From Pseudomonas vanderleydeniana (GTDB lineage: Bacteria > Pseudomonadota > Gammaproteobacteria > Pseudomonadales > Pseudomonadaceae), in NCBI RefSeq assembly GCF_014268755.2, contig NZ_CP077093.1, positions 3,584,001 through 3,648,000 of the forward strand: a stretch of 64,000 nt of DNA, read 5' to 3'. The position numbers and the translations under genes were made by a program. The notes beneath the pieces are model-generated. The model made no database searches, had not been told where the DNA came from, and saw only the letters and a list, made by a program, of their open reading frames with translations. Shown here one piece after another: positions 1 through 64,000 of this stretch; position 1 is the stretch's first letter, and every line of letters begins with the position of its first letter.

Positions 1-2
1 CC

Positions 3-788
3 GCAGAACGCTCCGGAGCCTTCCCGCCGCCTGCCCAGTCGTTGCTGGACGGGCGCCTGTGTCTGCAATTGTTGCCACGCTCAGCCTACAGCGCGCGTGA
101 TCCGGTGCAGTGGCAGACCCTTGGGGTCGCCCTGGAGCAGCAGCGGGGCGTGCATGCGATCGACTCCGACCACCGGGTGGACTTTGATACTCACCCTGGA
201 ACCCTGGCACTGACGCCACCGGGTGTCGAGGTGTTTTCCGAATCCGCCGAGGGTGGCGAATACCTGCTGGTGCGCTGGCAACTCGAAGATGATCGTCCAG
301 GGTTGCAGCATCGACTGGAGAGCCCCGGCCATGCACGGGGACTGGCACTGGGGCGGCAACTGCGCCGGCTGCTGCTGGAGCCGGGCGCTGATCCATTGAT
401 GCTGGAAGCCGCTGCACTGGAGTTTGTCAGGTTGTGTGAATCCATGCCGGAGGGCAAGCCCGGGCAAACCGACTTCTCGGCCGTTCTGCATCGTTTTGCC
501 GAAGACTTCGCCCAACCCCTGAGCCTGGCGCAACTGGCGGCCGGGCAGGGGCAGTCGGAGTTGCGCTTTCTGCGCGATTTCACCCGGTCCATCGGCATGA
601 CACCGCATGCCTATCTGCTGGAGGTGCGGGTGCAGGCGGCACGACGGATGATCGAGTTTGGCGATCTGCCGCTGGCGGAGATTGCACTGGATTGCGGTTT
701 TGCCCACCAGTCTCACCTGGGCAGCGCCTTTCGCAAGGTGCTCGGGATCACGCCTGGGGAGTACCGCAGGCGTGTCACGGGTCGTTAA
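3..788 (+). CDS. AraC/XylS-family transcriptional regulator, 5' end outside the window
   Basis: The reading frame is open from the left edge, so the N-terminus and real start are missing. A TTG at 42 is only an internal codon. The last ~100 residues form the two helix-turn-helix motifs of the AraC family: 'LSLAQLAAGQGQSELRFLRDF', then 'LPLAEIALDCGFAHQSHLGSAF', then the family ending 'GITPGEYRR'. The upstream part would be the sensing cupin-like domain but has no recognisable ligand signature. It is convergent with the small gene at 798-1022, only 9 bp away, so a link to the oxidase genes is possible but not shown. The target is unknown. Confidence 0.85.
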   Translation, partial: AERSGAFPPPAQSLLDGRLCLQLLPRSAYSARDPVQWQTLGVALEQQRGVHAIDSDHRVDFDTHPGTLALTPPGVEVFSESAEGGEYLLVRWQLEDDRPGLQHRLESPGHARGLALGRQLRRLLLEPGADPLMLEAAALEFVRLCESMPEGKPGQTDFSAVLHRFAEDFAQPLSLAQLAAGQGQSELRFLRDFTRSIGMTPHAYLLEVRVQAARRMIEFGDLPLAEIALDCGFAHQSHLGSAFRKVLGITPGEYRRRVTGR

Positions 789-797
789 GTCGCCCTC

Positions 798-1022
798 CTA
801 CATGTCCAGTCGGGTCCACTGCCCAGGCGATGGCTGTTCGACCACCGCTTGGGGCACCACCTTGCCTGTGGCCTCTTCAACCCGTTGCGCGACAGGCGGG
901 TCATCGGAGAACAGCATCAGGCTGGCGTCATCCAGGCTTTTATCCGATTGCCCGCGCAAGCAGTAGCTCACGCCCAGGTACAGTGACGTCACGGCCAGCA
1001 GGTTCAAGAGGATTTCCAGCAT
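798..1022 (-). CDS. Small membrane protein downstream of orphan ccoN (74 aa)
   Basis: A 74-residue protein starting MLEILLNLLAVTSLYLGV, with one N-terminal membrane segment (about residues 3-22) and a short polar tail rich in acidic and Gln/Pro residues. It begins 26 bp after the ccoN stop on the same strand, so the two are probably co-transcribed. In P. aeruginosa the orphan ccoN4 is, as I recall, also followed by a small hypothetical protein, and this is likely its counterpart. A longer frame reaching to 1277 overlaps ccoN and is rejected because the extra part is out-of-frame shadow of ccoN. Role unknown; a subunit-like partner of the oxidase is an inference. Confidence 0.65.
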   Translation of the reverse strand: MLEILLNLLAVTSLYLGVSYCLRGQSDKSLDDASLMLFSDDPPVAQRVEEATGKVVPQAVVEQPSPGQWTRLDM

Positions 1023-1048
1023 CGGGATTTGCTCCTGTCCGTGAGTGC

Positions 1049-2476
1049 TCAGGCAATCTGCGCCGACTGATGGGCCAGCGTGCGATCTGCCACTCGCACC
1101 GTACGCCAGGTGTTGTAGGCCATCAGCAGCATGCCGCCGAGAAAGAACACGCCACCGACAAAACGCACGATGAACCCGGGGTGGCTCGCCAGCAGTGCCT
1201 CGACGAAGGAGTAGGTGAGGGTGCCGTCCTCGTTCACGGCTCGCCACATCAGGCCCTGGGTGATGCCGTTGACCCACATCGAGGCGATGTAGAGCACGGT
1301 GCCGATGGTGGCGAGCCAGAAATGCAGGTTGATCAGGCCGACACTGTGCATCTGCTCGCGACCGAACACCCTGGGAATCATGTGGTACAGCGAACCGAAG
1401 GTGATCATCGCCACCCAGCCCAGGGCGCCCGCGTGCACGTGACCGATAGTCCAGTCGGTGTAGTGGGAGAGGGCGTTGACGGTCTTGATCGCCATCATCG
1501 GTCCTTCGAAGGTCGACATGCCGTAGAACGCCAGGGACACCACGAGGAAGCGCAGGATCGGATCGGTGCGCAGCTTATGCCAGGCGCCCGAGAGGGTCAT
1601 CATGCCGTTGATCATGCCGCCCCAGCTCGGTGCCAGCAGGATCAGCGACATGGCCATGCCCAGCGACTGCGCCCAGTCCGGCAGGGCCGTGTAGTGCAGG
1701 TGGTGCGGGCCGGCCCAGATGTACAGGGTGATCAGCGCCCAGAAATGCACGATCGACAAGCGATACGAGTAGACCGGCCGCCCTACCTGCTTGGGCACGA
1801 AGTAATACATCATGCCGAGAAAGCCCGTGGTCAGGAAAAAGCCCACGGCGTTGTGCCCATACCACCACTGCACCATGGCATCGGTGGCACCGGAGTAGAC
1901 CGGGTAGGACTTGAACCAGCTCACCGGGATCGACAGGTGATTGACCACGTGCAACATGGCGATCACCAGAATGAAGGCACCGAAGAACCAGTTGCCGACG
2001 TAGATGTGGCGGGTCTTGCGGCGCACCACGGTAGTGAAGAACACGATGGCATAGGCGACCCAGACCACCGCCATCCAGACCGCGCCGCTGAATTCGATCT
2101 CGGCGTACTCCTTGGTGGTGGTGTAGCCCAGCGGCAGGCTGATGAACAGGATCACGATCACCGCTTGCCAGCCCCAGAAGGTGAACGCTGCAAGGCTGTC
2201 GCTGTACAGCCGCACCTGGCAGGTACGCTGGACCGCGTAGTAGCTGGCGGCGAACTGTGCGCTACCGGCGAAGCCGAAGATCACCAGGCTGGTGTGCAAC
2301 GGGCGCAGTCGGCCGAAGGTGGTCCAGGGCAGATCCAGGTTCATCTCGGGCCAGACCAGTTGCGAGGCGATCAGCACACCCATCGCCATGCCGATCACGC
2401 CCCAGAACACGGTGGCGATGACGAACTGTCGGACCACCTTGTAGTTATAGGCTTCTGTGTTTGCTGCTGTACTCAT
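1049..2476 (-). CDS. ccoN: Orphan cbb3-type cytochrome c oxidase subunit I (CcoN)
   Basis: A 475-aa polytopic haem-copper oxidase catalytic subunit that reduces O2 to water at a haem b3/CuB site in the inner membrane. Family marks are the haem-b ligand region '[13 protein letters not shown]', the CuB ligands '[10 protein letters not shown]' and 'WAGPHHLHY', the helix with Tyr in '[11 protein letters not shown]', and the haem ligands in '[10 protein letters not shown]'. I chose the ATG at 2476 ([13 protein letters not shown]); the longer frame from 2551 would add a non-conserved leader that crosses an inverted repeat. No ccoO, ccoP or ccoQ lies nearby, so it is an orphan like P. aeruginosa ccoN4, whose product can exchange into other cbb3 complexes and is linked to cyanide tolerance. 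That role is inferred here from the orphan state. Confidence 0.93.
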
Positions 2477-2504
2477 GGTCAAGTCTTCCACGGTTGCCAG
2501 ATCG

Positions 2505-2527
2505 TGCCGGGCCACCCTGGCCCGGCA
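2505..2527 (-). promoter_or_regulatory. Perfect 10-bp inverted repeat upstream of ccoN
   Basis: TGCCGGGCCA-CCC-TGGCCCGGCA, a perfect GC-rich hairpin 28-51 bases before the ccoN start codon. No T-tract follows it on the minus strand, so it is not an ordinary terminator. It could be a leader RNA structure or an operator. No clear Anr box (TTGAT-N4-ATCAA) was found between 2477 and 2870. Confidence 0.5.
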
Positions 2528-2870
2528 TGACGCGACTGTAGGAATTGCCATGGACGCAAAACAGACTCAGAAATGGCTCATTCATGCGGATCAGGCTTTT
2601 ATCCTGGCTGGATTGGCTTCGATCCACTCTGATCCGTATTTTTGTTGATCCCTTTGCACTGTTTGTCCGTAGCGGCATGGCAGGGCGCTGATCGACAAAG
2701 CTCCAGGATATGGGTGACGATCGTTGCTGTCGGGTCCTACAGAAAAAAACCGTATTTCAGATTTGCCGCCTCTTCGATGGTGTGCGAATTTGTTCGCCCC
2801 CACGGTAGGTCGATTGACGCTTTCGTGGTTAACTTCGGCCTCTTCAACATTTTCTGGAAGGATTTCGCTC
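2528..2870. other. Intergenic region between ccoN and tpx
   Basis: Divergent promoter region with no convincing gene. The stretch 2785-2870 is partly repeated upstream of the second tpx copy: a TTGACG-like element and GTGGTTAACTTCG followed by the AAGGATTCGCT-type ribosome binding site appear before both genes. This suggests the peroxidase promoter was duplicated with the gene. Confidence 0.4.
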
Positions 2871-3371
2871 ATGGCTCAAGTCACCCTCAAAGGCAACCCG
2901 GTCAAGGTCAACGGCCAACTGCCACAGGTCGGCACCAAGGCCCCAGCCTTCTCCCTGGTCAACGCCGGCCTGGCTGACGTCACCCTGGAAAACTTTGCCG
3001 GCAAGCGCAAGGTGCTGAACATTTTCCCAAGCGTCGACACGCCGACCTGCGCCACTTCCGTTCGCAAGTTCAACGCCCAGGCCAACGACGTGGCCAACAC
3101 CGTGGTGCTGTGCATCTCGGCTGACCTGCCATTCGCCCAGGCGCGCTTCTGCGGCGCCGAAGGCCTGGAAAACGTCCAGAACCTGTCGACCCTGCGTGGT
3201 CGCGAGTTCATCGAGAACTACGGCGTGGCTATCGCTGAAGGCCCGCTGACCGGCCTGACCGCTCGTGCGGTGGTGGTCCTGGATGAAAACAACAACGTCC
3301 TGCACAGCGAGCTGGTTGGCGAAATCGCCGACGAGCCCAACTACGACGCCGCCCTGGCCGTACTGAAGTAA
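2871..3371 (+). CDS. tpx: Thiol peroxidase Tpx, copy 1
   Basis: A 166-aa atypical 2-Cys peroxiredoxin that reduces hydrogen peroxide and alkyl hydroperoxides using thioredoxin. The peroxidatic cysteine is C60 in '[10 protein letters not shown]' and the resolving cysteine is C94 in '[12 protein letters not shown]', the usual Tpx spacing. The ATG at 2871 is preceded by GGAAGGA; the longer frame from 2724 is leader sequence. The product is cytosolic or periplasmic-loose, with no signal peptide. The gene is followed by its own intrinsic terminator and then by a second tpx copy, so the two copies can be expressed independently. Confidence 0.95.
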
Positions 3372-3390
3372 ACGGCAGCACGCGTCACCG

Positions 3391-3419
3391 ACGGCCTGGC
3401 ATTGTCCAGGCCGTTTTTG
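3391..3419 (+). terminator. Intrinsic terminator of tpx copy 1
   Basis: Stem ACGGCCTGG / CCAGGCCGT with a 6-base loop, followed by TTTTT. It begins 19 bp after the tpx stop. Confidence 0.9.
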
Positions 3420-3649
3420 TCTGTGCCGCCCGTGTGGCGAGCGGGCTTGTCCGCACTGGCGCGCGAAGCGGGCCTGAAACCTGAATCCCATTTCAACTGT
3501 CATACCGCGATGCCTGGTCACAGGCCGCTCTGGTCTGGGCCTTCCGGACTCTGCCGTGCTGTGACAATTTGTGTTTGGCCGTAGGTGTCAACGGCATATC
3601 GTGGTTAACTTCGACCTTTCTCCTACAACTGTTCAAAAGGATTCGCTTC

Positions 3650-4150
3650 ATGGCTCAAGTGACGCGCAGGGGTGTGGTGGTGCAGGTCAACGGCGAGCTG
3701 CCGCAGCCCAGCACCCGGGCGCCGGCATTCTCCCTGGTGAACAAGGACCTGGCGGATGTCGCCCTGGGTGACTTTGCCGGCAAGCGCAAGGTGCTGAACA
3801 TCTTCCCCAGTGTCGACACCCCCACCTGCGCCAGGTCGGTCCGCACGTTCAACGCCCATGCCAATGCGCTGAGCAATACCGTGGTACTGTGCATTTCCGG
3901 TGACCTGCCGTTCGCCCAGGCGCGTTTCTGTGGTGCCGAAGGCCTGGACAACGTACAGAGCCTGTCGACCTTGCGTGGCGGCCAATTCATGCAAGACTAC
4001 GGTGTAGCCATTGCCGACGGCCCACTCGCGGGGCTCACCGCCCGGGCCGTAGTGGTACTCGATGAGCAGGACCAGGTGCTGCACAGTGAACTGGTCGCCG
4101 ATATCGGCCAGGAACCCGACTACGCCGCCGCCCTCGCTGTCTTGCAGTAA
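3650..4150 (+). CDS. tpx: Thiol peroxidase Tpx, copy 2 (tandem paralogue)
   Basis: Also 166 aa and about three quarters identical by eye to the gene 278 bp upstream. It retains C60 ('VDTPTCA') and C94 ('[10 protein letters not shown]'), so it should be an active thioredoxin-dependent peroxidase. Changes cluster in the N-terminal 25 residues and near the C-terminus. The ATG at 3650 is preceded by AAAAGGATTCGCTTC, nearly the same leader as copy 1, and the upstream GTGGTTAACTTCG element and the downstream terminator stem are also shared. The whole unit, promoter to terminator, therefore appears duplicated in tandem and then diverged. Confidence 0.93.
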
Positions 4151-4168
4151 GCGACCTTGCCTCTGTCG

Positions 4169-4197
4169 ACGGCCTGACCCTGTCCAGGCCGTTTTTC
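4169..4197 (+). terminator. Intrinsic terminator of tpx copy 2
   Basis: Stem ACGGCCTG / CAGGCCGT followed by TTTTT. It is almost identical to the terminator of copy 1, which supports duplication of the complete unit. Confidence 0.9.
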
Positions 4198-4236
4198 ATT
4201 GGCGTTTCAGTGCCTTGGTCGAAGGTCGAAGAAGGT

Positions 4237-4274
4237 CATGCAAAGGTAAATTGCCGGTAAAGGCACTTTGCATG
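4237..4274 (+). promoter_or_regulatory. Inverted repeat with GGTAAA direct repeats upstream of muxA
   Basis: CATGCAAAG and its exact reverse complement CTTTGCATG are 20 bases apart. Inside them TGCC/GGCA can form a second short stem, and GGTAAA occurs twice with 11-base periodicity. The element ends 53 bp before the muxA start, so it could be an operator for a regulator of the efflux operon or a leader hairpin. Confidence 0.5.
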
Positions 4275-4327
4275 AAACATTTGAGTGCTTATCTTTCATC
4301 CTCCTAAGGAAGAAGCTCTCGCACATA

Positions 4328-5632
4328 ATGGTTGGTCATTCCATGCAATCCTCTGCTCCTCGCAAGTCCCGTCGTTGGCTGTTCGGCCTGTTCACCGTGT
4401 TGATCATCGCGGCGCTGTGCTGGCATTTCTGGCCAGCCGGCGATCACAAGACCGAACACAAGCAGCCCGCCGGACGTACCGGCAAGAGCGGCATGATGCG
4501 CCCCGGCTTCGGCGCCTCCACCGGCCCGGTACCGGTGCGCGTGGCACCGGCGACCGTCGGCGATTTCCCGCTCTACTACAAGGCGCTGGGTACCGTGACC
4601 GCGCTCAATACGGTCAATGTGCGTGCGCAGGTGGGCGGGCAACTGGTCAAGATCAACTTCCAGGAAGGGCAGATGGTCAAGGCTGGCGATGTGCTCGCCG
4701 AGATCGACCCGCGCAACTATGAAAGCGCCTTGCTGCAGGCCCAGGGCACCTTGTTGCAGAGCCAGGCCCAACTGAAGAATGCCCAGGTCGACCTGCAGCG
4801 CTATCGCGGGCTGTATGCCGAGGACAGCATCGCCAAGCAGACCCTGGATACCGCCGAAGCCACCGTGCTGCAGTACCAGGGCACCGTGAAGAACAACCAG
4901 GGTGCGGTCGACGCCGCCAAGCTGAACCTGGCCTTCACCAAGATCCGCGCGCCGATTTCCGGACGCCTGGGCTTGCGCCAGCTGGACGTCGGTAACCTGC
5001 TGGCGGCCAACGATACCCAGGCCGTCGCGGTGATCACCCAGACCCAGCCGATCAGCGTGGCGTTCACCCTGCCGGAGAACAACCTCGACGTCGTGTTGCC
5101 ACGTTTCCGTAGCGGTGCGCATCTGCCGGCCGAGGCCTGGGACCGCGGCGACGTGAAGCTGCAGGCGACCGGTGTGCTGCAGAGCCTGGACAACCAGATC
5201 GACATCACCACCGGCACCCTGAAGTTCAAGGCGCTCTACGAGAACAAGGACCAGAACCTGTTCCCCAACCAGTTCGTCAATGTGCGCCTGCTTGCCGACA
5301 CGCTGAAGGGCGTGATACTGGCCCCGAGTGCGGCGATCCAGTTCGGTACCGACGGCACCTTCGTCTATGCGCTGGATGGCGAGAAAAAGGTCAAGATTCG
5401 TCCATTGAAAGTCGGTCCAAGCGACGGCAACGTCACCGTGATCACTTCGGGCCTGGCCGCCGGCGATCGCGTCGTGCTGGAAGGCACCGACCGTCTCAAG
5501 GACGGCGGCGAGGTGGAAGTGGTCAATGACAGCCAGGACGTGCCGAGCACGCCAGCAGGGCAGTTGCATGGCTCCAAGACCAAGGACGCGGACGCAGGGG
5601 CTGAGGCCAAGGCGAAAAAGGTCGGCGCATGA
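4328..5632 (+). CDS. muxA: RND efflux membrane-fusion protein MuxA (MdtA-like)
   Basis: A 434-aa periplasmic adaptor of a tripartite RND pump, linking the inner-membrane transporter to the outer-membrane channel. It has an N-terminal membrane anchor ('[15 protein letters not shown]', about residues 22-36), then the split lipoyl/barrel-sandwich domain ('[12 protein letters not shown]' and '[15 protein letters not shown]') around an alpha-helical hairpin, and a C-terminal beta-barrel with '[10 protein letters not shown]'. The start is uncertain: ATG 4328 lies 15 bases after AAGGAAG, and ATG 4343 (MQSSAPRK) is an alternative. The stop overlaps the muxB start in ATGA. The order MFP-RND-RND-OMF matches MuxABC-OpmB of P. 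aeruginosa and MdtABC of enterobacteria, which export novobiocin, macrolides and related drugs. Confidence 0.92.
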
Positions 5633-8600
5633 ATCTCTCGCGGCTGTTCATTCTCCGCCCGGTAGCCACCACCCTGAGCATGCTGGCGATTGTCCTGGCC
5701 GGGGTGATCGCCTACCGGCTGCTGCCGGTCTCGGCACTGCCCCAGGTCGACTACCCGACCATCCGCGTCATGACCCTGTATCCGGGCGCCAGCCCGGATG
5801 TGATGACCAGTGCGGTCACGGCCCCCCTGGAACGCCAGTTCGGGCAGATGCCCGGGCTGACCCAGATGGCATCCACCAGCTCCGGCGGTGCCTCGGTGCT
5901 GACCCTGCGCTTCAACCTCGACATCAACATGGATGTCGCGGAGCAACAGGTCCAGGCGGCGATCAACGCGGCAACCAACCTGTTGCCCAAGGATTTGCCG
6001 GCACCCCCGGTGTACAACAAGGTCAACCCGGCCGATACCCCGGTACTGACCCTGGCGATCACCTCGAAAACCATGCTGCTGCCCAAGCTCAACGACCTGG
6101 TCGACACCCGCATGGCGCAGAAGATCGCCCAGATCAGCGGCGTCGGCATGGTCAGCATCGCCGGTGGCCAGCGCCAGGCGGTACGGATCAAGGTCAATCC
6201 CGAGGCCCTGGCGGCCAACAGCCTGAACCTGTCCGATGTGCGCACGCTGATTGGCGCCTCCAACGTCAACCAGCCCAAGGGTAACTTTGATGGCCCGACG
6301 CGGGTATCGATGCTCGATGCGAACGACCAACTGCGTTCGCCCAAGGAATACGCCGAGCTGATCCTCGCCTACAAGAACGGGGCGCCGTTGCGCCTGAAGG
6401 ACGTGGCCGAGATCGTCGATGGCGCGGAAAACGAGCGCCTGGCGGCCTGGGCCAATGAAAACCAGGCCGTGCTGCTCAACATCCAGCGTCAGCCGGGGGC
6501 CAACGTCATCGAGGTGGTCGACCGGATCAAGGCGCTGTTGCCGAGCATCACCGACAACCTGCCGGCCGGCATCGACGTGGCCGTGCTGACTGACCGTACC
6601 CAGACCATCCGCGCCTCGGTTACCGACGTCCAGCATGAACTGCTGATCGCCATCGCCCTGGTGGTGATGGTGACGTTCCTGTTCCTGCGCCGGGCCAGTG
6701 CCACGATCATTCCGTCAGTGGCCGTGCCGCTGTCGCTGATCGGTACCTTTGGGGTCATGTACCTGGCGGGCTTCTCGGTCAACAACCTGACGCTGATGGC
6801 GTTGACCATCGCCACCGGTTTCGTGGTCGACGATGCCATCGTCATGCTGGAAAACATCTCGCGCTTCGTCGAGGAAGGCGACAGCCCGATGCAGGCGGCC
6901 CTCAAGGGCGCCAAGCAGATCGGCTTCACCCTGGTGTCGCTGACCCTGTCGCTGATCGCGGTACTGATCCCGCTGCTGTTCATGGCTGACGTGGTCGGGC
7001 GGTTGTTCCGCGAGTTCGCCATTACCCTGGCGGTGGCGATCCTGATTTCCCTGGTGGTCTCGTTGACCCTGACCCCGATGATGTGTGCCCGCCTGCTCAA
7101 GCGCGAGCCCAAGGAAGAGGAGCAGGGGCGTTTCTACCGCGCCAGTGGTGCCTGGATCGACTGGCTGATCGAAGCCTACGGACGCAAGCTGCAATGGGTA
7201 CTGAAGCACCAGCCGCTGACCCTGCTGGTCGCCATCGGTACCCTGGCGCTGACCGTGTTCCTTTACCTGATGGTGCCCAAGGGTTTCTTCCCGGTGCAGG
7301 ATACCGGGGTGATCCAGGGCATTTCCGAAGCGCCGCAGGCCGTATCGTTCGCGGCCATGAGCCAGCGCCAACAGGAGCTGGCCAAGGTGATTCTGGCCGA
7401 CCCGGCGGTGGAAAGCCTGTCTTCCTACATCGGTGTCGATGGTGATAACGCCACCCTCAACAGCGGCCGCCTGCTGATCAACCTCAAGCCGCATCGCCAG
7501 CGTGATCTCAGTGCGGCCCAGGTCATCAACCGTCTGCAACCGCAAGTTGACCAGCTGGTAGGTATCCGCCTGTTCATGCAGCCGGTGCAGGACCTGACCA
7601 TCGAGGACCGCGTCAGCCGGACCCAGTATCAGTTCAGCATGTCCTCGCCGGATGCCGACCTGCTCGCCGAGTGGAGTGGCAAGCTGCTGCAGGCCCTGGC
7701 CGAGCGGCCGGAACTGACCGATGTCGCCAGCGACCTGCAGGACAAGGGCCTGCAGGTGTACCTGGTGATCGATCGCGATGCCGCCTCGCGGCTGGGAGTC
7801 TCGGTTTCCGATATCACCGATGCGCTGTACGACGGCTTCGGCCAGCGGCAGATCTCCACCATCTACACCCAGGCCAGCCAGTATCGCGTGGTGCTCCAGG
7901 CCCAGGCCGGGGAGAAGATCGGTCCGGCGGCGCTCGACCAGATCCACGTCAAGACCACCAGCGGCAGCCAGGTTCGCCTGTCGAGCCTGGCCCGGATCGA
8001 GGAACGCCAGGCGCAACTGGCGATTTCCCATATCGGCCAGTTCCCGGCGGTGACGATGTCGTTCAACCTCGCGCCGGGCATCGCCCTGGGCAAGGGCGTC
8101 GAGATCATCGACCAGGTCAAGCAGGACATCGGCATGCCGATCGGCGTGCAGACCCAGTTCCAGGGCGCTGCCGAAGCCTTCCAGGCCTCGTTGTCGAGCA
8201 CCTTGCTGCTGATCCTGGCGGCCGTGGTGACCATGTACATCGTGCTCGGGGTGCTCTACGAGAGCTACATCCACCCGGTGACGATCCTCTCGACCCTGCC
8301 ATCGGCCGCGGTCGGTGCCTTGCTGGCGCTGATTCTCAGCGGCAACGACCTGGGCATGATCGCCATCATCGGTATCATCCTGCTGATCGGTATCGTCAAG
8401 AAGAACGCGATCATGATGATCGACTTCGCCCTCGACGCCGAGCGCAACCAGGGCATTGCGCCCGAGCAGGCGATCTACCAGGCGGCACTGCTGCGCTTCC
8501 GGCCGATCCTGATGACCACCCTGGCCGCGCTGTTCGGGGCCGTGCCGCTGATGCTCGCCACCGGTTCCGGGGCCGAGCTGCGCCAGCCGCTGGGCCTGGT

Positions 8601-8730
8601 GATGGTTGGCGGGTTGCTGGTCAGCCAGGTACTGACGCTGTTCACCACGCCGGTGATCTACCTGTTCTTCGATCGCCTGGGACGACGTTGGGGCCGCCAT
8701 CCGAGCCGCCTGGAGCAGGCGGACACATGA
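5629..8730 (+). CDS. muxB: RND multidrug transporter subunit MuxB (MdtB-like)
   Basis: A 1033-aa inner-membrane RND proton antiporter of the HAE1 family. It begins [16 protein letters not shown], the usual cytoplasmic entry into TM1, and has two periplasmic loops and 12 membrane segments. Conserved TM4 carboxylates are seen in '[20 protein letters not shown]', and '[18 protein letters not shown]' marks TM8-9. It forms a heterotrimer with MuxC in the known Mux and Mdt pumps. Start and stop overlap with the neighbouring genes (ATGA at both junctions), so translation is coupled. Long antisense frames within it are GC-driven shadows. Confidence 0.95.
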
Positions 8731-11700
8731 ACCTTTCCGGACCCTTTATCCGTCGACCGGTAGCGACCATGCTGCTGAGCCTGGCGATCGTCCTGCTCGG
8801 TGGCGTCAGCTTCGGCCTGTTGCCGGTGTCGCCGTTGCCACAGATGGACTTCCCGGTGATCGTGGTGCAGGCCAGCCTGCCGGGTGCCAGCCCGGAGGTG
8901 ATGGCCTCGACCGTGGCCACGCCACTGGAGCGTTCCTTCGGGGTGATCCCCGGGGTCAACACCATGAGCAGCCGCTCCAGCCAGGGCTCGACCCGGGTGA
9001 TCCTGCAGTTCGACCTGGACCGTGACATCAACGGCGCGGCGCGCGAGGTGCAGGCGGCCATCAACGCCTCGCGCAACCTGCTGCCCAGCGGCATGCGCAG
9101 CATGCCGACCTACAAGAAGGTCAACCCGTCCCAGGCGCCGATCATGGTGCTGTCGTTGACTTCCGATGTGTTGCAGAAGGGCCAGCTGTACGACCTGGCC
9201 TCGACCATCCTGTCCCAGAGCCTGTCCCAGGTACCGGGCGTGGGGGAGGTGCAGATCGGTGGCAGCTCGCTGCCAGCGGTGCGCATCGAACTCGAACCCC
9301 AGGCGCTGAACCAGTATGGGGTGGCGCTGGACGACGTGCGCACCACGATCGCCAATGCCAACGTGCGTCGGCCCAAGGGGTCGCTGGAGGATGACCAGCG
9401 CAACTGGCAGGTGCAGGCCAATGACCAGCTGGAGAAGGCCAAGGACTACGAGCCGCTGATCATCCACTACCAGAACGGCGCCGCCCTGCGCCTGGGCGAT
9501 GTGGCGAAAATCAGCGACGGTGTCGAGGATCGCTACAACAGCGGCTTCTTCAACAATGATGCCGCGGTACTGCTGGTGATCAACCGCCAGGCCGGGGCCA
9601 ACATCATCGAGACGGTCAACGAGATCAAGGCCCAGTTGCCGGCGTTGCAGGCGGTGTTGCCCTCGAGCGTCAAGCTGAATTTGGCCATGGACCGTTCACC
9701 GGTGATCAAGGCCACCCTGCATGAAGCCGAGATGACCCTGCTGATCGCCGTGGCCCTGGTGGTGCTGGTGGTCTACCTGTTCCTCGGCAATTTCCGTGCA
9801 TCGCTGATTCCGACCCTGGCGGTACCGGTGTCGCTGATCGGCACCTTCGCCATCATGTATTTGTACGGGTTCTCCCTGAACAACCTGTCGCTGATGGCGC
9901 TGATCCTGGCCACGGGGCTGGTGGTGGACGATGCGATCGTGGTGCTGGAGAACATTTCCCGGCATATCGACGACGGTGTGGCGCCGATGAAGGCGGCCTA
10001 CCTGGGGGCGAAGGAGGTCGGTTTCACCCTGCTGTCGATGAACGTGTCGCTGGTGGCGGTGTTCCTGTCGATCCTGTTCATGGGCGGGATCATCGAGAGT
10101 CTGTTCCGCGAGTTTTCGATTACCCTGGCCGCCTCGATCGTGGTCTCGCTGGTGGTGTCCCTGACCCTCACGCCGATGCTCTGCGCCCGTTGGCTCAAGC
10201 CGCATGCCAAGGGCGTACAGACGCGCCTGCAACGCTGGAGCGAGAAGGCCAACGACCGCATGGTCGACGCCTATGGCAAGAGCCTGGACTGGGTGTTGCG
10301 CCACCGCCGGCTGACGCTGCTCAGCCTGCTGATTACCATCGGCGTCAACATCGCGCTGTACGTGGTGGTGCCCAAGACTTTCATGCCGCAGCAGGACACC
10401 GGGCAGTTGATCGGTTTCGTGCGCGGCGATGATGGCCTGTCGTTCGGCGTGATGCAGCCGAAGATGGAAACCTTCCGCAAGGCCATTCTCGCGGACCCGG
10501 CGGTACAGAGCGTGGCCGGCTTCATCGGCGGCAACAACGGCACCAACAACGCCTTCATGCTGGTGCGCCTCAAACCCATCAAGGAGCGCAACATCTCGGC
10601 GCAAAAGGTCATCGAGCGCCTGCGGGTGGAGATGCCCAAGGTCGCTGGCGCACGGTTGATGCTGATGGCCGACCAGGATCTGCAGTTTGGTGGCGGTCGC
10701 GAACAGACGACTTCCCAGTACTCCTACATCCTGCAAAGCGACGACCTGGCGGCGTTGCGCGAGTGGTACCCGAAGGTGATCACTGCGTTCAAGGGGTTGC
10801 CGGAGCTGACGGCGATCGACGCTCGCGAGGGGCGTGGGGCCCAACAGACCACCCTGGTGGTCGACCGCGACACGGCCAAGCGCCTGGGCGTCGACATGAG
10901 CATGGTCACCGCCGTGCTGAACAACGCCTACAGCCAACGGCAGATCTCGACCATCTATGACACCCTGAACCAGTACCAGGTGGTGATGGAGGTCAACCCC
11001 AAGTATGCCCAGGACCCGGAGACCCTGAACCAGGTCAAGGTGATCGGCAAGGACGGCGAGCGCATCCCGCTCTCGGCCATCGCGCACTACGAAAACAGCC
11101 TGCAGGAAGACCAGGTCAACCATGAGGGGCAGTTCGCTTCGCAGAGCCTGTCGTTCGACATGGCCCCTGGCGTGACGGTGGAGCAGGGCACGGCCGCGAT
11201 CGAGCGGGCGGTGGCCAAGCTCGGCCTGCCGGAGTCGGTGATCGCCAAGATGGCCGGGACCAGCGATGCCTTTGCCGCGACGCAGAAAAGCCAGCCGTTC
11301 ATGATTCTTGGGGCGCTGGTGGCGGTCTACCTGGTGCTCGGGGTGCTCTACGAGAGCTACATCCACCCGCTGACCATTCTGTCCACGCTGCCGTCGGCCG
11401 GTGTCGGCGCGTTGCTCAGCATTTACCTGCTGGGTGGCGAGTTCAGCCTGATTTCCCTGCTCGGATTGTTCCTGCTGATCGGGGTGGTGAAGAAGAACGC
11501 GATCCTGATGATCGACCTGGCCCTGCAACTGGAGCGCAATGGCGGCCTCGAGCCCCAGGCGTCGATCCGCGAAGCCTGCCTGCTGCGCCTGCGGCCGATC
11601 CTGATGACCACCCTGGCGGCGATCCTCGGCGCTCTGCCGCTGATGCTCAGCACCGCCGAAGGTGCGGAGATGCGCCAGCCGTTGGGCCTGACCATCATCG

Positions 11701-11834
11701 GCGGGCTGATCTTCAGCCAGATCCTGACGCTTTATACCACCCCGGTGGTTTACCTTTATCTTGATCGCCTGCGCCACCGTTTCAACGCCTGGCGCGGCGT
11801 ACGTACCGATGGTGCTCTGGAAACTCCGCTATGA
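8727..11834 (+). CDS. muxC: RND multidrug transporter subunit MuxC (MdtC-like)
   Basis: A 1035-aa partner RND subunit starting [16 protein letters not shown] at the ATGA overlap with muxB. A frame that opens at 7671 is rejected because it runs antiphase through muxB. TM4 carries '[20 protein letters not shown]' with the proton-relay Asp pair, and TM8-9 carries '[18 protein letters not shown]'. It is clearly related to MuxB along its length, as expected for the two-gene RND arrangement. The 3' end overlaps opmB by ATGA. Confidence 0.95.
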
Positions 11835-13324
11835 CTGACCCTGCATACCGCAATGTGACCGCGCAGGCGGCCCAACGCCTGGAAATGGCGCGTGGCTCGC
11901 GCCTGCTGAGCCTGGCCCTGTGTGGGTTGATGCTCAGCGCCTGCGCCGTTGGCCCGGATTACCAGCGCCCGGATGCCGCCGCCCCGGCGCAGTACAAGGA
12001 AGCAGCCGGCTGGCGCCAGGCCCAGCCCAGCGATGCGCTGGCCCGTGGCGCCTGGTGGGAGCTGTACGGTGATCCGGTGCTCAATGGCCTGGTGGAAAAG
12101 CTCAACAGCAGCAACCAGACCGTGGCCCAGTCCGAGGCACAGTTTCGCCAGGCCCAGGCGCTGGTGCGCAGCTCCCGCGGGGCGTTCTTTCCGAGCGTCG
12201 ACCTGAGTGCCGGCAAGACCCGCTCCAGCCAGGGCACCGGCAGCAGCAACTCGAGCCTGAGCAGTTCCTCGAGCGGAATACGCGATACCTACAACGCCCA
12301 ACTGGGCGTGAGCTGGGAGGCGGATGTCTGGGGCAAGCTGCGCCGCGGCCTCGAGGCGGACAAGGCCAGTGCCCAGGCCAGCTTCGCCGACCTGGCGGCG
12401 ATGCGCCTGAGCCAGCAGTCGGAACTGGTACAGAACTACCTGCAACTGCGGGTGATCGACGAACAGAAACGCCTGCTCGAGGCCACGGTGCAGGCTTACG
12501 AGCGTTCGCTGAAAACCACCGAGAACCAGTACCGTTTCGGCGTCTCGGGCAAGGCCGCGATCGCCCAGGCCCAGACCCAGCTCAAGAGTGCCCAGGGCGA
12601 CCTGATCGACCTGGCCTGGCAGCGCGCCCAGTTTGAAAACGCGATTGCCGTGCTGACCGGCCAGGCACCGGCCGACTTCAAGCTGGTGGCGACCCGGGAT
12701 GTTCCGGCGTTGCCGCAGATTCCGCTGGGCCTGCCTTCGCAACTGCTTGAGCGACGTCCGGATGTGGCGTCGGCCGAGCGTTCGGTGATCGCCGCCAACG
12801 CCAAGATCGGCGTAGCCAAGGCCGCCTACTATCCGGACCTGACCTTGAGCCTGTCCGGTGGCTACAGCAGCAGTACCTATGCCGACTGGATCAGCCTGCC
12901 GAACCGCTTCTGGTCGGTGGGGCCGAAACTGGCGATGACCCTGTTCGACGGCGGCCAGCGTTCGGCGGAAGTGGAGCGCACCGAGGCGGTGTATGACCAG
13001 ACCGTCGCCAAGTACCGCCAGACCGTGCTGGATGGCTTTCGCGAGGTGGAAAACTACATGGTGCAGCTCAAGGTCATGGAGAACGAGGCAGGGGTGCGCC
13101 AGCAGGCGTTGGACTCGGCCCGTGAATCCCTGCGCCTGACCGAGAACCAGTACAAGGCCGGCCTGATTGCCTACCTGGATGTGGTCACCGTGCAGACCAC
13201 GGCCCTGAGCAATGAGCGCAGCGTGTTGAGCCTGTTGCAAAGCCGCCTGCTCGCCAGCGTGCAACTGATCGCCGCCCTTGGCGGCGGCTGGGACGGGGCG
13301 ACCGAACCGGTGGCCGCCAAGTAG
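11831..13324 (+). CDS. opmB: Outer-membrane efflux lipoprotein OpmB (TolC/OprM family)
   Basis: A 497-aa outer-membrane channel of the NodT/OprM family. The lipobox 'LMLSAC' near residue 38 follows a hydrophobic signal and is followed by the family start 'AVGPDYQRPDA'. Two structural repeats of the OEP domain follow, with 'LGVSWEADVWGKLRRGLEA' in the first and 'PDVASAERSVIAANAKIGVAKA' in the second. It is the last gene of the coupled mux operon. The annotated ATG gives a rather long n-region (about 20 residues before the hydrophobic core), so the codon for MARGSRLL is a possible alternative start. Confidence 0.93.
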   Translation: MTDPAYRNVTAQAAQRLEMARGSRLLSLALCGLMLSACAVGPDYQRPDAAAPAQYKEAAGWRQAQPSDALARGAWWELYGDPVLNGLVEKLNSSNQTVAQSEAQFRQAQALVRSSRGAFFPSVDLSAGKTRSSQGTGSSNSSLSSSSSGIRDTYNAQLGVSWEADVWGKLRRGLEADKASAQASFADLAAMRLSQQSELVQNYLQLRVIDEQKRLLEATVQAYERSLKTTENQYRFGVSGKAAIAQAQTQLKSAQGDLIDLAWQRAQFENAIAVLTGQAPADFKLVATRDVPALPQIPLGLPSQLLERRPDVASAERSVIAANAKIGVAKAAYYPDLTLSLSGGYSSSTYADWISLPNRFWSVGPKLAMTLFDGGQRSAEVERTEAVYDQTVAKYRQTVLDGFREVENYMVQLKVMENEAGVRQQALDSARESLRLTENQYKAGLIAYLDVVTVQTTALSNERSVLSLLQSRLLASVQLIAALGGGWDGATEPVAAK

Positions 13325-13333
13325 CCGCGCCCC

Positions 13334-13378
13334 CTGTAGGAGCCGGCTTGCTGGCGATCCGCCGCAGGCGGCCATCCA
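13334..13378 (+). repeat. Single REP-like element
   Basis: CTGTAGGAGCCGGCTTGCTG followed by a short GCCGCAGGCGGC stem, between convergent opmB and the minus-strand gene at 13408. It resembles the Pseudomonas REP family seen again at 28371, but is a solitary, diverged copy. Confidence 0.6.
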
Positions 13379-13407
13379 AGCATATGCCTGGCCGGCTGGC
13401 GCCGCTG

Positions 13408-14139
13408 TCAGTCACGCGGGCCGAGGTCTATACGCACGAATGTGCCCTTGGAATTGGGGCCCACCTTGCCGGCGCGGCTGAAGAGCTTGTAGTAGGCCAG
13501 GTGCACACCATCGGCCAGTTCAAGAAAGTACTCCGCATCCAGGCGAATGATGATGTCACGGTCGGCCCGGGTCACCAGGACGTCGCTGAGCACCGGCTCG
13601 TTGGGGCCGCCGAGGCAGAGGCCGACCCTGTCACCGGCGGTCTGCCCGGGATACTGTTCGACCAGGAACTTCACGCTGTTGCAATGCCTGAGCAGGTAGT
13701 CACGGGTCACGCCCGGAAAACCGACTTCGTCGTCCACCACGGGCTTGGTACCGGCCTGGTCATGATTGGGCACGCGCAGGTCGATGGTGAAGGCCACGGG
13801 GTCCGACTCGTAGGTAACGCCGGCATGGTTGCGCACCTTGAAGGCGACCTTTGAAACCCCGTCTTCATGCAGGTACTTGTAGGGTAACCATACCCTGAGC
13901 GGAAAGTGCAGGGGGCCGGGCAACGGCACAGGCACCTCATGCACACTGCCGGTAGGCGAGGTGTAGAGCAGGGTCATGTGGTCGACTTGGCCACTTTGTG
14001 CGGGGTCGGGCCAGGCGTTCTCGATGTCCAGGGCAAGATTGGACGTGAGGGCGGCGACAGGCAGAAGATTGTGCTGCGGATAGTGGAAGTTTCCCAGTGC
14101 CAGCGCAATATGCGGGGCGGGAAGGGGGGTGTGATCCAT
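13408..14139 (-). CDS. Protein of unknown function (243 aa)
   Basis: Not recognised. It is a soluble-looking protein without a signal peptide, rich in beta-type alternation, with one segment 'VAFKVRNHAGVTYESDPVAFTID' that reads like an immunoglobulin-type beta-sandwich. It has three cysteines and no obvious catalytic motif. I chose ATG 14139 (MDHTPLPAPHIAL) because GGAGA lies 8 bases upstream; an ATG at 14154 lacks a ribosome binding site. It stands alone, with a perfect palindrome about 125 bp upstream that may be its operator. The nitrate genes next to it have their own promoters. Confidence 0.75.
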   Translation of the reverse strand: MDHTPLPAPHIALALGNFHYPQHNLLPVAALTSNLALDIENAWPDPAQSGQVDHMTLLYTSPTGSVHEVPVPLPGPLHFPLRVWLPYKYLHEDGVSKVAFKVRNHAGVTYESDPVAFTIDLRVPNHDQAGTKPVVDDEVGFPGVTRDYLLRHCNSVKFLVEQYPGQTAGDRVGLCLGGPNEPVLSDVLVTRADRDIIIRLDAEYFLELADGVHLAYYKLFSRAGKVGPNSKGTFVRIDLGPRD

Positions 14140-14262
14140 CGTCGTGGTCTCCATCGTGGCTGACAAGTGACAGGTGCTGCCTGGGCAACACCTGTCCCGC
14201 TGGCAATCCGGATGGATACAGCTGCCAGATACCCATTAGGGCCCGTGCGCTTGATACTGGCT

Positions 14263-14280
14263 ACTGTCAGTTCTGACAGT
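14263..14280. promoter_or_regulatory. Perfect 8-2-8 palindrome, possible operator
   Basis: ACTGTCAG-TT-CTGACAGT, followed by TTT on the plus strand. It lies between the end of nirD and the unknown gene at 13408-14139, about 125 bp upstream of that gene's start. The run of T is too short and on the wrong strand to terminate nirD, so a protein-binding site is more likely. Confidence 0.45.
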
Positions 14281-14302
14281 TTTGCCAGGTTCCCGACGAA
14301 CG

Positions 14303-14677
14303 TCAGATCACGGCGATTTCCACCTCGTCACCCGCCCAACGTACCGGCCAGACCCGCAGTTGTTGCTCCGGATACTCCAGGCACAGGCCGTCTTCCAGGC
14401 TGAAGTGCTGCTTGTACAGGGGCGAGGCGATCACCGGCTGGCCCTTGATGTGACCCACGATGCCACGGCCGATCACATTCGCACCGGACAGCGGGTCATG
14501 GTTGTCGATGGCGTACAGGGTGCGCCCCTGGCTGGCATCGGGCAGGTAGAACAGCGCGACCTGTGCGCAGTGGAACCAGACCACCACGCCGGAGTTCTCC
14601 ACCAGGTCTTCGCGGCGGCAGACCGCCTGCCACTGGAAGTCGCTGGCAACGCTGTGTTGTGCGGTTGATTGGCCCAT
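14303..14677 (-). CDS. nirD: Assimilatory nitrite reductase small subunit NirD
   Basis: A 124-aa Rieske-fold small subunit of NAD(P)H-dependent nitrite reductase, which with NirB reduces nitrite to ammonium in the cytoplasm. Recognisable features are 'VALFYLPDASQGRTLYAIDNHDPLSGANVIGRG' and 'GQPVIASPLYKQHFSLEDG', the typical NirD core without Rieske Cys/His ligands. The ATG overlaps the nirB stop by one base (TGATG), so translation is coupled. It is transcribed with nirB from the leader upstream of nirB. Confidence 0.95.
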   Translation of the reverse strand: MGQSTAQHSVASDFQWQAVCRREDLVENSGVVVWFHCAQVALFYLPDASQGRTLYAIDNHDPLSGANVIGRGIVGHIKGQPVIASPLYKQHFSLEDGLCLEYPEQQLRVWPVRWAGDEVEIAVI

Positions 14678-17235
14678 CAGACCACCTCCTCATGTACGGG
14701 AATCAGGTTGAGTTCGTTGGCGCGCACGGGGCGACGCTGCGCGCGCTCCTTGACGAAATGGATATCCGGGTCGCCGCGCTGGTCGTTGACGAAGGTGCGG
14801 AAGCGCTTGAGTTTTTCCGGGTCGCTGATGGCGTTGGCCCATTCGCATTCGTAGCGGTCCACCACCAGTTGCAGTTGGCTTTCCAGCTCGGCCGCCAGGC
14901 CCAGGCTGTCGTCGATGATGACCGCCTTGAGGTAGTCGAGACCGCCTTCGAGGTTTTCGCGCCACACCGAAGTGCGCTGCAGGCGGTCGGCGGTGCGGAT
15001 ATAGAACATCAGGAAACGGTCGACGTAGCGAATCAGCGTCTCGTCATCCAGGTCGGTGGCGAACAGCTCGGCATGGCGTGGGCGCATGCCGCCGTTGCCA
15101 CAGACATACAGGTTCCAGCCTTTCTCGGTAGCGATCACGCCGATGTCCTTGCTCTGCGCCTCGGCGCATTCACGGGTGCACCCGGAGACGGCCAGCTTGA
15201 ACTTGTGCGGGGCACGCAGGCCCTTGTAGCGGTTCTCCAGCAGCAGGGCCATGCCTACGCTGTCCTGCACCCCGTAGCGACACCAGGTGCTGCCCACGCA
15301 GGATTTCACCGTACGCAGTGACTTACCGTAGCCGTGGCCGGTCTCGAAGCCGGCATCGATCAACTCGCCCCAGATCTGCGGCAGTTCGTGCAGTTGTGCA
15401 CCGAACAGGTCTATGCGCTGGCCACCGGTGATCTTGGTGTAGAGGTCGTATTTTTTCGCCACGGCACCAAGGGCAATCAGCTTGTCCGGGGTGATTTCGC
15501 CGGCGGCGATCCGTGGAATGATCGAGTAGGTGCCGTTCTTCTGCATGTTGGCCATGAAGGTGTCGTTGGTGTCCTGCAGCGGTACCAGCGCCTTGTCCAT
15601 GATCGGCCGGTTCCAGCACGAGGCGAGGATCGAGCCCACCGCCGGCTTGCAGATATCGCAGCCGGTATGCCCCTTGCCGTGGCGACCGAGCAGTTCCTCG
15701 AAGGTTTCGATGCCACCCACCCGGACCATCGCGTACAGTTCCTGGCGGGTATAGGCGAAGTGTTCGCACAGGCTCTTGTCGACTTCCACGCCGCGGGCGA
15801 CCAGTTCGTGTTCGAAGACCTGCTTGAGCAGTACGCTGCAGCCACCGCAGCCGGTTGCGGCCTTGGTCTGCGCCTTGAGTTCGGAAAGGTCGCTGCAGCC
15901 GGCGTCGACCGCGCAGCAGATCGCGCCCTTGGTGACGTTGTGGCACGAACAGATGGTCGCGGTTGCCGGCAGGGCATCGGCGCCGAGGGTCGGTGCGCCT
16001 TCGCTCAGCGGCAGGATCAGGCTGGCGGGATCCTGGGGCAGGGCGATTGCGTTCTGCACGTATTGCAGCAAGGTGTCGTAATAGCTGTTGTCGCCGACCA
16101 GCACGGCGCCGATGACTTTCTTACCTTCGGCATCGACCACCAGCCGCCGGTAGGCCGAATTGGCCTCATCGATGAAACGGTAGCTGCGGGCGCCCGGAGT
16201 CGCCCCATGGGCGTCACCAATCGAGCCGACGTCGACGCCGAGCAGCTTGAGCTTGGTCGACATGTCGGCGCCATTGAAGGTATCGGCGGTCTCACCGGCC
16301 AGGCGTGCGGCGACGTTGCGCGCCATGCTGTAGCCTGGGGCGACGAGGCCGAACACGCTGCCGTTCCAGGACGCACATTCGCCGATGGCCGAGATAGTCG
16401 GGTCGCTGGTCTGGCAGTGGCCGTCGATGACGATACCGCCTCGTTGCGCGATTTCCAGTCCGCTGTTGCGGCCCAGCAGGTCCTGTGGCCGAATGCCGGC
16501 TGAAAAAACGATCAGGTCGGTTTCGAGAAACTCACCGCCTTCGAAGTTCATCCGGTAGCGGTACTGCTCACCAGCGACGATTTCCCGGGTCGCCCGGGAG
16601 AGGTGGACACCGACACCCAGGCCTTCGATCTGTGCCTTGAGGGCGGCGCCACCGTCACCGTCCAGTTGCACCGGCATCAGCCGTGGGGCGAACTCGACCA
16701 CGTGGGCCTCCAGGCCCAGGGACTTCAGCGCGTTGGCTGCCTCCAGGCCCAACAGTCCACCACCGACCACTACGCCGCGACGGGCTTCGGCCGCCGCCGA
16801 GCGAATCGCGTCGAGGTCGTCGAGTGTCCGGTAGACCAGGCGTGCCGAGCCTTCGGAGCCGGGAATCGGCGGAACGAACGGATAGGAACCGGTGGCCAGG
16901 ATCAACTGATCGTAGGGTTGGCGCCCGGAGCGAGTGACGATCTCCCGGCGATCACGGTCGATCTCCAATACTTCCACGCCCAGATGCAGGTTGACGCCAT
17001 GTCGCTCGTACAGGCCGGGCTCGCCAAGGGCCAAGGCGTGGGCATCCTTGCCGGCAAAGTACTCGGACAGATGCACACGGTCATAGGCCGGTTGCCACTC
17101 TTCGCCGTAGACATGCAGTTCGAAGTGACGCAGGGCGCCGCGTTCGATCAACTGCTCGACGCAGTGATGGCCCACCATGCCATTACCCACGATCACCAGT
17201 TTCTTGCGATGTTCGACATTCACGATAGCGTTCAT
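14677..17235 (-). CDS. nirB: Assimilatory nitrite reductase large subunit NirB
   Basis: An 852-aa flavo-iron-sulphur-sirohaem enzyme. The order is an FAD/NAD(P)H-binding half ('KLVIVGNGMVGHHCVEQL', 'VVGGGLLGLEAANAL'), a BFD-like [2Fe-2S] domain ('CSCHNVTKG...GCGGC'), and the nitrite/sulphite reductase domain with the sirohaem-4Fe4S cysteines in 'CVGSTWC' (C-x5-C) and 'SGCTREC' (C-x3-C). I start at ATG 17235 (MNAIVNVEHRKK), preceded by GAGGAAG; the six extra residues of the longer frame are leader. A sigma54-type promoter, an ANTAR-type hairpin and an intrinsic terminator precede it, so expression is probably nitrogen-controlled and nitrate/nitrite-antiterminated. Confidence 0.96.
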   Translation of the reverse strand: MNAIVNVEHRKKLVIVGNGMVGHHCVEQLIERGALRHFELHVYGEEWQPAYDRVHLSEYFAGKDAHALALGEPGLYERHGVNLHLGVEVLEIDRDRREIVTRSGRQPYDQLILATGSYPFVPPIPGSEGSARLVYRTLDDLDAIRSAAAEARRGVVVGGGLLGLEAANALKSLGLEAHVVEFAPRLMPVQLDGDGGAALKAQIEGLGVGVHLSRATREIVAGEQYRYRMNFEGGEFLETDLIVFSAGIRPQDLLGRNSGLEIAQRGGIVIDGHCQTSDPTISAIGECASWNGSVFGLVAPGYSMARNVAARLAGETADTFNGADMSTKLKLLGVDVGSIGDAHGATPGARSYRFIDEANSAYRRLVVDAEGKKVIGAVLVGDNSYYDTLLQYVQNAIALPQDPASLILPLSEGAPTLGADALPATATICSCHNVTKGAICCAVDAGCSDLSELKAQTKAATGCGGCSVLLKQVFEHELVARGVEVDKSLCEHFAYTRQELYAMVRVGGIETFEELLGRHGKGHTGCDICKPAVGSILASCWNRPIMDKALVPLQDTNDTFMANMQKNGTYSIIPRIAAGEITPDKLIALGAVAKKYDLYTKITGGQRIDLFGAQLHELPQIWGELIDAGFETGHGYGKSLRTVKSCVGSTWCRYGVQDSVGMALLLENRYKGLRAPHKFKLAVSGCTRECAEAQSKDIGVIATEKGWNLYVCGNGGMRPRHAELFATDLDDETLIRYVDRFLMFYIRTADRLQRTSVWRENLEGGLDYLKAVIIDDSLGLAAELESQLQLVVDRYECEWANAISDPEKLKRFRTFVNDQRGDPDIHFVKERAQRRPVRANELNLIPVHEEVV

Positions 17236-17280
17236 GGAGCTTCCTCGGATCACGGCCAGTCACGGGCTGGCCCAGCCAGA

Positions 17281-17321
17281 AAAAATGCAAAAAAAAACGC
17301 CTGGAGCCGAAGCTCCAGGCG
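17281..17321 (-). terminator. Leader terminator upstream of nirB (attenuator)
   Basis: On the minus strand: CGCCTGGAGC-TTCG-GCTCCAGGCG, a perfect 10-bp stem with a TTCG tetraloop, followed by nine T residues. It lies 46 bp before the nirB start and about 90 bp after the predicted transcription start. It therefore sits inside the nirB leader, where antitermination would be needed to read through. Confidence 0.88.
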
Positions 17322-17353
17322 CCTTTGCCTGGTGTTTTATTCCTGTTCTGTCG

Positions 17354-17371
17354 GTGATCGCCGTTGACCAC
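17354..17371 (-). promoter_or_regulatory. ANTAR-type hairpin in the nirB leader
   Basis: GTGGTC-AACGGC-GATCAC on the minus strand: a 6-bp stem (one G-U pair) closing a hexaloop with A at position 1 and G at position 4. This is the recognition rule described for ANTAR antiterminators such as NasR and NasT. It is just upstream of the leader terminator. A second, upstream hairpin of the usual pair is not clear; CTGCC/GGCAG nearby has an 11-base loop. Confidence 0.65.
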
Positions 17372-17414
17372 TGGAACGGTCTGCCTGGTCATTCATGGCA
17401 GAGGGTAATCGGAT

Positions 17415-17434
17415 AAAAGCAGGGAGCGTGCCAA
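17415..17434 (-). promoter_or_regulatory. Sigma54-type promoter of nirBD
   Basis: On the minus strand TTGGCACGCTCCCTGCT matches the -24/-12 consensus, with GG and GC exactly 10 bases apart. The predicted start is near 17408, giving a ~170-base leader that contains the ANTAR-type hairpin and the terminator. Confidence 0.8.
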
Positions 17435-17485
17435 GTGCCGGGTTGCCGGTTTTTCCGGGTTTTTTGAGCGGTTCCTGGGTAAAAG

Positions 17486-17502
17486 CGACCTGTGTTGGTG
17501 CA
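17486..17502 (-). promoter_or_regulatory. NtrC-like enhancer site
   Basis: CGACCTGTGTTGGTGCA (plus strand) agrees at about 12 of 17 positions with the NtrC consensus, including a full TGGTGCA half-site. It lies roughly 80-95 bases upstream of the predicted nirB transcription start, a normal enhancer distance. Confidence 0.5.
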
Positions 17503-17561
17503 TCCTGCGGGGCATTCGCCAGCTATGGGGGCGTTCTTCCGGGCCTTTTCGCGGTTGTGGC

Positions 17562-20500
17562 TCAGTACACATCCCGCACATAACGCTTGTCCGCCGCCAG
17601 TGCCGTGACATAGGCCTGCGCCGCCTCGGCATCCAGGCCGCCGTGGGTGCGTACCACCTGCTTGAGTGCCGCATCTACATCCCGTGCCATGCGACTGGCA
17701 TCACCACAGACATAGAAGCCCGCGCCATCCTCCAGCCAGGCCCACAGTTGCGCACCTTGCTCGATCATCCGTTGCTGCACATAGATCTTCTGCGCCTGGT
17801 CCCGGGAAAACGCGGTATCGAGACGATGCAGGTGACCCTGTTCGGACCACGCTTGCAGCTCCTCGCGATAATAGAAGTCGCTGGCCGCGTGCTGCTCGCC
17901 GAAGAACAGCCAGTTCCTGCCGGTGGCCCCGGTGGCCTGGCGCTCCTGCAGAAAGGCGCGGAACGGGGCGATCCCGGTGCCCGGGCCGACCATGATCATC
18001 GGTGCGCGAGGATCGGCTGGCGGTCGAAAGTTCGCCGATTTCTGCACGAAGATCGGTACCTCCAGGCCTTCGGCACGATCGGCGAGAAAGCCGGAGCAGC
18101 AACCGGAGCGTGCTTGCCCGGCGCGCTCATAACGCACGGTGGACACCGTCAGGTGGACTTCGCCCGGATGCACCTTGGGACTTGAGGAGATCGAGTACAG
18201 CCGCGGCTGCAGCGGTTTCAGGCAATCGACCAGTTCCTGGGCCTGCAACTCGACTTGCAGCTCGCGCAACAGGTCAGCCGGTTGCCGGCCCCAGAGCCAA
18301 TCCTTGAGTTCGGTCTTGTGTTCGTCGGCGAGCAGTCGCTTGAGCTGGCTGCTGCCGCTGCGCTGGAGCACCAGTTGCAGCAGCGCAGGGCTGATCCGGC
18401 CAATCTCCAGATGGCGAGTCAAGGCCTCGACCAGCGGCAACGGCGTCTGGTCCTTGATGGTCACCACGGTGTCGGCGGTGGTCGCGCCAAGGCAAGCTTG
18501 CAGTCGTTCCACCTGATCCGGGCAATGGCTGGGCCAGACGCCGAGGGCATCACCGGCCTGGTAGTCGAGGCCGCTGTCGCCGAGGTCGAAGACGAACTGG
18601 CGGGTTTCCTTGCCCGCGTCCGGCCCACTCAGCAGCCGGTTATGCTTGAGCCGCGCCGGCAGGGGTTGCTGGCGGCTGTAGCGTGGAGCGCTGGTGGCAG
18701 GCGCTGGCTTTTCGGCCAGGGCGGTATCGAGCGTCTCCAACCAGGCACTGGCCGGCGCATGGTAATCCGGTTCGCAGTCGACCCGGGCCGCCAGGCGCTG
18801 GGCGCCGAGGCTGTGCAGGCGCTCATCGAGCTTGCGGCCAAAGCCGCAGAACTGGTCGTAGCTGGAATCACCGAAGGCCAGTACGGCAAACCGCAGGTTA
18901 GCCAGGTTGGGTGCGCTGTCCGCCGCCAGGGCTTGCCACAGGCCGTGGGCATTGTCCGGCGGATCGCCGTCACCGAAGGTACTGGTCAGCAGCAGCGCAC
19001 GACCGGCCTGGCTCAGTTCCTGGGCCTGGATGCTGTCCATCGAGGCCAGGCGCACCCGGTGGCCTTTTTTCTGCAGGCGCTCGGCGGCTGATTTGGCGAA
19101 GGCCTCCACCGTGCCTGTCTGGGATGACCAGAGCAGCAGCAGGGGCGGCGGCTCGTTCGCGATGACAGGGCTCACCAGTGCCTGCGGCTGGACCGGCTCC
19201 TGACGGGCAAACAACCCGGCCAGGATACCTTCGAGGATCAGCCGGTTGGCCGGCTGCAGCGGGGCATTGGCCGGCAGGGCCGGAACCCCGGCGTTGGCCT
19301 GGCTGCTGCCCAACCCCAGCAGGAAGCCCTGCAGGTAGAGATTCTCATTGGGTGCCAGCTGGATACTGGGGGCGGTGTCGAGCCCGAGGATCCGGGCCAG
19401 GGCTTGGGTCTGCATGGTCTGCGGGGCCTCCGTGCGCGTGGGCGAGGGCAGTGGATCAGGCTGGGGGGACTCGACCCGGGTGAGGGCCACGGCGCTGAAC
19501 TTGAATTCCGGTTGCAGCGAGATCGGGTCCACGGCATCGCTGGTAACCGCGTTGATCGCCAGGTCCTCGCCGTAGACATCGTTCCAGTGAAAGGGCGCAA
19601 AGCAGTTGCCAGGGGCGACCCGCTCGCTGACCTGCGCCGGCAGTACCGCCCGGCCGCGCACCGAGCGTACCTCGACACTGTCTTTGTCGGAGATACCCAG
19701 GCGTGCTGCGTCGAGCGGGTTGATCTCGACGAAGGGACCGGGATTGAGCTTGTTCAGTGCCGCGACCTTGCCGGTCTTGGTCAGGGTGTGCCACTGGTGT
19801 TGCAGGCGGCCGGTGTTGAGTACCAACGGAAACTGCTCATCGGGCCGCTCGGCCGCGGGCTCCCAGGGCCGGGCGAAGAACATTGCCTTGCCGCTGGCGG
19901 TGGGAAACAGCAAGCGTGGGTAGCTGCCGTCGGCGGCTGGCAGGGCAGGCCTGCCCAGGCCATCATTGAGGTAGCGGATCGGGTTGCGATGGGACTGCTG
20001 ACCGGGGCCACACGGCCACTGCAAGGGTGCCTGTTCCAGGCGTTCGTAGCTGGCTCCGCGCAGGTCGTAGCCGGTCCCGGGGTTCCAGGCCCGCTTGATC
20101 TCTTCGAACACCTCGGCCGCGCTGGCATAGCTGAAGGCTGCGGCATAACCCATTTCGCAGGCAACCCGGGCGATGATCTGCCAATCCGGCAGGGCCTGGC
20201 CGGGTGCATCGATCGCCTTGCGCATCAGCGTCAGGTTGCGTTCGGAGTTGATCATCACGCCCTCGGCCTCGGCCCACAGGGCGGCTGGCAGGAGGATGTC
20301 GGCATAGCGATTGGTTTCGGTGTCGAGGAAAGCGTCCTGGGCGATCACCAGTTCGGCAGCTTGCAGGCCGGCAATGACCTTTTGCCGGTTGGGCGAGGAG
20401 GCCACCGGGTTGGTGCAGATGATCCAGCAGGCCTTGACCTTGCCGGCTTGCATGTCCTCGAACAGGGCGACGCTGCCGCCTCCGACCTGCTGGCTCAGGC

Positions 20501-21620
20501 TGCCACGGGGAATCTGCCACAGGTCCTCGATGAACTCGCGGTCCGCAGGCACCAGCGCCGAGCGCTGGCCGGGCAGGCCCGGGCCCATGTAGCCCATCTC
20601 GCGGCCGCCCATGGCGTTGGGTTGGCCGGTCAGGGAAAACGGGCCGCTGCCGGGCCGGCAGATCGCCCCGGTGGCCAGGTGCAGGTTGCACAGGGCGTTG
20701 GTGTGCCAGGTGCCGTGGGTACTCTGGTTCAGGCCCATGGTCCAGCAGCTCATCCATTCAGTGGCCTCGCCGATCCACTGTGCGGCCTGGTGCAGCTGCG
20801 CCTCGGGCAGGCCGGTCAGTTCGGCGACGCGGGCCGGGTGGTAGTCCTCGAGAAAGTCCGGCAGTGCCTCCCAGCCCTCCGTGAAATGGGCGATGAACTC
20901 GGGATCGGTGTGGCCGTTCTTCACCAGCAGGTGCAGCAGGCCATTGAGCAGGGCCAGGTCGCTGCCCGGCTTGATCTGCAGGAACAGGTCGGCCTTTTCG
21001 GCGGTGGCGTTGCGTCGGGGGTCGACCACGATCAGCCGGGCCCCGGCCTTGAGCCGATCCATCAGGCGCAGGAACAGGATGGGATGACAATCGGCCATGT
21101 TCGCGCCAATCACGAAAAACAGCTCGGCCTGGTCGAAGTCCTGATAGGAGCCCGGCGGCCCGTCAGCCCCAAGCGACAGTTTGTAGCCGGCGCCGGCGCT
21201 GGCCATGCACAGGCGTGAGTTGGACTCGATCAGGTTGGTACGTACGAAGCCCTTGGCGAGCTTGTTGATCAGGTACTGGGCCTCCAGCGACATCTGTCCG
21301 GAGACATAGAATGACAGCGCGTGGGGGCCGTGCTCATCGAGGATCGCCTTGAGCCGTCGCGCGGTTTCGCCGATGGCCTGATCCATGCCGACCTGGCCGG
21401 GGTCGCGCTTGCGTTCGTGGCGCATGAAGGCCTGCGCCATGCGCCCGGAATGCGCCAGTGGCTGCGCGCAGGTGCTGCCCTTGGTGCACAGGCGGCCGAA
21501 ATTGGTCGGGTGCTGCTTGTCCCCGCTGACCTTGATCACCTGGTTGTCGCGCACTTCCATGACGATGCCGCAACCGACACCGCAGTAGGGGCACACGCTG
21601 CGTACGCTGGTCTGGGTCAT
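17562..21620 (-). CDS. nasA: Assimilatory nitrate reductase fused to a CysJ-like flavoprotein
   Basis: A 1352-aa fusion that reduces nitrate to nitrite with NADPH electrons. The N-terminal half is a bis-MGD molybdoenzyme with a 4Fe-4S site ('CPYCGVGCG' then 'GRLCTKGS') and a C-terminal dinucleotide-binding domain. A linker like the CysJ N-terminus follows. Then come a flavodoxin domain ('LLWSSQTGTVEAFAKSAAE', 'STFGDGDPPDNA'), an FAD-binding domain ('LYSISSSPKV') and an NADPH-binding domain ('VGPGTGIAPFRAFLQER') ending YVRDVY as in CysJ. So catalytic and reductase subunits are one polypeptide. The start is ATG 21620 (MTQTSVRSVCPYCG) after AGGAG; the longer frame crosses the leader. It has its own sigma54-type promoter and leader terminator. 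Confidence 0.94.
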   Translation of the reverse strand: MTQTSVRSVCPYCGVGCGIVMEVRDNQVIKVSGDKQHPTNFGRLCTKGSTCAQPLAHSGRMAQAFMRHERKRDPGQVGMDQAIGETARRLKAILDEHGPHALSFYVSGQMSLEAQYLINKLAKGFVRTNLIESNSRLCMASAGAGYKLSLGADGPPGSYQDFDQAELFFVIGANMADCHPILFLRLMDRLKAGARLIVVDPRRNATAEKADLFLQIKPGSDLALLNGLLHLLVKNGHTDPEFIAHFTEGWEALPDFLEDYHPARVAELTGLPEAQLHQAAQWIGEATEWMSCWTMGLNQSTHGTWHTNALCNLHLATGAICRPGSGPFSLTGQPNAMGGREMGYMGPGLPGQRSALVPADREFIEDLWQIPRGSLSQQVGGGSVALFEDMQAGKVKACWIICTNPVASSPNRQKVIAGLQAAELVIAQDAFLDTETNRYADILLPAALWAEAEGVMINSERNLTLMRKAIDAPGQALPDWQIIARVACEMGYAAAFSYASAAEVFEEIKRAWNPGTGYDLRGASYERLEQAPLQWPCGPGQQSHRNPIRYLNDGLGRPALPAADGSYPRLLFPTASGKAMFFARPWEPAAERPDEQFPLVLNTGRLQHQWHTLTKTGKVAALNKLNPGPFVEINPLDAARLGISDKDSVEVRSVRGRAVLPAQVSERVAPGNCFAPFHWNDVYGEDLAINAVTSDAVDPISLQPEFKFSAVALTRVESPQPDPLPSPTRTEAPQTMQTQALARILGLDTAPSIQLAPNENLYLQGFLLGLGSSQANAGVPALPANAPLQPANRLILEGILAGLFARQEPVQPQALVSPVIANEPPPLLLLWSSQTGTVEAFAKSAAERLQKKGHRVRLASMDSIQAQELSQAGRALLLTSTFGDGDPPDNAHGLWQALAADSAPNLANLRFAVLAFGDSSYDQFCGFGRKLDERLHSLGAQRLAARVDCEPDYHAPASAWLETLDTALAEKPAPATSAPRYSRQQPLPARLKHNRLLSGPDAGKETRQFVFDLGDSGLDYQAGDALGVWPSHCPDQVERLQACLGATTADTVVTIKDQTPLPLVEALTRHLEIGRISPALLQLVLQRSGSSQLKRLLADEHKTELKDWLWGRQPADLLRELQVELQAQELVDCLKPLQPRLYSISSSPKVHPGEVHLTVSTVRYERAGQARSGCCSGFLADRAEGLEVPIFVQKSANFRPPADPRAPMIMVGPGTGIAPFRAFLQERQATGATGRNWLFFGEQHAASDFYYREELQAWSEQGHLHRLDTAFSRDQAQKIYVQQRMIEQGAQLWAWLEDGAGFYVCGDASRMARDVDAALKQVVRTHGGLDAEAAQAYVTALAADKRYVRDVY

Positions 21621-21658
21621 GGTCCGTTGCTCCTGCCCGAGGAAAACTTGCACAAATG

Positions 21659-21705
21659 AAAAAGGCGCTGTGTCGCACTCCGTCGAAACGGGGCAACACG
21701 GCGCC
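21659..21705 (-). terminator. Leader terminator upstream of nasA (attenuator)
   Basis: On the minus strand a long stem begins GGCGCCGTGTTG and closes with GACACAGCGCC, containing an inner CCGT-TTCG-ACGG hairpin, and is followed by TTTTTC. It lies between the predicted start of transcription and the nasA start codon, so it is a conditional terminator and not the end of another operon. Confidence 0.8.
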
Positions 21706-21721
21706 TTTGTCGTGAAATCAA

Positions 21722-21737
21722 CCGTCTACGTTGACGG
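21722..21737 (-). promoter_or_regulatory. ANTAR-type hairpin in the nasA leader
   Basis: CCGTC-AACGTA-GACGG on the minus strand: a perfect 5-bp stem closing a hexaloop with A1 and G4. The loop shares its AACG start with the hairpin in the nirB leader. It is 16 bases upstream of the leader terminator. Confidence 0.7.
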
Positions 21738-21753
21738 CTGTTGTTTCGCTGTC

Positions 21754-21770
21754 TGCAAGCTTTGCGCCAA
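21754..21770 (-). promoter_or_regulatory. Sigma54-type promoter of nasA
   Basis: TTGGCGCAAAGCTTGCA on the minus strand: -24 GG and -12 GC are 10 bases apart, with the TTGGC and TTGCA flanks of the consensus. Predicted start near 21744. A loose NtrC-like site (TGCAC-N6-TGGTTGC) lies at 21846-21863, about 100 bases upstream. Confidence 0.7.
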
Positions 21771-21821
21771 CCCGTGTTTCCGGTTGTGCCAGCGGATTAT
21801 GCGGTGCCTGGGAGGACGCAA

Positions 21822-21842
21822 TTGCCAGCAAGCCGGCCCCCA
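21822..21842. repeat. REP-like fragment in the nasA/HPP gap
   Basis: TTGCCAGCAAGCCGGCCCCC reads on the minus strand as GGGGGCCGGCTTGCTGGCAA, the same core as the REP-like element at 13334. Single copy, diverged. Confidence 0.4.
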
Positions 21843-21897
21843 CACTGCACCGTCAATGGTTGCCAGGTGGGGTATCTGCTCCAGCTTGGGGCAAAAA

Positions 21898-22617
21898 TCA
21901 GGGGCGGGAGGCGAAGACCTCGCCAATGCTGCGGCGTTTGGCCTGGGTCTCGCAGGCGGTGATCAGTTGCTCCAGATCTTCGGGTGTCACGTCGATGAAC
22001 TCCTCCATCTGGGCCAGGGCCTGTTCCAGGTCCTCGCGGGTGATGCCGGGTGGTTCACCGGGTTGGGGTGTGCTGATGAACGTCTTTGGGGGTTCGACAT
22101 GCACCTTGGGATAACGAACCCGGGTCAGGTTGTTGTAGCCGATGGCAACCGCCAGCAGGCAGGCCGCTGCGAGCATCACCGGCTCCAGTACCTGCCAGCC
22201 CAGTGCGACGGTGTCCGGGTCGGCAATCACCATCAGTAGCGCCAGGGCACCGGCAGGCGGATGCAGGCAGCGCAGCAGGCACATGCCAAGTACCGCCAGC
22301 GCGACCGCCAGGCCGGCGCTGCCCAGGCTACGTCCCAGCCAGTGTACGACCAGCATGGAGATCAGGGTGGCGCACAAATAACTGCCAATGATCGACCAGG
22401 GCTGGGCGAGGGCACCCGAGGAAACAGCGAACAGCAGCACCGCCGAGGCACCGAGTGGGCCAATCAGGTGCAGCGCCACCGGTAGTCCGAACAGTTGGGC
22501 GCAGGCCCAGACACTGATCAGGGTGCCAAGGCCAACGCCTATGGCGGCGCGGCTCCATTCTGTCGGGCGGGTATTGAGGGAGGGCGGCAGTAAACGGCGT
22601 GACCAACGGGCAAGCAT
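21898..22617 (-). CDS. HPP-family integral membrane protein
   Basis: A 239-aa membrane protein with the signature 'RCLHPPAGALALLMV' that names the HPP family. Four to five hydrophobic segments (about residues 23-155) are followed by a soluble tail containing 'EDLEQALAQMEEFIDVTPEDLEQLI', a charged helical stretch with an internal EDLEQ repeat. Plant and cyanobacterial HPP proteins have been implicated in nitrite transport across membranes, and its place directly upstream of nasA on the same strand fits nitrate or nitrite traffic, although this is an inference. I chose ATG 22617 (MLARWSRRLLPPS), just past the terminator of the upstream gene; no strong ribosome binding site is visible and ATG 22644 is possible. 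Confidence 0.82.
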   Translation of the reverse strand: MLARWSRRLLPPSLNTRPTEWSRAAIGVGLGTLISVWACAQLFGLPVALHLIGPLGASAVLLFAVSSGALAQPWSIIGSYLCATLISMLVVHWLGRSLGSAGLAVALAVLGMCLLRCLHPPAGALALLMVIADPDTVALGWQVLEPVMLAAACLLAVAIGYNNLTRVRYPKVHVEPPKTFISTPQPGEPPGITREDLEQALAQMEEFIDVTPEDLEQLITACETQAKRRSIGEVFASRP

Positions 22618-22649
22618 GCTGAAAACGATCCACTTCGAAGGCATCGGAC

Positions 22650-22683
22650 AAAAAAAGGGGCTTGTGCGACCCGCGCCAAGCCC
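22650..22683 (-). terminator. Intrinsic terminator after the MFS gene
   Basis: On the minus strand GGGCTTG...CAAGCCC with a 12-base GC-rich loop, followed by seven T residues. It closes the 29.9-22.8 kb cluster about 90 bp past the MFS stop. Confidence 0.8.
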
Positions 22684-22775
22684 TCTCAAGGTTCCAACAT
22701 TGGGGGGAAGGAACGACGCCAGTGTGCCGGTTCCTTCAATGATTGGCTAATTCATAATAATGCGCTTTAACTTCA

Positions 22776-23948
22776 CTATTTTTGCAGTGAATGCATGCCG
22801 CGCCCAGCCAGGAAGCACAGGCCGCCACCCACTGCCGTCAAGCCGCAGAGCGCGTAGAACATCGTCGCCGGAGGGGTATTGATCAGCAGATAGCCACAGA
22901 TCACCGGGCTCATGGCACCGCCCAGGGCCGCGAGGTTCTGGGCCCCCAGGTAACTGCCGCGCAGGTGTTCGGGAGCGATGGTGTCGATGAACAGGTACTC
23001 GGCCGGGTAGATGATCATTTCGCCGAGGGTGAAGATGAACATGGCCAGGCACCAGGACACCAGGTGGGTGGCGTAGCTGAAGCCGATCAGGCCGATGATG
23101 AAGAAGGCGATGCCCACGCCCATCCAGTAGCGCAGTTGATCGCGCTTGAGAAAGCGCCCGATCTGGTACTGCAGCAGGATCACGCTGATGGCGTTGCAGG
23201 CCAGGATCGCCGACAGGGTGGCCAGGGCATCCTGATTGCTGTGGGTCACCAGCAGGTACTGCGACAGGTACAGGGTGTAGCGGCCATGGACGATGGTATT
23301 GAGCAGGCTGCCGCAGGTGAACAGGATCAGAGTGCGGTCGCCACGCAGGGTGCGCAGGGTATCGAGGAAACTGCTCGGCTTGGCGGACGACTCTTCGGTT
23401 CGTGGCGCGATGCCGAACATCAGGAACATGCTCGAGAAGGCAATGCCGGCTGCGATCAGGAAGGGAGCCTGTGGTTGTACCCCGGCAATCACCACCCCAA
23501 GCATGGGGCCGGTGGCATAGCCGACGTTGGTCAGGGTGTAGCGCAGCGAGAATACCTTGGCACGTTGGCCCATGGGCAGGTTCTCGCTGATGATCGCCTT
23601 GGAACCGATCAGGAACAGCGCCGATGCGGCTTCAGTGATGACCAGGGTCAGGGTGGTCAGGTACAGGTTCTGAGCGAAGGTCAGCAGCGTAAAGCCGATG
23701 GCACTCGACAACATGGCCAGGATCAGCAACCGGCGTTTCTCCAGCCGGTCGATGACGTAGCCGCCATACAGCGACATCAGGGTGGCGATGAAGACCGCTA
23801 TCCCCAGCAGCAGGCCGATGTCCTGCTGGTTCAGGCCCAGCTTGTGGCTCAGGAACAGGGTCAACAGCGGGCTGGTGATGGCACGGCTGACGACAATGGT
23901 CACCGAACAGATCATCAACCGGCGGATAACGAGAGAGTAGGTGGCCAC
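22776..23948 (-). CDS. MFS transporter
   Basis: A 390-aa major facilitator with about 12 membrane segments. The A-motif appears as 'GGYVIDRLEKRR' between TM2 and TM3, and the second half has 'LGEMIIYPAEYLFIDTIAPEHLRGSYLGAQNLAALGG'. It most resembles the drug/H+ antiporter type (MdtH/YdeE-like). The start is GTG 23948 with AAGGACA 12 bases upstream. It is the last gene of the cluster that contains an ABC importer and two NodB-fold hydrolases, 50 bp after the second hydrolase, so it may export a breakdown product or excess substrate. Confidence 0.88.
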   Translation of the reverse strand: MATYSLVIRRLMICSVTIVVSRAITSPLLTLFLSHKLGLNQQDIGLLLGIAVFIATLMSLYGGYVIDRLEKRRLLILAMLSSAIGFTLLTFAQNLYLTTLTLVITEAASALFLIGSKAIISENLPMGQRAKVFSLRYTLTNVGYATGPMLGVVIAGVQPQAPFLIAAGIAFSSMFLMFGIAPRTEESSAKPSSFLDTLRTLRGDRTLILFTCGSLLNTIVHGRYTLYLSQYLLVTHSNQDALATLSAILACNAISVILLQYQIGRFLKRDQLRYWMGVGIAFFIIGLIGFSYATHLVSWCLAMFIFTLGEMIIYPAEYLFIDTIAPEHLRGSYLGAQNLAALGGAMSPVICGYLLINTPPATMFYALCGLTAVGGGLCFLAGRGMHSLQK

Positions 23949-23998
23949 GGTTGGGCTATGTCCTTATTGTTGTGGCTGCCAGGCGCAGGTCGAAGTCC

Positions 23999-24919
23999 TC
24001 ATGACAGGTAGGTGCGGTAATGCCGCTCGTAGACTGCCGCCGGATGGTCCTCGGTCATGGGCGCTGCATGGCTTGACCACCACTGGGCGACTTCCTCGGC
24101 CGTGGTGATCCAGACATCGTCATGGCGCTGGATGCCCTGCAACAGCTCGCGCAGCACGCCAATACGTCCTGGCGTTGCAATGATCTCAGGGTGCAAGCGC
24201 AGCACGTAGCACAGGCCAAAGCGGTAAAAACCGGCAAAGTCCATCTGCAGGTTGCCCAGCGTGTGGCTGTAGGACGCGATCCGTGACTGCGCCGGCGGCA
24301 CGGCCGGGCTCAGGTTGAAGGCGAAGTAGGGTTCGTCTTCGAGTTCGTAGTGCAGCGGCAGCTCGATCAGCCCTGGCGCCGTCGGGTGGGCGAACGGCAG
24401 GTCATCGCCACGCCAGCAGGACGACCAGCGGATGCCCTGTTCCTGCAAGGCCTCGGTAAAGCCTGGCCGCCACTGGCCAGCGGGTATCCGAAAGCCGCGG
24501 GGGCGCTGCCCGGTGAGGTTGGCCAGGCTTTCGCAACCGCGGATCAGGGCGGTTTTCTGTTCTGCCAGGCTGAGCAGGTCGTAGTCCTGGTGGTGATAAC
24601 CGCTGCAGGCGATTTCATGGCCGCCGGCGAGGATGGCCCGGATAGGCACCGGGTTTTCCTCGGCGACTATCCCCGGGATGCACCAACTGCTGCGCACGTT
24701 CAACTCATCGAACAGGGCAAGCAGGCGCTCGACCCCGCGTTGGGTGCCGTAGCGCCAGACCGAAAGGGTCTTGTCACGCCCGGCCACCTGGGGGGCCTGG
24801 GTCAGGATGCCATGGATGTCGTTGTAGTCGACGGTGATCACCACCGCACTGCGGTAGGGCGCAGGCCAAGGGCTCTTGAACGGGGCCCTGGCGACGGGTG
24901 TGCGGATGAACTCAGCCAT
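23999..24919 (-). CDS. NodB-fold (polysaccharide deacetylase family) protein, paralogue 2
   Basis: A 306-aa cytosolic protein of carbohydrate-esterase-4 fold. Motif 1 Asp is in 'VVITVDYND' (D31), motif 3 reads 'GFRIPAGQW', and the C-terminal His is in 'LRLHPEIIATPGR'. The metal-binding HxxxH motif is altered: where paralogue 1 has HGYKH, this protein reads SGYHH, so the first His is Ser106. It may be a weak enzyme or a regulatory partner of paralogue 1. GGAG lies 8 bases before the ATG at 24919, which overlaps the upstream gene by 8 bp. No signal peptide, so the substrate is intracellular and probably small. Family members such as PuuE hydrolyse the small amide allantoin. Confidence 0.85.
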   Translation of the reverse strand: MAEFIRTPVARAPFKSPWPAPYRSAVVITVDYNDIHGILTQAPQVAGRDKTLSVWRYGTQRGVERLLALFDELNVRSSWCIPGIVAEENPVPIRAILAGGHEIACSGYHHQDYDLLSLAEQKTALIRGCESLANLTGQRPRGFRIPAGQWRPGFTEALQEQGIRWSSCWRGDDLPFAHPTAPGLIELPLHYELEDEPYFAFNLSPAVPPAQSRIASYSHTLGNLQMDFAGFYRFGLCYVLRLHPEIIATPGRIGVLRELLQGIQRHDDVWITTAEEVAQWWSSHAAPMTEDHPAAVYERHYRTYLS

Positions 24920-25754
24920 GATGATGCTCCTTGAGCCACCAGTGGGCGACTTCACGACAGGTGGCGAACCAGACGTCATCGCGCTGGCGCATGTGTTCGA
25001 AGAGCCGCTCGAGCAGCACCAGGCGCCCCGGTTTTCCAGTGATCTTGGGGTGGAACAGGGTGGTCAGGCACAGGCCTTCATCGGCGGCACCGTCGAATTC
25101 ACGGCACCAGTTGTCCAGGGTCAGCTCATAGCTGGCGGTGCGGTCCAGCCCGCTGGGAAAATCCGGCCCGCGGGTGTAGGCGATCGAGGCGTAGTCGTCC
25201 ATTTCCCAGCGGCCAGGGATTTCGACCAGTGGTTGGCTGTGGCCGGGGACATTGACCAGATACGGGCGATCGTCGCCGCGCATGCTGCTGGAATAGATCA
25301 CGCCATTTTCCACCAGCATCGCCGGCGTGTCGCGCTGCCAGTCCCCCGAAGGTGTGCGAAAGCCCTCGGCGCGGATGTTCAGGTGTTGCCAGAACACCTC
25401 GCGGCATTTTTTCATCACGTCCTTCTGCTGTTCCAGCGCAAGGGCGTAAAAGGATTCGTGCTTGTAGCCGTGGTAGGCCACCTCATGTCCCCGCTCGATG
25501 ATCGCCTGGCACTGTCGTGGCCAGTTCTCCACGACCCAGGCCGGGACGAAGAACGTGGTTGGCAGGCGAAATTCCTCCAGCAGGTCGAGCAGCCGTGGTA
25601 ACGCCCGATAGGGGCCATAGCCGCCAAAGCCGAAGTACTCGGGCTTGTGCCAGATCGAGCCATCCAGCATGGCATCGCCGGTCGGACCGTCGAGGTCGAA
25701 GGCCAGGGCCAGGCAGGCCTTGTGCCCATTCGGCCAGGTTGGAGTCGAGGACAT
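24912..25754 (-). CDS. NodB-fold (polysaccharide deacetylase family) protein, paralogue 1
   Basis: A 280-aa metal-dependent amidohydrolase-like protein. Motif 1 'FDLDGP' (D20, D22), motif 2 'HGYKH' (H95, H99), motif 3 'GFRTPSGDW' (R133, P135) and the late His in 'TTLFHPKITGKPGR' are all present, so the metal centre looks complete. It lacks a signal peptide, which argues against peptidoglycan or chitin and for a small cytosolic amide. AAGGAAT lies 9 bases before the ATG. The 8-bp overlap with the altered paralogue 2 suggests coupled synthesis and perhaps a heteromeric enzyme. Confidence 0.87.
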   Translation of the reverse strand: MSSTPTWPNGHKACLALAFDLDGPTGDAMLDGSIWHKPEYFGFGGYGPYRALPRLLDLLEEFRLPTTFFVPAWVVENWPRQCQAIIERGHEVAYHGYKHESFYALALEQQKDVMKKCREVFWQHLNIRAEGFRTPSGDWQRDTPAMLVENGVIYSSSMRGDDRPYLVNVPGHSQPLVEIPGRWEMDDYASIAYTRGPDFPSGLDRTASYELTLDNWCREFDGAADEGLCLTTLFHPKITGKPGRLVLLERLFEHMRQRDDVWFATCREVAHWWLKEHHHG

Positions 25755-25781
25755 GGGTGGTTATTCCTTGTTGACCGGCGC

Positions 25782-26600
25782 TTACTGGCCCTTGTTGATA
25801 GCAACTTCGCTGACCGCACCAACCGACAGGTCCCACTTCTTCAGGATCTGCTGGTAGCTGCCGTCGGCGATCATGTCCTGCAACGCCGCCTGGATGGCGT
25901 CACGCAGTTGCTGGTTTTCCTTGCTGACGCCCAGGCCGGTGAACTGCACGGTCATCGGCGTGCCGATGATCTTGAAGGTGTTCTTCTCCTGGGTCGCCAG
26001 GTACGGCAGGGTCTCGCTGCCCTGGACGGCGGCGGCGATACGGCTCTGGCGCAGTTGTGCGCGAGCGTCGGCCGAGCCTTCGGTGCCGATCACCTTGATC
26101 TGCTTGTCGGCCGGGCAGTGCGCGCTGCTCCAGGCGGCGATTTCCGCCGGGAAGGTGGTACGCCGGCTGGTACCGACGACCTTGCCGCAGATATCGGTCA
26201 TCTCGTTGATGTCCTTGTTCTTCTCCAGGGTGTAGAACTGCGAGCCGCTGGTGAAGTAATCGACGAAATCCACCGCCTTCTGGCGCTCGGCAGTGTCGGT
26301 CATGCCCGAGAGCACGATGTCCACGCGCTTGGTGGTCAGGGCATTGATCATCTGTTCGAAGGAGGTCTCCTGCCACTTGATCTTCACACCCAGGCGCTTG
26401 GCCAGGGCGTTGCCCAGGTCGAAGTCGACACCGGTCAGCTCGTTGGTGGCCGGGTCCTTGAAGTCCATCGGCGGGTAGTTCGGCACGATGGCGGCGACGA
26501 TCTCGCCCTTGGCCTTGATAGTGGCGGGCAGTTCGGCGGCCCCGGTGAAGCTGGAAGCCATCAGGCCGGCGAGTACTGCTGGGATTGCGAGGTTCTTCAT
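25782..26600 (-). CDS. Amino-acid-type ABC transporter substrate-binding protein
   Basis: A 272-aa periplasmic family-3 binding protein. The signal peptide MKNLAIPAVLAGLMASSFTGAA is followed by 'GEIVAAIVPNYPPMDFKD', 'LTGVDFDLGNALAKRLGVK' and 'VDIVLSGMTDTAERQ', the typical start of this fold. Two cysteines (in 'TDICGK' and 'AHCPAD') may form a disulphide. ATG 26600 is preceded by AAGAGAA. It is encoded next to the matching ATPase and permease and probably defines the substrate of the catabolic cluster, perhaps an amino acid with a guanidino, ureido or N-acyl group. Confidence 0.92.
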   Translation of the reverse strand: MKNLAIPAVLAGLMASSFTGAAELPATIKAKGEIVAAIVPNYPPMDFKDPATNELTGVDFDLGNALAKRLGVKIKWQETSFEQMINALTTKRVDIVLSGMTDTAERQKAVDFVDYFTSGSQFYTLEKNKDINEMTDICGKVVGTSRRTTFPAEIAAWSSAHCPADKQIKVIGTEGSADARAQLRQSRIAAAVQGSETLPYLATQEKNTFKIIGTPMTVQFTGLGVSKENQQLRDAIQAALQDMIADGSYQQILKKWDLSVGAVSEVAINKGQ

Positions 26601-26640
26601 GGTCGTTCTCTTATGAAATGTTGTGAGGTTCAGCATGAAC

Positions 26641-27405
26641 CTAGGTTCGAACGGCAGAAATGAAGCTTTGGGTGCGGGGGTTCTGTGGATTTATAAGTAT
26701 CTCTTCGGGGCTTCCTTCCTCCACGATCTGTCCGCCGTCCATGAACACCATGCGATTGGAAACCTCGCGGGCGAAGCCCAGTTCATGGGTGACGACGATC
26801 ATGGTCATGCCGGTGCGCGCCAGGTCGCGCATCACCGACAGCACCTCACCGACCAGTTCCGGGTCGAGTGCCGAAGTGGGTTCATCGAACAGCATCAGCT
26901 TGGGCCGCATCGCCAGTGCCCGGGCGATCGCCACCCGTTGCTGCTGGCCGCCGGACAGCTCGATGGGGTAGCTGTCGCGCTTGTGCGCCAGGCCGACCCG
27001 TGCCAGCAGCTCCAGGGCTTCGTCCGTTGACTCCTTGGGCGAACGCTTGAGGACCTGGACCGGGCCTTCGATGATGTTTTCCAGCACGGTCATGTGCGGG
27101 AACAGGTTGAAACGCTGGAACACCATGCCGGTGGCCAGGCGCTGGCGGGCGATCTGCGCTTCGTTGAGTTCGTGCAGCTTGTTGCCGACCACGCGGTAGC
27201 CGACCAGCTCGCCGTCGACCCAGAGGCCGCCCTTGTCGATCCTTTCCAGCTGGTTGACGCAACGCAGCAGGGTGCTCTTGCCTGAGCCGGATGGGCCGAT
27301 GATGCACAGCACCTCGCCCTGTTCGACTTCGATATTGACGTCCTTGAGGGCGTGGAACGAGTCGTAGTGCTTGTTCAGGCCAACGGCCTTGACGATGGTT
27401 CTCAT
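26641..27405 (-). CDS. Amino-acid-type ABC transporter ATP-binding protein
   Basis: A 254-aa polar amino acid importer ATPase. Walker A 'GPSGSGKST', Q-loop '[14 protein letters not shown]', signature 'LSGGQQQR', Walker B '[12 protein letters not shown]' and the switch His in 'VVTHELGFA' are all intact. ATG 27405 ([10 protein letters not shown]) follows GGAGA; a much longer frame reaching 28431 is antiphase to the permease gene and rejected. It lies 20 bp after the permease and 40 bp before the binding-protein gene. Confidence 0.94.
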
Positions 27406-27425
27406 GGGCAGGTTCTCCAGGGCAC

Positions 27426-28304
27426 TTACGAACGCTTGCCGGCGCCGCGAGCGAATCGGCGCTCCAGGCGGCTTTGGGCAAAGGACAAGAGGGTGATTGC
27501 CAGCAGGTACCAGATGCCGGCGACCATCAGCAGCTCCATTACGCGGGCGTTGGCGTAGTAGATGTTCTGTGCGTTGTAGAGCAGCTCCGAGTACTGGATC
27601 ACGCTGGCCAGGCTGGTTGCCTTGACCATGCTGATGAACTCGTTGCCCACCGGCGGGATGATGATGCGCATGGCCTGGGGCAGGATGATCCGGCGCAGCG
27701 CCTGCAGGCGCGGCATGCCGATCGACTTGGCGGCCTCGTACTGCCCGGTGTCCACCGAGAGCAGGCCGGCCCGCACCACCTCGGCGGTGTAGGCGCCCTG
27801 GTTGATGCTGAGGCCGAGCAGGGCGGCAACGAACGGGGTCATCAGGCTCACCGTGTCGAGCTGGAACAGGCCGGGAATCCCGATGGTCGGGAAGATCAGC
27901 GCGAGGTTGAACCACAGCAGCAGTTGCAGGATCAGCGGTGTGCCGCGGAACAGCCAGGTGTAGGCGATGGCGACATAACGCAGGATCGGGTTGGACGACA
28001 TGCGCATGATCGCGGTGATGATGCCGAACAGGATGCCCAGGGCCATCGCCAGGACGGCCATGACCAGGGTATTGAGCAGTCCGGTCAGGATCGACTTGGC
28101 GGTGACGAACTGGCCGATGTACGACCATTCGATCTGGCCATTGGCGAAGGCCCGGACCAGGCCGATGAGGGCAACGACAATCAGCGTGGCGAAAAGGATC
28201 CGCCCGTAGTAACGGCGCGGCACGTGTTCGTACTGGGTGATGTCGAACTGGTTCTCGGCTTGCTTGCGCTCGGCGAGTAGGCGGTCCGCCTGGGTCTGGC
28301 TCAT
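27426..28304 (-). CDS. Amino-acid-type ABC transporter permease
   Basis: A 292-aa HisMQ-type permease with an unusually long, charged N-terminal extension (about 35 residues) before the first membrane segment. The EAA loop reads '[22 protein letters not shown]', and '[16 protein letters not shown]' is the family's second landmark. As only one permease gene is present it should act as a homodimer. GGAGAAACACC precedes the ATG. Confidence 0.93.
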
Positions 28305-28370
28305 GGTGTTTCTCCGTATGCGGCGCCGCTGGGCGCCACCTGTGTTTCCAACTGTGGATCGCCGCCCTCC

Positions 28371-28446
28371 CTGTAGGAGCCGGGCTTGCCCGCGAAGCTT
28401 TTAGCGGCCTCAAGGGCCTATTCGCGGGCAAGCCCGGCTCCTACAG
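28371..28446. repeat. REPIN (paired inverted REP elements)
   Basis: CTGTAGGAGCCGGGCTTGCC at the left is repeated in exact reverse complement at the right, with about 25 bases of each arm pairing (including CCCGCGAA/TTCGCGGG) around a ~24-base spacer. It sits between the argH-like gene and the permease gene of the same operon, where the hairpin could reduce readthrough or protect the upstream mRNA. Confidence 0.88.
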
Positions 28447-28477
28447 GGGGGAGCGGTGTTGCCGGTTCGGTGTTTCT

Positions 28478-29905
28478 TCAGAGACGGAAGCCTGAGTAAT
28501 CCGCCGCCCATTGCTGTTGCGCGGCCAGGGCTGTCTTCAGCCGGCTGATCTGCTCGCGCACCTGGTGTGGAGCGGTTCCACCCCAGCCGCTGCGGGCGTT
28601 GATGGCCGCTTCCAGGGTCAGGCTGTCACGCACGTCCGGGGTCAGCCGGCTGTCGACTTCGGCCAGCAGTGCCGGGCTGGCGTCCCACAGCTCGATATCA
28701 CGGGCTTCGCAGGCCTTGACCAGGGCGCCGGTGATCTCGTGGGCCTCCTTGAACGGTACGCCGCGAACCGCCAGCCAGTCGGCCACTTCGGTGGCCAGGG
28801 TGAAGCCCAACGGCGCCTGGCGCCGCAGTTCCTCGACGTTCACCGTCATGGTCGCGACCATGCCGGCCATCGCCGGTAGCACCAGCAACAGGGTGTCGAC
28901 ACTGTCGAGCACGCCGTTCTTGTCTTCGCTCAGGTCGCGGTTGTAGGAAAGCGGCAGCGACTTGAGGGTCGACAGCAGGCCGGTGAGGTTGCCGATCAGG
29001 CGGCCGGCCTTGCCCCGTGCCAGTTCGGCGATGTCCGGGTTCTTTTTCTGCGGCATGATCGAGCTGCCGGTGGCATAGGCGTCATCCAGGTTCACCCAGC
29101 GGAACTGACGCGACGACCACAGGCAGAACTCTTCGGCCAGGCGCGAGATGTTGATGCCGAGCATGCTGGCCACGAACAGGAACTCGGCGACGTGGTCACG
29201 GCTGGCCACCGCGTCGATCGAGTTCTCACAGACCCCCGCGTAGCCCATCTCCCGGGCCGACTGCTGCGGTTGGCGGGCGATGGCCGAGCCGGCCATGGCG
29301 GCCGCGCCCAGCGGCGATAGTGCGGTGCGGGCGTCCCAGTCGACCAGCCGCTGGACATCGCGCAGCATCGATTGGGCATGAGCCAGCAGGTGGTGGGCGA
29401 AGACGATCGGTTGGGCCTGCTGCAGGTGGGTAAAGCCTGGGCAGATACTCTCCACGTGTTGTTCGGCCTGTTCCACCAGCGCCTGCTGCAGTGCCAGGAC
29501 CTCAGTGGCCAGGGTACGGACATGATCACGCAGGAACAACCGCAGGTCGTTGGCGGTCTGGTCGTTGCGCGAGCGCCCGGCCCGAAGCTTGCCACCCAGG
29601 GCGCCGAGGCGTTCGGTCAGCAACCGCTCGATGAAGGTATGGACGTCTTCGTCGTCGAGCGTCGGGGCGATACGCCCGGCCTGGAAGTCTTCGCCAATCC
29701 GGTTCAGCGCCTCGATCAGGGTGCGGGTTTCCTGCTCATCCAGCAGGCCGGCACGTTGCAATTCGTGGGCATGCGCCCGTGAACCCGCCAGGTCGTAGGG
29801 CGTCAGGCGGAAGTAGCGCTCCGGGCAGCGGGACAGCGCAGCCAGCGCGGCGGATGGTCCGCTCTTGAAACGGGCGCCCCAGAGACGATCGGTGGCTTGG
29901 GTCAT
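28478..29905 (-). CDS. argH: Argininosuccinate lyase-like protein (ArgH family)
   Basis: A 475-aa member of the fumarase/aspartase superfamily. The signature 'GSSIMPQKKNPDIAELARGKAGR' and the family elements 'AGRSRNDQ', 'GFTHLQQAQPIVFAHHL' and 'SRDHVAEFLFVASMLGINISRLAEE' match argininosuccinate lyase, which splits argininosuccinate into arginine and fumarate. Because it heads a catabolic-looking cluster with an importer and two NodB-fold hydrolases, it may be a second ArgH acting on a related N-succinyl or amidino compound and not the biosynthetic enzyme. GAGGAAAAC precedes the ATG. A divergent LysR regulator lies 296 bp away. Confidence 0.85.
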   Translation of the reverse strand: MTQATDRLWGARFKSGPSAALAALSRCPERYFRLTPYDLAGSRAHAHELQRAGLLDEQETRTLIEALNRIGEDFQAGRIAPTLDDEDVHTFIERLLTERLGALGGKLRAGRSRNDQTANDLRLFLRDHVRTLATEVLALQQALVEQAEQHVESICPGFTHLQQAQPIVFAHHLLAHAQSMLRDVQRLVDWDARTALSPLGAAAMAGSAIARQPQQSAREMGYAGVCENSIDAVASRDHVAEFLFVASMLGINISRLAEEFCLWSSRQFRWVNLDDAYATGSSIMPQKKNPDIAELARGKAGRLIGNLTGLLSTLKSLPLSYNRDLSEDKNGVLDSVDTLLLVLPAMAGMVATMTVNVEELRRQAPLGFTLATEVADWLAVRGVPFKEAHEITGALVKACEARDIELWDASPALLAEVDSRLTPDVRDSLTLEAAINARSGWGGTAPHQVREQISRLKTALAAQQQWAADYSGFRL

Positions 29906-30201
29906 TATTGTTTTCCTCGCACGGATTTGAGTGTTCGACGCAGGACCATCACGGCCTTCCGGACGGGCTGGGGCCAGTCGTGGGCGGGTGGGTCAGGCGC
30001 TTTTCAGGAGGGCAGTTGTAACTGAAAGGAACTGATCGGAACGTCAGTTTTTAAACGCGTACAACCAGCGGACTTGTGCTGATTCGCAGGAATTTGTTGT
30101 GGTTGCCAAGCCTTGTTTTCTGTGGTCATTATTATTAACCGGCTATGTTTTTCTTGTGGAACAAATCCTGGTGAATAGGCGGTTAGAGGTCAATAAGCAT
30201 T
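29906..30201. other. Divergent promoter region, argH-like / LysR
   Basis: A 296-bp gap, AT-richer than its surroundings. It should hold both promoters and the LysR binding site, but I see no clear T-N11-A dyad I would defend. Confidence 0.4.
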
Positions 30202-31173
30202 ATGGAAACCCAACTTTCCAATTCTGGAAACCCATCGGCGAAGCCGGTCCAGAGAGCGCCCTTGGCGCTCAGTGGACTGGACTTCAAATTGCTCAAGGTG
30301 TTCAAGGCGGTGGTCGAGGCCGGTGGTTTCAGTGCCGCTCAAAACGAGTTGAACGTGGGGCTTGCGGCCATCAGCAAACAGATTTCCGACCTGGAAATCC
30401 GGATCGGCATGCGCCTTTGCACACGTGGGCGGGAAGGGTTTTGCCTGACCGAAGAGGGGAGCCTGGTGTATCAGGCTTCAATTGAGTTATTTGCATCGGT
30501 AGACAAGTTTCGTGATCGCCTTAGTTCTGCCCAGAATGAACTTGTTGGTGATCTTAGTATTGGTGTCGTGGATAACACGATTTCCGATGAAAATTCCCCG
30601 TTGATTTCCGCCTTGCGCCTTATCAATGATGAATCTCCAAAGGTCAGGTTTCGCTTGCACGCTGCCCAATTGGATGAAGTCGAGCGAGGCGTGGTCGAAG
30701 GGCGTTTCATTGCCGGGATAGTGCCGGTATATCAACGCAGGGAAGAGTTTGATTACTTCAAGTTGTATGAGGAATTGTCAGAGGCTTATTGTGGTGTGGG
30801 GCACCCCTTGTTCGATGTCGATGACGCCCTGATCGATGTCGATGTGCTGCGTACCCAGCCCTTCATCAACCACCGCTACGCCATCCACCGCGACAAGCTC
30901 AATTTCGTCGGACAGGACAGTCATTCGGCTTCCGCGTCTCAGGTCGAGGCGGTGGCGATGCTGATCCAGACCGGGCGTTTTGTCGGCTTCCTGCCCCGGC
31001 ATTACGCCGCGGCACAGGTCGCCGCGGGGAAACTGCGGGCCCTGCGCCCGGAGGTCATTCGGTTCAGTACGGCATTCAATCTGATCCTGCGTCACAACAC
31101 GACGCGCAGCCCGCTGATCAAGTCGTTCGCCCAGGCGCTTGGAGTCGACCTCAAGGTTCCCGCCCAGGATTGA
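30202..31173 (+). CDS. LysR-family transcriptional regulator
   Basis: A 323-aa regulator with an N-terminal winged helix-turn-helix ('LLKVFKAVVEAGGFSAAQNELNVGLAAISKQISDLE') and a periplasmic-binding-protein-like sensor domain ('LVGDLSIGVVDNTIS', later 'VGFLPRHYAAAQVAAGKL'). It is divergent from the argH-like gene and is the obvious regulator of the ArgH/ABC/NodB/MFS cluster. The ~25-residue N-terminal extension before the HTH is longer than usual. The region 30480-30780 has clearly lower GC than the 3' part. Confidence 0.9.
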   Translation: METQLSNSGNPSAKPVQRAPLALSGLDFKLLKVFKAVVEAGGFSAAQNELNVGLAAISKQISDLEIRIGMRLCTRGREGFCLTEEGSLVYQASIELFASVDKFRDRLSSAQNELVGDLSIGVVDNTISDENSPLISALRLINDESPKVRFRLHAAQLDEVERGVVEGRFIAGIVPVYQRREEFDYFKLYEELSEAYCGVGHPLFDVDDALIDVDVLRTQPFINHRYAIHRDKLNFVGQDSHSASASQVEAVAMLIQTGRFVGFLPRHYAAAQVAAGKLRALRPEVIRFSTAFNLILRHNTTRSPLIKSFAQALGVDLKVPAQD

Positions 31174-31499
31174 ATGAGAAACGGCAAACACCCGTGTGCA
31201 AGGGTTTGGCACGAACCTGTTTCGAACGTCCCAAGTTCCAGTATCTGGGTATTTTATTTACAAAACAGTCATTTGGGTCGGGTCCACGGGATGGACTTGC
31301 GCCGAACGCCATAGTTGGCCGCCCAGGCCTGGAGAGTTTCGACTTTAATTGGATGAAAACACCGGTCTCGATTGAACAACCAGAGTGACCGCTGCAGCGG
31401 TCTGCAAGCGTGCAGCCAGATATTGGCGTATCGACTCGGACATAAGCTGGAATCGGCCCTGATCATTCGCTGTTGCGGCTGCCCAAAGGGGCTGGCTGG
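31174..31499. other. Convergent intergenic region with one palindrome
   Basis: 326 bp between the LysR gene and the minus-strand adaptor gene. No gene is supported. The only structure seen is the perfect 16-bp palindrome GACCGCTGCAGCGGTC at 31387-31402, without a T-tract. Confidence 0.45.
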
Positions 31500-32780
31500 T
31501 CACTGCGCCAATCGCACAAAGCCCGGCTGCAACCCAAAGACTTCCACTCCATCGGGGGTCGCCTGCCCGGTTTTTACCGGCACACGCTTCACTGGCTGGC
31601 CTGCCGCCTCGCGGTAATCCACCACCATACCCTTGGCGTCATGCTGGATAGCCGCCGCCGGCAACACGATCGCCTGGTCGTTGCGATAGGTGACGATGGT
31701 CAACCGGGCGCTCATGCCCAGGCGCACCCGTTGCAGCTGCTCGAGGGTCAACTTGGGGATCGACAGGGTCACCGGAAACTGTGCACTGCCACCCGGCGCG
31801 TCATTGGGCAGTGCCAGGCTACTGACGATATCGACCGAACCACTGAGCCGTTCACCGTCGAAGCCATCGCCGAGGATTTCCACGCTCTGGCCTTGGTGCA
31901 ACTGGTTGATATCCAGCTCGGAGACCTTGCTGACAATCTTCAGCTGTTCAATGTTGGCCAGTCCGAACAGTATCTGGCCCTGGGTGACCCGGCTGCCGGT
32001 CTGCACCGGGGCCGAATTGTTGCTGGAAGCGTTCTGCGGGCCGCTGCTGCCAGGAGCAGGGACGACGATGCCGGCAAAGGGCGCCACCACGTTCCTGCCG
32101 TCGAGCAGGGCCTTGAGCGCCTCGTACTTGACGGTGGCGTTGGTCAGTTCCATATCGGCGATCTGGCGGTATTCGCCCTTGCCCTGGTCCAGCGCCTGCT
32201 GCAGGTCACCTTCTGCCGCAGTCAGGTCTATGCGCTGGCTTTGCAACTGCTGCTGCAGATCCTGCAGTTCGTTGCGCGGAATGATGCCGCGTTCGAACAG
32301 CTTCTGGCTTTCGTTCAACTTGCGTTCACTGTTGCCGACCGTCATCTGCGCACTGCGCAAGGTCCGCTGGGCCCGGGACACTTGCGGGCTGTTCTTCCAA
32401 TCCTGCAGCTCCTGCACCGCCCGGCGTGCCTTGAGCTGCGCCGACAGCGCATCGCGCAACTGGATCTCCAGCAGCCCCGGGTCCATCTGCAGGAGGGTCT
32501 GTCCAGATTCGACCCGTTGCCCCTGTTCGACGTCTATCGCTCGTACGTTGCCGTCGAACGGGGCAGTGAGGATGATGGTCCTTTGCGGTTCGATCTTGCC
32601 GACCAGGCCGATCTGATGCACCAGTGGCGAGACTTGCACCGCGATCCAGCGTCCATCTGCGGGCTCGTCGGCGGCCGGTGCGCGCAGGGTGGTGACGACG
32701 GCACCGGCCACCACCAGCGTGAGCAGCAGCCCGGCTCCCTGTATCCAGCGCTTGCGCCGCAGCGGCTTGTCAGTAGTCAT
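31500..32780 (-). CDS. ABC exporter membrane-fusion (HlyD/MacA-type) protein
   Basis: A 426-aa periplasmic adaptor: one N-terminal membrane anchor ('WIQGAGLLLTLVVAGAVV'), a barrel-sandwich half-motif 'LTAPFDGNVRAIDVEQGQRVESGQ', a long coiled-coil hairpin (about residues 110-215), the second half 'VVAPFAGIVVPAPGSSGPQ', and a C-terminal beta-barrel. A low-complexity 'SSGPQNASSNNSAPVQ' loop interrupts the lipoyl domain. ATG 32780 overlaps the end of the TolC-type gene by 11 bp; the TTG frame start at 32789 is less likely. It is the last gene of the four-gene exporter operon. Confidence 0.9.
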   Translation of the reverse strand: MTTDKPLRRKRWIQGAGLLLTLVVAGAVVTTLRAPAADEPADGRWIAVQVSPLVHQIGLVGKIEPQRTIILTAPFDGNVRAIDVEQGQRVESGQTLLQMDPGLLEIQLRDALSAQLKARRAVQELQDWKNSPQVSRAQRTLRSAQMTVGNSERKLNESQKLFERGIIPRNELQDLQQQLQSQRIDLTAAEGDLQQALDQGKGEYRQIADMELTNATVKYEALKALLDGRNVVAPFAGIVVPAPGSSGPQNASSNNSAPVQTGSRVTQGQILFGLANIEQLKIVSKVSELDINQLHQGQSVEILGDGFDGERLSGSVDIVSSLALPNDAPGGSAQFPVTLSIPKLTLEQLQRVRLGMSARLTIVTYRNDQAIVLPAAAIQHDAKGMVVDYREAAGQPVKRVPVKTGQATPDGVEVFGLQPGFVRLAQ

Positions 32781-34260
32781 TGAGTGCAATGTCCCAGCTC
32801 TCCAGAGTCATGCCCAGGGTCAGATCCAGTTGGGTCTGGGCGTTCAGATAGGCGATCAGTGCATTGAGGCGCGAGTTCTCGGCGTTGCGCAGGTCGCTTT
32901 CGTAACTCAATACCTGGAAGTTGCTCGAGCGTCCGACGCTGAGCTTGTCCCGTTCGATATCCAGCTTGCGCCTGGACAGGTCCACCGCGCGCCGGGCAAT
33001 TTCATACTGGCGCCAGCGTGTACCCAGGTCACGCACCACATCGTTGACACTGCGCTCCAGGGCCTGGCGTGCATCAGCCTGGATGAGTTCCTGGTTCTCC
33101 ACGTCGACCCGCGCATGCACTTCGGCCTGGCGGGTGCTCAGATCACCGATGGGAATCTGCACCTGGACCCCGGCATAGCTGTCCCAGCGGCGTGAGCCGC
33201 TGTTACCGACGTCGTTGTCCAGGCGGTCGCGTATCTGGTTGGCCCCGGCCACCAGTGACACGTCCCAGCGCCCCTGGTCCTTGGCGATCACCAGGTTGAG
33301 ATCGGCCTGCTGGCTGCCCAGTAGCGTCGCGAGATACCCCGGTTGCTGGACCTTGGCCACGCGCAGGGCATCCTGCTTGTCGATGTTGACCTGCGAGGCC
33401 TCCAGCGCCTCGCTGGCACGGATCTGCGTCGACAGATCCAGGGCCAGCAGGCGCAGCAACGACAGGCGGTTGACATCGACCTGGTTGCGGGCCTCCTCGA
33501 CGCCCAGCTCCTGGGTCGCGATGTCCGCCTCGGTCTGGACGATCTCGAACTCGGCCATGCGCCCGGAGGCGATCAGGGCCTTGTTGACCTCCAGCAGCGC
33601 CCTGGCACGCTTGAGTGCCTCCTGGGTGATGACCAACTGCTCCTGGGACCTGAGCATTTCCCGGTAGGCCGTGATGATATCGCTGATGGTCTGGGAGACG
33701 CTGGCCTTGAGATTGAGCCGGTTGATCTGCTCGGAGATCCGCGACAGACGCAGCGGCGCGGTGGTCACATCCCAACCGGCGCCGCGCATCAGCGGCTGGA
33801 CGATCGCCAGGTCAAGACCATCGCTGCGATAGCGACCGGCGACGTCGGCGTTATTCAACTGCTGGGTCCAGGCCATGCTCAGGCGGGTGCCATATTCGCC
33901 CAACAAGCTGGCGGTGGGCGACAACGAGGCATTGCGCGCACTGTCGTCGGAGCCCTTGGTTGTCCGGTACTGGCCGGAAAGCAGCAGTTTGGGGTTGAAG
34001 GCATCTTCGGAGACCCGCAGGTCGAACTTCTGGGCAATGCGTTGCAGATAGGCACTGCGAATGCCACGGTTGTTGCGCAGCCCCAGATAGACCGCATCGC
34101 CCAGGGTCAGGTTGGTGATCTGCTCACTGAGCAGCACGCTGCGTGGCTGACCGTTGCGCAGGGACGGCGCCGAGGGCTGGCCCACCAGCGAGCTGCCGGC
34201 CAATGCCTGGCAACACAACAGGCAGAGCAGGGTAGCCGTCCATGGCCTGCGTCTACTCAT
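32770..34260 (-). CDS. Outer-membrane efflux protein (TolC family)
   Basis: A 496-aa protein with a signal peptide ('RRPWTATLLCLLCCQALAGSS') and TolC-type helical repeats rich in Gln, Arg and Leu ('LEVNKALIASGRMAEFEIVQTEADIATQELGVEEARNQ'). The signal peptide has several cysteines, but no convincing lipobox position is followed by a +2 residue pattern, so lipidation is uncertain. It overlaps the permease gene by 8 bp and the adaptor gene by 11 bp, so all parts of the exporter are coupled. Confidence 0.88.
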   Translation of the reverse strand: MSRRRPWTATLLCLLCCQALAGSSLVGQPSAPSLRNGQPRSVLLSEQITNLTLGDAVYLGLRNNRGIRSAYLQRIAQKFDLRVSEDAFNPKLLLSGQYRTTKGSDDSARNASLSPTASLLGEYGTRLSMAWTQQLNNADVAGRYRSDGLDLAIVQPLMRGAGWDVTTAPLRLSRISEQINRLNLKASVSQTISDIITAYREMLRSQEQLVITQEALKRARALLEVNKALIASGRMAEFEIVQTEADIATQELGVEEARNQVDVNRLSLLRLLALDLSTQIRASEALEASQVNIDKQDALRVAKVQQPGYLATLLGSQQADLNLVIAKDQGRWDVSLVAGANQIRDRLDNDVGNSGSRRWDSYAGVQVQIPIGDLSTRQAEVHARVDVENQELIQADARQALERSVNDVVRDLGTRWRQYEIARRAVDLSRRKLDIERDKLSVGRSSNFQVLSYESDLRNAENSRLNALIAYLNAQTQLDLTLGMTLESWDIALNDY

Positions 34261-35448
34261 CGCGTAGCGCCTCCACCGGTTGCAGGCGTGACGCCGAGAG
34301 GGCTGGATAGAGCCCGAAGAACAGGCCTACCAGCAGGGTGCTGCCGACGCCAAGCGGCAATGAGGCGGCGGACAGGGAGAACTGCCAACCGGATACCCGG
34401 GCGTAGAGGTACGCGGCACTGATGCCGAGGATGGCCCCGGACAACGCGCCGACCGCCGTCAGTGTCACGGCTTCAAGCAGGAACAGGTTGCGAATGTCCC
34501 TCCGCCTGGCGCCCAGGGCCATGCGGATGCCGATCTCCCGCCGGCGTTCGGACACATTCATCAGCATCACATTCATCACCCCCACGCCACCTCCGATCAA
34601 GGAAATGCCCCCCAGGGCCATCAGCAGGTAGCCGAAGGTCCGGCTCTGCCGGGTCATGCCATCGATCATCTGCTGAGGTATCTGGACTTCCACGGCGCGA
34701 CCGCGCAAGGTGTTTTTCAGTGCCTGGGCCAGTTCACCGGCAACGGTTTCCATGTCCTGATCGGCGGCGGCCCGGGCAATCACGCTGCTGATCTGCGGCG
34801 AAACGGTGATTCGGCGCATCCCGGCCAGGGGCAGGAACAGCGAATCATCGGTCTGGATCGGAATCAGCGCGGCTGGCGGCTGACTCTGCAGGATACCGAT
34901 GACCTGGAACAGGTAATCATTGAGGCGGATCCGGTCGCCGGTTTGCAGGGGGTGGCCGGGGACGCCCAGGGTGCGGGCAATGCGATCACCGACCACCACG
35001 TAGGTTTCACCCTGATCGAAATCGGAGAGAAAACGTCCCTCACGCAACCTCAGGCGCATGGCCCCGGCCAGTTGCGCGGTGCCACCGACCCAGTTGGCAT
35101 TGGTGGCATGCCCCTGGAACACCACCGAGCCACTGGATAGCACGATCGGCGCCAGGTACAGCACCGCTGGCACCTGTGCCTGCAGCCGCGCGGTGTCGAG
35201 GTGGGCGGGCATCGGCTCGCGACTGTCGCCATTGTTGGGAAACTGTACGGTCAGGGTATCGGTGCCCATGTCCTTGAAGATCGCTGCCGCCTCCAGCGCC
35301 GCGTTATGGCCGATATTGATCAGCGCCACCACCGAAGAACTGCCGATGACGATCCCCAGCAGCGCCAGGATCGAGCGCTTGCCCAGGGTGCGCAGGCTGA
35401 CGAACGCCTCGTGCAGCAGTTGGCTGGCGCTCTGTTCGACACGCAGGC

Positions 35449-35452
<4 letters not shown>
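34253..35452 (-). CDS. MacB-like ABC exporter permease (FtsX superfamily, no ATPase domain)
   Basis: A 399-aa permease with one N-terminal TM, a large periplasmic MacB_PCD domain (about residues 50-270) and three C-terminal TMs of the FtsX domain. The signature 'GVMNVMLMNVSERRREIGIRMALGARRRDI' is typical of MacB/LolCE-type proteins. Unlike MacB and PvdT, the ATPase is a separate polypeptide. ATG 35452 overlaps the ATPase stop in ATGA. Confidence 0.92.
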
Positions 35453-36153
<701 letters not shown>

Positions 36154-36536
36154 TGCTGATAGCGCCGGCAGGCCCGTCCATGATGCTGCCAACACCTGGT
36201 CACGCGGCAAGCGTCCAGGCGAGTTGCGGGCAGGGTCAAGCACAGGTTTTGTTTTCTTATTTTAAAAATTTGTTTGAATAGTAGCTGTGATCCCGGTCCG
36301 ATGCTAGCCGTCTAGGGCAAGGAAAATGGCTGTTTTTTGTCTCAGCTTTGTGACAACAAGAAACACTTTCACGAGGCTTTTCATCGAATATTTCGTGAGT
36401 CTTCTATTGCCTTGCGCGAGGGTAACGAATCCGCGAGAAGCTTGCGTTCCAAGGCTTTCAGAGGTATAAAAAATCAAATTTATTTTTAAAACGCTGTTCG
36501 TTCGGTCAGTTATCTCCTTGCAAAGGCTCCTCACAC
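36154..36536. other. AT-rich divergent promoter region (exporter / TetR)
   Basis: 383 bp with several A/T runs (36245-36280, 36465-36495), much lower in GC than the rest of the window. It must hold both promoters. A clear TetR dyad was not identified; CTGTTCGTTCGGTCAG near 36493 is the nearest to one. Confidence 0.4.
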
Positions 36537-37286
36537 ATGGTCGCAAAGAAACTCAGCGCTCCCAATGTCACCAAGACTCGCTTGCTGGATGCCACGGAGG
36601 CACTGTTTACCAAGTATGGCTATGACGCCGTGCTGCTGCGCCAGATCACCGAACGAGCCCAGGTCAACCTGGCCGCCGTGAACTACCACTTCGGGGACAA
36701 GGACTCCCTGATGACCGCCTTGCTCGAACAACGCCTGGGTCCGCTCAACGAACAGCGCCTTGAACTGCTCGCCCGCTGCGAGGAACAGTCCGACGGTCCG
36801 CTGGACTGCGAAACCCTGCTCGGTGTGCTGTTTGCTCCGGCCATGGGACTGGAACGTGCCGACTCCGGCGAGGAAGGGCGGTCCTTCGTGCGGTTCCTCG
36901 GGCGGGTCTACAGCGATACTTCGCCGTTCATCCAGGAATACCTGAAGGAACATTATCAGCCGGTGTTCGAGCGATTCTTCAATGCCTTTGCCCTGGCCTT
37001 GCCCGATATGCCGCGCAATGAAGTCGGTGTACGCCTGCAGTTCGCCCTCAAGGCCATCTCCGGGGTGATCGCCGGCACCGAGCTGCGTTTCCTGATGCAG
37101 GCGATGAGTCTCGGCCGGCCCGCCACCGATGCCGAGGTGATGGCCAAGCTGATCAGCCTGGTGTCAGCGGCCATCCATGCGCCGATGCAGGACCACCAGG
37201 CGACCAGTGCCCTGGATCGAGTGCTGGAAACCCAGCATGAAATACGCCGGGGCCACCCCACGGGGGCCAAGGTGGCGAGCAAATAG
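36537..37286 (+). CDS. TetR-family transcriptional regulator
   Basis: A 249-aa repressor-type regulator. The N-terminal HTH reads 'TRLLDATEALFTKYGYDAVLLRQITERAQVNLAAVNYHFGDKDSL', a textbook TetR DNA-binding domain ending in the YHFGDK motif. The C-terminal half is an all-helical ligand domain with 'RSFVRFLGRVYSD'. AAAGG lies 11 bases before the ATG. It is divergent from the four-gene exporter and probably controls it. Its stop is only 11 bp from the stop of the convergent fusion gene. Confidence 0.9.
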   Translation: MVAKKLSAPNVTKTRLLDATEALFTKYGYDAVLLRQITERAQVNLAAVNYHFGDKDSLMTALLEQRLGPLNEQRLELLARCEEQSDGPLDCETLLGVLFAPAMGLERADSGEEGRSFVRFLGRVYSDTSPFIQEYLKEHYQPVFERFFNAFALALPDMPRNEVGVRLQFALKAISGVIAGTELRFLMQAMSLGRPATDAEVMAKLISLVSAAIHAPMQDHQATSALDRVLETQHEIRRGHPTGAKVASK

Positions 37287-37297
37287 CAGCGGCTCGC

Positions 37298-39043
37298 TCA
37301 GCGTGTTGCCCGGTCAGCCTCGACGGCCTGGCCGGGTTGACCGATCAGCACATCCTCGAAGAATCCGCCGACTTCCTCGGTAGGGTGGCGCAACTGAATC
37401 TCCAGCACCCAGACCATTTCGCTCGGAACGATGTCCAGGGTCGCCAGCGTGGCCGGGCCATGCAAGGCGTGGGGGAAGTCCGAGAGTCGGTGACCGGCGA
37501 TATTGCGCTCCAGTACCCAGCCCCTCGCTTCAGCCCGTGACTGGGCGAAATCGTACAGCTCACGCCCGCTCAGCCCTTCACGCCAGGCCTGGCAGGTTTC
37601 GTCGAAGACTTCGTGCAGCGCCTGGGTGCAAGCTCGATGCAGCGGGTTTTCGCCAAAGACGAACGTATCGCCGTAGTCGCCTTCGTAGCCATCCCAGACC
37701 GGTCCCAGGTCGACCACGGCAATGTCGTTCGCCTGCAGGGTTCGCTGCAGGTCCACACCCTGCAGTTGGATACGGGCCGTGTCCGGGCCAAAGCGAACGT
37801 AGGTCGGGTGCCAGGTGTGGGAAGCCCCCATCGCCTGCAAGTGCTGGTTGGCCATGTCCAGGGCTTGGCCAGTGGTCATCCCGACCTTGAGTTTGCTGGC
37901 GATCTGCGCCAGGGCACGTATCGATTGCTCACGAGCCGCGAGCATGCCGTCCAGGGAGTAGCGAGGACCGACCTTTTCCAGCACCGGGTCCAGCTGCCGA
38001 GGAGCACTGGTGGCGCCACTGGCCGCGAACACCTCGGCGATGAAGCGCTGTGGCGGCAGGCCGGCGGCCATGCATTGGGTTCGTACCTCGCTGACCATCC
38101 GGCTGTTGCCGCAGGCGTAGACCTGCGCGTCGATCCAGCGATGACCATGCTCCAGCGCCACGTCTTGTAGTCGCGCCTGCCCGGATAACACCGCAAACCA
38201 GCGAAACCCCGGATGCGCCTGGCGGGCCTCGTCGAGGAAATCGCGCTCATAGAAGTCCTCGGCTGTCGAACCGCCCCAATACAAGGTGACGTCGATGCCT
38301 TCGGCCAGGGCCATCAGCAGCAGTGGCTTGATACCGGCATAACCGGTCCCGGTGGCGAAGAGCACGACCGGGCGCTCGCCGTCGGGCTGCCAGGTGCAGG
38401 CACCGAAGGGGCCCTCCAGGCTCAGGCGCTGGCCCGTGTGCAACTGATCGAGGACGCCTTCGGAAAAGAGCCCGCCCGGAACCCGGCGAATTTGAAACAC
38501 CAGCCGCCCCTGGTCGTGTGCCGGCAGGTTGGCCACGGAAAAACAGCGACTATCACCGTTGTCGAGGCGCAACCGCAGGTATTGGCCGGCTCTCACGTCA
38601 AATGCCTCGGGCGTACCGACTTGCAGCACCAGCTCGGTGATATCCCGACTGAGTACGCGCTTGCTCACGACCGCCGCCGTGATTTCCAGGGTGGGCGCCT
38701 CCAGGGACCAGCCAGGAATCTCCAGGCGCATGTCGTTGCAGGCATGGCTTTGGCACAACAGTGCTTCATCCGCCGCGAGCGGAAAAGAGGGGAGTGGATC
38801 GTTCGGCCCCAGCGTCTTGTCCCGCCGTTCACCACTGAGCACCTTGACCTTGCACGAACCGCAGGCGCCACGCCGACAGGAGAACGGCACCGGCAACCCG
38901 CTCGCAAGCATGGCGTCGAGCAGCAGCTCGTCGCCGGCACTGAAGGTTTTGCCCGAAGGCGACAGTTCGATCACATGACGATGGGGATGCATAACGACCT
39001 CGGGACGGTAGAGGTCTCCATTGTTGCGATAGACTAGGACCAT
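37298..39043 (-). CDS. 2Fe-2S/FAD/NAD oxidoreductase fused to an M24 metallopeptidase-like domain
   Basis: A 581-aa fusion. Residues 20-105 are a plant-type [2Fe-2S] ferredoxin with C56, C61, C64 and C97. Residues 120-225 are an FAD domain with 'RCFSVAN' (166-172), and 228-345 are an NAD(P)-binding domain with 'GTGYAGIKP' (232-240), as in class IB dioxygenase reductases. From about 355 the protein continues into an M24 (pita-bread) domain whose five metal ligands can be placed: D445, D456, H518, E548 and E563. I know no characterised enzyme with this combination. ATG 39043 follows GGAGG; a frame running back to 39934 is antisense to the MocR gene and rejected. It is 27 bp from the divergent MocR start. 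Confidence 0.88.
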   Translation of the reverse strand: MVLVYRNNGDLYRPEVVMHPHRHVIELSPSGKTFSAGDELLLDAMLASGLPVPFSCRRGACGSCKVKVLSGERRDKTLGPNDPLPSFPLAADEALLCQSHACNDMRLEIPGWSLEAPTLEITAAVVSKRVLSRDITELVLQVGTPEAFDVRAGQYLRLRLDNGDSRCFSVANLPAHDQGRLVFQIRRVPGGLFSEGVLDQLHTGQRLSLEGPFGACTWQPDGERPVVLFATGTGYAGIKPLLLMALAEGIDVTLYWGGSTAEDFYERDFLDEARQAHPGFRWFAVLSGQARLQDVALEHGHRWIDAQVYACGNSRMVSEVRTQCMAAGLPPQRFIAEVFAASGATSAPRQLDPVLEKVGPRYSLDGMLAAREQSIRALAQIASKLKVGMTTGQALDMANQHLQAMGASHTWHPTYVRFGPDTARIQLQGVDLQRTLQANDIAVVDLGPVWDGYEGDYGDTFVFGENPLHRACTQALHEVFDETCQAWREGLSGRELYDFAQSRAEARGWVLERNIAGHRLSDFPHALHGPATLATLDIVPSEMVWVLEIQLRHPTEEVGGFFEDVLIGQPGQAVEADRATR

Positions 39044-39070
39044 TAGAACCTCCAGTTTTGGAAACTTCAG

Positions 39071-40558
39071 ATGGTCCAGATGCGCAAATGGCGGCCCTTG
39101 CTCAATCTCGATGTGGTGCAGGGCCAGGCATCCTATCGGCGGATCGTCGAAGGCCTGGTCGCGGCCATCCGCGAGGGCCGCCTGGAAGCGGGCAGCCTGT
39201 TGCCAGGCACGCGGGAGATGGCCCGGTTGCTCGACGTCAATCGCAAGACGGTGATCCTGGCCTACGAAGAGGCCGTCACCAAGGGCTGGCTGGTCAGCGA
39301 GGTGCGTCGCGGCACCTTCGTCAACACGCAACTGGCAGCGGACGTCGTGCGACAAGGCTTGACGGGGGACTTCGTGCCGCGCCTGCTGAGTGACCCGCCG
39401 GTGCCTTATCTGCAGGACACCCGGCGGGACATGGCGTTGCAGCGCCTGCCCGATGCGCTGTTCTTCGACAACGGCGCCTCCGACCACCGCTTGCTGCCCC
39501 AGGCGGTGCTGCATCGTTACTACCGTAATGCCCTGCGACGCAGTTTTGCCTCCAACACCGTGCGTCATGGCAGTGACGGCAGTGACTACCTGCTGCGCAC
39601 CGCCCTGGCCGAGATGCTTCGGAACAACCGTGGGTTGTCGGTGACTGCCGAAAATATCTGCCTGACCCAGGGCACCCAGATGTCGCTGTACCTGGCGGCC
39701 AGTGCATTGATCCGCGCCGGTGACGTGGTACTGGTGGAGCGCCTGAGCTATCCGCCGGCCTGGGCGGTCTTTCGTGCGCTGGGCGCACAGCTGATCACCG
39801 TCGACATCGACAGCGAAGGCTGCCAGGTGGAGCAGATCGAAGGCTTGTGCCGGCAGCATCGGGTGCGCATGATCTATCTCACGCCTCATCACCAGTTCCC
39901 GACCACCGTCAGCCTGCGGGCCGAGCGGCGACAAAAGTTGCTGCTACTGGCCAGCCGCTATGATTTCTGCGTGATCGAGGAAGACTACGATCACGAATAC
40001 CACTTCGAGGGGCGACCCTACCTGCCGCTGGCCAGCGACACCGGGCAACGCCATGTGATCTATGTCGGTTCGCTGTCCAAGGCCCTGGGTTCGACCTTTC
40101 GCTGCAGTTTCGTGGTAGCACCGGTCAACGTCATCCGCGTGCTGGAGCAGCGTAGCGCCCTGGTGGTATCCCAGGGCGATGCGGTGATGCAGACAATGCT
40201 GGCGGAGCTGATCCATGCCGGCGAGTTGAAAAAACACCTGCGGCGCGTATCGAAAATCTACCGGCAACGACGTGAAGTCCTCCAGGAGTGCCTCATGGAG
40301 GCTTTTGGCGAGCGCATCGAGATCCGTTCGCCGCAGGGAGGCCTGGCCTTGTGGGTGGCCTTCCAGGCCGAAACGGATGTCGATCGACTGGTCATGCAGG
40401 CGCTTGAGCGCAAACTGGTGGTGCGCAGCGGGCGGCAGTTCTCGCCCATGGATCTGCCGGAGAACGGCCTGCGCCTGGGCTTCGCCTCCCTGGATACGGA
40501 TGAGATCCGTGAGGCGATTCGGCGCCTGGCGCAGGCCTCACGGCATGCCATTCGATAA
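39071..40558 (+). CDS. MocR/PdxR-family regulator (GntR HTH plus aminotransferase-like domain)
   Basis: A 495-aa protein. Residues 15-85 form a GntR winged helix ('SYRRIVEGLVAAIREGRLEAGSLLPGTREMARLLDVNRKTVILAYEEAVTKGWL'). The rest is a fold-type-I aminotransferase domain that keeps the PLP-binding Lys in 'YVGSLSKALG' and the Asp/Tyr region 'CVIEEDYDHEYHFEG'. Such regulators sense PLP or its amino adducts. It is divergent from the reductase-M24 fusion with only 27 bp between starts, so it very likely controls that gene and itself. Confidence 0.9.
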   Translation: MVQMRKWRPLLNLDVVQGQASYRRIVEGLVAAIREGRLEAGSLLPGTREMARLLDVNRKTVILAYEEAVTKGWLVSEVRRGTFVNTQLAADVVRQGLTGDFVPRLLSDPPVPYLQDTRRDMALQRLPDALFFDNGASDHRLLPQAVLHRYYRNALRRSFASNTVRHGSDGSDYLLRTALAEMLRNNRGLSVTAENICLTQGTQMSLYLAASALIRAGDVVLVERLSYPPAWAVFRALGAQLITVDIDSEGCQVEQIEGLCRQHRVRMIYLTPHHQFPTTVSLRAERRQKLLLLASRYDFCVIEEDYDHEYHFEGRPYLPLASDTGQRHVIYVGSLSKALGSTFRCSFVVAPVNVIRVLEQRSALVVSQGDAVMQTMLAELIHAGELKKHLRRVSKIYRQRREVLQECLMEAFGERIEIRSPQGGLALWVAFQAETDVDRLVMQALERKLVVRSGRQFSPMDLPENGLRLGFASLDTDEIREAIRRLAQASRHAIR

Positions 40559-40579
40559 CCTGCTGTGCGCAGCACCGTG

Positions 40580-40882
40580 TCAAGGCTGCAGCAGAATCGC
40601 CTCGGCCAGGTCCTGGTCGCTGGCCTGCAGGCCCGGATGATCCTGGCGAATCTGCTTCAGGGCCGCTTCCAGATAGGCGCCGCGTATCGCGCCACCACTG
40701 GCGATGAAGCTCGATGCGTCATCACGGGAAGGGGCCACCATCTTCTTGTCCTTCTTGAAAGTGGAATACAGCGACGCCGAGATCCCGGCCGAGGTCGCGA
40801 CATCGCCAGCATCGACCCTGGCCATGGCATAACCGGCGGGAAGCAGAACGGCAACGGAAAGAACCAGCACTACGCGACGCAT
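40580..40882 (-). CDS. Small exported DUF2388 protein
   Basis: A 100-aa protein with a signal peptide (MRRVVLVLSVAVLLPAGYAMA) and the pseudomonad DUF2388 pattern 'APSRDDASSFIASGGAIRGAYLEAALKQIRQ' ending 'ASDQDLAEAILLQ'. Function unknown. AGGAG lies 9 bases before the ATG. It is divergent from the copper genes and convergent with the MocR gene, from which it is separated by 21 bp. Confidence 0.85.
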   Translation of the reverse strand: MRRVVLVLSVAVLLPAGYAMARVDAGDVATSAGISASLYSTFKKDKKMVAPSRDDASSFIASGGAIRGAYLEAALKQIRQDHPGLQASDQDLAEAILLQP

Positions 40883-41135
40883 GATCGTACGCTCCTGGAG
40901 TTCAAGGGATGTGTTCCAATCTAGAGCGTAGTTGCTGGCGCGGGCTGGGACAGTCCGCTTATCGGACGCCTGTGCCCGGCAAGGCCAAGGTGTTCACGGC
41001 GCGGATCACCATGAACGTCAAGCTGGCCTGAAGTTCTCCAGCCGGTTGAATGGCACGTGCAGAAGCTCTCGACTCATGTGCCATTTTGTCGCACCGGCCG
41101 ACGCCAAGTGGGCGACAGTGGTAAATTGCCTGCCC

Positions 41136-41543
41136 ATGACCTCCTTTCTCCCCTCTGGAACACTCAGGCACCGCGCCGGAGCCTGGCTGAGCCTACTCGC
41201 CATGCTGCTGGTGTTCGCCGGCCCGTTGATCGGGCAGGAGATGAGCCAGGCCCGCGCCACGCAGGCGTCGCTGGAGGATATCTGTGGGGGACCTCTTCCG
41301 GGTTCCGGCCTGTTGCCGGAGCGCAGCCCCGGACCTTCCCCGCATCACCTCGCATTGTGGGAAAAATGTGGCTACTGCTCGTTGCTCTTCCAGCACCCGG
41401 CACTGGCAGACTCCCACGCGGTGCAGGTATTTGTCGGCGTCCGACCGTTCGGTTTCCCGAGCGCCACGTTCTCCCCCCGGCAAGCCGCAGCGCCAGTCTT
41501 TCCTGGTTCCCGCTCCCGTGCACCCCCTCGGATTGCTGCCTGA
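41136..41543 (+). CDS. DUF2946 protein, copper-associated
   Basis: A 135-aa protein with one N-terminal hydrophobic segment ('GAWLSLLAMLLVFAGPLIGQ') and the DUF2946 mark 'CGYCSLLFQHPAL', a C-x2-C motif that may bind copper. DUF2946 genes commonly sit next to copper receptors, SCO and PCuAC proteins, as here. The start is uncertain: ATG 41136 has no clear ribosome binding site, and an in-frame ATG at 41076 is possible. Confidence 0.72.
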   Translation: MTSFLPSGTLRHRAGAWLSLLAMLLVFAGPLIGQEMSQARATQASLEDICGGPLPGSGLLPERSPGPSPHHLALWEKCGYCSLLFQHPALADSHAVQVFVGVRPFGFPSATFSPRQAAAPVFPGSRSRAPPRIAA

Positions 41544-41661
41544 CCATCACTGCCAATCGTGGTTGGCAGCGTGACTGCACTCCACTGGCGGGGTCACGCA
41601 CGTCGTCACCACTTGCGTTGCACACTTGTGTTGCAAAAAGGCTACCTAGAGGGCCGTTTAC

Positions 41662-42267
41662 ATGAATGAGTTACTGACTCGCCGCCAGGTCGTTGCCGGC
41701 CTTGGTGTCCTGGGTCTTGGATTGCTGGCGGGCTGCGACAGCTCCGACAAACTGACGTACAAGTATGGAAAGGACCTGAGCGACGAGATCCTTGGGCGCA
41801 AGTTCAAACTCAAGGACACCCAGGGTAACGTCACCATGCTCGGCAGCTTCAGCGGCCTGATGCCGATGGTTTTCTTCGGCTTCACCCAGTGCCCGGCGGT
41901 CTGTCCGACCGCATTGGCCCGGGCTGCCCGCGCCAAGAAACTGATGGGCCCCGATGGCGACAAGCTGCAAGTGGTGTTCATCACCCTCGACCCGGAGCGC
42001 GACACGCCACAGGTGCTCGATGCCTATGTCAAGGCTTTCGACCCGAGCTTCGTCGCCCTCTACGGTACCCTGGAAGAAACCGCGCAGACCGCCAAGGAAT
42101 TCAAGGTGTTCTACGAGAAGATCCCGGCCGGCGACAGCTACACGATGTCCCATACCGCCACCAGCTTTGTCTATGACAGCCGCGGACGCCTGCGCCTTGG
42201 CCTGTCGCCGTCACTGACTGCGCAGCAATGTGCGGAAGATTTGCTCACCGTCATGTCGGTCTGCTGA
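41662..42267 (+). CDS. SCO1/SenC-family copper chaperone lipoprotein
   Basis: A 201-aa thioredoxin-fold protein that delivers Cu(I) to the CuA/CuB sites of oxidases. The copper ligands are the C-x3-C in 'QCPAVCPTAL' and the His in 'SHTATSFVYD'. The N-terminus has a twin-Arg motif ('TRRQVVAGLG') and a lipobox 'LLAGC', so it looks like a Tat-exported lipoprotein. It lies 33 bp before the PCuAC gene and is transcribed with it. Confidence 0.92.
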   Translation: MNELLTRRQVVAGLGVLGLGLLAGCDSSDKLTYKYGKDLSDEILGRKFKLKDTQGNVTMLGSFSGLMPMVFFGFTQCPAVCPTALARAARAKKLMGPDGDKLQVVFITLDPERDTPQVLDAYVKAFDPSFVALYGTLEETAQTAKEFKVFYEKIPAGDSYTMSHTATSFVYDSRGRLRLGLSPSLTAQQCAEDLLTVMSVC

Positions 42268-42300
42268 CAGACGCCAGCTAGAATGATTCGAGATACTCAT

Positions 42301-42768
42301 ATGAAACCATTGAAATACATAGCATTTTCTATTCTAGGAATGATCAGCCTGCACGCTTCGGCGCAAACCCTGGTGGAAGACGCCTGGGTCCGTGCGACCG
42401 TGCCAGGCCAGCCCTCCACCGGCGCTTTCATGCGTATCACCTCGACCGAAGGTGGCAAGCTGCTGGAGGCGAAATCGCCTGTTGCCAAGTTGGTGCAGAT
42501 CCATGAGTCGAAGATGCAGAACGACGTCATGAGCATGCAGCCGGTCGCTTCGGTCGAGTTGCCTGCCGGCAAGGCCGTCGACATCGACCCCGAGGGCTAT
42601 CACATCATGCTGATGAACCTGGCCGGCCAGGTGAAGGAGGGCGATAGCGTGCCGCTGACCCTGGTGGTCGAGAATGCCAAGGGGGTGAAGGAGTCGATCG
42701 AGGTCAAGGCCACGGCCCGGGCCCTGACTGAAATGCCGATGCACGATCACGGCAAGATGATGCATTGA
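42301..42768 (+). CDS. Periplasmic copper chaperone PCu(A)C
   Basis: A 155-aa protein with a signal peptide (MKPLKYIAFSILGMISLHASA) and the PCuAC copper motif: His and Met in 'VQIHESKMQNDVMSMQPV' and the downstream 'YHIMLMN'. The tail 'MPMHDHGKMMH' adds further potential copper ligands. It works with SCO proteins in loading CuA or CuB. ATG 42301 gives a normal signal peptide; ATG 42283 would add six residues. Confidence 0.9.
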   Translation: MKPLKYIAFSILGMISLHASAQTLVEDAWVRATVPGQPSTGAFMRITSTEGGKLLEAKSPVAKLVQIHESKMQNDVMSMQPVASVELPAGKAVDIDPEGYHIMLMNLAGQVKEGDSVPLTLVVENAKGVKESIEVKATARALTEMPMHDHGKMMH

Positions 42769-42786
42769 GAAACCCTCCAGGGTTTT

Positions 42787-42828
42787 GAAAAAAAACGCCC
42801 CGGCAGGCCGAATCTGCCGGGGCGTTTG
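42787..42828. terminator. Bidirectional intrinsic terminator after the copper genes
   Basis: AAAAAAAA-ACGCCCCGGCAG...CTGCCGGGGCGT-TT: a perfect 12-bp stem with a 7-base loop. The short T-tract on the plus strand is balanced by a strong A-tract on the 5' side. It begins 19 bp after the PCuAC stop. Confidence 0.85.
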
Positions 42829-42974
42829 CATTTCTGATCGGCACTTGCTGTATCACAGTGTGTCTGGATCGGTCGCTGATACATTGGCTGGCTTTTCGAC
42901 CGGATCTGAACACATCCGGGATACAGGGGGGCGATTGACTGTGAGCCTTCTCAGGTCAAACAGGAAACGCTGAC

Positions 42975-43493
42975 ATGAAATGGCTCTATACCGGACTGGC
43001 TGCGACAGGCGTGGCTCTGTCGGTGGGGATTGCCCTGGCGGCGCCGACGTCGAACAGCACGGTCAACGCGGAAAATGCTTCGCCCATCTATGGCGTGACC
43101 ATTCCCGACGGCTATCGCCAGTGGGAGTTGGTGGCACCGTCGCTACAGGGGCCGCCACTGAACGAACTGCGTGCGATCCTTGGCAATCCAACGGCGCTGA
43201 AGGCGTACCGCAGCGATGACACCCGGCCGTTTCCCGATGGCACCATCCTCGCCAAACTGGCCTGGAAACACATGCAGTCCCCGGAAGCCGCCAGTGCGTT
43301 GGTCCCGGCTGACTCGACCACTGTGCAATTCATGGTCAAGGACTCGAAGAAATATGCCGCCACCGGTGGTTGGGGCTTTGGTCGTTTTATCAACGGCAAG
43401 CCGGCCGATGTCAGCCAGCACGAAACCTGCTTCGCCTGCCATCAGGCGCTGGTGAAGGATCGCGACTACGTCTTCACCCGATTGGCTCGCTGA
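42975..43493 (+). CDS. Cytochrome P460-family c-type haem protein
   Basis: A 172-aa exported protein: signal peptide ending 'GIALAAPTS', the P460-type fold start 'ASPIYGVTIPDGYRQWELVAPS', and one C-terminal haem c site 'CFACHQALVKDRDYVFTRLA'. Known family members oxidise hydroxylamine or bind NO (cytochrome c'-beta). In a heterotroph a role in NO or hydroxylamine detoxification is plausible but not shown. AGGAAA lies 9 bases before the ATG. It is a single-gene unit between two terminators. Confidence 0.88.
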   Translation: MKWLYTGLAATGVALSVGIALAAPTSNSTVNAENASPIYGVTIPDGYRQWELVAPSLQGPPLNELRAILGNPTALKAYRSDDTRPFPDGTILAKLAWKHMQSPEAASALVPADSTTVQFMVKDSKKYAATGGWGFGRFINGKPADVSQHETCFACHQALVKDRDYVFTRLAR

Positions 43494-43517
43494 AGAACTC
43501 AACAACCTCTTCCGAAA

Positions 43518-43571
43518 CCTGAAAACCGGATGAGCCAGCAGCACTTGCTGTTGGCTCATCCGGTTTTCAGG
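43518..43571 (+). terminator. Intrinsic terminator after the P460-like gene
   Basis: CCTGAAAACCGGATGAGCCA is repeated in exact reverse complement around a 14-base loop: a perfect 20-bp stem ending in TTTTC. Strong, possibly bidirectional. Confidence 0.8.
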
Positions 43572-43635
43572 CTATTGCGGCGGACGCATTGGCGCAGCCC
43601 GACGTTTCGGTGGATCCGACCCTCACAGGGGAGGG

Positions 43636-43760
43636 CTGTGGGAGCCAGCTGTCTCTGACTTTCCCGGTGATGAGTGGCCAAATGCTAGCCGCCTTCGGCG
43701 GTTCGCGGGCAAGCCGCGCTCCTACAGTTCTGTGCCGAGCACACGGACTGTGGGAGCCGG
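43636..43760. repeat. Degenerate REP cluster
   Basis: Three partial REP cores: TGTGGGAGCC near 43637, GCGGGCAAGCCGCGCTCCTA at 43704-43723, and TGTGGGAGCC again near 43749. The first two are in inverted orientation like a decayed REPIN. The remaining bases up to 43841 hold nothing I can name. Confidence 0.6.
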
Positions 43761-43841
43761 AATTATCTGCGAGGAGGCCCGTGCAAACGGCACAAGCTAC
43801 AGGGCCAGAGCGGGTAACGACCGCCCACCCTGCACCCGCCG

Positions 43842-44714
43842 CTACTGACCCACCCGCCGCTCCATGACCTGGGCCAATACCGCCAGGTCCATTTCCCCCT
43901 CGCCGTGCTCGAGCGCATCAACCAGGTTGTCGCGTATCAGCTCCGCACTCGGCATGGGCACCGAAACACTACGCGCCGCATCCAGAATCAGATTGACGTC
44001 CTTGAGTCCCAACGCCGCCTTGAACGCCGCATTGCCGTACTCACTGCGGCCAATCAACGCTCCATACCCCGAGTACACCGGGCCCGGGAAGATTGTCGTC
44101 GAAATCAGATCGATCAACGCCGCGGACTCCATGCCATGCCCCTTGACCAGACTGGCCGCCTCGGCCATGGCCTCGACGGCGGACACCAGCAGGAAGTTGG
44201 TGGCCAGCTTCATCGCATTGGCACTCGTGACGCTGTCCCCCAACCGCCAGGTCTTGCGCCCGATCAGATCGAACAGCGGCTGCACCTGATCCAGGGCTTG
44301 CGCGGGTCCAGCGGCCAGGATATTCAGCTCCCCGGCAATCGCCACATTCGGCCGGCCCATCACCGGCGCGGCGATGTAGGTCAGCCCCCGTGCGCAATGC
44401 AACTCGGCCAGCTCCTGGGCGAAATCCACCGCGATGGTCGCCAGGTTCACATGGATCAGCGGCGCCTCGAGCTCATCGAGCAAGCCGGAGTCGAGCAACA
44501 CCGAACGCATCGCCTGGTCATGGGCCAGCATGCTGAACACCACATCCGCAGCGAAAGCCTGGCGTGGCTCGGCGGCCGCCTTGGCGCCGAGGTCCACCAG
44601 TGCCTGTACCGGCGCGGGCGAGCGGTTCCACACCCACAGCTCATGGCCGGACTTCAGCAGATTGCTGGCGATGGCCTGGCCCATGCTGCCCAGGCCGACA
44701 AAACCGATTTTCAT
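43842..44714 (-). CDS. 3-hydroxyisobutyrate dehydrogenase-family (GLYR1-type) reductase
   Basis: A 290-aa NAD(P)-dependent beta-hydroxyacid dehydrogenase-fold protein. The Rossmann motif 'GFVGLGSMG' is at the N-terminus, 'APVMGRPNVA' matches the substrate-binding loop, and the catalytic Lys sits in 'SANAMKLATNFLLV'. AGGAG lies 8 bases before ATG 44714; the 95-residue extension of the longer frame is not coding. The family ranges from tartronate semialdehyde reductase to imine reductases, so the substrate is open. It is divergent from the NRPS genes. Confidence 0.88.
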   Translation of the reverse strand: MKIGFVGLGSMGQAIASNLLKSGHELWVWNRSPAPVQALVDLGAKAAAEPRQAFAADVVFSMLAHDQAMRSVLLDSGLLDELEAPLIHVNLATIAVDFAQELAELHCARGLTYIAAPVMGRPNVAIAGELNILAAGPAQALDQVQPLFDLIGRKTWRLGDSVTSANAMKLATNFLLVSAVEAMAEAASLVKGHGMESAALIDLISTTIFPGPVYSGYGALIGRSEYGNAAFKAALGLKDVNLILDAARSVSVPMPSAELIRDNLVDALEHGEGEMDLAVLAQVMERRVGQ

Positions 44715-45174
44715 GAAGACATACTCCTGATGAAAGGTGATGACATTGGCGGTGTCTACCGCCAGACACACTATTGAGCACACCGGCAAGCATCGGCAGT
44801 ATGTCAAATCTCGCACCTTGGGCATCGCAAGGTATCGAGTCGGGTTTTCGATACATTGCAATACAGTCCAGGCACCGTCCAGACGTCGGTATGGCCCTTT
44901 GCGCACCTCCTGCGATCCACTGGACAAGCAGTGGATGCAGAAAGCCATGAGCGCAAAATCGCTACATGAACGACGCAACTTTGTATTTCCAGCCGACAAA
45001 ATTCGTGGTTATTATCCGTCCGCGCTGTGGGACAGAATCCCCTCCAGCGTAAGAAGATTGCTACGGACGGCACAGTCCGAGCAGTCGCAGCCGATCGGGT
45101 CGACCCTAGCGCTGTCATCCCTGCGCAGGTTTCGCCACTGATCGTGAATCCTCCAAGGGAATGAGAGGCTTGAA
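44715..45174. other. Intergenic region upstream of the NRPS genes
   Basis: 460 bp that should hold the promoters of the reductase and of the NRPS operon. A 134-codon plus-strand frame (44737-45141) has no recognisable protein features and no ribosome binding site, so I do not call it. No lux box, PvdS box or sigma54 site was recognised. Confidence 0.4.
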
Positions 45175-48100
45175 TTGGTCAGAGAACCGAACGCAGCGCT
45201 TATCCAGCAACTGTTCGAATCCCGGGTACTGCGTGATCCCTCGGCCCCGGCGCTGGGTTTCATGGGGCAGGTCCTGAGTTACCAGCAACTCAACACCCAG
45301 GCCAATCGCCTGGCACACCACCTGCGTTCAGCGGGGGTGGGGCCCGACACGCGGGTCGCCCTCTGCCTGCAACGTTCGCCGCAGATGCTGATCGCCGTGC
45401 TGGCCGTGCTCAAGGCCGGGGGGGCCTATGTCCCGCTCGATCCCGCATACCCCTCGCAACGTCTGGCACACATGCTTGCCGATTGCAGCCCCCGGCTGGT
45501 AATCACTCATGCTGCGGCGTTGTCCGGCTTGAACCCGGCGCTGGCGAGCCTGGCCGAACAGCCCGAGATTCTCGACCTGGCCAACGACACCACCTGGGCC
45601 AAATGCCCAGGCGACAACCTTTCCCCTGACGTCCTCGGGCTGAACGACAGTCACCTGGCCTACGTGATCTACACCTCGGGCTCCACCGGGCTGCCCAAGG
45701 GGGTCATGGTCGAGCACCGTGGACTGGTCAACCTGGCTCAGGTCCAGGGCCCGTTGTTCAAGGTCGGGCCCGGATGCCGAGTGCTGCAGTTTGCCTCCTT
45801 CAGCTTCGACGCCTCGGTCTTCGAGTGGGTCATGGCCCTGGCCCATGGCGCCTGCCTGGAACTCGTCGAGCCCGGCACATTGCTGCTGGGCGACAACCTG
45901 GCAACGGTTCTGCGCGAACGACACATCACCCATGCCACGCTGCCGCCGCTGGTGCTCGCCGGTCTAGGCGAGCCGATGGGCTTGCCCGAGCTGCGTACGC
46001 TGGTACTGGCCGGAGAGGCACCCCCTCCGGCGCTGACCGCCGCCTGGGCGAAAGGGCGACAGCTGTTCAATGCCTACGGACCGACCGAAACCACCATTTG
46101 GGCCACCGTTTACCGTTGCAGCGAGCATCAGGACCCGCAGTCGCCCGTGCCGATCGGTGAACCTATCGATCAGGCCAGTGCCATTTTGCTGGACGAAACC
46201 GGCGTGCCAGTGCGCATGGGCGAGATTGGCGAGCTGTTCATCGGCGGTTGCGGTGTGGCCCGCGGCTACCTGAACCGTGCGCAACTGACGGCCGAACGCT
46301 TCATCGACAGTCCCTTCACACCCGGTGAGCGCCTGTACCGGACGGGCGACCTGGCCCGTTTCGAGGCGGATGGCCAACTGCTGTTCCTGGGGCGCAGCGA
46401 CTTCCAGGTCAAGGTGCGCGGTTTTCGTATCGAGCCTGGAGAGATCGAGGCCTGCCTGAACGCTCTGCCAGGTGTCGAGGCATCGCTGGTGATCGCCCGC
46501 GAAGACACTCCCGGGGACCGCCGGCTGGTGGCCTACTACCTGGCAACGACCGAAATCACGCCTGGACAAGTGCGCGAACATGCCCGACAGTCCTTGCCCG
46601 CTCACATGCTGCCCGCGGCCTGCATGCGCCTGATGCAATGGCCGATCAACGCCAACGGCAAGCTCGATCGGCAGGCGCTGCCGCTGCCCGATGCCGCTGC
46701 GCGGGTTTGCGGCGAGTATGTCGCCCCTCATGAAGGACTGGAGCAGTGGTTGGCCGGTATTTGGGCCGAGGTGCTGAAAGTCGAGCGGGTAGGGCGCGAG
46801 GACAACTTTTTGGCCCTGGGGGGAGACTCCCTCAGCGCCCTGCAGATCACCGTCAGGGTTCGCGAGCAGGGGGGACGTCACCTGCCGCTCAAGAGCCTGT
46901 TTCTCGACGGTACGCTGTATCAGGTGGCACGCCAGTTGAGTGAGCCCATGGCCGATGCACCGCTGCCGCAGCCCACCGCAGTCGATGCTTCGCCGATCGC
47001 ACCGCTGTCCTACCAGCAGAGCGGTGTCTGGTGGTTGAACAAGGTCTCCGATGCCCGTGCCTACCACGCGCAGAGCGTGATCAGCATCCGCGGCCGGATC
47101 GATGAGGATTTGTTGCAGCGCTGCCTGGATGAGATTGTCAGCCGTCACGAGATCTTTCGCACCACCTTTCATGACGATGGCGAGGGCGTGCCTTACCAGC
47201 GTGTCCATGAACAGGCCCTTGCCGCGCTGACCTGTATCGACATCCCGGCAGAGGACGAGCAGGGCTTCATCGCGCGGGTCGAGCAGGAGGTGCACCGGGC
47301 CATCGACGTCTCGAATCTTCCACTGGTTCGCTGGCTGCTGGTCAGGCGTGGCACGGATGCCTATGCGCTGGTCCATATCGAACACCATTTCGTACATGAC
47401 GGCTGGAGTGCAAACCTGTTCCTGGAGGAGCTGCTGCACCTGTACCAGTACCACCACGGCGACCGCAGCGATGCGCTGCCGCTGCCCGGCGCACAATACT
47501 CGGACTATGCCCGCTGGCAGCAGAGCGAGGCGGCCGAAGCCGAATACGAGCGGCAGATGCACTTCTGGAAGCAGCAGTTGCAGGGCGCACCGTTCACCTT
47601 GCCGCTGCCCACCGATTTCCCCAGGCCGTCCCAGCGCAGCGGTCGTGGCCGGCAGTTGCGCTTCGAGCTGTCCGCCGAGTTGGCCGCCAGATTGCGCCAG
47701 TTCAGTGAAACCGAGGGTGTCACAGTCTTCACCACCTTGTTCACGGTGTTCCAGTGGTGGCTGGGCGGGCGCTGCGGTGTCGAGGACTTCCTGGTCGGTT
47801 CGGCCGTGGCCAATCGCAAGTCGGTCGCCTACGAGCGCTGCCTCGGAATGTTCGTCAACAGCGTGGTGATCCGCGCCGACCTGGGCGGCTCACCCTCCTT
47901 CCGCCAGTTGCTGGGCCGCACCGCCGAGCGGATGCTCGACGTCTATGACCACGAAAGCCTGCCGTTCGAACGACTGGTGCGTGAGTTCCAGCCCAGCCGC
48001 TCATTGTCACGCAACCCGCTGTTCCAGGTGGCGTTCAGCTTCCACAACTCGCAGACCCCGCCGCTTCAGGGACCGGGTTTCGATCTGTCGCTGTTCGAGG

Positions 48101-51100
48101 CCTACAGCAACCAGACGGCCAAATTCGACATCGAGGTGGTGGTGATTCCCCGGGGCACCCGGGCCGACAACCCCGACACCCTGTCACTGCTCTGGAACTA
48201 CTCGGCTGATCTGTTCAAGGACGAAACCATGACCCGTTTGCGCGATAACTATCTGGAGCTGTTGGGACAGTGCCTGGAGGCACCGGGGCGCCGCCTCGAC
48301 ACTGACACGGTGATCGGTACCGAAGAGCGTCAGCGGTTGCTCGATGAGTGGAACCAGGTCAGTCCTGCCGAGCCACCGCCCCGTTGCCTGCATCAATTGT
48401 TCGAAGAGCGGGTAGCGCTTGATCCCTGGGCGCCGGCTGTCAGCCTCGAAGGCCAGACGCTCAGCTATGGCGAGTTGAATGCCCGGGCCAACTGCCTGGC
48501 GCGCTACCTGCGCACCCTCGGTATCGGCCCCGATGCCTTGGTGGGGCTGTGTGTCGAGCGCTCACTGGAGATGCTGGTCGGTGTGCTGGCGATCCTCAAG
48601 GCCGGTGGCGCCTATGTACCGCTCGATCCGGTTTACCCGAGCGAGCGCCTGCACCTGTTGCTGGCTGACAGCGCCCCGGCAGTGGTCCTGACCCACGCAC
48701 CGGCCAGGCCCAGCCTGACCGCCGCCTGCAAGGGACTGCAGAGCAAGCCGCGCCTGCTCGACCTGGAAGCCGATGCGACACGTTGGGCTGAGCGTCCCGC
48801 CGAGAACCTCAACCCCGAGGAACAGGGCCTGACCGCGCACCACCTGGCCTACGTGATCTATACCTCCGGCTCCACCGGCACGCCCAAGGGCGTGATGATC
48901 GAGCACGCTCAGGTGGCGCGCCTGTTCAGCAGCACCGCTGCGCAATTCGGCTTCAACGCCGATGATGTGTGGACACTGTTTCACTCCTTCGCCTTCGACT
49001 TCTCGGTCTGGGAAATCTGGGGCGCGCTGCTGCACGGTGGGCGCCTGGTGATCGTGCCGACCCTGACCAGCCGTACCCCGGCAGATTTCTACCAGTTGCT
49101 CTGCGAGCAGGGCGTGACCGTGCTCAACCAGACCCCGAGCGCCTTCCGCAGCCTCATGGGGGCCCAGGCCCGCAGCACAGCGGCGCACAGTCTGCGCCAG
49201 GTGGTGTTCGGCGGCGAAGCCCTGGAGATGACCACGCTCAAGCCGTGGTTCGCCGACCCACGCAACAGCGATACACAACTGGTCAATATGTACGGCATCA
49301 CCGAGATCACCGTGCATGCCACCTACCTGGCCCTGCAGCCTGAAGATGCCGAGCAGCCGGGTAGCCCGATCGGGCGCCCGCTGGCCGACCTGCGCTGCTA
49401 CCTGCTCGGTGCCAACGGGCAACTGCTGCCGATCGGTGCCGAAGGCGAGATCCATATCGGTGGAGCAGGGGTGGCCCGTGGCTACCTGAATCGTGCGCAA
49501 CTGACCGCCGAGCGTTTCATCGACAACCCCTTCGTGCCGGGTGAGCGCCTGTATCGCACTGGCGACCTGGCGCGTTATCGCGCGGATGGCAGCCTGGAGT
49601 TCCTCGGTCGCAACGACTTCCAGGTGAAGATTCGTGGTTTCCGCATCGAACTGGGTGAAATCGAAGCCAGCCTCGCTCGCTGTGCCGGTGTGCGTGATGC
49701 GGTGGTGATCGCCCGCGAGGATCAACCGGGCGAGCCTCGCCTGGTAGCGTATTACACGTGCGCCGAGGGCGCCGTGCCGAGCGCCCGGGAACTGCGTACG
49801 CAACTGGCTGCTGCCTTGCCGGAGCACATGGTCCCGGCTGCCTATGTCAGCCTGGAGGCCTTGCCGCTGACCGCCAACGGCAAGCTCGACCGCCAGGCGT
49901 TGCCGGCGCCCGATGACAGTGCCTTCGGCACACGGCCGTTCAGTGCTCCGCAAGGGCCGGTGGAAAGCGCGCTAGCCGAGGCCTGGGCCCATGTGCTCGG
50001 CCGCGAGCGAATCGGTCGCGACGACAACTTCTTCGCCCTGGGCGGGCACTCGCTTTCGGCTTTGCGGGTGCTTGAGCGGCTGCGGCGACAGGGTATCGAA
50101 CTCGATGCCCGGCTGATGTTCAGCGTCCCGGTACTGCGCGAACTCGCCGCCGGTGTGGACATGGCGGAACTGGCCGCACCGATTCCGGCCAATGCCATCG
50201 TTCGCGGCCTGCCCATCACCCCTGAATGCCTGCCTCTGGTCAGTCTGCAACAGCGGCAGATCGATGCCATTGTCGGCGCGGTGCAGGGCGGTGCCGACAA
50301 CATACAGGACATCTACCCGTTGTCGCCGCTTCAGGAGGGCATGCTGTTCCATCACCTGATGGCGCGTCATGGTGATCCCTACCTGCTCTGGTGCCTGATG
50401 AGTTTCAGCGACCGGGCGACCCTGGAGCGGTATGTCCAGGCGCTGGAAACCGTGATCACCCGCCACGACATCCTGCGCACCTCGGTGTTCTGGGACGATC
50501 TGCAGGAGCCGGTGCAAGTGGTCTGGCGTGAAGTGCAGGGTCTGGTCGAGGAACTGAGCCTGGACCCGGCCGAGGGCGATATCGCCACGCAGTTGCGTCG
50601 ACGCTTCGACCCACGGCAATACCGCCTGCCACTGGAGCGAGCGCCGCTGATGCGCCTGGTCATTGCCCGGGACGAGGTCAACGACCGCTGGCTGGGCCTG
50701 CGCCTGTTCCATCACATCATCGATGACAACACCTCGCTGAAACAGCTCAACGCCGAGGTCGAGGCGGTCCTTGACGGTCACGCGGACAGCCTGCCGCCAG
50801 CCTTGCCCTATCGCAACTTCATTGCCCAGCGGGTCAAGGGGGGGGACCGGCAGGCCCAGGAGCAGTTTTTCCGTGGCATGTTGGCCGGCATCAGCCAACC
50901 ATCCGCACCGTTCGGCCTGCTCGATATCCAGGGCGATGGCAGCGGTGTCGGCGAGGCCCGGCTGATGCTCGACAGCGACCTTGGTCAACGCCTGCGGCAG
51001 TCGGCCCAGGCCCTGGGCGTAAGCCCGGCCAGCCTGTTCCATGTGGCCTGGGGCCAGGTCGTGGGGCAGACCTCCGGTCGCCACGATGTGATCTTCGGTA

Positions 51101-53478
51101 CGGTCCTGTTCGGCCGCCTCTATGGCGGCGAGGGCGCCGAGCGGATCCTCGGACCGTTCATCAATACCCTGCCGATCCGTATCGACCTGGCGGCGCAGGG
51201 CGTGGCAGCCTGCGTGCGTCATACCCATGGGCTGCTGACCCAACTGTTTGAGCACGAACATGCCTCGTTGGCACTGGCCCAGCGTTGCAGCGACATCGCC
51301 TCGCCAACGCCGTTGTTCACCACCTTGCTCAATTACCGCCACAGCGAGCGGGCAACCGAGGGAGGGGACTCGACCTCCGGTGCCTGGAAGGGGATTGAGG
51401 TATTGGGTGGCGAGGAACGCACCAACTATCCGCTGGTGCTGGCCGTGGATGACAGTGGCGAGGGTTTCCGGATCGGAGCCCAAGTCTGCGCGGCGCTGGA
51501 CCCGCATCGCACCTGCGCGATGATGCAGCGGGCGCTGGAAAGTCTGGTCCAGGCCCTTGAGCAGGCGCCACAAGGCCGCCCTGATCGTCTGGATGTCCTG
51601 CCGCCCGGCGAGCGCCGTCAATTGCTTCACGATTGGAACCCTGCTGCGCCTGCCAGCGTCATCCGCGACTGCCCGCACCAGGTTTTCGAGCGCCAGGCTG
51701 CTCGCCAGCCCGCCGCCTTGGCGGCCTGCTTCGAGGGCAGGGCGCTGACCTATGGCGAACTCAATGCCCAGGCCAACCGCCTGGCCCATCACCTTCGCCA
51801 ACGAGGCGTCGGTCCGGAGGTCCGGGTCGGGCTGTGTGTCGAACGTTCACTGGACATGCTGGTCGGCCTGCTTGCCATTCTCAAGGCTGGCGGTGCGTAC
51901 GTCCCCCTGGATCCGGCGTACCCCCGCGAACGCCTGGCCTATCTGCTGCAAGACAGTGGCGTGGCGCTGGTGCTCACTCACCCGGCCGGCCGGGCGGCGC
52001 TGGGCGAAGCCCTGCAAGGCTTGGCAAACGCCCCCGAGTGCCTGGACCTGACCAGCCCGGGCTGGGCCGACGCGCCGACCGACAACCTCGACCCGGCGCG
52101 CCTGGGACTGACGCCATCGAGCCTGGCCTACGTCATCTACACCTCCGGCTCCACCGGCCAGCCCAAGGGGGTGATGGTCGAGCACCGCCAGGTGATGCGC
52201 CTGTTCGACACTACTGCTGCGCAGTTCGCCTTTGACCACGAGGATGTCTGGACGCTGTTCCATTCCTTTGCCTTTGACTTCTCGGTCTGGGAAATCTGGG
52301 GCGCACTGTTGCACGGCGGGCGGCTGGTGGTTGTGCCGGCTCCGGTCTGTCGCGCCCCGGCGGAGTTCTACCGATTGCTCTGCGAACAGCAGGTGACGGT
52401 GCTCAATCAGACGCCGAGCGCCTTTCGTGGCCTGCTCGATGCCCAGGCCCGCAGCAAGGCGACCCACAGCCTGCGCTGCGTGGTGTTCGGGGGCGAGGCG
52501 CTGGAAACCACGGCACTCAAACCCTGGTTCACCGACCCGCGCAACAGCGATACGCAACTGGTGAACATGTATGGCATCACCGAGATCACCGTGCACGCGA
52601 CCTATCTGGCGCTGCGGGCCGAAGATGCCGAGCGTTGCGGTGCAAGCCCCATTGGCCGGCCACTGGCCGACCTGCGTTGCTATCTGCTCGGTCCAGCGGG
52701 GCAACCGGTGCCGATCGGTGCCGAAGGCGAAATCCATATCGGCGGTGCCGGTGTTGCGCGGGGCTACCTGAATCGGCCGGAACTGACGGCCGAGCGGTTC
52801 ATCGACAGTCCTTTCGTGCCCGGTGATCGACTGTACCGCACCGGCGACCTTGCCCGATACCGGGCCGATGGCAGCCTGGAGTACCTGGGGCGCAACGACT
52901 TTCAGGTGAAGATTCGCGGCTACCGCATCGAACTGGCTGAAATCGAAGCCAGCCTGGGTCGTTGTACCGGTGTTCGTGAGGCCGTGGTCCTTGCCAGCGA
53001 GGATCAGCCTGGAGAAGCACGCCTGGTGGCCTACTACACGGTTGCCGAGGGGGCCGCGCCAGATGCGCGTGAGTTGCGTACGCAACTGGCTGCAGTGTTG
53101 CCCGAACACATGGTTCCAGCCGCCTACGTGCGTCTGGACCAGTTGCCTCTGACCCCCAACGGCAAGCTCGACCGCCAGGCACTGCCGAGACCCGATGAAG
53201 CCGCCTACGCGGTGAACACCCATGTTGCACCTGGCACGCCTATCGAGTTGGCCCTGGCCGAGATCTGGTGCGAAGTGCTGCACTGCGAGCGGGTCGGACT
53301 GACCGACAACTTTTTCCAACTCGGTGGCCACTCCTTGCTGGCCACCCGCATCGTCGCCCGGATCGACGATCTGCTGGGCATCGAGTTGCCGATGCGGGTG
53401 ATGTTCGATCACCCGACCATCGAGGCGTTGCTCGATCACCTCTTTACCCAGGCGCAGGAAACCCGCGCTTCCCCTTGA
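45175..53478 (+). CDS. Nonribosomal peptide synthetase 1: A-T-C-A-T-(E/C)-A-T
   Basis: 2767 aa, three modules. A1 (10-505) has pocket residues read as D-A-F-T-V-A-A-I-W, nearest the Phe/Tyr group but uncertain. T1 has its phosphopantetheine Ser at 552 ('LGGDS'). C2 (608-1050) has HHFVHDG at 737-743. A2 (1072-1575) reads D-F-W-N-V-G-M-V-H, the threonine code. T2 Ser is 1626. A dual epimerisation/condensation domain (1686-2150) carries 'HHLMARHGD' at 1726-1734 and HHIIDDN at 1846-1852. A3 (2168-2672) again reads the threonine code, and T3 Ser is 2720. The line starts without a condensation domain, so no acyl starter is expected. The start is TTG 45175 with GAGAGG 6 bases upstream; no in-frame ATG is better. 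The C-terminal T domain must hand the chain to the next protein. Confidence 0.93.
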   Translation: MVREPNAALIQQLFESRVLRDPSAPALGFMGQVLSYQQLNTQANRLAHHLRSAGVGPDTRVALCLQRSPQMLIAVLAVLKAGGAYVPLDPAYPSQRLAHMLADCSPRLVITHAAALSGLNPALASLAEQPEILDLANDTTWAKCPGDNLSPDVLGLNDSHLAYVIYTSGSTGLPKGVMVEHRGLVNLAQVQGPLFKVGPGCRVLQFASFSFDASVFEWVMALAHGACLELVEPGTLLLGDNLATVLRERHITHATLPPLVLAGLGEPMGLPELRTLVLAGEAPPPALTAAWAKGRQLFNAYGPTETTIWATVYRCSEHQDPQSPVPIGEPIDQASAILLDETGVPVRMGEIGELFIGGCGVARGYLNRAQLTAERFIDSPFTPGERLYRTGDLARFEADGQLLFLGRSDFQVKVRGFRIEPGEIEACLNALPGVEASLVIAREDTPGDRRLVAYYLATTEITPGQVREHARQSLPAHMLPAACMRLMQWPINANGKLDRQALPLPDAAARVCGEYVAPHEGLEQWLAGIWAEVLKVERVGREDNFLALGGDSLSALQITVRVREQGGRHLPLKSLFLDGTLYQVARQLSEPMADAPLPQPTAVDASPIAPLSYQQSGVWWLNKVSDARAYHAQSVISIRGRIDEDLLQRCLDEIVSRHEIFRTTFHDDGEGVPYQRVHEQALAALTCIDIPAEDEQGFIARVEQEVHRAIDVSNLPLVRWLLVRRGTDAYALVHIEHHFVHDGWSANLFLEELLHLYQYHHGDRSDALPLPGAQYSDYARWQQSEAAEAEYERQMHFWKQQLQGAPFTLPLPTDFPRPSQRSGRGRQLRFELSAELAARLRQFSETEGVTVFTTLFTVFQWWLGGRCGVEDFLVGSAVANRKSVAYERCLGMFVNSVVIRADLGGSPSFRQLLGRTAERMLDVYDHESLPFERLVREFQPSRSLSRNPLFQVAFSFHNSQTPPLQGPGFDLSLFEAYSNQTAKFDIEVVVIPRGTRADNPDTLSLLWNYSADLFKDETMTRLRDNYLELLGQCLEAPGRRLDTDTVIGTEERQRLLDEWNQVSPAEPPPRCLHQLFEERVALDPWAPAVSLEGQTLSYGELNARANCLARYLRTLGIGPDALVGLCVERSLEMLVGVLAILKAGGAYVPLDPVYPSERLHLLLADSAPAVVLTHAPARPSLTAACKGLQSKPRLLDLEADATRWAERPAENLNPEEQGLTAHHLAYVIYTSGSTGTPKGVMIEHAQVARLFSSTAAQFGFNADDVWTLFHSFAFDFSVWEIWGALLHGGRLVIVPTLTSRTPADFYQLLCEQGVTVLNQTPSAFRSLMGAQARSTAAHSLRQVVFGGEALEMTTLKPWFADPRNSDTQLVNMYGITEITVHATYLALQPEDAEQPGSPIGRPLADLRCYLLGANGQLLPIGAEGEIHIGGAGVARGYLNRAQLTAERFIDNPFVPGERLYRTGDLARYRADGSLEFLGRNDFQVKIRGFRIELGEIEASLARCAGVRDAVVIAREDQPGEPRLVAYYTCAEGAVPSARELRTQLAAALPEHMVPAAYVSLEALPLTANGKLDRQALPAPDDSAFGTRPFSAPQGPVESALAEAWAHVLGRERIGRDDNFFALGGHSLSALRVLERLRRQGIELDARLMFSVPVLRELAAGVDMAELAAPIPANAIVRGLPITPECLPLVSLQQRQIDAIVGAVQGGADNIQDIYPLSPLQEGMLFHHLMARHGDPYLLWCLMSFSDRATLERYVQALETVITRHDILRTSVFWDDLQEPVQVVWREVQGLVEELSLDPAEGDIATQLRRRFDPRQYRLPLERAPLMRLVIARDEVNDRWLGLRLFHHIIDDNTSLKQLNAEVEAVLDGHADSLPPALPYRNFIAQRVKGGDRQAQEQFFRGMLAGISQPSAPFGLLDIQGDGSGVGEARLMLDSDLGQRLRQSAQALGVSPASLFHVAWGQVVGQTSGRHDVIFGTVLFGRLYGGEGAERILGPFINTLPIRIDLAAQGVAACVRHTHGLLTQLFEHEHASLALAQRCSDIASPTPLFTTLLNYRHSERATEGGDSTSGAWKGIEVLGGEERTNYPLVLAVDDSGEGFRIGAQVCAALDPHRTCAMMQRALESLVQALEQAPQGRPDRLDVLPPGERRQLLHDWNPAAPASVIRDCPHQVFERQAARQPAALAACFEGRALTYGELNAQANRLAHHLRQRGVGPEVRVGLCVERSLDMLVGLLAILKAGGAYVPLDPAYPRERLAYLLQDSGVALVLTHPAGRAALGEALQGLANAPECLDLTSPGWADAPTDNLDPARLGLTPSSLAYVIYTSGSTGQPKGVMVEHRQVMRLFDTTAAQFAFDHEDVWTLFHSFAFDFSVWEIWGALLHGGRLVVVPAPVCRAPAEFYRLLCEQQVTVLNQTPSAFRGLLDAQARSKATHSLRCVVFGGEALETTALKPWFTDPRNSDTQLVNMYGITEITVHATYLALRAEDAERCGASPIGRPLADLRCYLLGPAGQPVPIGAEGEIHIGGAGVARGYLNRPELTAERFIDSPFVPGDRLYRTGDLARYRADGSLEYLGRNDFQVKIRGYRIELAEIEASLGRCTGVREAVVLASEDQPGEARLVAYYTVAEGAAPDARELRTQLAAVLPEHMVPAAYVRLDQLPLTPNGKLDRQALPRPDEAAYAVNTHVAPGTPIELALAEIWCEVLHCERVGLTDNFFQLGGHSLLATRIVARIDDLLGIELPMRVMFDHPTIEALLDHLFTQAQETRASP

Positions 53479-53489
53479 GACCCTGAGAG

Positions 53490-53539
53490 CGACCCGGCCC
53501 ACAAGGCCGGGTCGCGGCGTGCGGGGCGTATCACGCCCC
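53490..53539 (+). promoter_or_regulatory. Two tandem hairpins between the NRPS genes
   Basis: CGACCCGGCC-CACAA-GGCCGGGTCG (53490-53514) and GGGGCGT-ATC-ACGCCCC (53523-53539), both perfect and without T-tracts. They lie in the 103-bp NRPS1-NRPS2 gap and may tune or protect the long transcript. Confidence 0.55.
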
Positions 53540-53581
53540 ACAACCCAACAAAAATAATGCAGTCATGGATGGAAGCCTCTC

Positions 53582-56500
53582 ATGTTCGACAAAACCTCGT
53601 TGCGTGATATGACGCCGGCGCAGTTCGCCGCTTTGCACAAACGGCCGAAGATCACCCCGGCAGTGCGGGACGACACGCCGCCGCCGGCATCCTTCGCGCA
53701 ACGGCGACTGTGGTTCCTTGCCCAGTTGGCCGGAGGCGGCGATGCCTACCACGTGCCATTCGGGTTGCGTCTCAACGGGCCACTCGACCGTTCGGCACTG
53801 AGGCAGGCCCTGGATCGGTTGGTGGCACGCCATGAATCATTGCGCACGACCTTCAGCGTCGAGGGCGACGAGGTGGTCCAGCTGATCGCCGAAGCCGATT
53901 GCGGTTGTGCCTGGCAGATCGACGACCTGGCCCGACATCCAGGCGCCGATGCGCAGGTGGCGAGCCGGGCGGACGAAGAGGCGCGAACCGCCTTCGATCT
54001 GCGCGAGGGCCCACTGTTTCGCGCGCGCCTGCTGATCCTCGGCGAGCAGGAACATGTCCTGTTGCTGACCCTGCATCACATCATCTGTGACGGTTGGTCG
54101 ATGGCTGTCCTGACCCGAGAACTGGGTGAGCTGTATGACGCCTTTCGCCAGGGACTCGACGACCCGCTGCCAGTCCCGACATTGCAATATGCCGACTACG
54201 CCCAATGGCAGCAGGGCTGGCTCGCCGAACAGGACCAGGCCGGGCACGCCGATTACTGGCGCGATACCCTGGCCGGGGCTCCGGCCTTGCTGGAGCTGCC
54301 GGGCGACCGCCCGCGTCCGGCACTGCAGCAGTACCAGGGTGGCTTCGAACCGCTGCAACTGGACGAAACCCTGACCCAGCAGCTCAAGGCCCTGAGCCTG
54401 CGCCATGGCTGCACATTGTTCATGACCTTGCTGGCCGGCTGGACGGTACTGCTGGCTCGCCTGTCGGGCCAGGACGACCTGTTGATCGGAACGCCGGTGG
54501 CGAATCGGACACGACGGGAAACCGAAGGCCTGATCGGCTTTTTCGTCAACACCCTGGTGTTGCGCCTGTCACTGGCCGATTCGCCGACGACCGTTCAGTT
54601 ACTCGAACAGGCCCGGGCCGTGGCGCTGGGCGCCCAGGAACATCAGGAATTGCCCTTCGAGCAGGTGGTGGAGTTGCTCAATCCGGAGCGAAGCCAAGCC
54701 TACAGCCCGCTGTTCCAGGTGATGTTCGCCTGGGAAAACACCGAACCGGGGACACTGCAACTAGGCGGGTTGAGCGGCCAGCCACTGCGCGGCAGCCCGC
54801 AGGTGGCCAAGTTCGACCTCACCCTGGTGCTGGCCGAGCAGGACGGGCGGATTGTCGGTGGGCTGGAGTATGCCCGCGCACTGTTCGACGGGACCACGAT
54901 CGCGCGCTTTGCCGGCTACCTGCGCCAGGTGCTGGAAGGCATGGTGGCTCAACCACAGCAACCGGTTGCGGCACTGCCGCTACTCAGTGTCGAGGCCCGC
55001 GACAACCTGGTCCGCGAGTGGGGCGGTAGCGCACCGGCTGTCCAGCCGACAGGTTATCTGCACCGCTTGTTCGAAGCGCAGGTACGGCGAGATCCGAAAG
55101 CGGTCGCCGTGCGTTGTGGCGACGACAGCCTCAGCTATGGCGAACTCAATACCCGCGCCAATCGCCTGGCCCATGAGCTGCGGGCGCTGGGCGTCGGCCC
55201 GGAGGTGAGGGTCGGGCTGTGCCTGGAGCGGACCCTGGACATGCCGTTGGCGGTGCTTGCCGTACTCAAGGCCGGCGGTGCCTATGTGCCGCTGGACCCG
55301 GGTTATCCGTTGGCACGCCTGCAGCACATGCTGCTCGATAGTGCACCGTTGGTGGTTCTCTGCCATGGCCCGGCCCGCTCTGCATTGCGCACGGCCCTCG
55401 ATGGCCTGGCAGCGCAACCGCTATTGCTCGACCTGCAGGATGCCTCACGCCGGGCTGCCCCCCCGGATCATGACCTCGCGCCCGAGGCGCTGAGGCTGAC
55501 ACCCGACCATCTGGCCTATGTGATCTACACCTCGGGCTCCACCGGCCAGCCCAAGGGGGTGATGGTCGAACATCGGGGCCTGCAGGCGGTCAGCGCCGCC
55601 TGGGAGGACCTCTACGCCCTGCGGCCGGGGCTGCGGCACCTGCAGATGGCCGGATTCTCCTTCGATGTGTTCAGTGCCGACCTGATTCGGGCCTTGTGTT
55701 TTGGTGGCGAACTGGTGCTGTGCCCGCGCCAGACGCTGATGGACCCACCTGCGCTGTACACGTTGCTGCGTGACGCGCGAATCGACTTTGCCGACTTCGT
55801 GCCTGCGGTGCTGGGCCCATTGCTGGCCTGGGCCGAAGAGCGCGACCAGGACCTGTCGTTTCTCGAGACGGTGGTGTGTGGCTCGGACACCTGGAGCGTG
55901 CACAGCGCCCGCCAGTTGCGACAGTTGTGTGGCGCTGGGGTGCGTATCGTCCATGCCTATGGCGTCACTGAAGCCAGCATCGACAGCACCTGCTTCGAAC
56001 TGCCTGTGCAGCCAGTGGCCGAAGCCAGCCTGCCGATCGGCCGGGCATTGGCCAGCGCCCGTATCTATTTGCTGGACGGCTTTGGAGCGCCGGTTCCGCC
56101 CGGGGTTCCGGGCGAGCTGCATATCGGCGGGGTGGGGGTCGCCCGGGGTTACCTGAACCAGCCCGAACTGACGGCTGAGCGGTTTGTCGACAACCCATTC
56201 GTTGCGGGTGAGCGCCTGTACCGCAGTGGTGACCTGGCGCGCTACCGCGCCGACGGCAACCTGGAATTCCTCGGGCGCAACGACGCGCAGGCCAAACTGC
56301 GTGGCCTGCGCCTGGAACCGGGTGAGATCGAGGCGCGCCTGACCGATATCGCCGGCGTTCGCGATGCTGTCGTGCTGCTGCGCAACGACGCCAGCAGCCA
56401 GTCCCGGCTGGTGGCGTACTACCTGGGCAGCGATGCCCGGGGCATCAGCCCTGGCGTGCTGCGCGAGCAGTTGGCCCTGCACTTGCCGGACTACATGGTG

Positions 56501-59500
56501 CCCAGCGCTTTCGTGCATCTCGATGCATGGCCGCTGACCGCCAACGGCAAGCTTGACCGTACGGCCTTGCCGGCACCGGATACCGCAGCCCTCGACCAGC
56601 GCCACTACGTTGCGCCACAAAACGAGCTGGAAACCGCGCTCGCACGGATCTGGAGCGAAGTGCTGGGCGTCGAGCGGGTAGGGCGTGATGACCATTTCTT
56701 CGCCCTGGGCGGGCATTCGCTGCTGGTGATGCAGGTGATCGCGCGGATTCGACGTCATCTGGGGCGGGAGGTGTCGGCCTCCGCACTGTTCGCCGCTCCG
56801 CAGTTGAAAGCGTTCTGCCGCAACCTGGAAGGCTCGACGCAGCGCCCGCAGACGCCGATCAGGCGGATCGAACGAGGCGGCGCGCAAACGTTGTCGTTTG
56901 CCCAGCAACGCCTGTGGTTCCTGGCGCAGATGGAGGGTGGGAGCGCGGCCTACCACATGCCGTTGAACCTGCGCTTGCGCGGCCAACTGCAGGTGCCGGC
57001 GCTTGAACGTAGCCTCAATCAGTTGCTGGATCGACATGAAGCCCTGCGCACGCGCTTCATCAGCGTCGAGGGCGAGCCTCGGCAAGTGATTGCAGAGCCC
57101 GGGCAGGGACTGAAACTGGAGCGGCTCGGCGCCACCGACGACACTGACCTGGAGCGACTGGTCGCCCATGAAGGCGCCCGCGGCTTTGACCTGGAGCACG
57201 GCCCGCTGATCCGTGCGGTGCTGGTCCGGCTGGCCGATGACGAGCACCTGCTGCTGTTGACCCTGCACCATATCGTTTCCGATGGCTGGTCGATGGGCGT
57301 CCTGACCCGTGAGCTCAGCCAGCTGTATGCGGCGGCGTTGGCGGATCGCGACGATCCCTTGCCGGCGCTGCCACTGCAATACCTCGACTATTCGGCCTGG
57401 CAACGCCAGTGGCTGAGCGGCGAAGTGCTGCAGCGCCAGAGCGACTATTGGCGCGAGGCCCTGGCCGATGCACCGGTGCTGCTGGAACTGCCGGCGGACC
57501 ACAAGCGTGCGCCGGTACAGGACTATCGGGGTGCGGTGGTACCGCTGGTACTGGACGAGGAACTGACCCGTCGTCTCAAGGAACTCAGCCATAGTCAGGG
57601 CACGACCCTGTTCATGACCGTGCTCGCCGGCTGGGCACTGGTGCTGGCCCGCCTGTCGGCGCAATCCGACGTGGTGATCGGCGTGCCCGTGGCCAACCGT
57701 CCAAACAGCGAGCTGGAGGCGTTGATCGGTTTCTTCGTCAACACCCTGGCGCTGCGCCTGAGGGTGAATGGCAACCCCAGTGTCAGCCAGTGGTTGCAAC
57801 ACACCCGCCAGGTCGCGTTACAGGCCCAGGAACACCAGGACCTGCCGTTCGAGCAGGTGGTCGAGTTGCTCAATCCGCCACGTAGCCTGGCCTATAGCCC
57901 GTTGTTCCAGGTGCTGTTCGCCTGGGAACAGGGCCAGCAGGGCCAATGGGCATTACCCGGGCTGACGGTGGAGGCGGTCGAGAGCCGCCAGCCTGTCGCC
58001 AAGTTCGACTTGCAACTGGCCCTCAGTGAACGCGACGGGCAGATCGTCGGTGGCCTGGAGTATGCCTCGGGTCTGTTCGACGCGCAGACGGTTGCCGGTT
58101 TCGGCGAGTACCTGCGCCGGGTGCTGATGCAGATGACGGCCGACAGCGACCAGGCGGTCGCCCGTCTCGACCTGCTGACGCCTGAACAACGGCGCAAGTT
58201 GCTGCACGAGTGGAGCCGCAGTGACACGGATCGCGCTCCGCAGGGCCGCTTCCTGTCCCGTTTCGAGGCCCAGGTGCGAAGGGCACCGCAGGCCACGGCG
58301 CTGATTCATGAGGACCAGCACCACAGCTACACCGAGCTGAACGCCGCAGCCAATCGCCTGGCGCATTTCCTTCGCGAGCAGGGTGTTGCCCCCGAGGATC
58401 GGGTGGGCCTGAGCCTGGAGCGTTCGCCGCAGATGATCATCGGCCTGCTGGCGATCCTCAAGGCCGGCGCCGCCTATGTGCCGTTCGACCCGGCCTATCC
58501 GAGCGAGCGCCTGGCCTACATGCTCGACGACGCAGCGCCGAGCCTGCTGCTGACCCACTCGGGGCTGCGGGAAAGGCTGCCGGCGCGCGCCGGTGAGCGT
58601 CCCCTCTACTGCCTGGACAGCGACCAGTCGCTCTGGGCCGACCAGCCCGGCAGCAACCCGGAGGTGGCGACGCGGCCGGACAACCTGGCCTACGTGCTGT
58701 ACACCTCCGGCTCCAGCGGTCGTCCCAAGGGGGTGGCGCATACCCTCCGGGCCCTGGACAACCTGATCGACTGGCAACTGCACGAAGCCGCGGGACAGAC
58801 GCCGGCACCACGGCGAGTGCTGCAATTCGCCTCGCTGAACTTCGATGTTTCGTTCCAGGAAATCTTCAGCACCCTGTGCCAGGGCGGCTGCCTGGTACTG
58901 ATGAGCGAGGACGGGCGCAAGGATCTCGCCACGTTGCGTCCGACCCTGGTGGCCAACGACGTGCAGCGGGCATTCCTGCCATTCGCCGTACTGCAGCAGG
59001 TGGCGGGCCTGACGCAGGCCGATGCGCCAGTGCCGCGCGGCGGCTGCGATATCGTCACCGCCGGCGAGGCACTGAGGGTCAATGACGAGCTGCGCGGCTT
59101 CGTCCAGGGATTGGGCGGTGCGCATCTGTACAACCAGTATGGCCCGACCGAGAGCCATGTGGTTAGTCAGTTCAGCCTGGCCTGTGCCGCAGCCGCCGAC
59201 TGGCCGGAGGCCCCACCGATCGGCCGGCCCATCAACAACGCGCGGCTGTACGTGCTGGACGACGCCCTGAACCTGGTGCCGCCGGGCGTCGCGGGCGAGT
59301 TGTATATCGCGGGCGCCTGCCTGGCGCGCGGCTACCTGAACCAGCCGGAGCTGACCGCCGAACGTTTCCTGCCTGACCCCTTCAGCGAGGAGCCCGGGGC
59401 GCGCATGTACCGCAGCGGCGACCAGGCAAGGTGGCTGGCTGACGGCAACCTGCAGTACCTGGGGCGCATCGACCAACAGGTCAAGCTGCGCGGTTTCCGG

Positions 59501-62500
59501 GTCGAACTGGGTGAAATCGACAGCCTGCTGCAACAACAGCCGGGTGTGTTGGAAGCGGCGGTGCTGCTGCGCGAGGATGCGCCGGGGGACAAGCAACTGG
59601 TGGCCTACATCGTTGGCTCGGCTCCGGTCGAGACGTTGCGCGAAGCCCTGCGTCGCCAGTTGCCCGACTATATGGTTCCCAGCGCCTGGGTGTCCCTGGC
59701 GAACCTGCCACTGACCCGCAACGGCAAGCTCGACCGCCGTGCCTTGCCCGTACCGGAGCGAATCTCCGCCAGCGCCTACGTGGCGCCCCGGGAAGCCGAC
59801 GAGATCCAGTTGACCGCCATCTGGGCCGAGGTGCTCAGGTGCGAGCGGGTGGGGCTGCAGGACAATTTCTTCGAGTTGGGCGGGCACTCGCTGTTGGCCA
59901 CTCGACTGGTCTATGCCATCAACCAGCGCATGGCTGCGCAACTGTCCCTGAGCAGCCTGTTCAACACACCGACGCCGGGTGAACTGATGGGGGCTATCCG
60001 CGCCAGTCGCGACGAGCAGATCCGCAACGAGCCGGCCTTCGCGGTGATCCAGCCGGACCCGGCGGGCCGTTACCAGCCGTTTCCACTGACCGATATCCAG
60101 CAGGCCTACTGGTTCGGTCGCGAGTCGACGGTCAGCCTCGGCGGGGTCAGTGCCCACGGCTACGAGGAATTGCGTATCCGCGATTTCGATATTGCGCGTT
60201 TCGAGCGTGCGCTGAACCGGATGATCGAACGGCACGACATGCTGCGCGTGGTGTTTCTCAGTGATGGGACCCAGCAGGTGCTGGAGCAGGTACCGACGTA
60301 TCGGATGCCACAGACCGACTTGCGTGGCCTGGACCGTGAAGCGGCGCAACAGGCCCTGGACAACAATCGCCAACGCCTGTCCCACCAGGTGCTGGACGCC
60401 AGCCGCTGGCCGTTGTTCGAATTCAGCCTGACCCTGCTGGACGACGGTATCAGCCACCTGCATATCAGCCTCGACGCGCTGATCGTCGATGCGGCCAGCA
60501 GCCAGATTCTTGCCCGTGAACTGATGGGCTTCTACCTGGAGCCGCAACGGACACTGCCCGCACCGGGCCTGAACTTCCGTGATTATGTCCTGGCCGAGCA
60601 GCAACTGCGCAGGGGTGCGCGCTACGAGCGGGCGCTGGCCTATTGGCGCGAGCGGGTTGCGGACCTGGCGCCTGCACCGGATCTGCCCCTGGTGTGCCAG
60701 CCACAGAGCATTGCCACGCCGCACTTCACACGACGCGACCGGCAACTGTCGGTCGAGCACTGGAGCCGGATCAAGGCGCTGGCCAAGCAGTTCGGCGTGA
60801 CGCCGTCGGTGGTATTGCTCACCGCCTTCTGCGAAGTACTCGCCCTGTGGAGCCGCCAGCCACGCTTTACGCTCAGCCTGCCGCTGTTCAATCGGCTGCC
60901 CTTGCACCCGGAGGTGGACTCGATCATCGGCGACTTCACCTCGCTGGTGCTGCTGGAGGTGCAGATCGATGGCAACCTCGGCTTTACCGACAAGGCCCGG
61001 GCCATTCAACAGCGCCTCTGGCAGGACATCGACCATGCGGTGGTCAGCGGCGTGCGCGTACTGCGCGAGCTTTCACAGGCCCGCGGCGCGCAACAGACAG
61101 CGATTCCGATCGTCTTCAACAGCACCCTGTCCGAAGCCGCCACGCAACAGGCCGAGTACAACCTGGCCGATGCCCTGCAGGCGCAGAACGTACACAGCAT
61201 CACCCAGACCCCGCAGGTGTGGATCGACCATACCCTGCTGGAGCTGGAGGGCCGCCTGCTGTTCAACTGGGACAGCATCGACGAGCTGTTCCCCGAAGGC
61301 CTGGTCGAGCAGATGTTCGTTGCCTACAACCAGGTACTTGACCGTCTGCTTGAGCCGGCAGCCTGGTCAGCCGGCACGCCCGCGCTGTTGCCACAGGCCT
61401 GCCTGCCGCCGGCACCGGCGTATCGGCAAACACCGTTGCTGATGCACGAGTTGTTCGATCGACAGGCGCAGGCGACCCCGGATGCCGTGGCCCTGATCGC
61501 ACCAGGCCGGCAACTGAGCTACGCGCAGTTGCGCCATGAGGCTCGTCAGCTCGGTGCACACCTGCAGGCACAGGGCGCAAGGCCCAACCAGCTGGTCGCG
61601 GTCATGATGGAGCGCGGTTGGGAGCAACTGGTGGCAACCCTGGCGATCCTGTACGCCGGGGGCGCCTACCTGCCGATCGATCCAGCGCTGCCGGCCCAAC
61701 GGGTCCGGCATCTCCTGGAGCGGGCCGAGGCCCGTCTGCTGCTCGGTCAGCCGCCCCTGAAACCGGACAGCCAATGGTCGGACCTGGTGCGGATCATCAC
61801 CGTCAGCGAGTCCCTGGACACCGGCGAAACAGCCCTGCAAACGGTTGAACTGACCCCCGAAGACCTGGCCTACGTCATCTACACCTCCGGTTCGACCGGC
61901 ATGCCCAAGGGAGTGGTGATCGACCATCGGGGGGCGGTCAACACGTTGCTGGACATCAACCGGCGCTTCGCCGTCGGAGCGCAGGATCGGATCCTGGCGA
62001 TCTCGTCGCTGAGTTTCGACCTGTCGGTCTATGACTTTTTCGGCAGCCTGGCCGTCGGCGCTGCGGTGGTGTTGCTCGAACCTCGCCTGGCGCTTGACCC
62101 GCTGCACTGGCGCGAGCTGATCGAGCGGCATCGCGTCAGCCTGTGGAACTCGGTACCGGCGTTGCTCGGGCTGTTGCTGGAATCGGTCGAACAGCAGGGC
62201 GGCGAGCTGCCGCCCTGCCTGAGGCTGGCCATGCTTTCCGGCGACTGGATCCCGCTGAACCTGGCGGATCGGGCGCGGGCATTGCAACCGGCCATCGAGG
62301 TGGTCAGCCTCGGTGGTGCAACCGAGGCCTCGATCTGGTCGATCTGCTATCCGATCGGCCCGGTCGATCCCGACTGGCGCAGCATTCCCTACGGCAAGGC
62401 ATTGGACCACCAGCGTTTCCATGTGCTCGACCAAGCGCTGCAGCCACGTCCGACCTGGGTGCCCGGTCAGTTGTACATCGGTGGCGTGGGCCTGGCGAAG

Positions 62501-63994
62501 GGCTACTGGCGTGACGAGAAACAGACCTCGGCCAGTTTCTTCGCCCACCCGGCGACCGGTGAGCGGCTGTATCGCACCGGCGACCTGGGGCGCCTGTTGC
62601 CTGATGGCAACATCGAGTTCCTCGGGCGCGAGGATAACCAGGTCAAGGTCCAGGGCTACCGCATCGAACTGGGGGAAATCGAAGCCGTGCTCAACCGCCA
62701 TCCTGGCGTGCAGAGTGCGGTGGTACGGATACTTGGCGAACAGTTGGGGGAGAAACGCCTGGTGGCCTATGTCATCAGGAGCGACGCTCAACTGCAGGCC
62801 AGTGACTTTGCCCTGTACCTGGCCGACAAGCTGCCGGCCTACATGGTGCCGACTTCCTTTACCTTCCTCGCGGCCTGGCCGCTGTCGGCCAACGGCAAGG
62901 TGGACAAGAACCGCCTGCCGCAACCGCAGGAGGACGAGGATTCAGGACCATTGCTGACTCCCGAAGGCCCGAGGGAGCAGCGGCTGGTGGAAATCGTCGA
63001 GCAACTGCTCAAGCGCCAGGCGATTGCCGGCAATGCCAACCTGCTCAGCCTGGGGGCCACGTCGATCGATATCGTGCGCATCAGCAACGCCCTGGCCGCC
63101 GAGTTGCAGTTCCGGCCGCATCTGGCGCAGCTGCTGGCCCAGCCAACCCTGGCCAACCTGATCGAACTGTACCGTCGCAACCTGGCGACACAGTCATCGC
63201 CCAGCCGTGTCCCGCAACCTGCGGCGGCCGAGGAGGTGATCGAGGATCCGCAACTGCGCCAGCAGTTCAAGGCCGATGAACGGGGGCGCCGACGCTTCGC
63301 CCAGCCGTTGCCGGCAGTGGCCCTGGCACTGCCGACAGACGCCGGATTCGCCCAGCGTTTTCGTGAGTGTCGTTCGGTACGCCGCTACGACCCGCAGGCT
63401 ATCCCGAACAGCGCATTCGCCCATTGGCTGGCCGGGCTGTCGCGTGGACAGCTCGACGGTGAAGTGAAATACCAGTTTCCCTCGGCCGGTGGTCTCTATC
63501 CGCTGCAGGCCTACCTGTACATCAAGCCGCAGCGAGTGGAGGGTGTGCCGGGTGGCGCGTTCTACTACGACCCGGTACGCCATCGACTGCTGTCGATGGG
63601 CGAAGATTCCCAGCTCGATCCCGACACCTACGACTACTTCGTCAACCGTCCGGTCTACGAGAACGCCGCGTTCTCGCTGTTCCTCATCGCCGACATGGCC
63701 GCGATCCGGCCGCTCTACGGCGAACGCAGCCGCGATTTCTGCCATATCGAGGCCGGGGCCATGACCCAGTTGCTGACCCTGACGGCGGCCCACCATGGCC
63801 TGGGGCTGTGCGGCATGGGTTCGATCGATGAGCAGGCGCTGCCACGGCTGTTCGAGCTGGGGGCGAGCCATCAACTGATCTATTCGATGGTCGGCGGTCT
63901 GCGGGACGAGGGAGAACGGCGCAGCACCGAGGTGGAGGCATTCACCCGCACACAGGCGCAAGACGACAGCGACATGGAGGAGATTGAGATATGA
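53582..63994 (+). CDS. Nonribosomal peptide synthetase 2: C-A-T-C-A-T-Cy-A-T-Ox
   Basis: 3470 aa, three modules plus a tailoring domain. C4 (30-470, HH at 165-166); A4 (493-990) reads D-V-A-D-V-G-A-I-D, a basic pocket most like arginine; T4 Ser 1046. C5 (1095-1530, HH at 1229-1230); A5 (1556-2055) reads D-V-Q-F-V-A-Q-V-V, proline-like; T5 Ser 2103. The third module starts with a heterocyclisation domain (2162-2595) whose DxxxxD motif is D2298-D2303; A6 (2620-3115) reads D-L-Y-N-M-S-L-I-W, cysteine; T6 has 'LGATS' with Ser 3161. Residues 3220-3460 are a SagB-type FMN oxidase ('RSVRRYD', 'PSAGGLYPL', 'GLGLCGMGS') that would turn a thiazoline into a thiazole. No thioesterase. GGAAG precedes the ATG, and a short MTPAQFAAL-type N-terminal helix may dock to NRPS1. 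Confidence 0.94.
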   Translation: MFDKTSLRDMTPAQFAALHKRPKITPAVRDDTPPPASFAQRRLWFLAQLAGGGDAYHVPFGLRLNGPLDRSALRQALDRLVARHESLRTTFSVEGDEVVQLIAEADCGCAWQIDDLARHPGADAQVASRADEEARTAFDLREGPLFRARLLILGEQEHVLLLTLHHIICDGWSMAVLTRELGELYDAFRQGLDDPLPVPTLQYADYAQWQQGWLAEQDQAGHADYWRDTLAGAPALLELPGDRPRPALQQYQGGFEPLQLDETLTQQLKALSLRHGCTLFMTLLAGWTVLLARLSGQDDLLIGTPVANRTRRETEGLIGFFVNTLVLRLSLADSPTTVQLLEQARAVALGAQEHQELPFEQVVELLNPERSQAYSPLFQVMFAWENTEPGTLQLGGLSGQPLRGSPQVAKFDLTLVLAEQDGRIVGGLEYARALFDGTTIARFAGYLRQVLEGMVAQPQQPVAALPLLSVEARDNLVREWGGSAPAVQPTGYLHRLFEAQVRRDPKAVAVRCGDDSLSYGELNTRANRLAHELRALGVGPEVRVGLCLERTLDMPLAVLAVLKAGGAYVPLDPGYPLARLQHMLLDSAPLVVLCHGPARSALRTALDGLAAQPLLLDLQDASRRAAPPDHDLAPEALRLTPDHLAYVIYTSGSTGQPKGVMVEHRGLQAVSAAWEDLYALRPGLRHLQMAGFSFDVFSADLIRALCFGGELVLCPRQTLMDPPALYTLLRDARIDFADFVPAVLGPLLAWAEERDQDLSFLETVVCGSDTWSVHSARQLRQLCGAGVRIVHAYGVTEASIDSTCFELPVQPVAEASLPIGRALASARIYLLDGFGAPVPPGVPGELHIGGVGVARGYLNQPELTAERFVDNPFVAGERLYRSGDLARYRADGNLEFLGRNDAQAKLRGLRLEPGEIEARLTDIAGVRDAVVLLRNDASSQSRLVAYYLGSDARGISPGVLREQLALHLPDYMVPSAFVHLDAWPLTANGKLDRTALPAPDTAALDQRHYVAPQNELETALARIWSEVLGVERVGRDDHFFALGGHSLLVMQVIARIRRHLGREVSASALFAAPQLKAFCRNLEGSTQRPQTPIRRIERGGAQTLSFAQQRLWFLAQMEGGSAAYHMPLNLRLRGQLQVPALERSLNQLLDRHEALRTRFISVEGEPRQVIAEPGQGLKLERLGATDDTDLERLVAHEGARGFDLEHGPLIRAVLVRLADDEHLLLLTLHHIVSDGWSMGVLTRELSQLYAAALADRDDPLPALPLQYLDYSAWQRQWLSGEVLQRQSDYWREALADAPVLLELPADHKRAPVQDYRGAVVPLVLDEELTRRLKELSHSQGTTLFMTVLAGWALVLARLSAQSDVVIGVPVANRPNSELEALIGFFVNTLALRLRVNGNPSVSQWLQHTRQVALQAQEHQDLPFEQVVELLNPPRSLAYSPLFQVLFAWEQGQQGQWALPGLTVEAVESRQPVAKFDLQLALSERDGQIVGGLEYASGLFDAQTVAGFGEYLRRVLMQMTADSDQAVARLDLLTPEQRRKLLHEWSRSDTDRAPQGRFLSRFEAQVRRAPQATALIHEDQHHSYTELNAAANRLAHFLREQGVAPEDRVGLSLERSPQMIIGLLAILKAGAAYVPFDPAYPSERLAYMLDDAAPSLLLTHSGLRERLPARAGERPLYCLDSDQSLWADQPGSNPEVATRPDNLAYVLYTSGSSGRPKGVAHTLRALDNLIDWQLHEAAGQTPAPRRVLQFASLNFDVSFQEIFSTLCQGGCLVLMSEDGRKDLATLRPTLVANDVQRAFLPFAVLQQVAGLTQADAPVPRGGCDIVTAGEALRVNDELRGFVQGLGGAHLYNQYGPTESHVVSQFSLACAAAADWPEAPPIGRPINNARLYVLDDALNLVPPGVAGELYIAGACLARGYLNQPELTAERFLPDPFSEEPGARMYRSGDQARWLADGNLQYLGRIDQQVKLRGFRVELGEIDSLLQQQPGVLEAAVLLREDAPGDKQLVAYIVGSAPVETLREALRRQLPDYMVPSAWVSLANLPLTRNGKLDRRALPVPERISASAYVAPREADEIQLTAIWAEVLRCERVGLQDNFFELGGHSLLATRLVYAINQRMAAQLSLSSLFNTPTPGELMGAIRASRDEQIRNEPAFAVIQPDPAGRYQPFPLTDIQQAYWFGRESTVSLGGVSAHGYEELRIRDFDIARFERALNRMIERHDMLRVVFLSDGTQQVLEQVPTYRMPQTDLRGLDREAAQQALDNNRQRLSHQVLDASRWPLFEFSLTLLDDGISHLHISLDALIVDAASSQILARELMGFYLEPQRTLPAPGLNFRDYVLAEQQLRRGARYERALAYWRERVADLAPAPDLPLVCQPQSIATPHFTRRDRQLSVEHWSRIKALAKQFGVTPSVVLLTAFCEVLALWSRQPRFTLSLPLFNRLPLHPEVDSIIGDFTSLVLLEVQIDGNLGFTDKARAIQQRLWQDIDHAVVSGVRVLRELSQARGAQQTAIPIVFNSTLSEAATQQAEYNLADALQAQNVHSITQTPQVWIDHTLLELEGRLLFNWDSIDELFPEGLVEQMFVAYNQVLDRLLEPAAWSAGTPALLPQACLPPAPAYRQTPLLMHELFDRQAQATPDAVALIAPGRQLSYAQLRHEARQLGAHLQAQGARPNQLVAVMMERGWEQLVATLAILYAGGAYLPIDPALPAQRVRHLLERAEARLLLGQPPLKPDSQWSDLVRIITVSESLDTGETALQTVELTPEDLAYVIYTSGSTGMPKGVVIDHRGAVNTLLDINRRFAVGAQDRILAISSLSFDLSVYDFFGSLAVGAAVVLLEPRLALDPLHWRELIERHRVSLWNSVPALLGLLLESVEQQGGELPPCLRLAMLSGDWIPLNLADRARALQPAIEVVSLGGATEASIWSICYPIGPVDPDWRSIPYGKALDHQRFHVLDQALQPRPTWVPGQLYIGGVGLAKGYWRDEKQTSASFFAHPATGERLYRTGDLGRLLPDGNIEFLGREDNQVKVQGYRIELGEIEAVLNRHPGVQSAVVRILGEQLGEKRLVAYVIRSDAQLQASDFALYLADKLPAYMVPTSFTFLAAWPLSANGKVDKNRLPQPQEDEDSGPLLTPEGPREQRLVEIVEQLLKRQAIAGNANLLSLGATSIDIVRISNALAAELQFRPHLAQLLAQPTLANLIELYRRNLATQSSPSRVPQPAAAEEVIEDPQLRQQFKADERGRRRFAQPLPAVALALPTDAGFAQRFRECRSVRRYDPQAIPNSAFAHWLAGLSRGQLDGEVKYQFPSAGGLYPLQAYLYIKPQRVEGVPGGAFYYDPVRHRLLSMGEDSQLDPDTYDYFVNRPVYENAAFSLFLIADMAAIRPLYGERSRDFCHIEAGAMTQLLTLTAAHHGLGLCGMGSIDEQALPRLFELGASHQLIYSMVGGLRDEGERRSTEVEAFTRTQAQDDSDMEEIEI

Positions 63995-64000
63995 ATGCCG
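63991..64000 (+). CDS. Start of the next gene in the NRPS operon (cut by the window edge)
   Basis: ATGAATGCCG: the ATG overlaps the NRPS2 stop in ATGA and GGAGGAG lies about 9 bases upstream, so a translationally coupled gene almost certainly begins here. Only three codons are visible. A thioesterase, a further NRPS module or a tailoring enzyme is expected, as NRPS2 lacks a release domain. Confidence 0.6.

Follow-up and report, generated by a model that had tools for sequence, protein, structure and literature searches.

The closest described systems to the locus studied here are the ureido-branch lines chm of Chitinimonas koreensis (PMC8302735), ppp of Pseudovibrio and mbp of Microbulbifer (PMC11796379, PMC12911931, PMC10616845), and the pip line for pseudotetraivprolide in Pseudomonas entomophila (PMC12828459). 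The ppp and mbp lines, compared here by published description only, are heptamodular and are followed by pppD or mbpD. The pseudobulbiferamides are described as Tyr/Phe-[ureido]-Dhb-X-Arg-Pro-Thz-Y, with Gly or Ala as X3 and Gln as Y7, e.g., pseudobulbiferamide A, Phe-[ureido]-Dhb-Gly-Arg-Pro-Thz-Gln. Chitinimide A is reported to contain Phe and two Dhb residues and to weakly inhibit cathepsin B (PMC8302735). An ester-forming thioesterase (TE) has been reported for both pip and chitinimide, and an antidote role of detoxin/rimosamide-like (DRL) products against blasticidin S is described for a few strains, in an assay that is probably a proxy (PMC12828459). The discussion in PMC8302735 also mentions, with no product named, a DRL cluster in P. 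fuscovaginae LMG 2158 that has seven A domains.

The window, i.e., the whole stretch of 64,000 nucleotides analysed here (Pseudomonas vanderleydeniana contig NZ_CP077093.1, positions 3,584,001 to 3,648,000), contains two co-directional NRPS genes by ORF reading. N1 (45175..53478, + strand, 2767 aa) is a PppA/ChmA-like NRPS with the order A-T-Cu-A-T-CD-A-T, where Cu and CD are the two C domains discussed below, and is predicted to give Phe-[ureido]-Dhb-Thr. N2 (53582..63994, + strand, 3470 aa) is a PppB/ChmB/PipA-like NRPS with the order C-A-T-C-A-T-Cy-A-T-Ox and is predicted to give Arg-Pro-thiazole. Pfam and HMMs built here confirmed six modules, with six A domains and the Cy and Ox domains, as a first-pass annotation of the window had described; no C domain precedes the first A, so its view that this is not a classical lipopeptide stands. 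Chance is not a concern for these features. However, the stand-alone thiazole-ended hexapeptide that it had proposed is not supported, since a seventh module with a TE follows. The window ends 10 bases inside this third NRPS gene, N3 (window 63991..64000; contig 3647991-3652151, + strand; TubC_N docking-C-A-T-TE), whose first 4 bases are shared with the end of N2, and the assembly line continues for about 13 kb beyond.

Downstream of the window, N4 (contig 3652148-3661297) encodes a protein for two amino acids plus a PKS part, A-T-C-A-T-KS-KR-T-TE, with its own TE by Pfam; KS and KR are present, and Pfam gave no match to an AT domain in N4. It is followed by homologues of PipD (ATG at 3661287, to 3662021), PipE/TauD (3662256-3663137; 84% identical to PipE of cluster G029) and, on the - strand, PipF (about 3663195-3663905) and PipG/GSCFA (3663868-3664944). 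A + strand ORF (L012:17180-17986) was discarded as antisense to PipF. The locus thus contains what marks a DRL cluster, i.e., a hybrid NRPS/PKS of the type A-T-C-A(Pro)-T-KS-KR-T-TE without AT (N4), a TauD-type dioxygenase adjoining it (PipE) and an NRPS with a terminal TE upstream (N3), and the earlier inability to match it to a known pseudomonad metabolite no longer applies. Gene order, domains, codes, motifs and orthology are established from the sequence. Siderophore, lipopeptide and protease-inhibitor readings were dropped upon seeing N3, N4, TauD and GSCFA; no support was found for the suggested metal ligand, and the suggested protease inhibitor, set aside for the DRL reading, keeps a faint echo in the weak cathepsin B inhibition by chitinimide A.

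Pocket codes were read by alignment, with the final Lys assumed, in A domains located by HMM on the + strand. They are DAFTVAAIWK for A1 (45214..46689), DFWNVGMVHK for both A2 (48400..49911) and A3 (51685..53193), DVADVGAIDK for A4 (55070..56578), DVQFVAQVVK for A5 (58262..59755) and DLYNMSLIWK for A6 (61454..62926), which we take to mean Phe-like, Thr, Thr, Arg, Pro and Cys, respectively. The A1 code differs from DAFTIAAVWK of the chitinimide line by two conservative Val/Ile differences, so that the Phe/Tyr-like first residue of the first-pass annotation is best read as Phe. Its Thr, Thr, Arg, Pro and Cys-to-thiazole residues are likewise backed by the codes, by the Cy domain (60083..61396, +; the six Cy rows form one clade, 100/100) and by the Ox domain (63371..63889, +; nitroreductase fold, PF00881, E 7e-16), which is predicted to convert thiazoline to thiazole. 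The A7 code in N3, DAWVFGVVIK, is identical to that of PipB of P. entomophila COR5, and the tetrapeptide of P. entomophila L48 is reported in methionine sulfoxide forms; by code identity with this enzyme of another species, module 7 probably adds Met. Six other clusters (G016, G026, G029, G057, G058 and G060) share the two codes of N4, DAFFLGVTFK (Ile/Val-like) and DVQFVAHVVK (Pro), the latter with Val or Ile at one place.

The first C domain, Cu (47002..48342, +), contains EHHFVHDG (47380..47403, +), which fits the published ureido (Curea) signature EHHXXHDG (PMC11212132), and the five Cu rows form one clade (100/100) in the C-domain tree. The ureido branch (ppp/mbp/chm) is marked by an A-T start and, directly after it, a C domain containing EHHXXHDG, as in N1. 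Based on this motif, Cu is predicted to form a urea between Phe1 and residue 2, with Phe1 joined tail-outward, in place of the ordinary peptide start previously implied.

CD (50317..51630, +), the C domain that follows the first of the Thr modules, had been annotated as a dual E/C domain giving D-Thr. The E/C part is borne out by alignment, which shows the E/C-type N-terminal motif HHLMARHGD, and by the position of CD within the E/C superclade (100/100). However, of the classical pair HH[I/L]xxxxGD and HHxxxDH, CD shows the first, and the second is HHIIDDNTS instead (50710..50736, contig 3634710, +), which fits HHxxDD[AN]TS; the clade placement fits a classical E/C domain, but the usual motif does not. 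The final His of the second E/C motif is described as sometimes, less often, Ala or Asn (PMC10531924). With clades computed from whole domains and the tree labels "CD" and "EC" assigned from motifs, CD falls into one group (99/99) with the C domains that follow the two Thr modules in the chitinimide line, where Thr would yield Dhb. This grouping, the shared motif and the preceding Thr module are a further feature of the ureido branch, suggesting that CD dehydrates Thr2, which makes Dhb, not D-Thr, the predicted residue 2. The CmodAA dehydrating C domains are described by the active site HHxxxDG and a clade of their own; the active site of CD is HHxxDDN, and by phmmer CD scored higher with McyB (154.8 bits) and PvdL (137) than with McyA (81.4) and AmbE (68.3), in an analysis whose trees had no CmodAA rows. 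By alignment and tree, the C domain behind Thr3 (53684..55012, +) is of the ordinary LCL-like type with HHIICDGWS, and Thr3 is therefore predicted to remain Thr.

A stand-alone X-D-Thr-Thr-Arg-Pro-thiazole hexapeptide with Thr2 epimerised by an E/C domain would agree with the HHLMARHGD motif and superclade position of CD, but we regard it as very improbable given the TE-bearing N3 at the end of N2 and HHIIDDNTS in place of HHxxxDH. The same conclusion is suggested by one P. fuscovaginae stretch in which successive Thr modules are followed by DDATS and then by DHTA, an order that matches Dhb14 followed by D-aThr15 as reported for fuscopeptin (PMC9679282); that the stretch is the one for fuscopeptin we infer from residue order. 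A product of the same DRL family with both Thr dehydrated (Dhb-Dhb) would recall the two Dhb of chitinimide A (PMC8302735). In C. koreensis, however, the line reads Phe-Thr-Ser-Thr-Arg with a DDNTS C domain after each Thr and HHIVSDGWS after Ser, and Thr3 here precedes HHIICDGWS, which makes the second dehydration unlikely.

Two separate products without an ester, with N1-N3 releasing a ureido-heptapeptide similar to pseudovibriamide A and N4 releasing (Ile/Val)-Pro-acetate, both as free compounds, would be in line with the separate TEs of the two lines. Pseudovibrio is reported to accumulate the heptapeptide, the tail unit and the ester, and Microbulbifer gave only the heptapeptide series in the published accounts, with the ester not detected despite the presence of mbpD. 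However, N3 is 72% identical to PipB of P. entomophila COR5, N4 is 63-66% identical to its counterparts in four short clusters, the accessory genes for a joined product are retained, and a TE point mutant of PipB in P. entomophila L48 is reported to lose all full-length ester products. We consider that the chance of two unjoined products is small.

With high probability, N1-N2 are instead the first half of a four-gene DRL line of the long ureido form (that of chitinimide, pseudovibriamide and pseudobulbiferamide), the predicted product being Phe-CO-Dhb-Thr-Arg-Pro-thiazole-Met esterified to a detoxin-type tail, a hydroxylated, acylated (Ile/Val)-Pro-acetate. Such a product would probably be a new compound related to the "antibiotic antidotes" chitinimides and pseudovibriamides rather than a stand-alone hexapeptide, and the antidote role and each chemical step are proposed by analogy with these relatives. 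N1 would load Phe as the first residue, and through the EHHFVHDG domain Phe and Thr2 would become linked head-to-head via a carbonyl, with the carboxylate of Phe left free at the end. The HHIIDDNTS domain would then dehydrate Thr2 to Dhb during transfer to Thr3. N2 would append Arg, Pro and Cys, with Cy and Ox converting Cys to the thiazole, and N3 would append Met. N4 would separately assemble (Ile/Val)-Pro, extend it with malonate (loaded, by analogy, by FabD in trans) and, by reduction, turn it into a beta-hydroxy acid, onto whose hydroxyl the N3 TE would transfer the heptapeptide as an ester. PipE would hydroxylate and PipDFG would acylate the tail proline.

What had looked like an unmatched line thereby finds its place among the ureido-DRLs, with seven modules and in pseudomonads close to P. 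fuscovaginae and P. gingeri; this provides exact masses to seek and a ready assay (blasticidin S antidote, on Bacillus cereus). The calculated m/z values are 861.338 for the heptapeptide acid (C37H52N10O10S2), 1173.507/1159.491 for the Ile/Val full-length product (OH and acetyl), 1115.501 as the lowest value for an ester, and 843.328 for a free heptapeptide with both Thr dehydrated.

The first-pass annotation had named a known cluster of identical order and codes as grounds for abandoning its proposal. Such a cluster is largely provided by chm (by sequence) and by ppp and mbp (by the papers only), with differences in module 3 and in the precise product. The chm line (sequence G064; PMC8302735) shares the Phe-like A1, the Curea motif, Arg-Pro-Cys, DDNTS C domains behind Thr modules, a detoxin-core NRPS/PKS and PipE/F/G homologues. 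However, it has eight modules (Phe-Thr-Ser-Thr-Arg-Pro-Cys-A8) rather than seven, an A8 code (pieces DVQYLG and GVYK) unlike A7 here, and a weak, partial PipD match (38%, E 8e-8). The pseudobulbiferamides differ at X3 and Y7, which are here Thr and probably Met, and Thr at residue 3 has no counterpart in the known products, where Gly/Ala or Ser-Dhb is found. The pip line (PMC12828459) shares the Arg-Pro-Thz-Met part, N3, N4 and PipDEFG; P. entomophila COR5 has no N1 orthologue, and pip accordingly lacks Phe, urea and Dhb. Unlike the present cluster, pip is described as having the N-acetyltransferase PipH. Among the clusters read, PipH was found in 0/5 long and 4/4 short ones, counting the one that supplied the query; it is reported to be lacking in cases of an acetylated or carboxylated N-terminus (PMC12828459).

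Full-length N1 orthologues are found in P. fuscovaginae IRRI 6609 (89% identity) and SE-1 (88%), P. gingeri D8001 (83%) and Parachitinimonas caeni (55%), and by the first two the LMG 2158 cluster is probably of the same type as this one. A search with N1 residues 560-1100, swamped by giant NRPSs scoring many domains together, gave two relatives in P. asplenii (2764 and 2759 aa; 90% and 87%). A nucleotide search of the plasmid collection with N2 gave, among the matches listed, no query coverage above 8%, and the 15 listed matches each to the N3 and TauD proteins included no Pseudovibrio or Microbulbifer plasmid, all listed N3 records being below 60%.

The motif of CD may be a marker of the "special dehydrating C/E domains" proposed in a review on the basis of two examples (PMC10880069). 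A pattern scan blind to A domains listed 87 places for HHxxDD[AN]TS, of which 60, chosen non-randomly, were examined (39 resembling NRPS codons and 1 not, then 8 odd-looking and 12 more) and 27 were left out. NRPS C domains were found at 51/60; the other 9, without a C-domain match, were dropped from the count. Thr or Ser codes precede these domains in 49/49 readable cases, the rows being mostly orthologues across species and the counts thus not independent, and the test for the E/C-type N-terminal motif failed in 3/51. An earlier motif/code table was Thr-enriched, with 30 loci drawn by a Thr-A + CD query, and was repeated without those loci; a third odd row of E/C type, HHLRLDLQQ, which follows Thr and adds to the two exceptions named below, was given no class there. 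We lean towards the view that HHxxDD[AN]TS domains annotated as E/C (D-Thr/D-Ser) make Dhb/Dha, the extra Asp and lost His diverting alpha-proton chemistry from epimerisation to beta-elimination. A mostly titles-level survey of an open-licence library found neither this signature nor the predicted product. Such a signature would tell dehydrobutyrine from D-threonine in other synthetases of this type, whereas the routine rule that E/C means a D-residue would mispredict the product of N1, and it makes the review's suggestion directly testable across many synthetases. In a larger C-domain tree, with the L-type rows thinned to roughly one in four (11 rows) and with an unsettled bootstrap, the HHxxDD domains do not form a single clade. 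The DDNTS rows form one clade (7 rows, 100/99). The 10 DDATS rows share a group with two exceptions: HHLINDATS, which follows Leu1 of the asplenin-like line, and HHLINDELS, which follows a Thr code.

The multi-module NRPS noticed in the first-pass annotation is real and was well read: domain search and aligned adenylation (A) codes confirmed the domain order of N1 (window 45175–53478, A-T-C-A-T-C-A-T) and N2 (window 53582–63994, C-A-T-C-A-T-Cy-A-T-Ox), as well as the residue types Phe-like, Thr, Thr, Arg, Pro and Cys, in that order. The codes were read at the GrsA pocket positions with their usual residue meanings. The operon, earlier taken for a stand-alone hexapeptide line, is cut by the window end, and all but the first 10 bases of N3, together with N4 and the accessory genes, lie beyond the window, which spans G000:C1:3584001–3648000 of the complete 7.03 Mb source genome (G000). 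N3 (genome 3647991–3652151, TubC_N-C-A-T-TE) overlaps N2 by 4 bases and is followed by N4 (genome 3652148–3661297, A-T-C-A-T-KS-KR-T-TE), in which no Pfam match to an acyltransferase was found. After N4 come PipD and the TauD dioxygenase PipE, named after the pip cluster of P. entomophila; beyond PipE, PipF and the GSCFA protein PipG lie on the opposite strand, followed by an MFS-transporter-like gene whose match is below the curated cut-off. By PipG and N1, the source genome sits near P. asplenii/P. fuscovaginae (86–90%) and P. gingeri (80–83%).

The N1–N4 line belongs to the known detoxin/rimosamide-like (DRL) family, which is defined by NRPS/PKS and tauD genes (PMC8302735). Its architecture is that of the putative P. 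fuscovaginae LMG 2158 cluster, described in the same paper as having seven A domains ahead of the DRL core. Among the products described in the sources cited here, the nearest are pseudobulbiferamide A, i.e., Phe-[ureido]-Dhb-Gly-Arg-Pro-Thz-Gln (PMC10616845), the pseudovibriamides, the chitinimides and, as short forms, the P. entomophila pseudotetraivprolides, and the N1–N4 product is probably an unreported congener.

Residue 2 had been assigned as D-Thr because the first motif of CD, the C domain behind the first Thr module, is HHLMARHGD-like, a motif described as an E/C identifier (PMC10531924). This assignment is not supported by the second motif, HHIIDDNTS, or by the grouping of CD with the C domains behind the Thr modules of the chitinimide line: a tree of 62 rows places CD and the other five DDNTS domains in one clade (99/99) within the E/C superclade (100/100). 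The A codes of G064, inferred to be Chitinimonas koreensis, read Phe-Thr-Ser-Thr-Arg-Pro-Cys, then an A8 with the pieces DVQYLG and GVYK, and chitinimide A is described as containing Phe, two Dhb, Ser, Arg, a Pro-derived ring, a thiazole and Met (PMC8302735), suggesting that both Thr become Dhb and Ser is kept. The C domains behind both Thr modules carry HHIIDDNTS, and the one behind Ser carries HHIVSDGWS. Residue 2 is predicted to be Dhb, not D-Thr. Thr3, in contrast, is followed by a C domain of ordinary type (HHIICDGWS) and should therefore stay Thr. The C. koreensis record holds the chm cluster in several broken frames (G064:C1 about 3440000–3487000, L131–L133); the chitinimide authors describe re-sequencing this genome (PMC8302735).

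Stretches of P. fuscovaginae that probably encode fuscopeptin modules serve as an internal control for DDATS as Dhb vs. DHTA as D-aThr. Fuscopeptin is given as acyl-Dhb-D-Pro-...-Dhb-D-aThr-L-Ala-... for strains other than IRRI 6609 (PMC9679282). In IRRI 6609, HHLIDDATS precedes A(Pro) in a stretch with starter C-A(Thr)-T, and in an A(Thr)-T-C-A(Thr)-T-C stretch the first Thr module is followed by HHLVDDATS and the second by HHMALDHTA. In a set of 118 distinct C domains whose upstream code could be read, a Thr code preceded 17/17 HHxxDD[AN]TS domains and 22/53 HHxxxDH domains; after removal of 30 loci that had been sampled with a query containing Thr, the counts were 8/8 vs. 3/34 (Fisher p 1.4e-6, the rows not being independent). 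A DNA pattern scan, blind to the A domain and slightly wider than the motif, was run on 398 genomes of the genus and hit 87 places in 38 of them, and a reversed control pattern 9 places in 9 genomes. Sixty of the 87 places, chosen by hand, were fetched; 51 proved to be motif-bearing NRPS C domains, and the other 9 fell in no C domain. Of these 51, 46 follow a Thr code, three follow Ser, which would predict dehydroalanine, and two have no readable code; Thr or Ser was thus upstream in 49/49 readable cases (38/38 in the first 40 fetched alone), with no other code. The motif C domains are located at window 50710–50736, in L141 and L145, and among L212–L271 (the 51 fetched). The Asn form occurs in 3/398 genomes (the source, G080 and G430) and probably marks the long DRL line, i.e., that with N1.

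DDNTS and DDATS do not form one clade in a larger C-domain tree, and the DDATS group also includes HHLINDATS behind Leu and HHLINDELS behind Thr, both of which count against a simple signature story. The HHLINDATS domain lies behind Leu1 of an asplenin-like line of P. fuscovaginae (L139); a Leu code cannot be dehydrated, and this domain is perhaps an epimerisation-inactive leftover. "Special dehydrating C/E domains" were proposed from stenothricin and stendomycin (PMC10880069), so the class was already suspected in that source and the new part is the signature, a testable by-product for E/C-derived dehydrating domains.

The first C domain of N1 carries EHHFVHDG. Across the C domains of MIBiG, EHHXXHDG is described as apparently both required and enough for a ureido bond to form (PMC11212132), and the five such domains compared form one clade (100/100, 62-row tree). 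According to the same paper, the outer residue of a ureido line comes from the loading A-T and the inner one from the module after it, so the predicted start is Phe-CO-Thr2/Dhb2. Support independent of motifs came from the accessory genes in nine stretches of 40–96 kb, five with long clusters (G000, G057, G058, G060, G064) and four with short ones. PipD, E, F and G are present in 5/5 long clusters, the PipD match in G064 being weak, and the N-acetyltransferase PipH in 0/5 long and 4/4 short clusters. PipH is described as absent from clusters whose products have an acetylated or carboxylated N-terminus (PMC12828459), which argues for a blocked or carboxylate end and hence a urea.

An N3 orthologue (70–76%) was found in 4/35 same-genus relatives (G016, G026, G029, G034), all with short clusters starting at Arg, and no N1 was found in the stretches read. 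In G026, part of a C domain precedes the Arg module; this cluster (G026:C108 about 654001–684000, L030 and L031) has PipE and PipH, whereas PipD, F and G were not found in the sequence read around it; it resembles clusters of P. viridiflava and P. syringae described without pipDFG (PMC12828459). The G034 cluster (G034:C1 about 4015659–4034000, L032–L034) is broken, N3 and N4 each being split across two reading frames by either decay or a sequencing fault. Four of six genomes searched have a full N1 orthologue: two of P. fuscovaginae (IRRI 6609, SE-1), P. gingeri D8001 and Parachitinimonas caeni. None was found in P. bananamidigenes or P. entomophila COR5. A close A2–CD orthologue occurs in 1/148 other same-genus genomes (G080, 88%; second-best match 58%).

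The A7 code, DAWVFGVVIK, is the same as that of PipB from P. entomophila COR5, and methionine sulfoxide forms are described for the tetrapeptide of P. entomophila L48 (PMC12828459), together pointing to Met as residue 7. In N4, alignment gives DAFFLGVTFK (Ile/Val-like) for the first A domain and DVQFVAHVVK (Pro) for the second. The predicted heptapeptide acid is C37H52N10O10S2 ([M+H]+ 861.3382), and the predicted full-length product, in its Ile form carrying OH and acetyl, is C52H76N12O15S2 (1173.5067); formulas were cross-checked against those published for chitinimide and pseudobulbiferamide. Blasticidin S antidote activity in B. cereus is described for pseudotetraivprolide, pseudovibriamide B and the chitinimides, in an assay that the pseudotetraivprolide paper calls probably a proxy (PMC12828459), and a heptapeptide is described as affecting Pseudovibrio motility. 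By analogy, the full N1–N4 product would be an antibiotic antidote, and the free heptapeptide of N1–N3 might affect motility.

Elsewhere in the source genome, 16 of its 23 C-domain matches sit at G000:C1:5242709–5304543 and are perhaps siderophore synthetases. An 878 aa ORF (window 37298–39934, minus strand) is an odd fusion of Fer2, FAD-binding, NAD-binding oxidoreductase and M24 peptidase-type domains.
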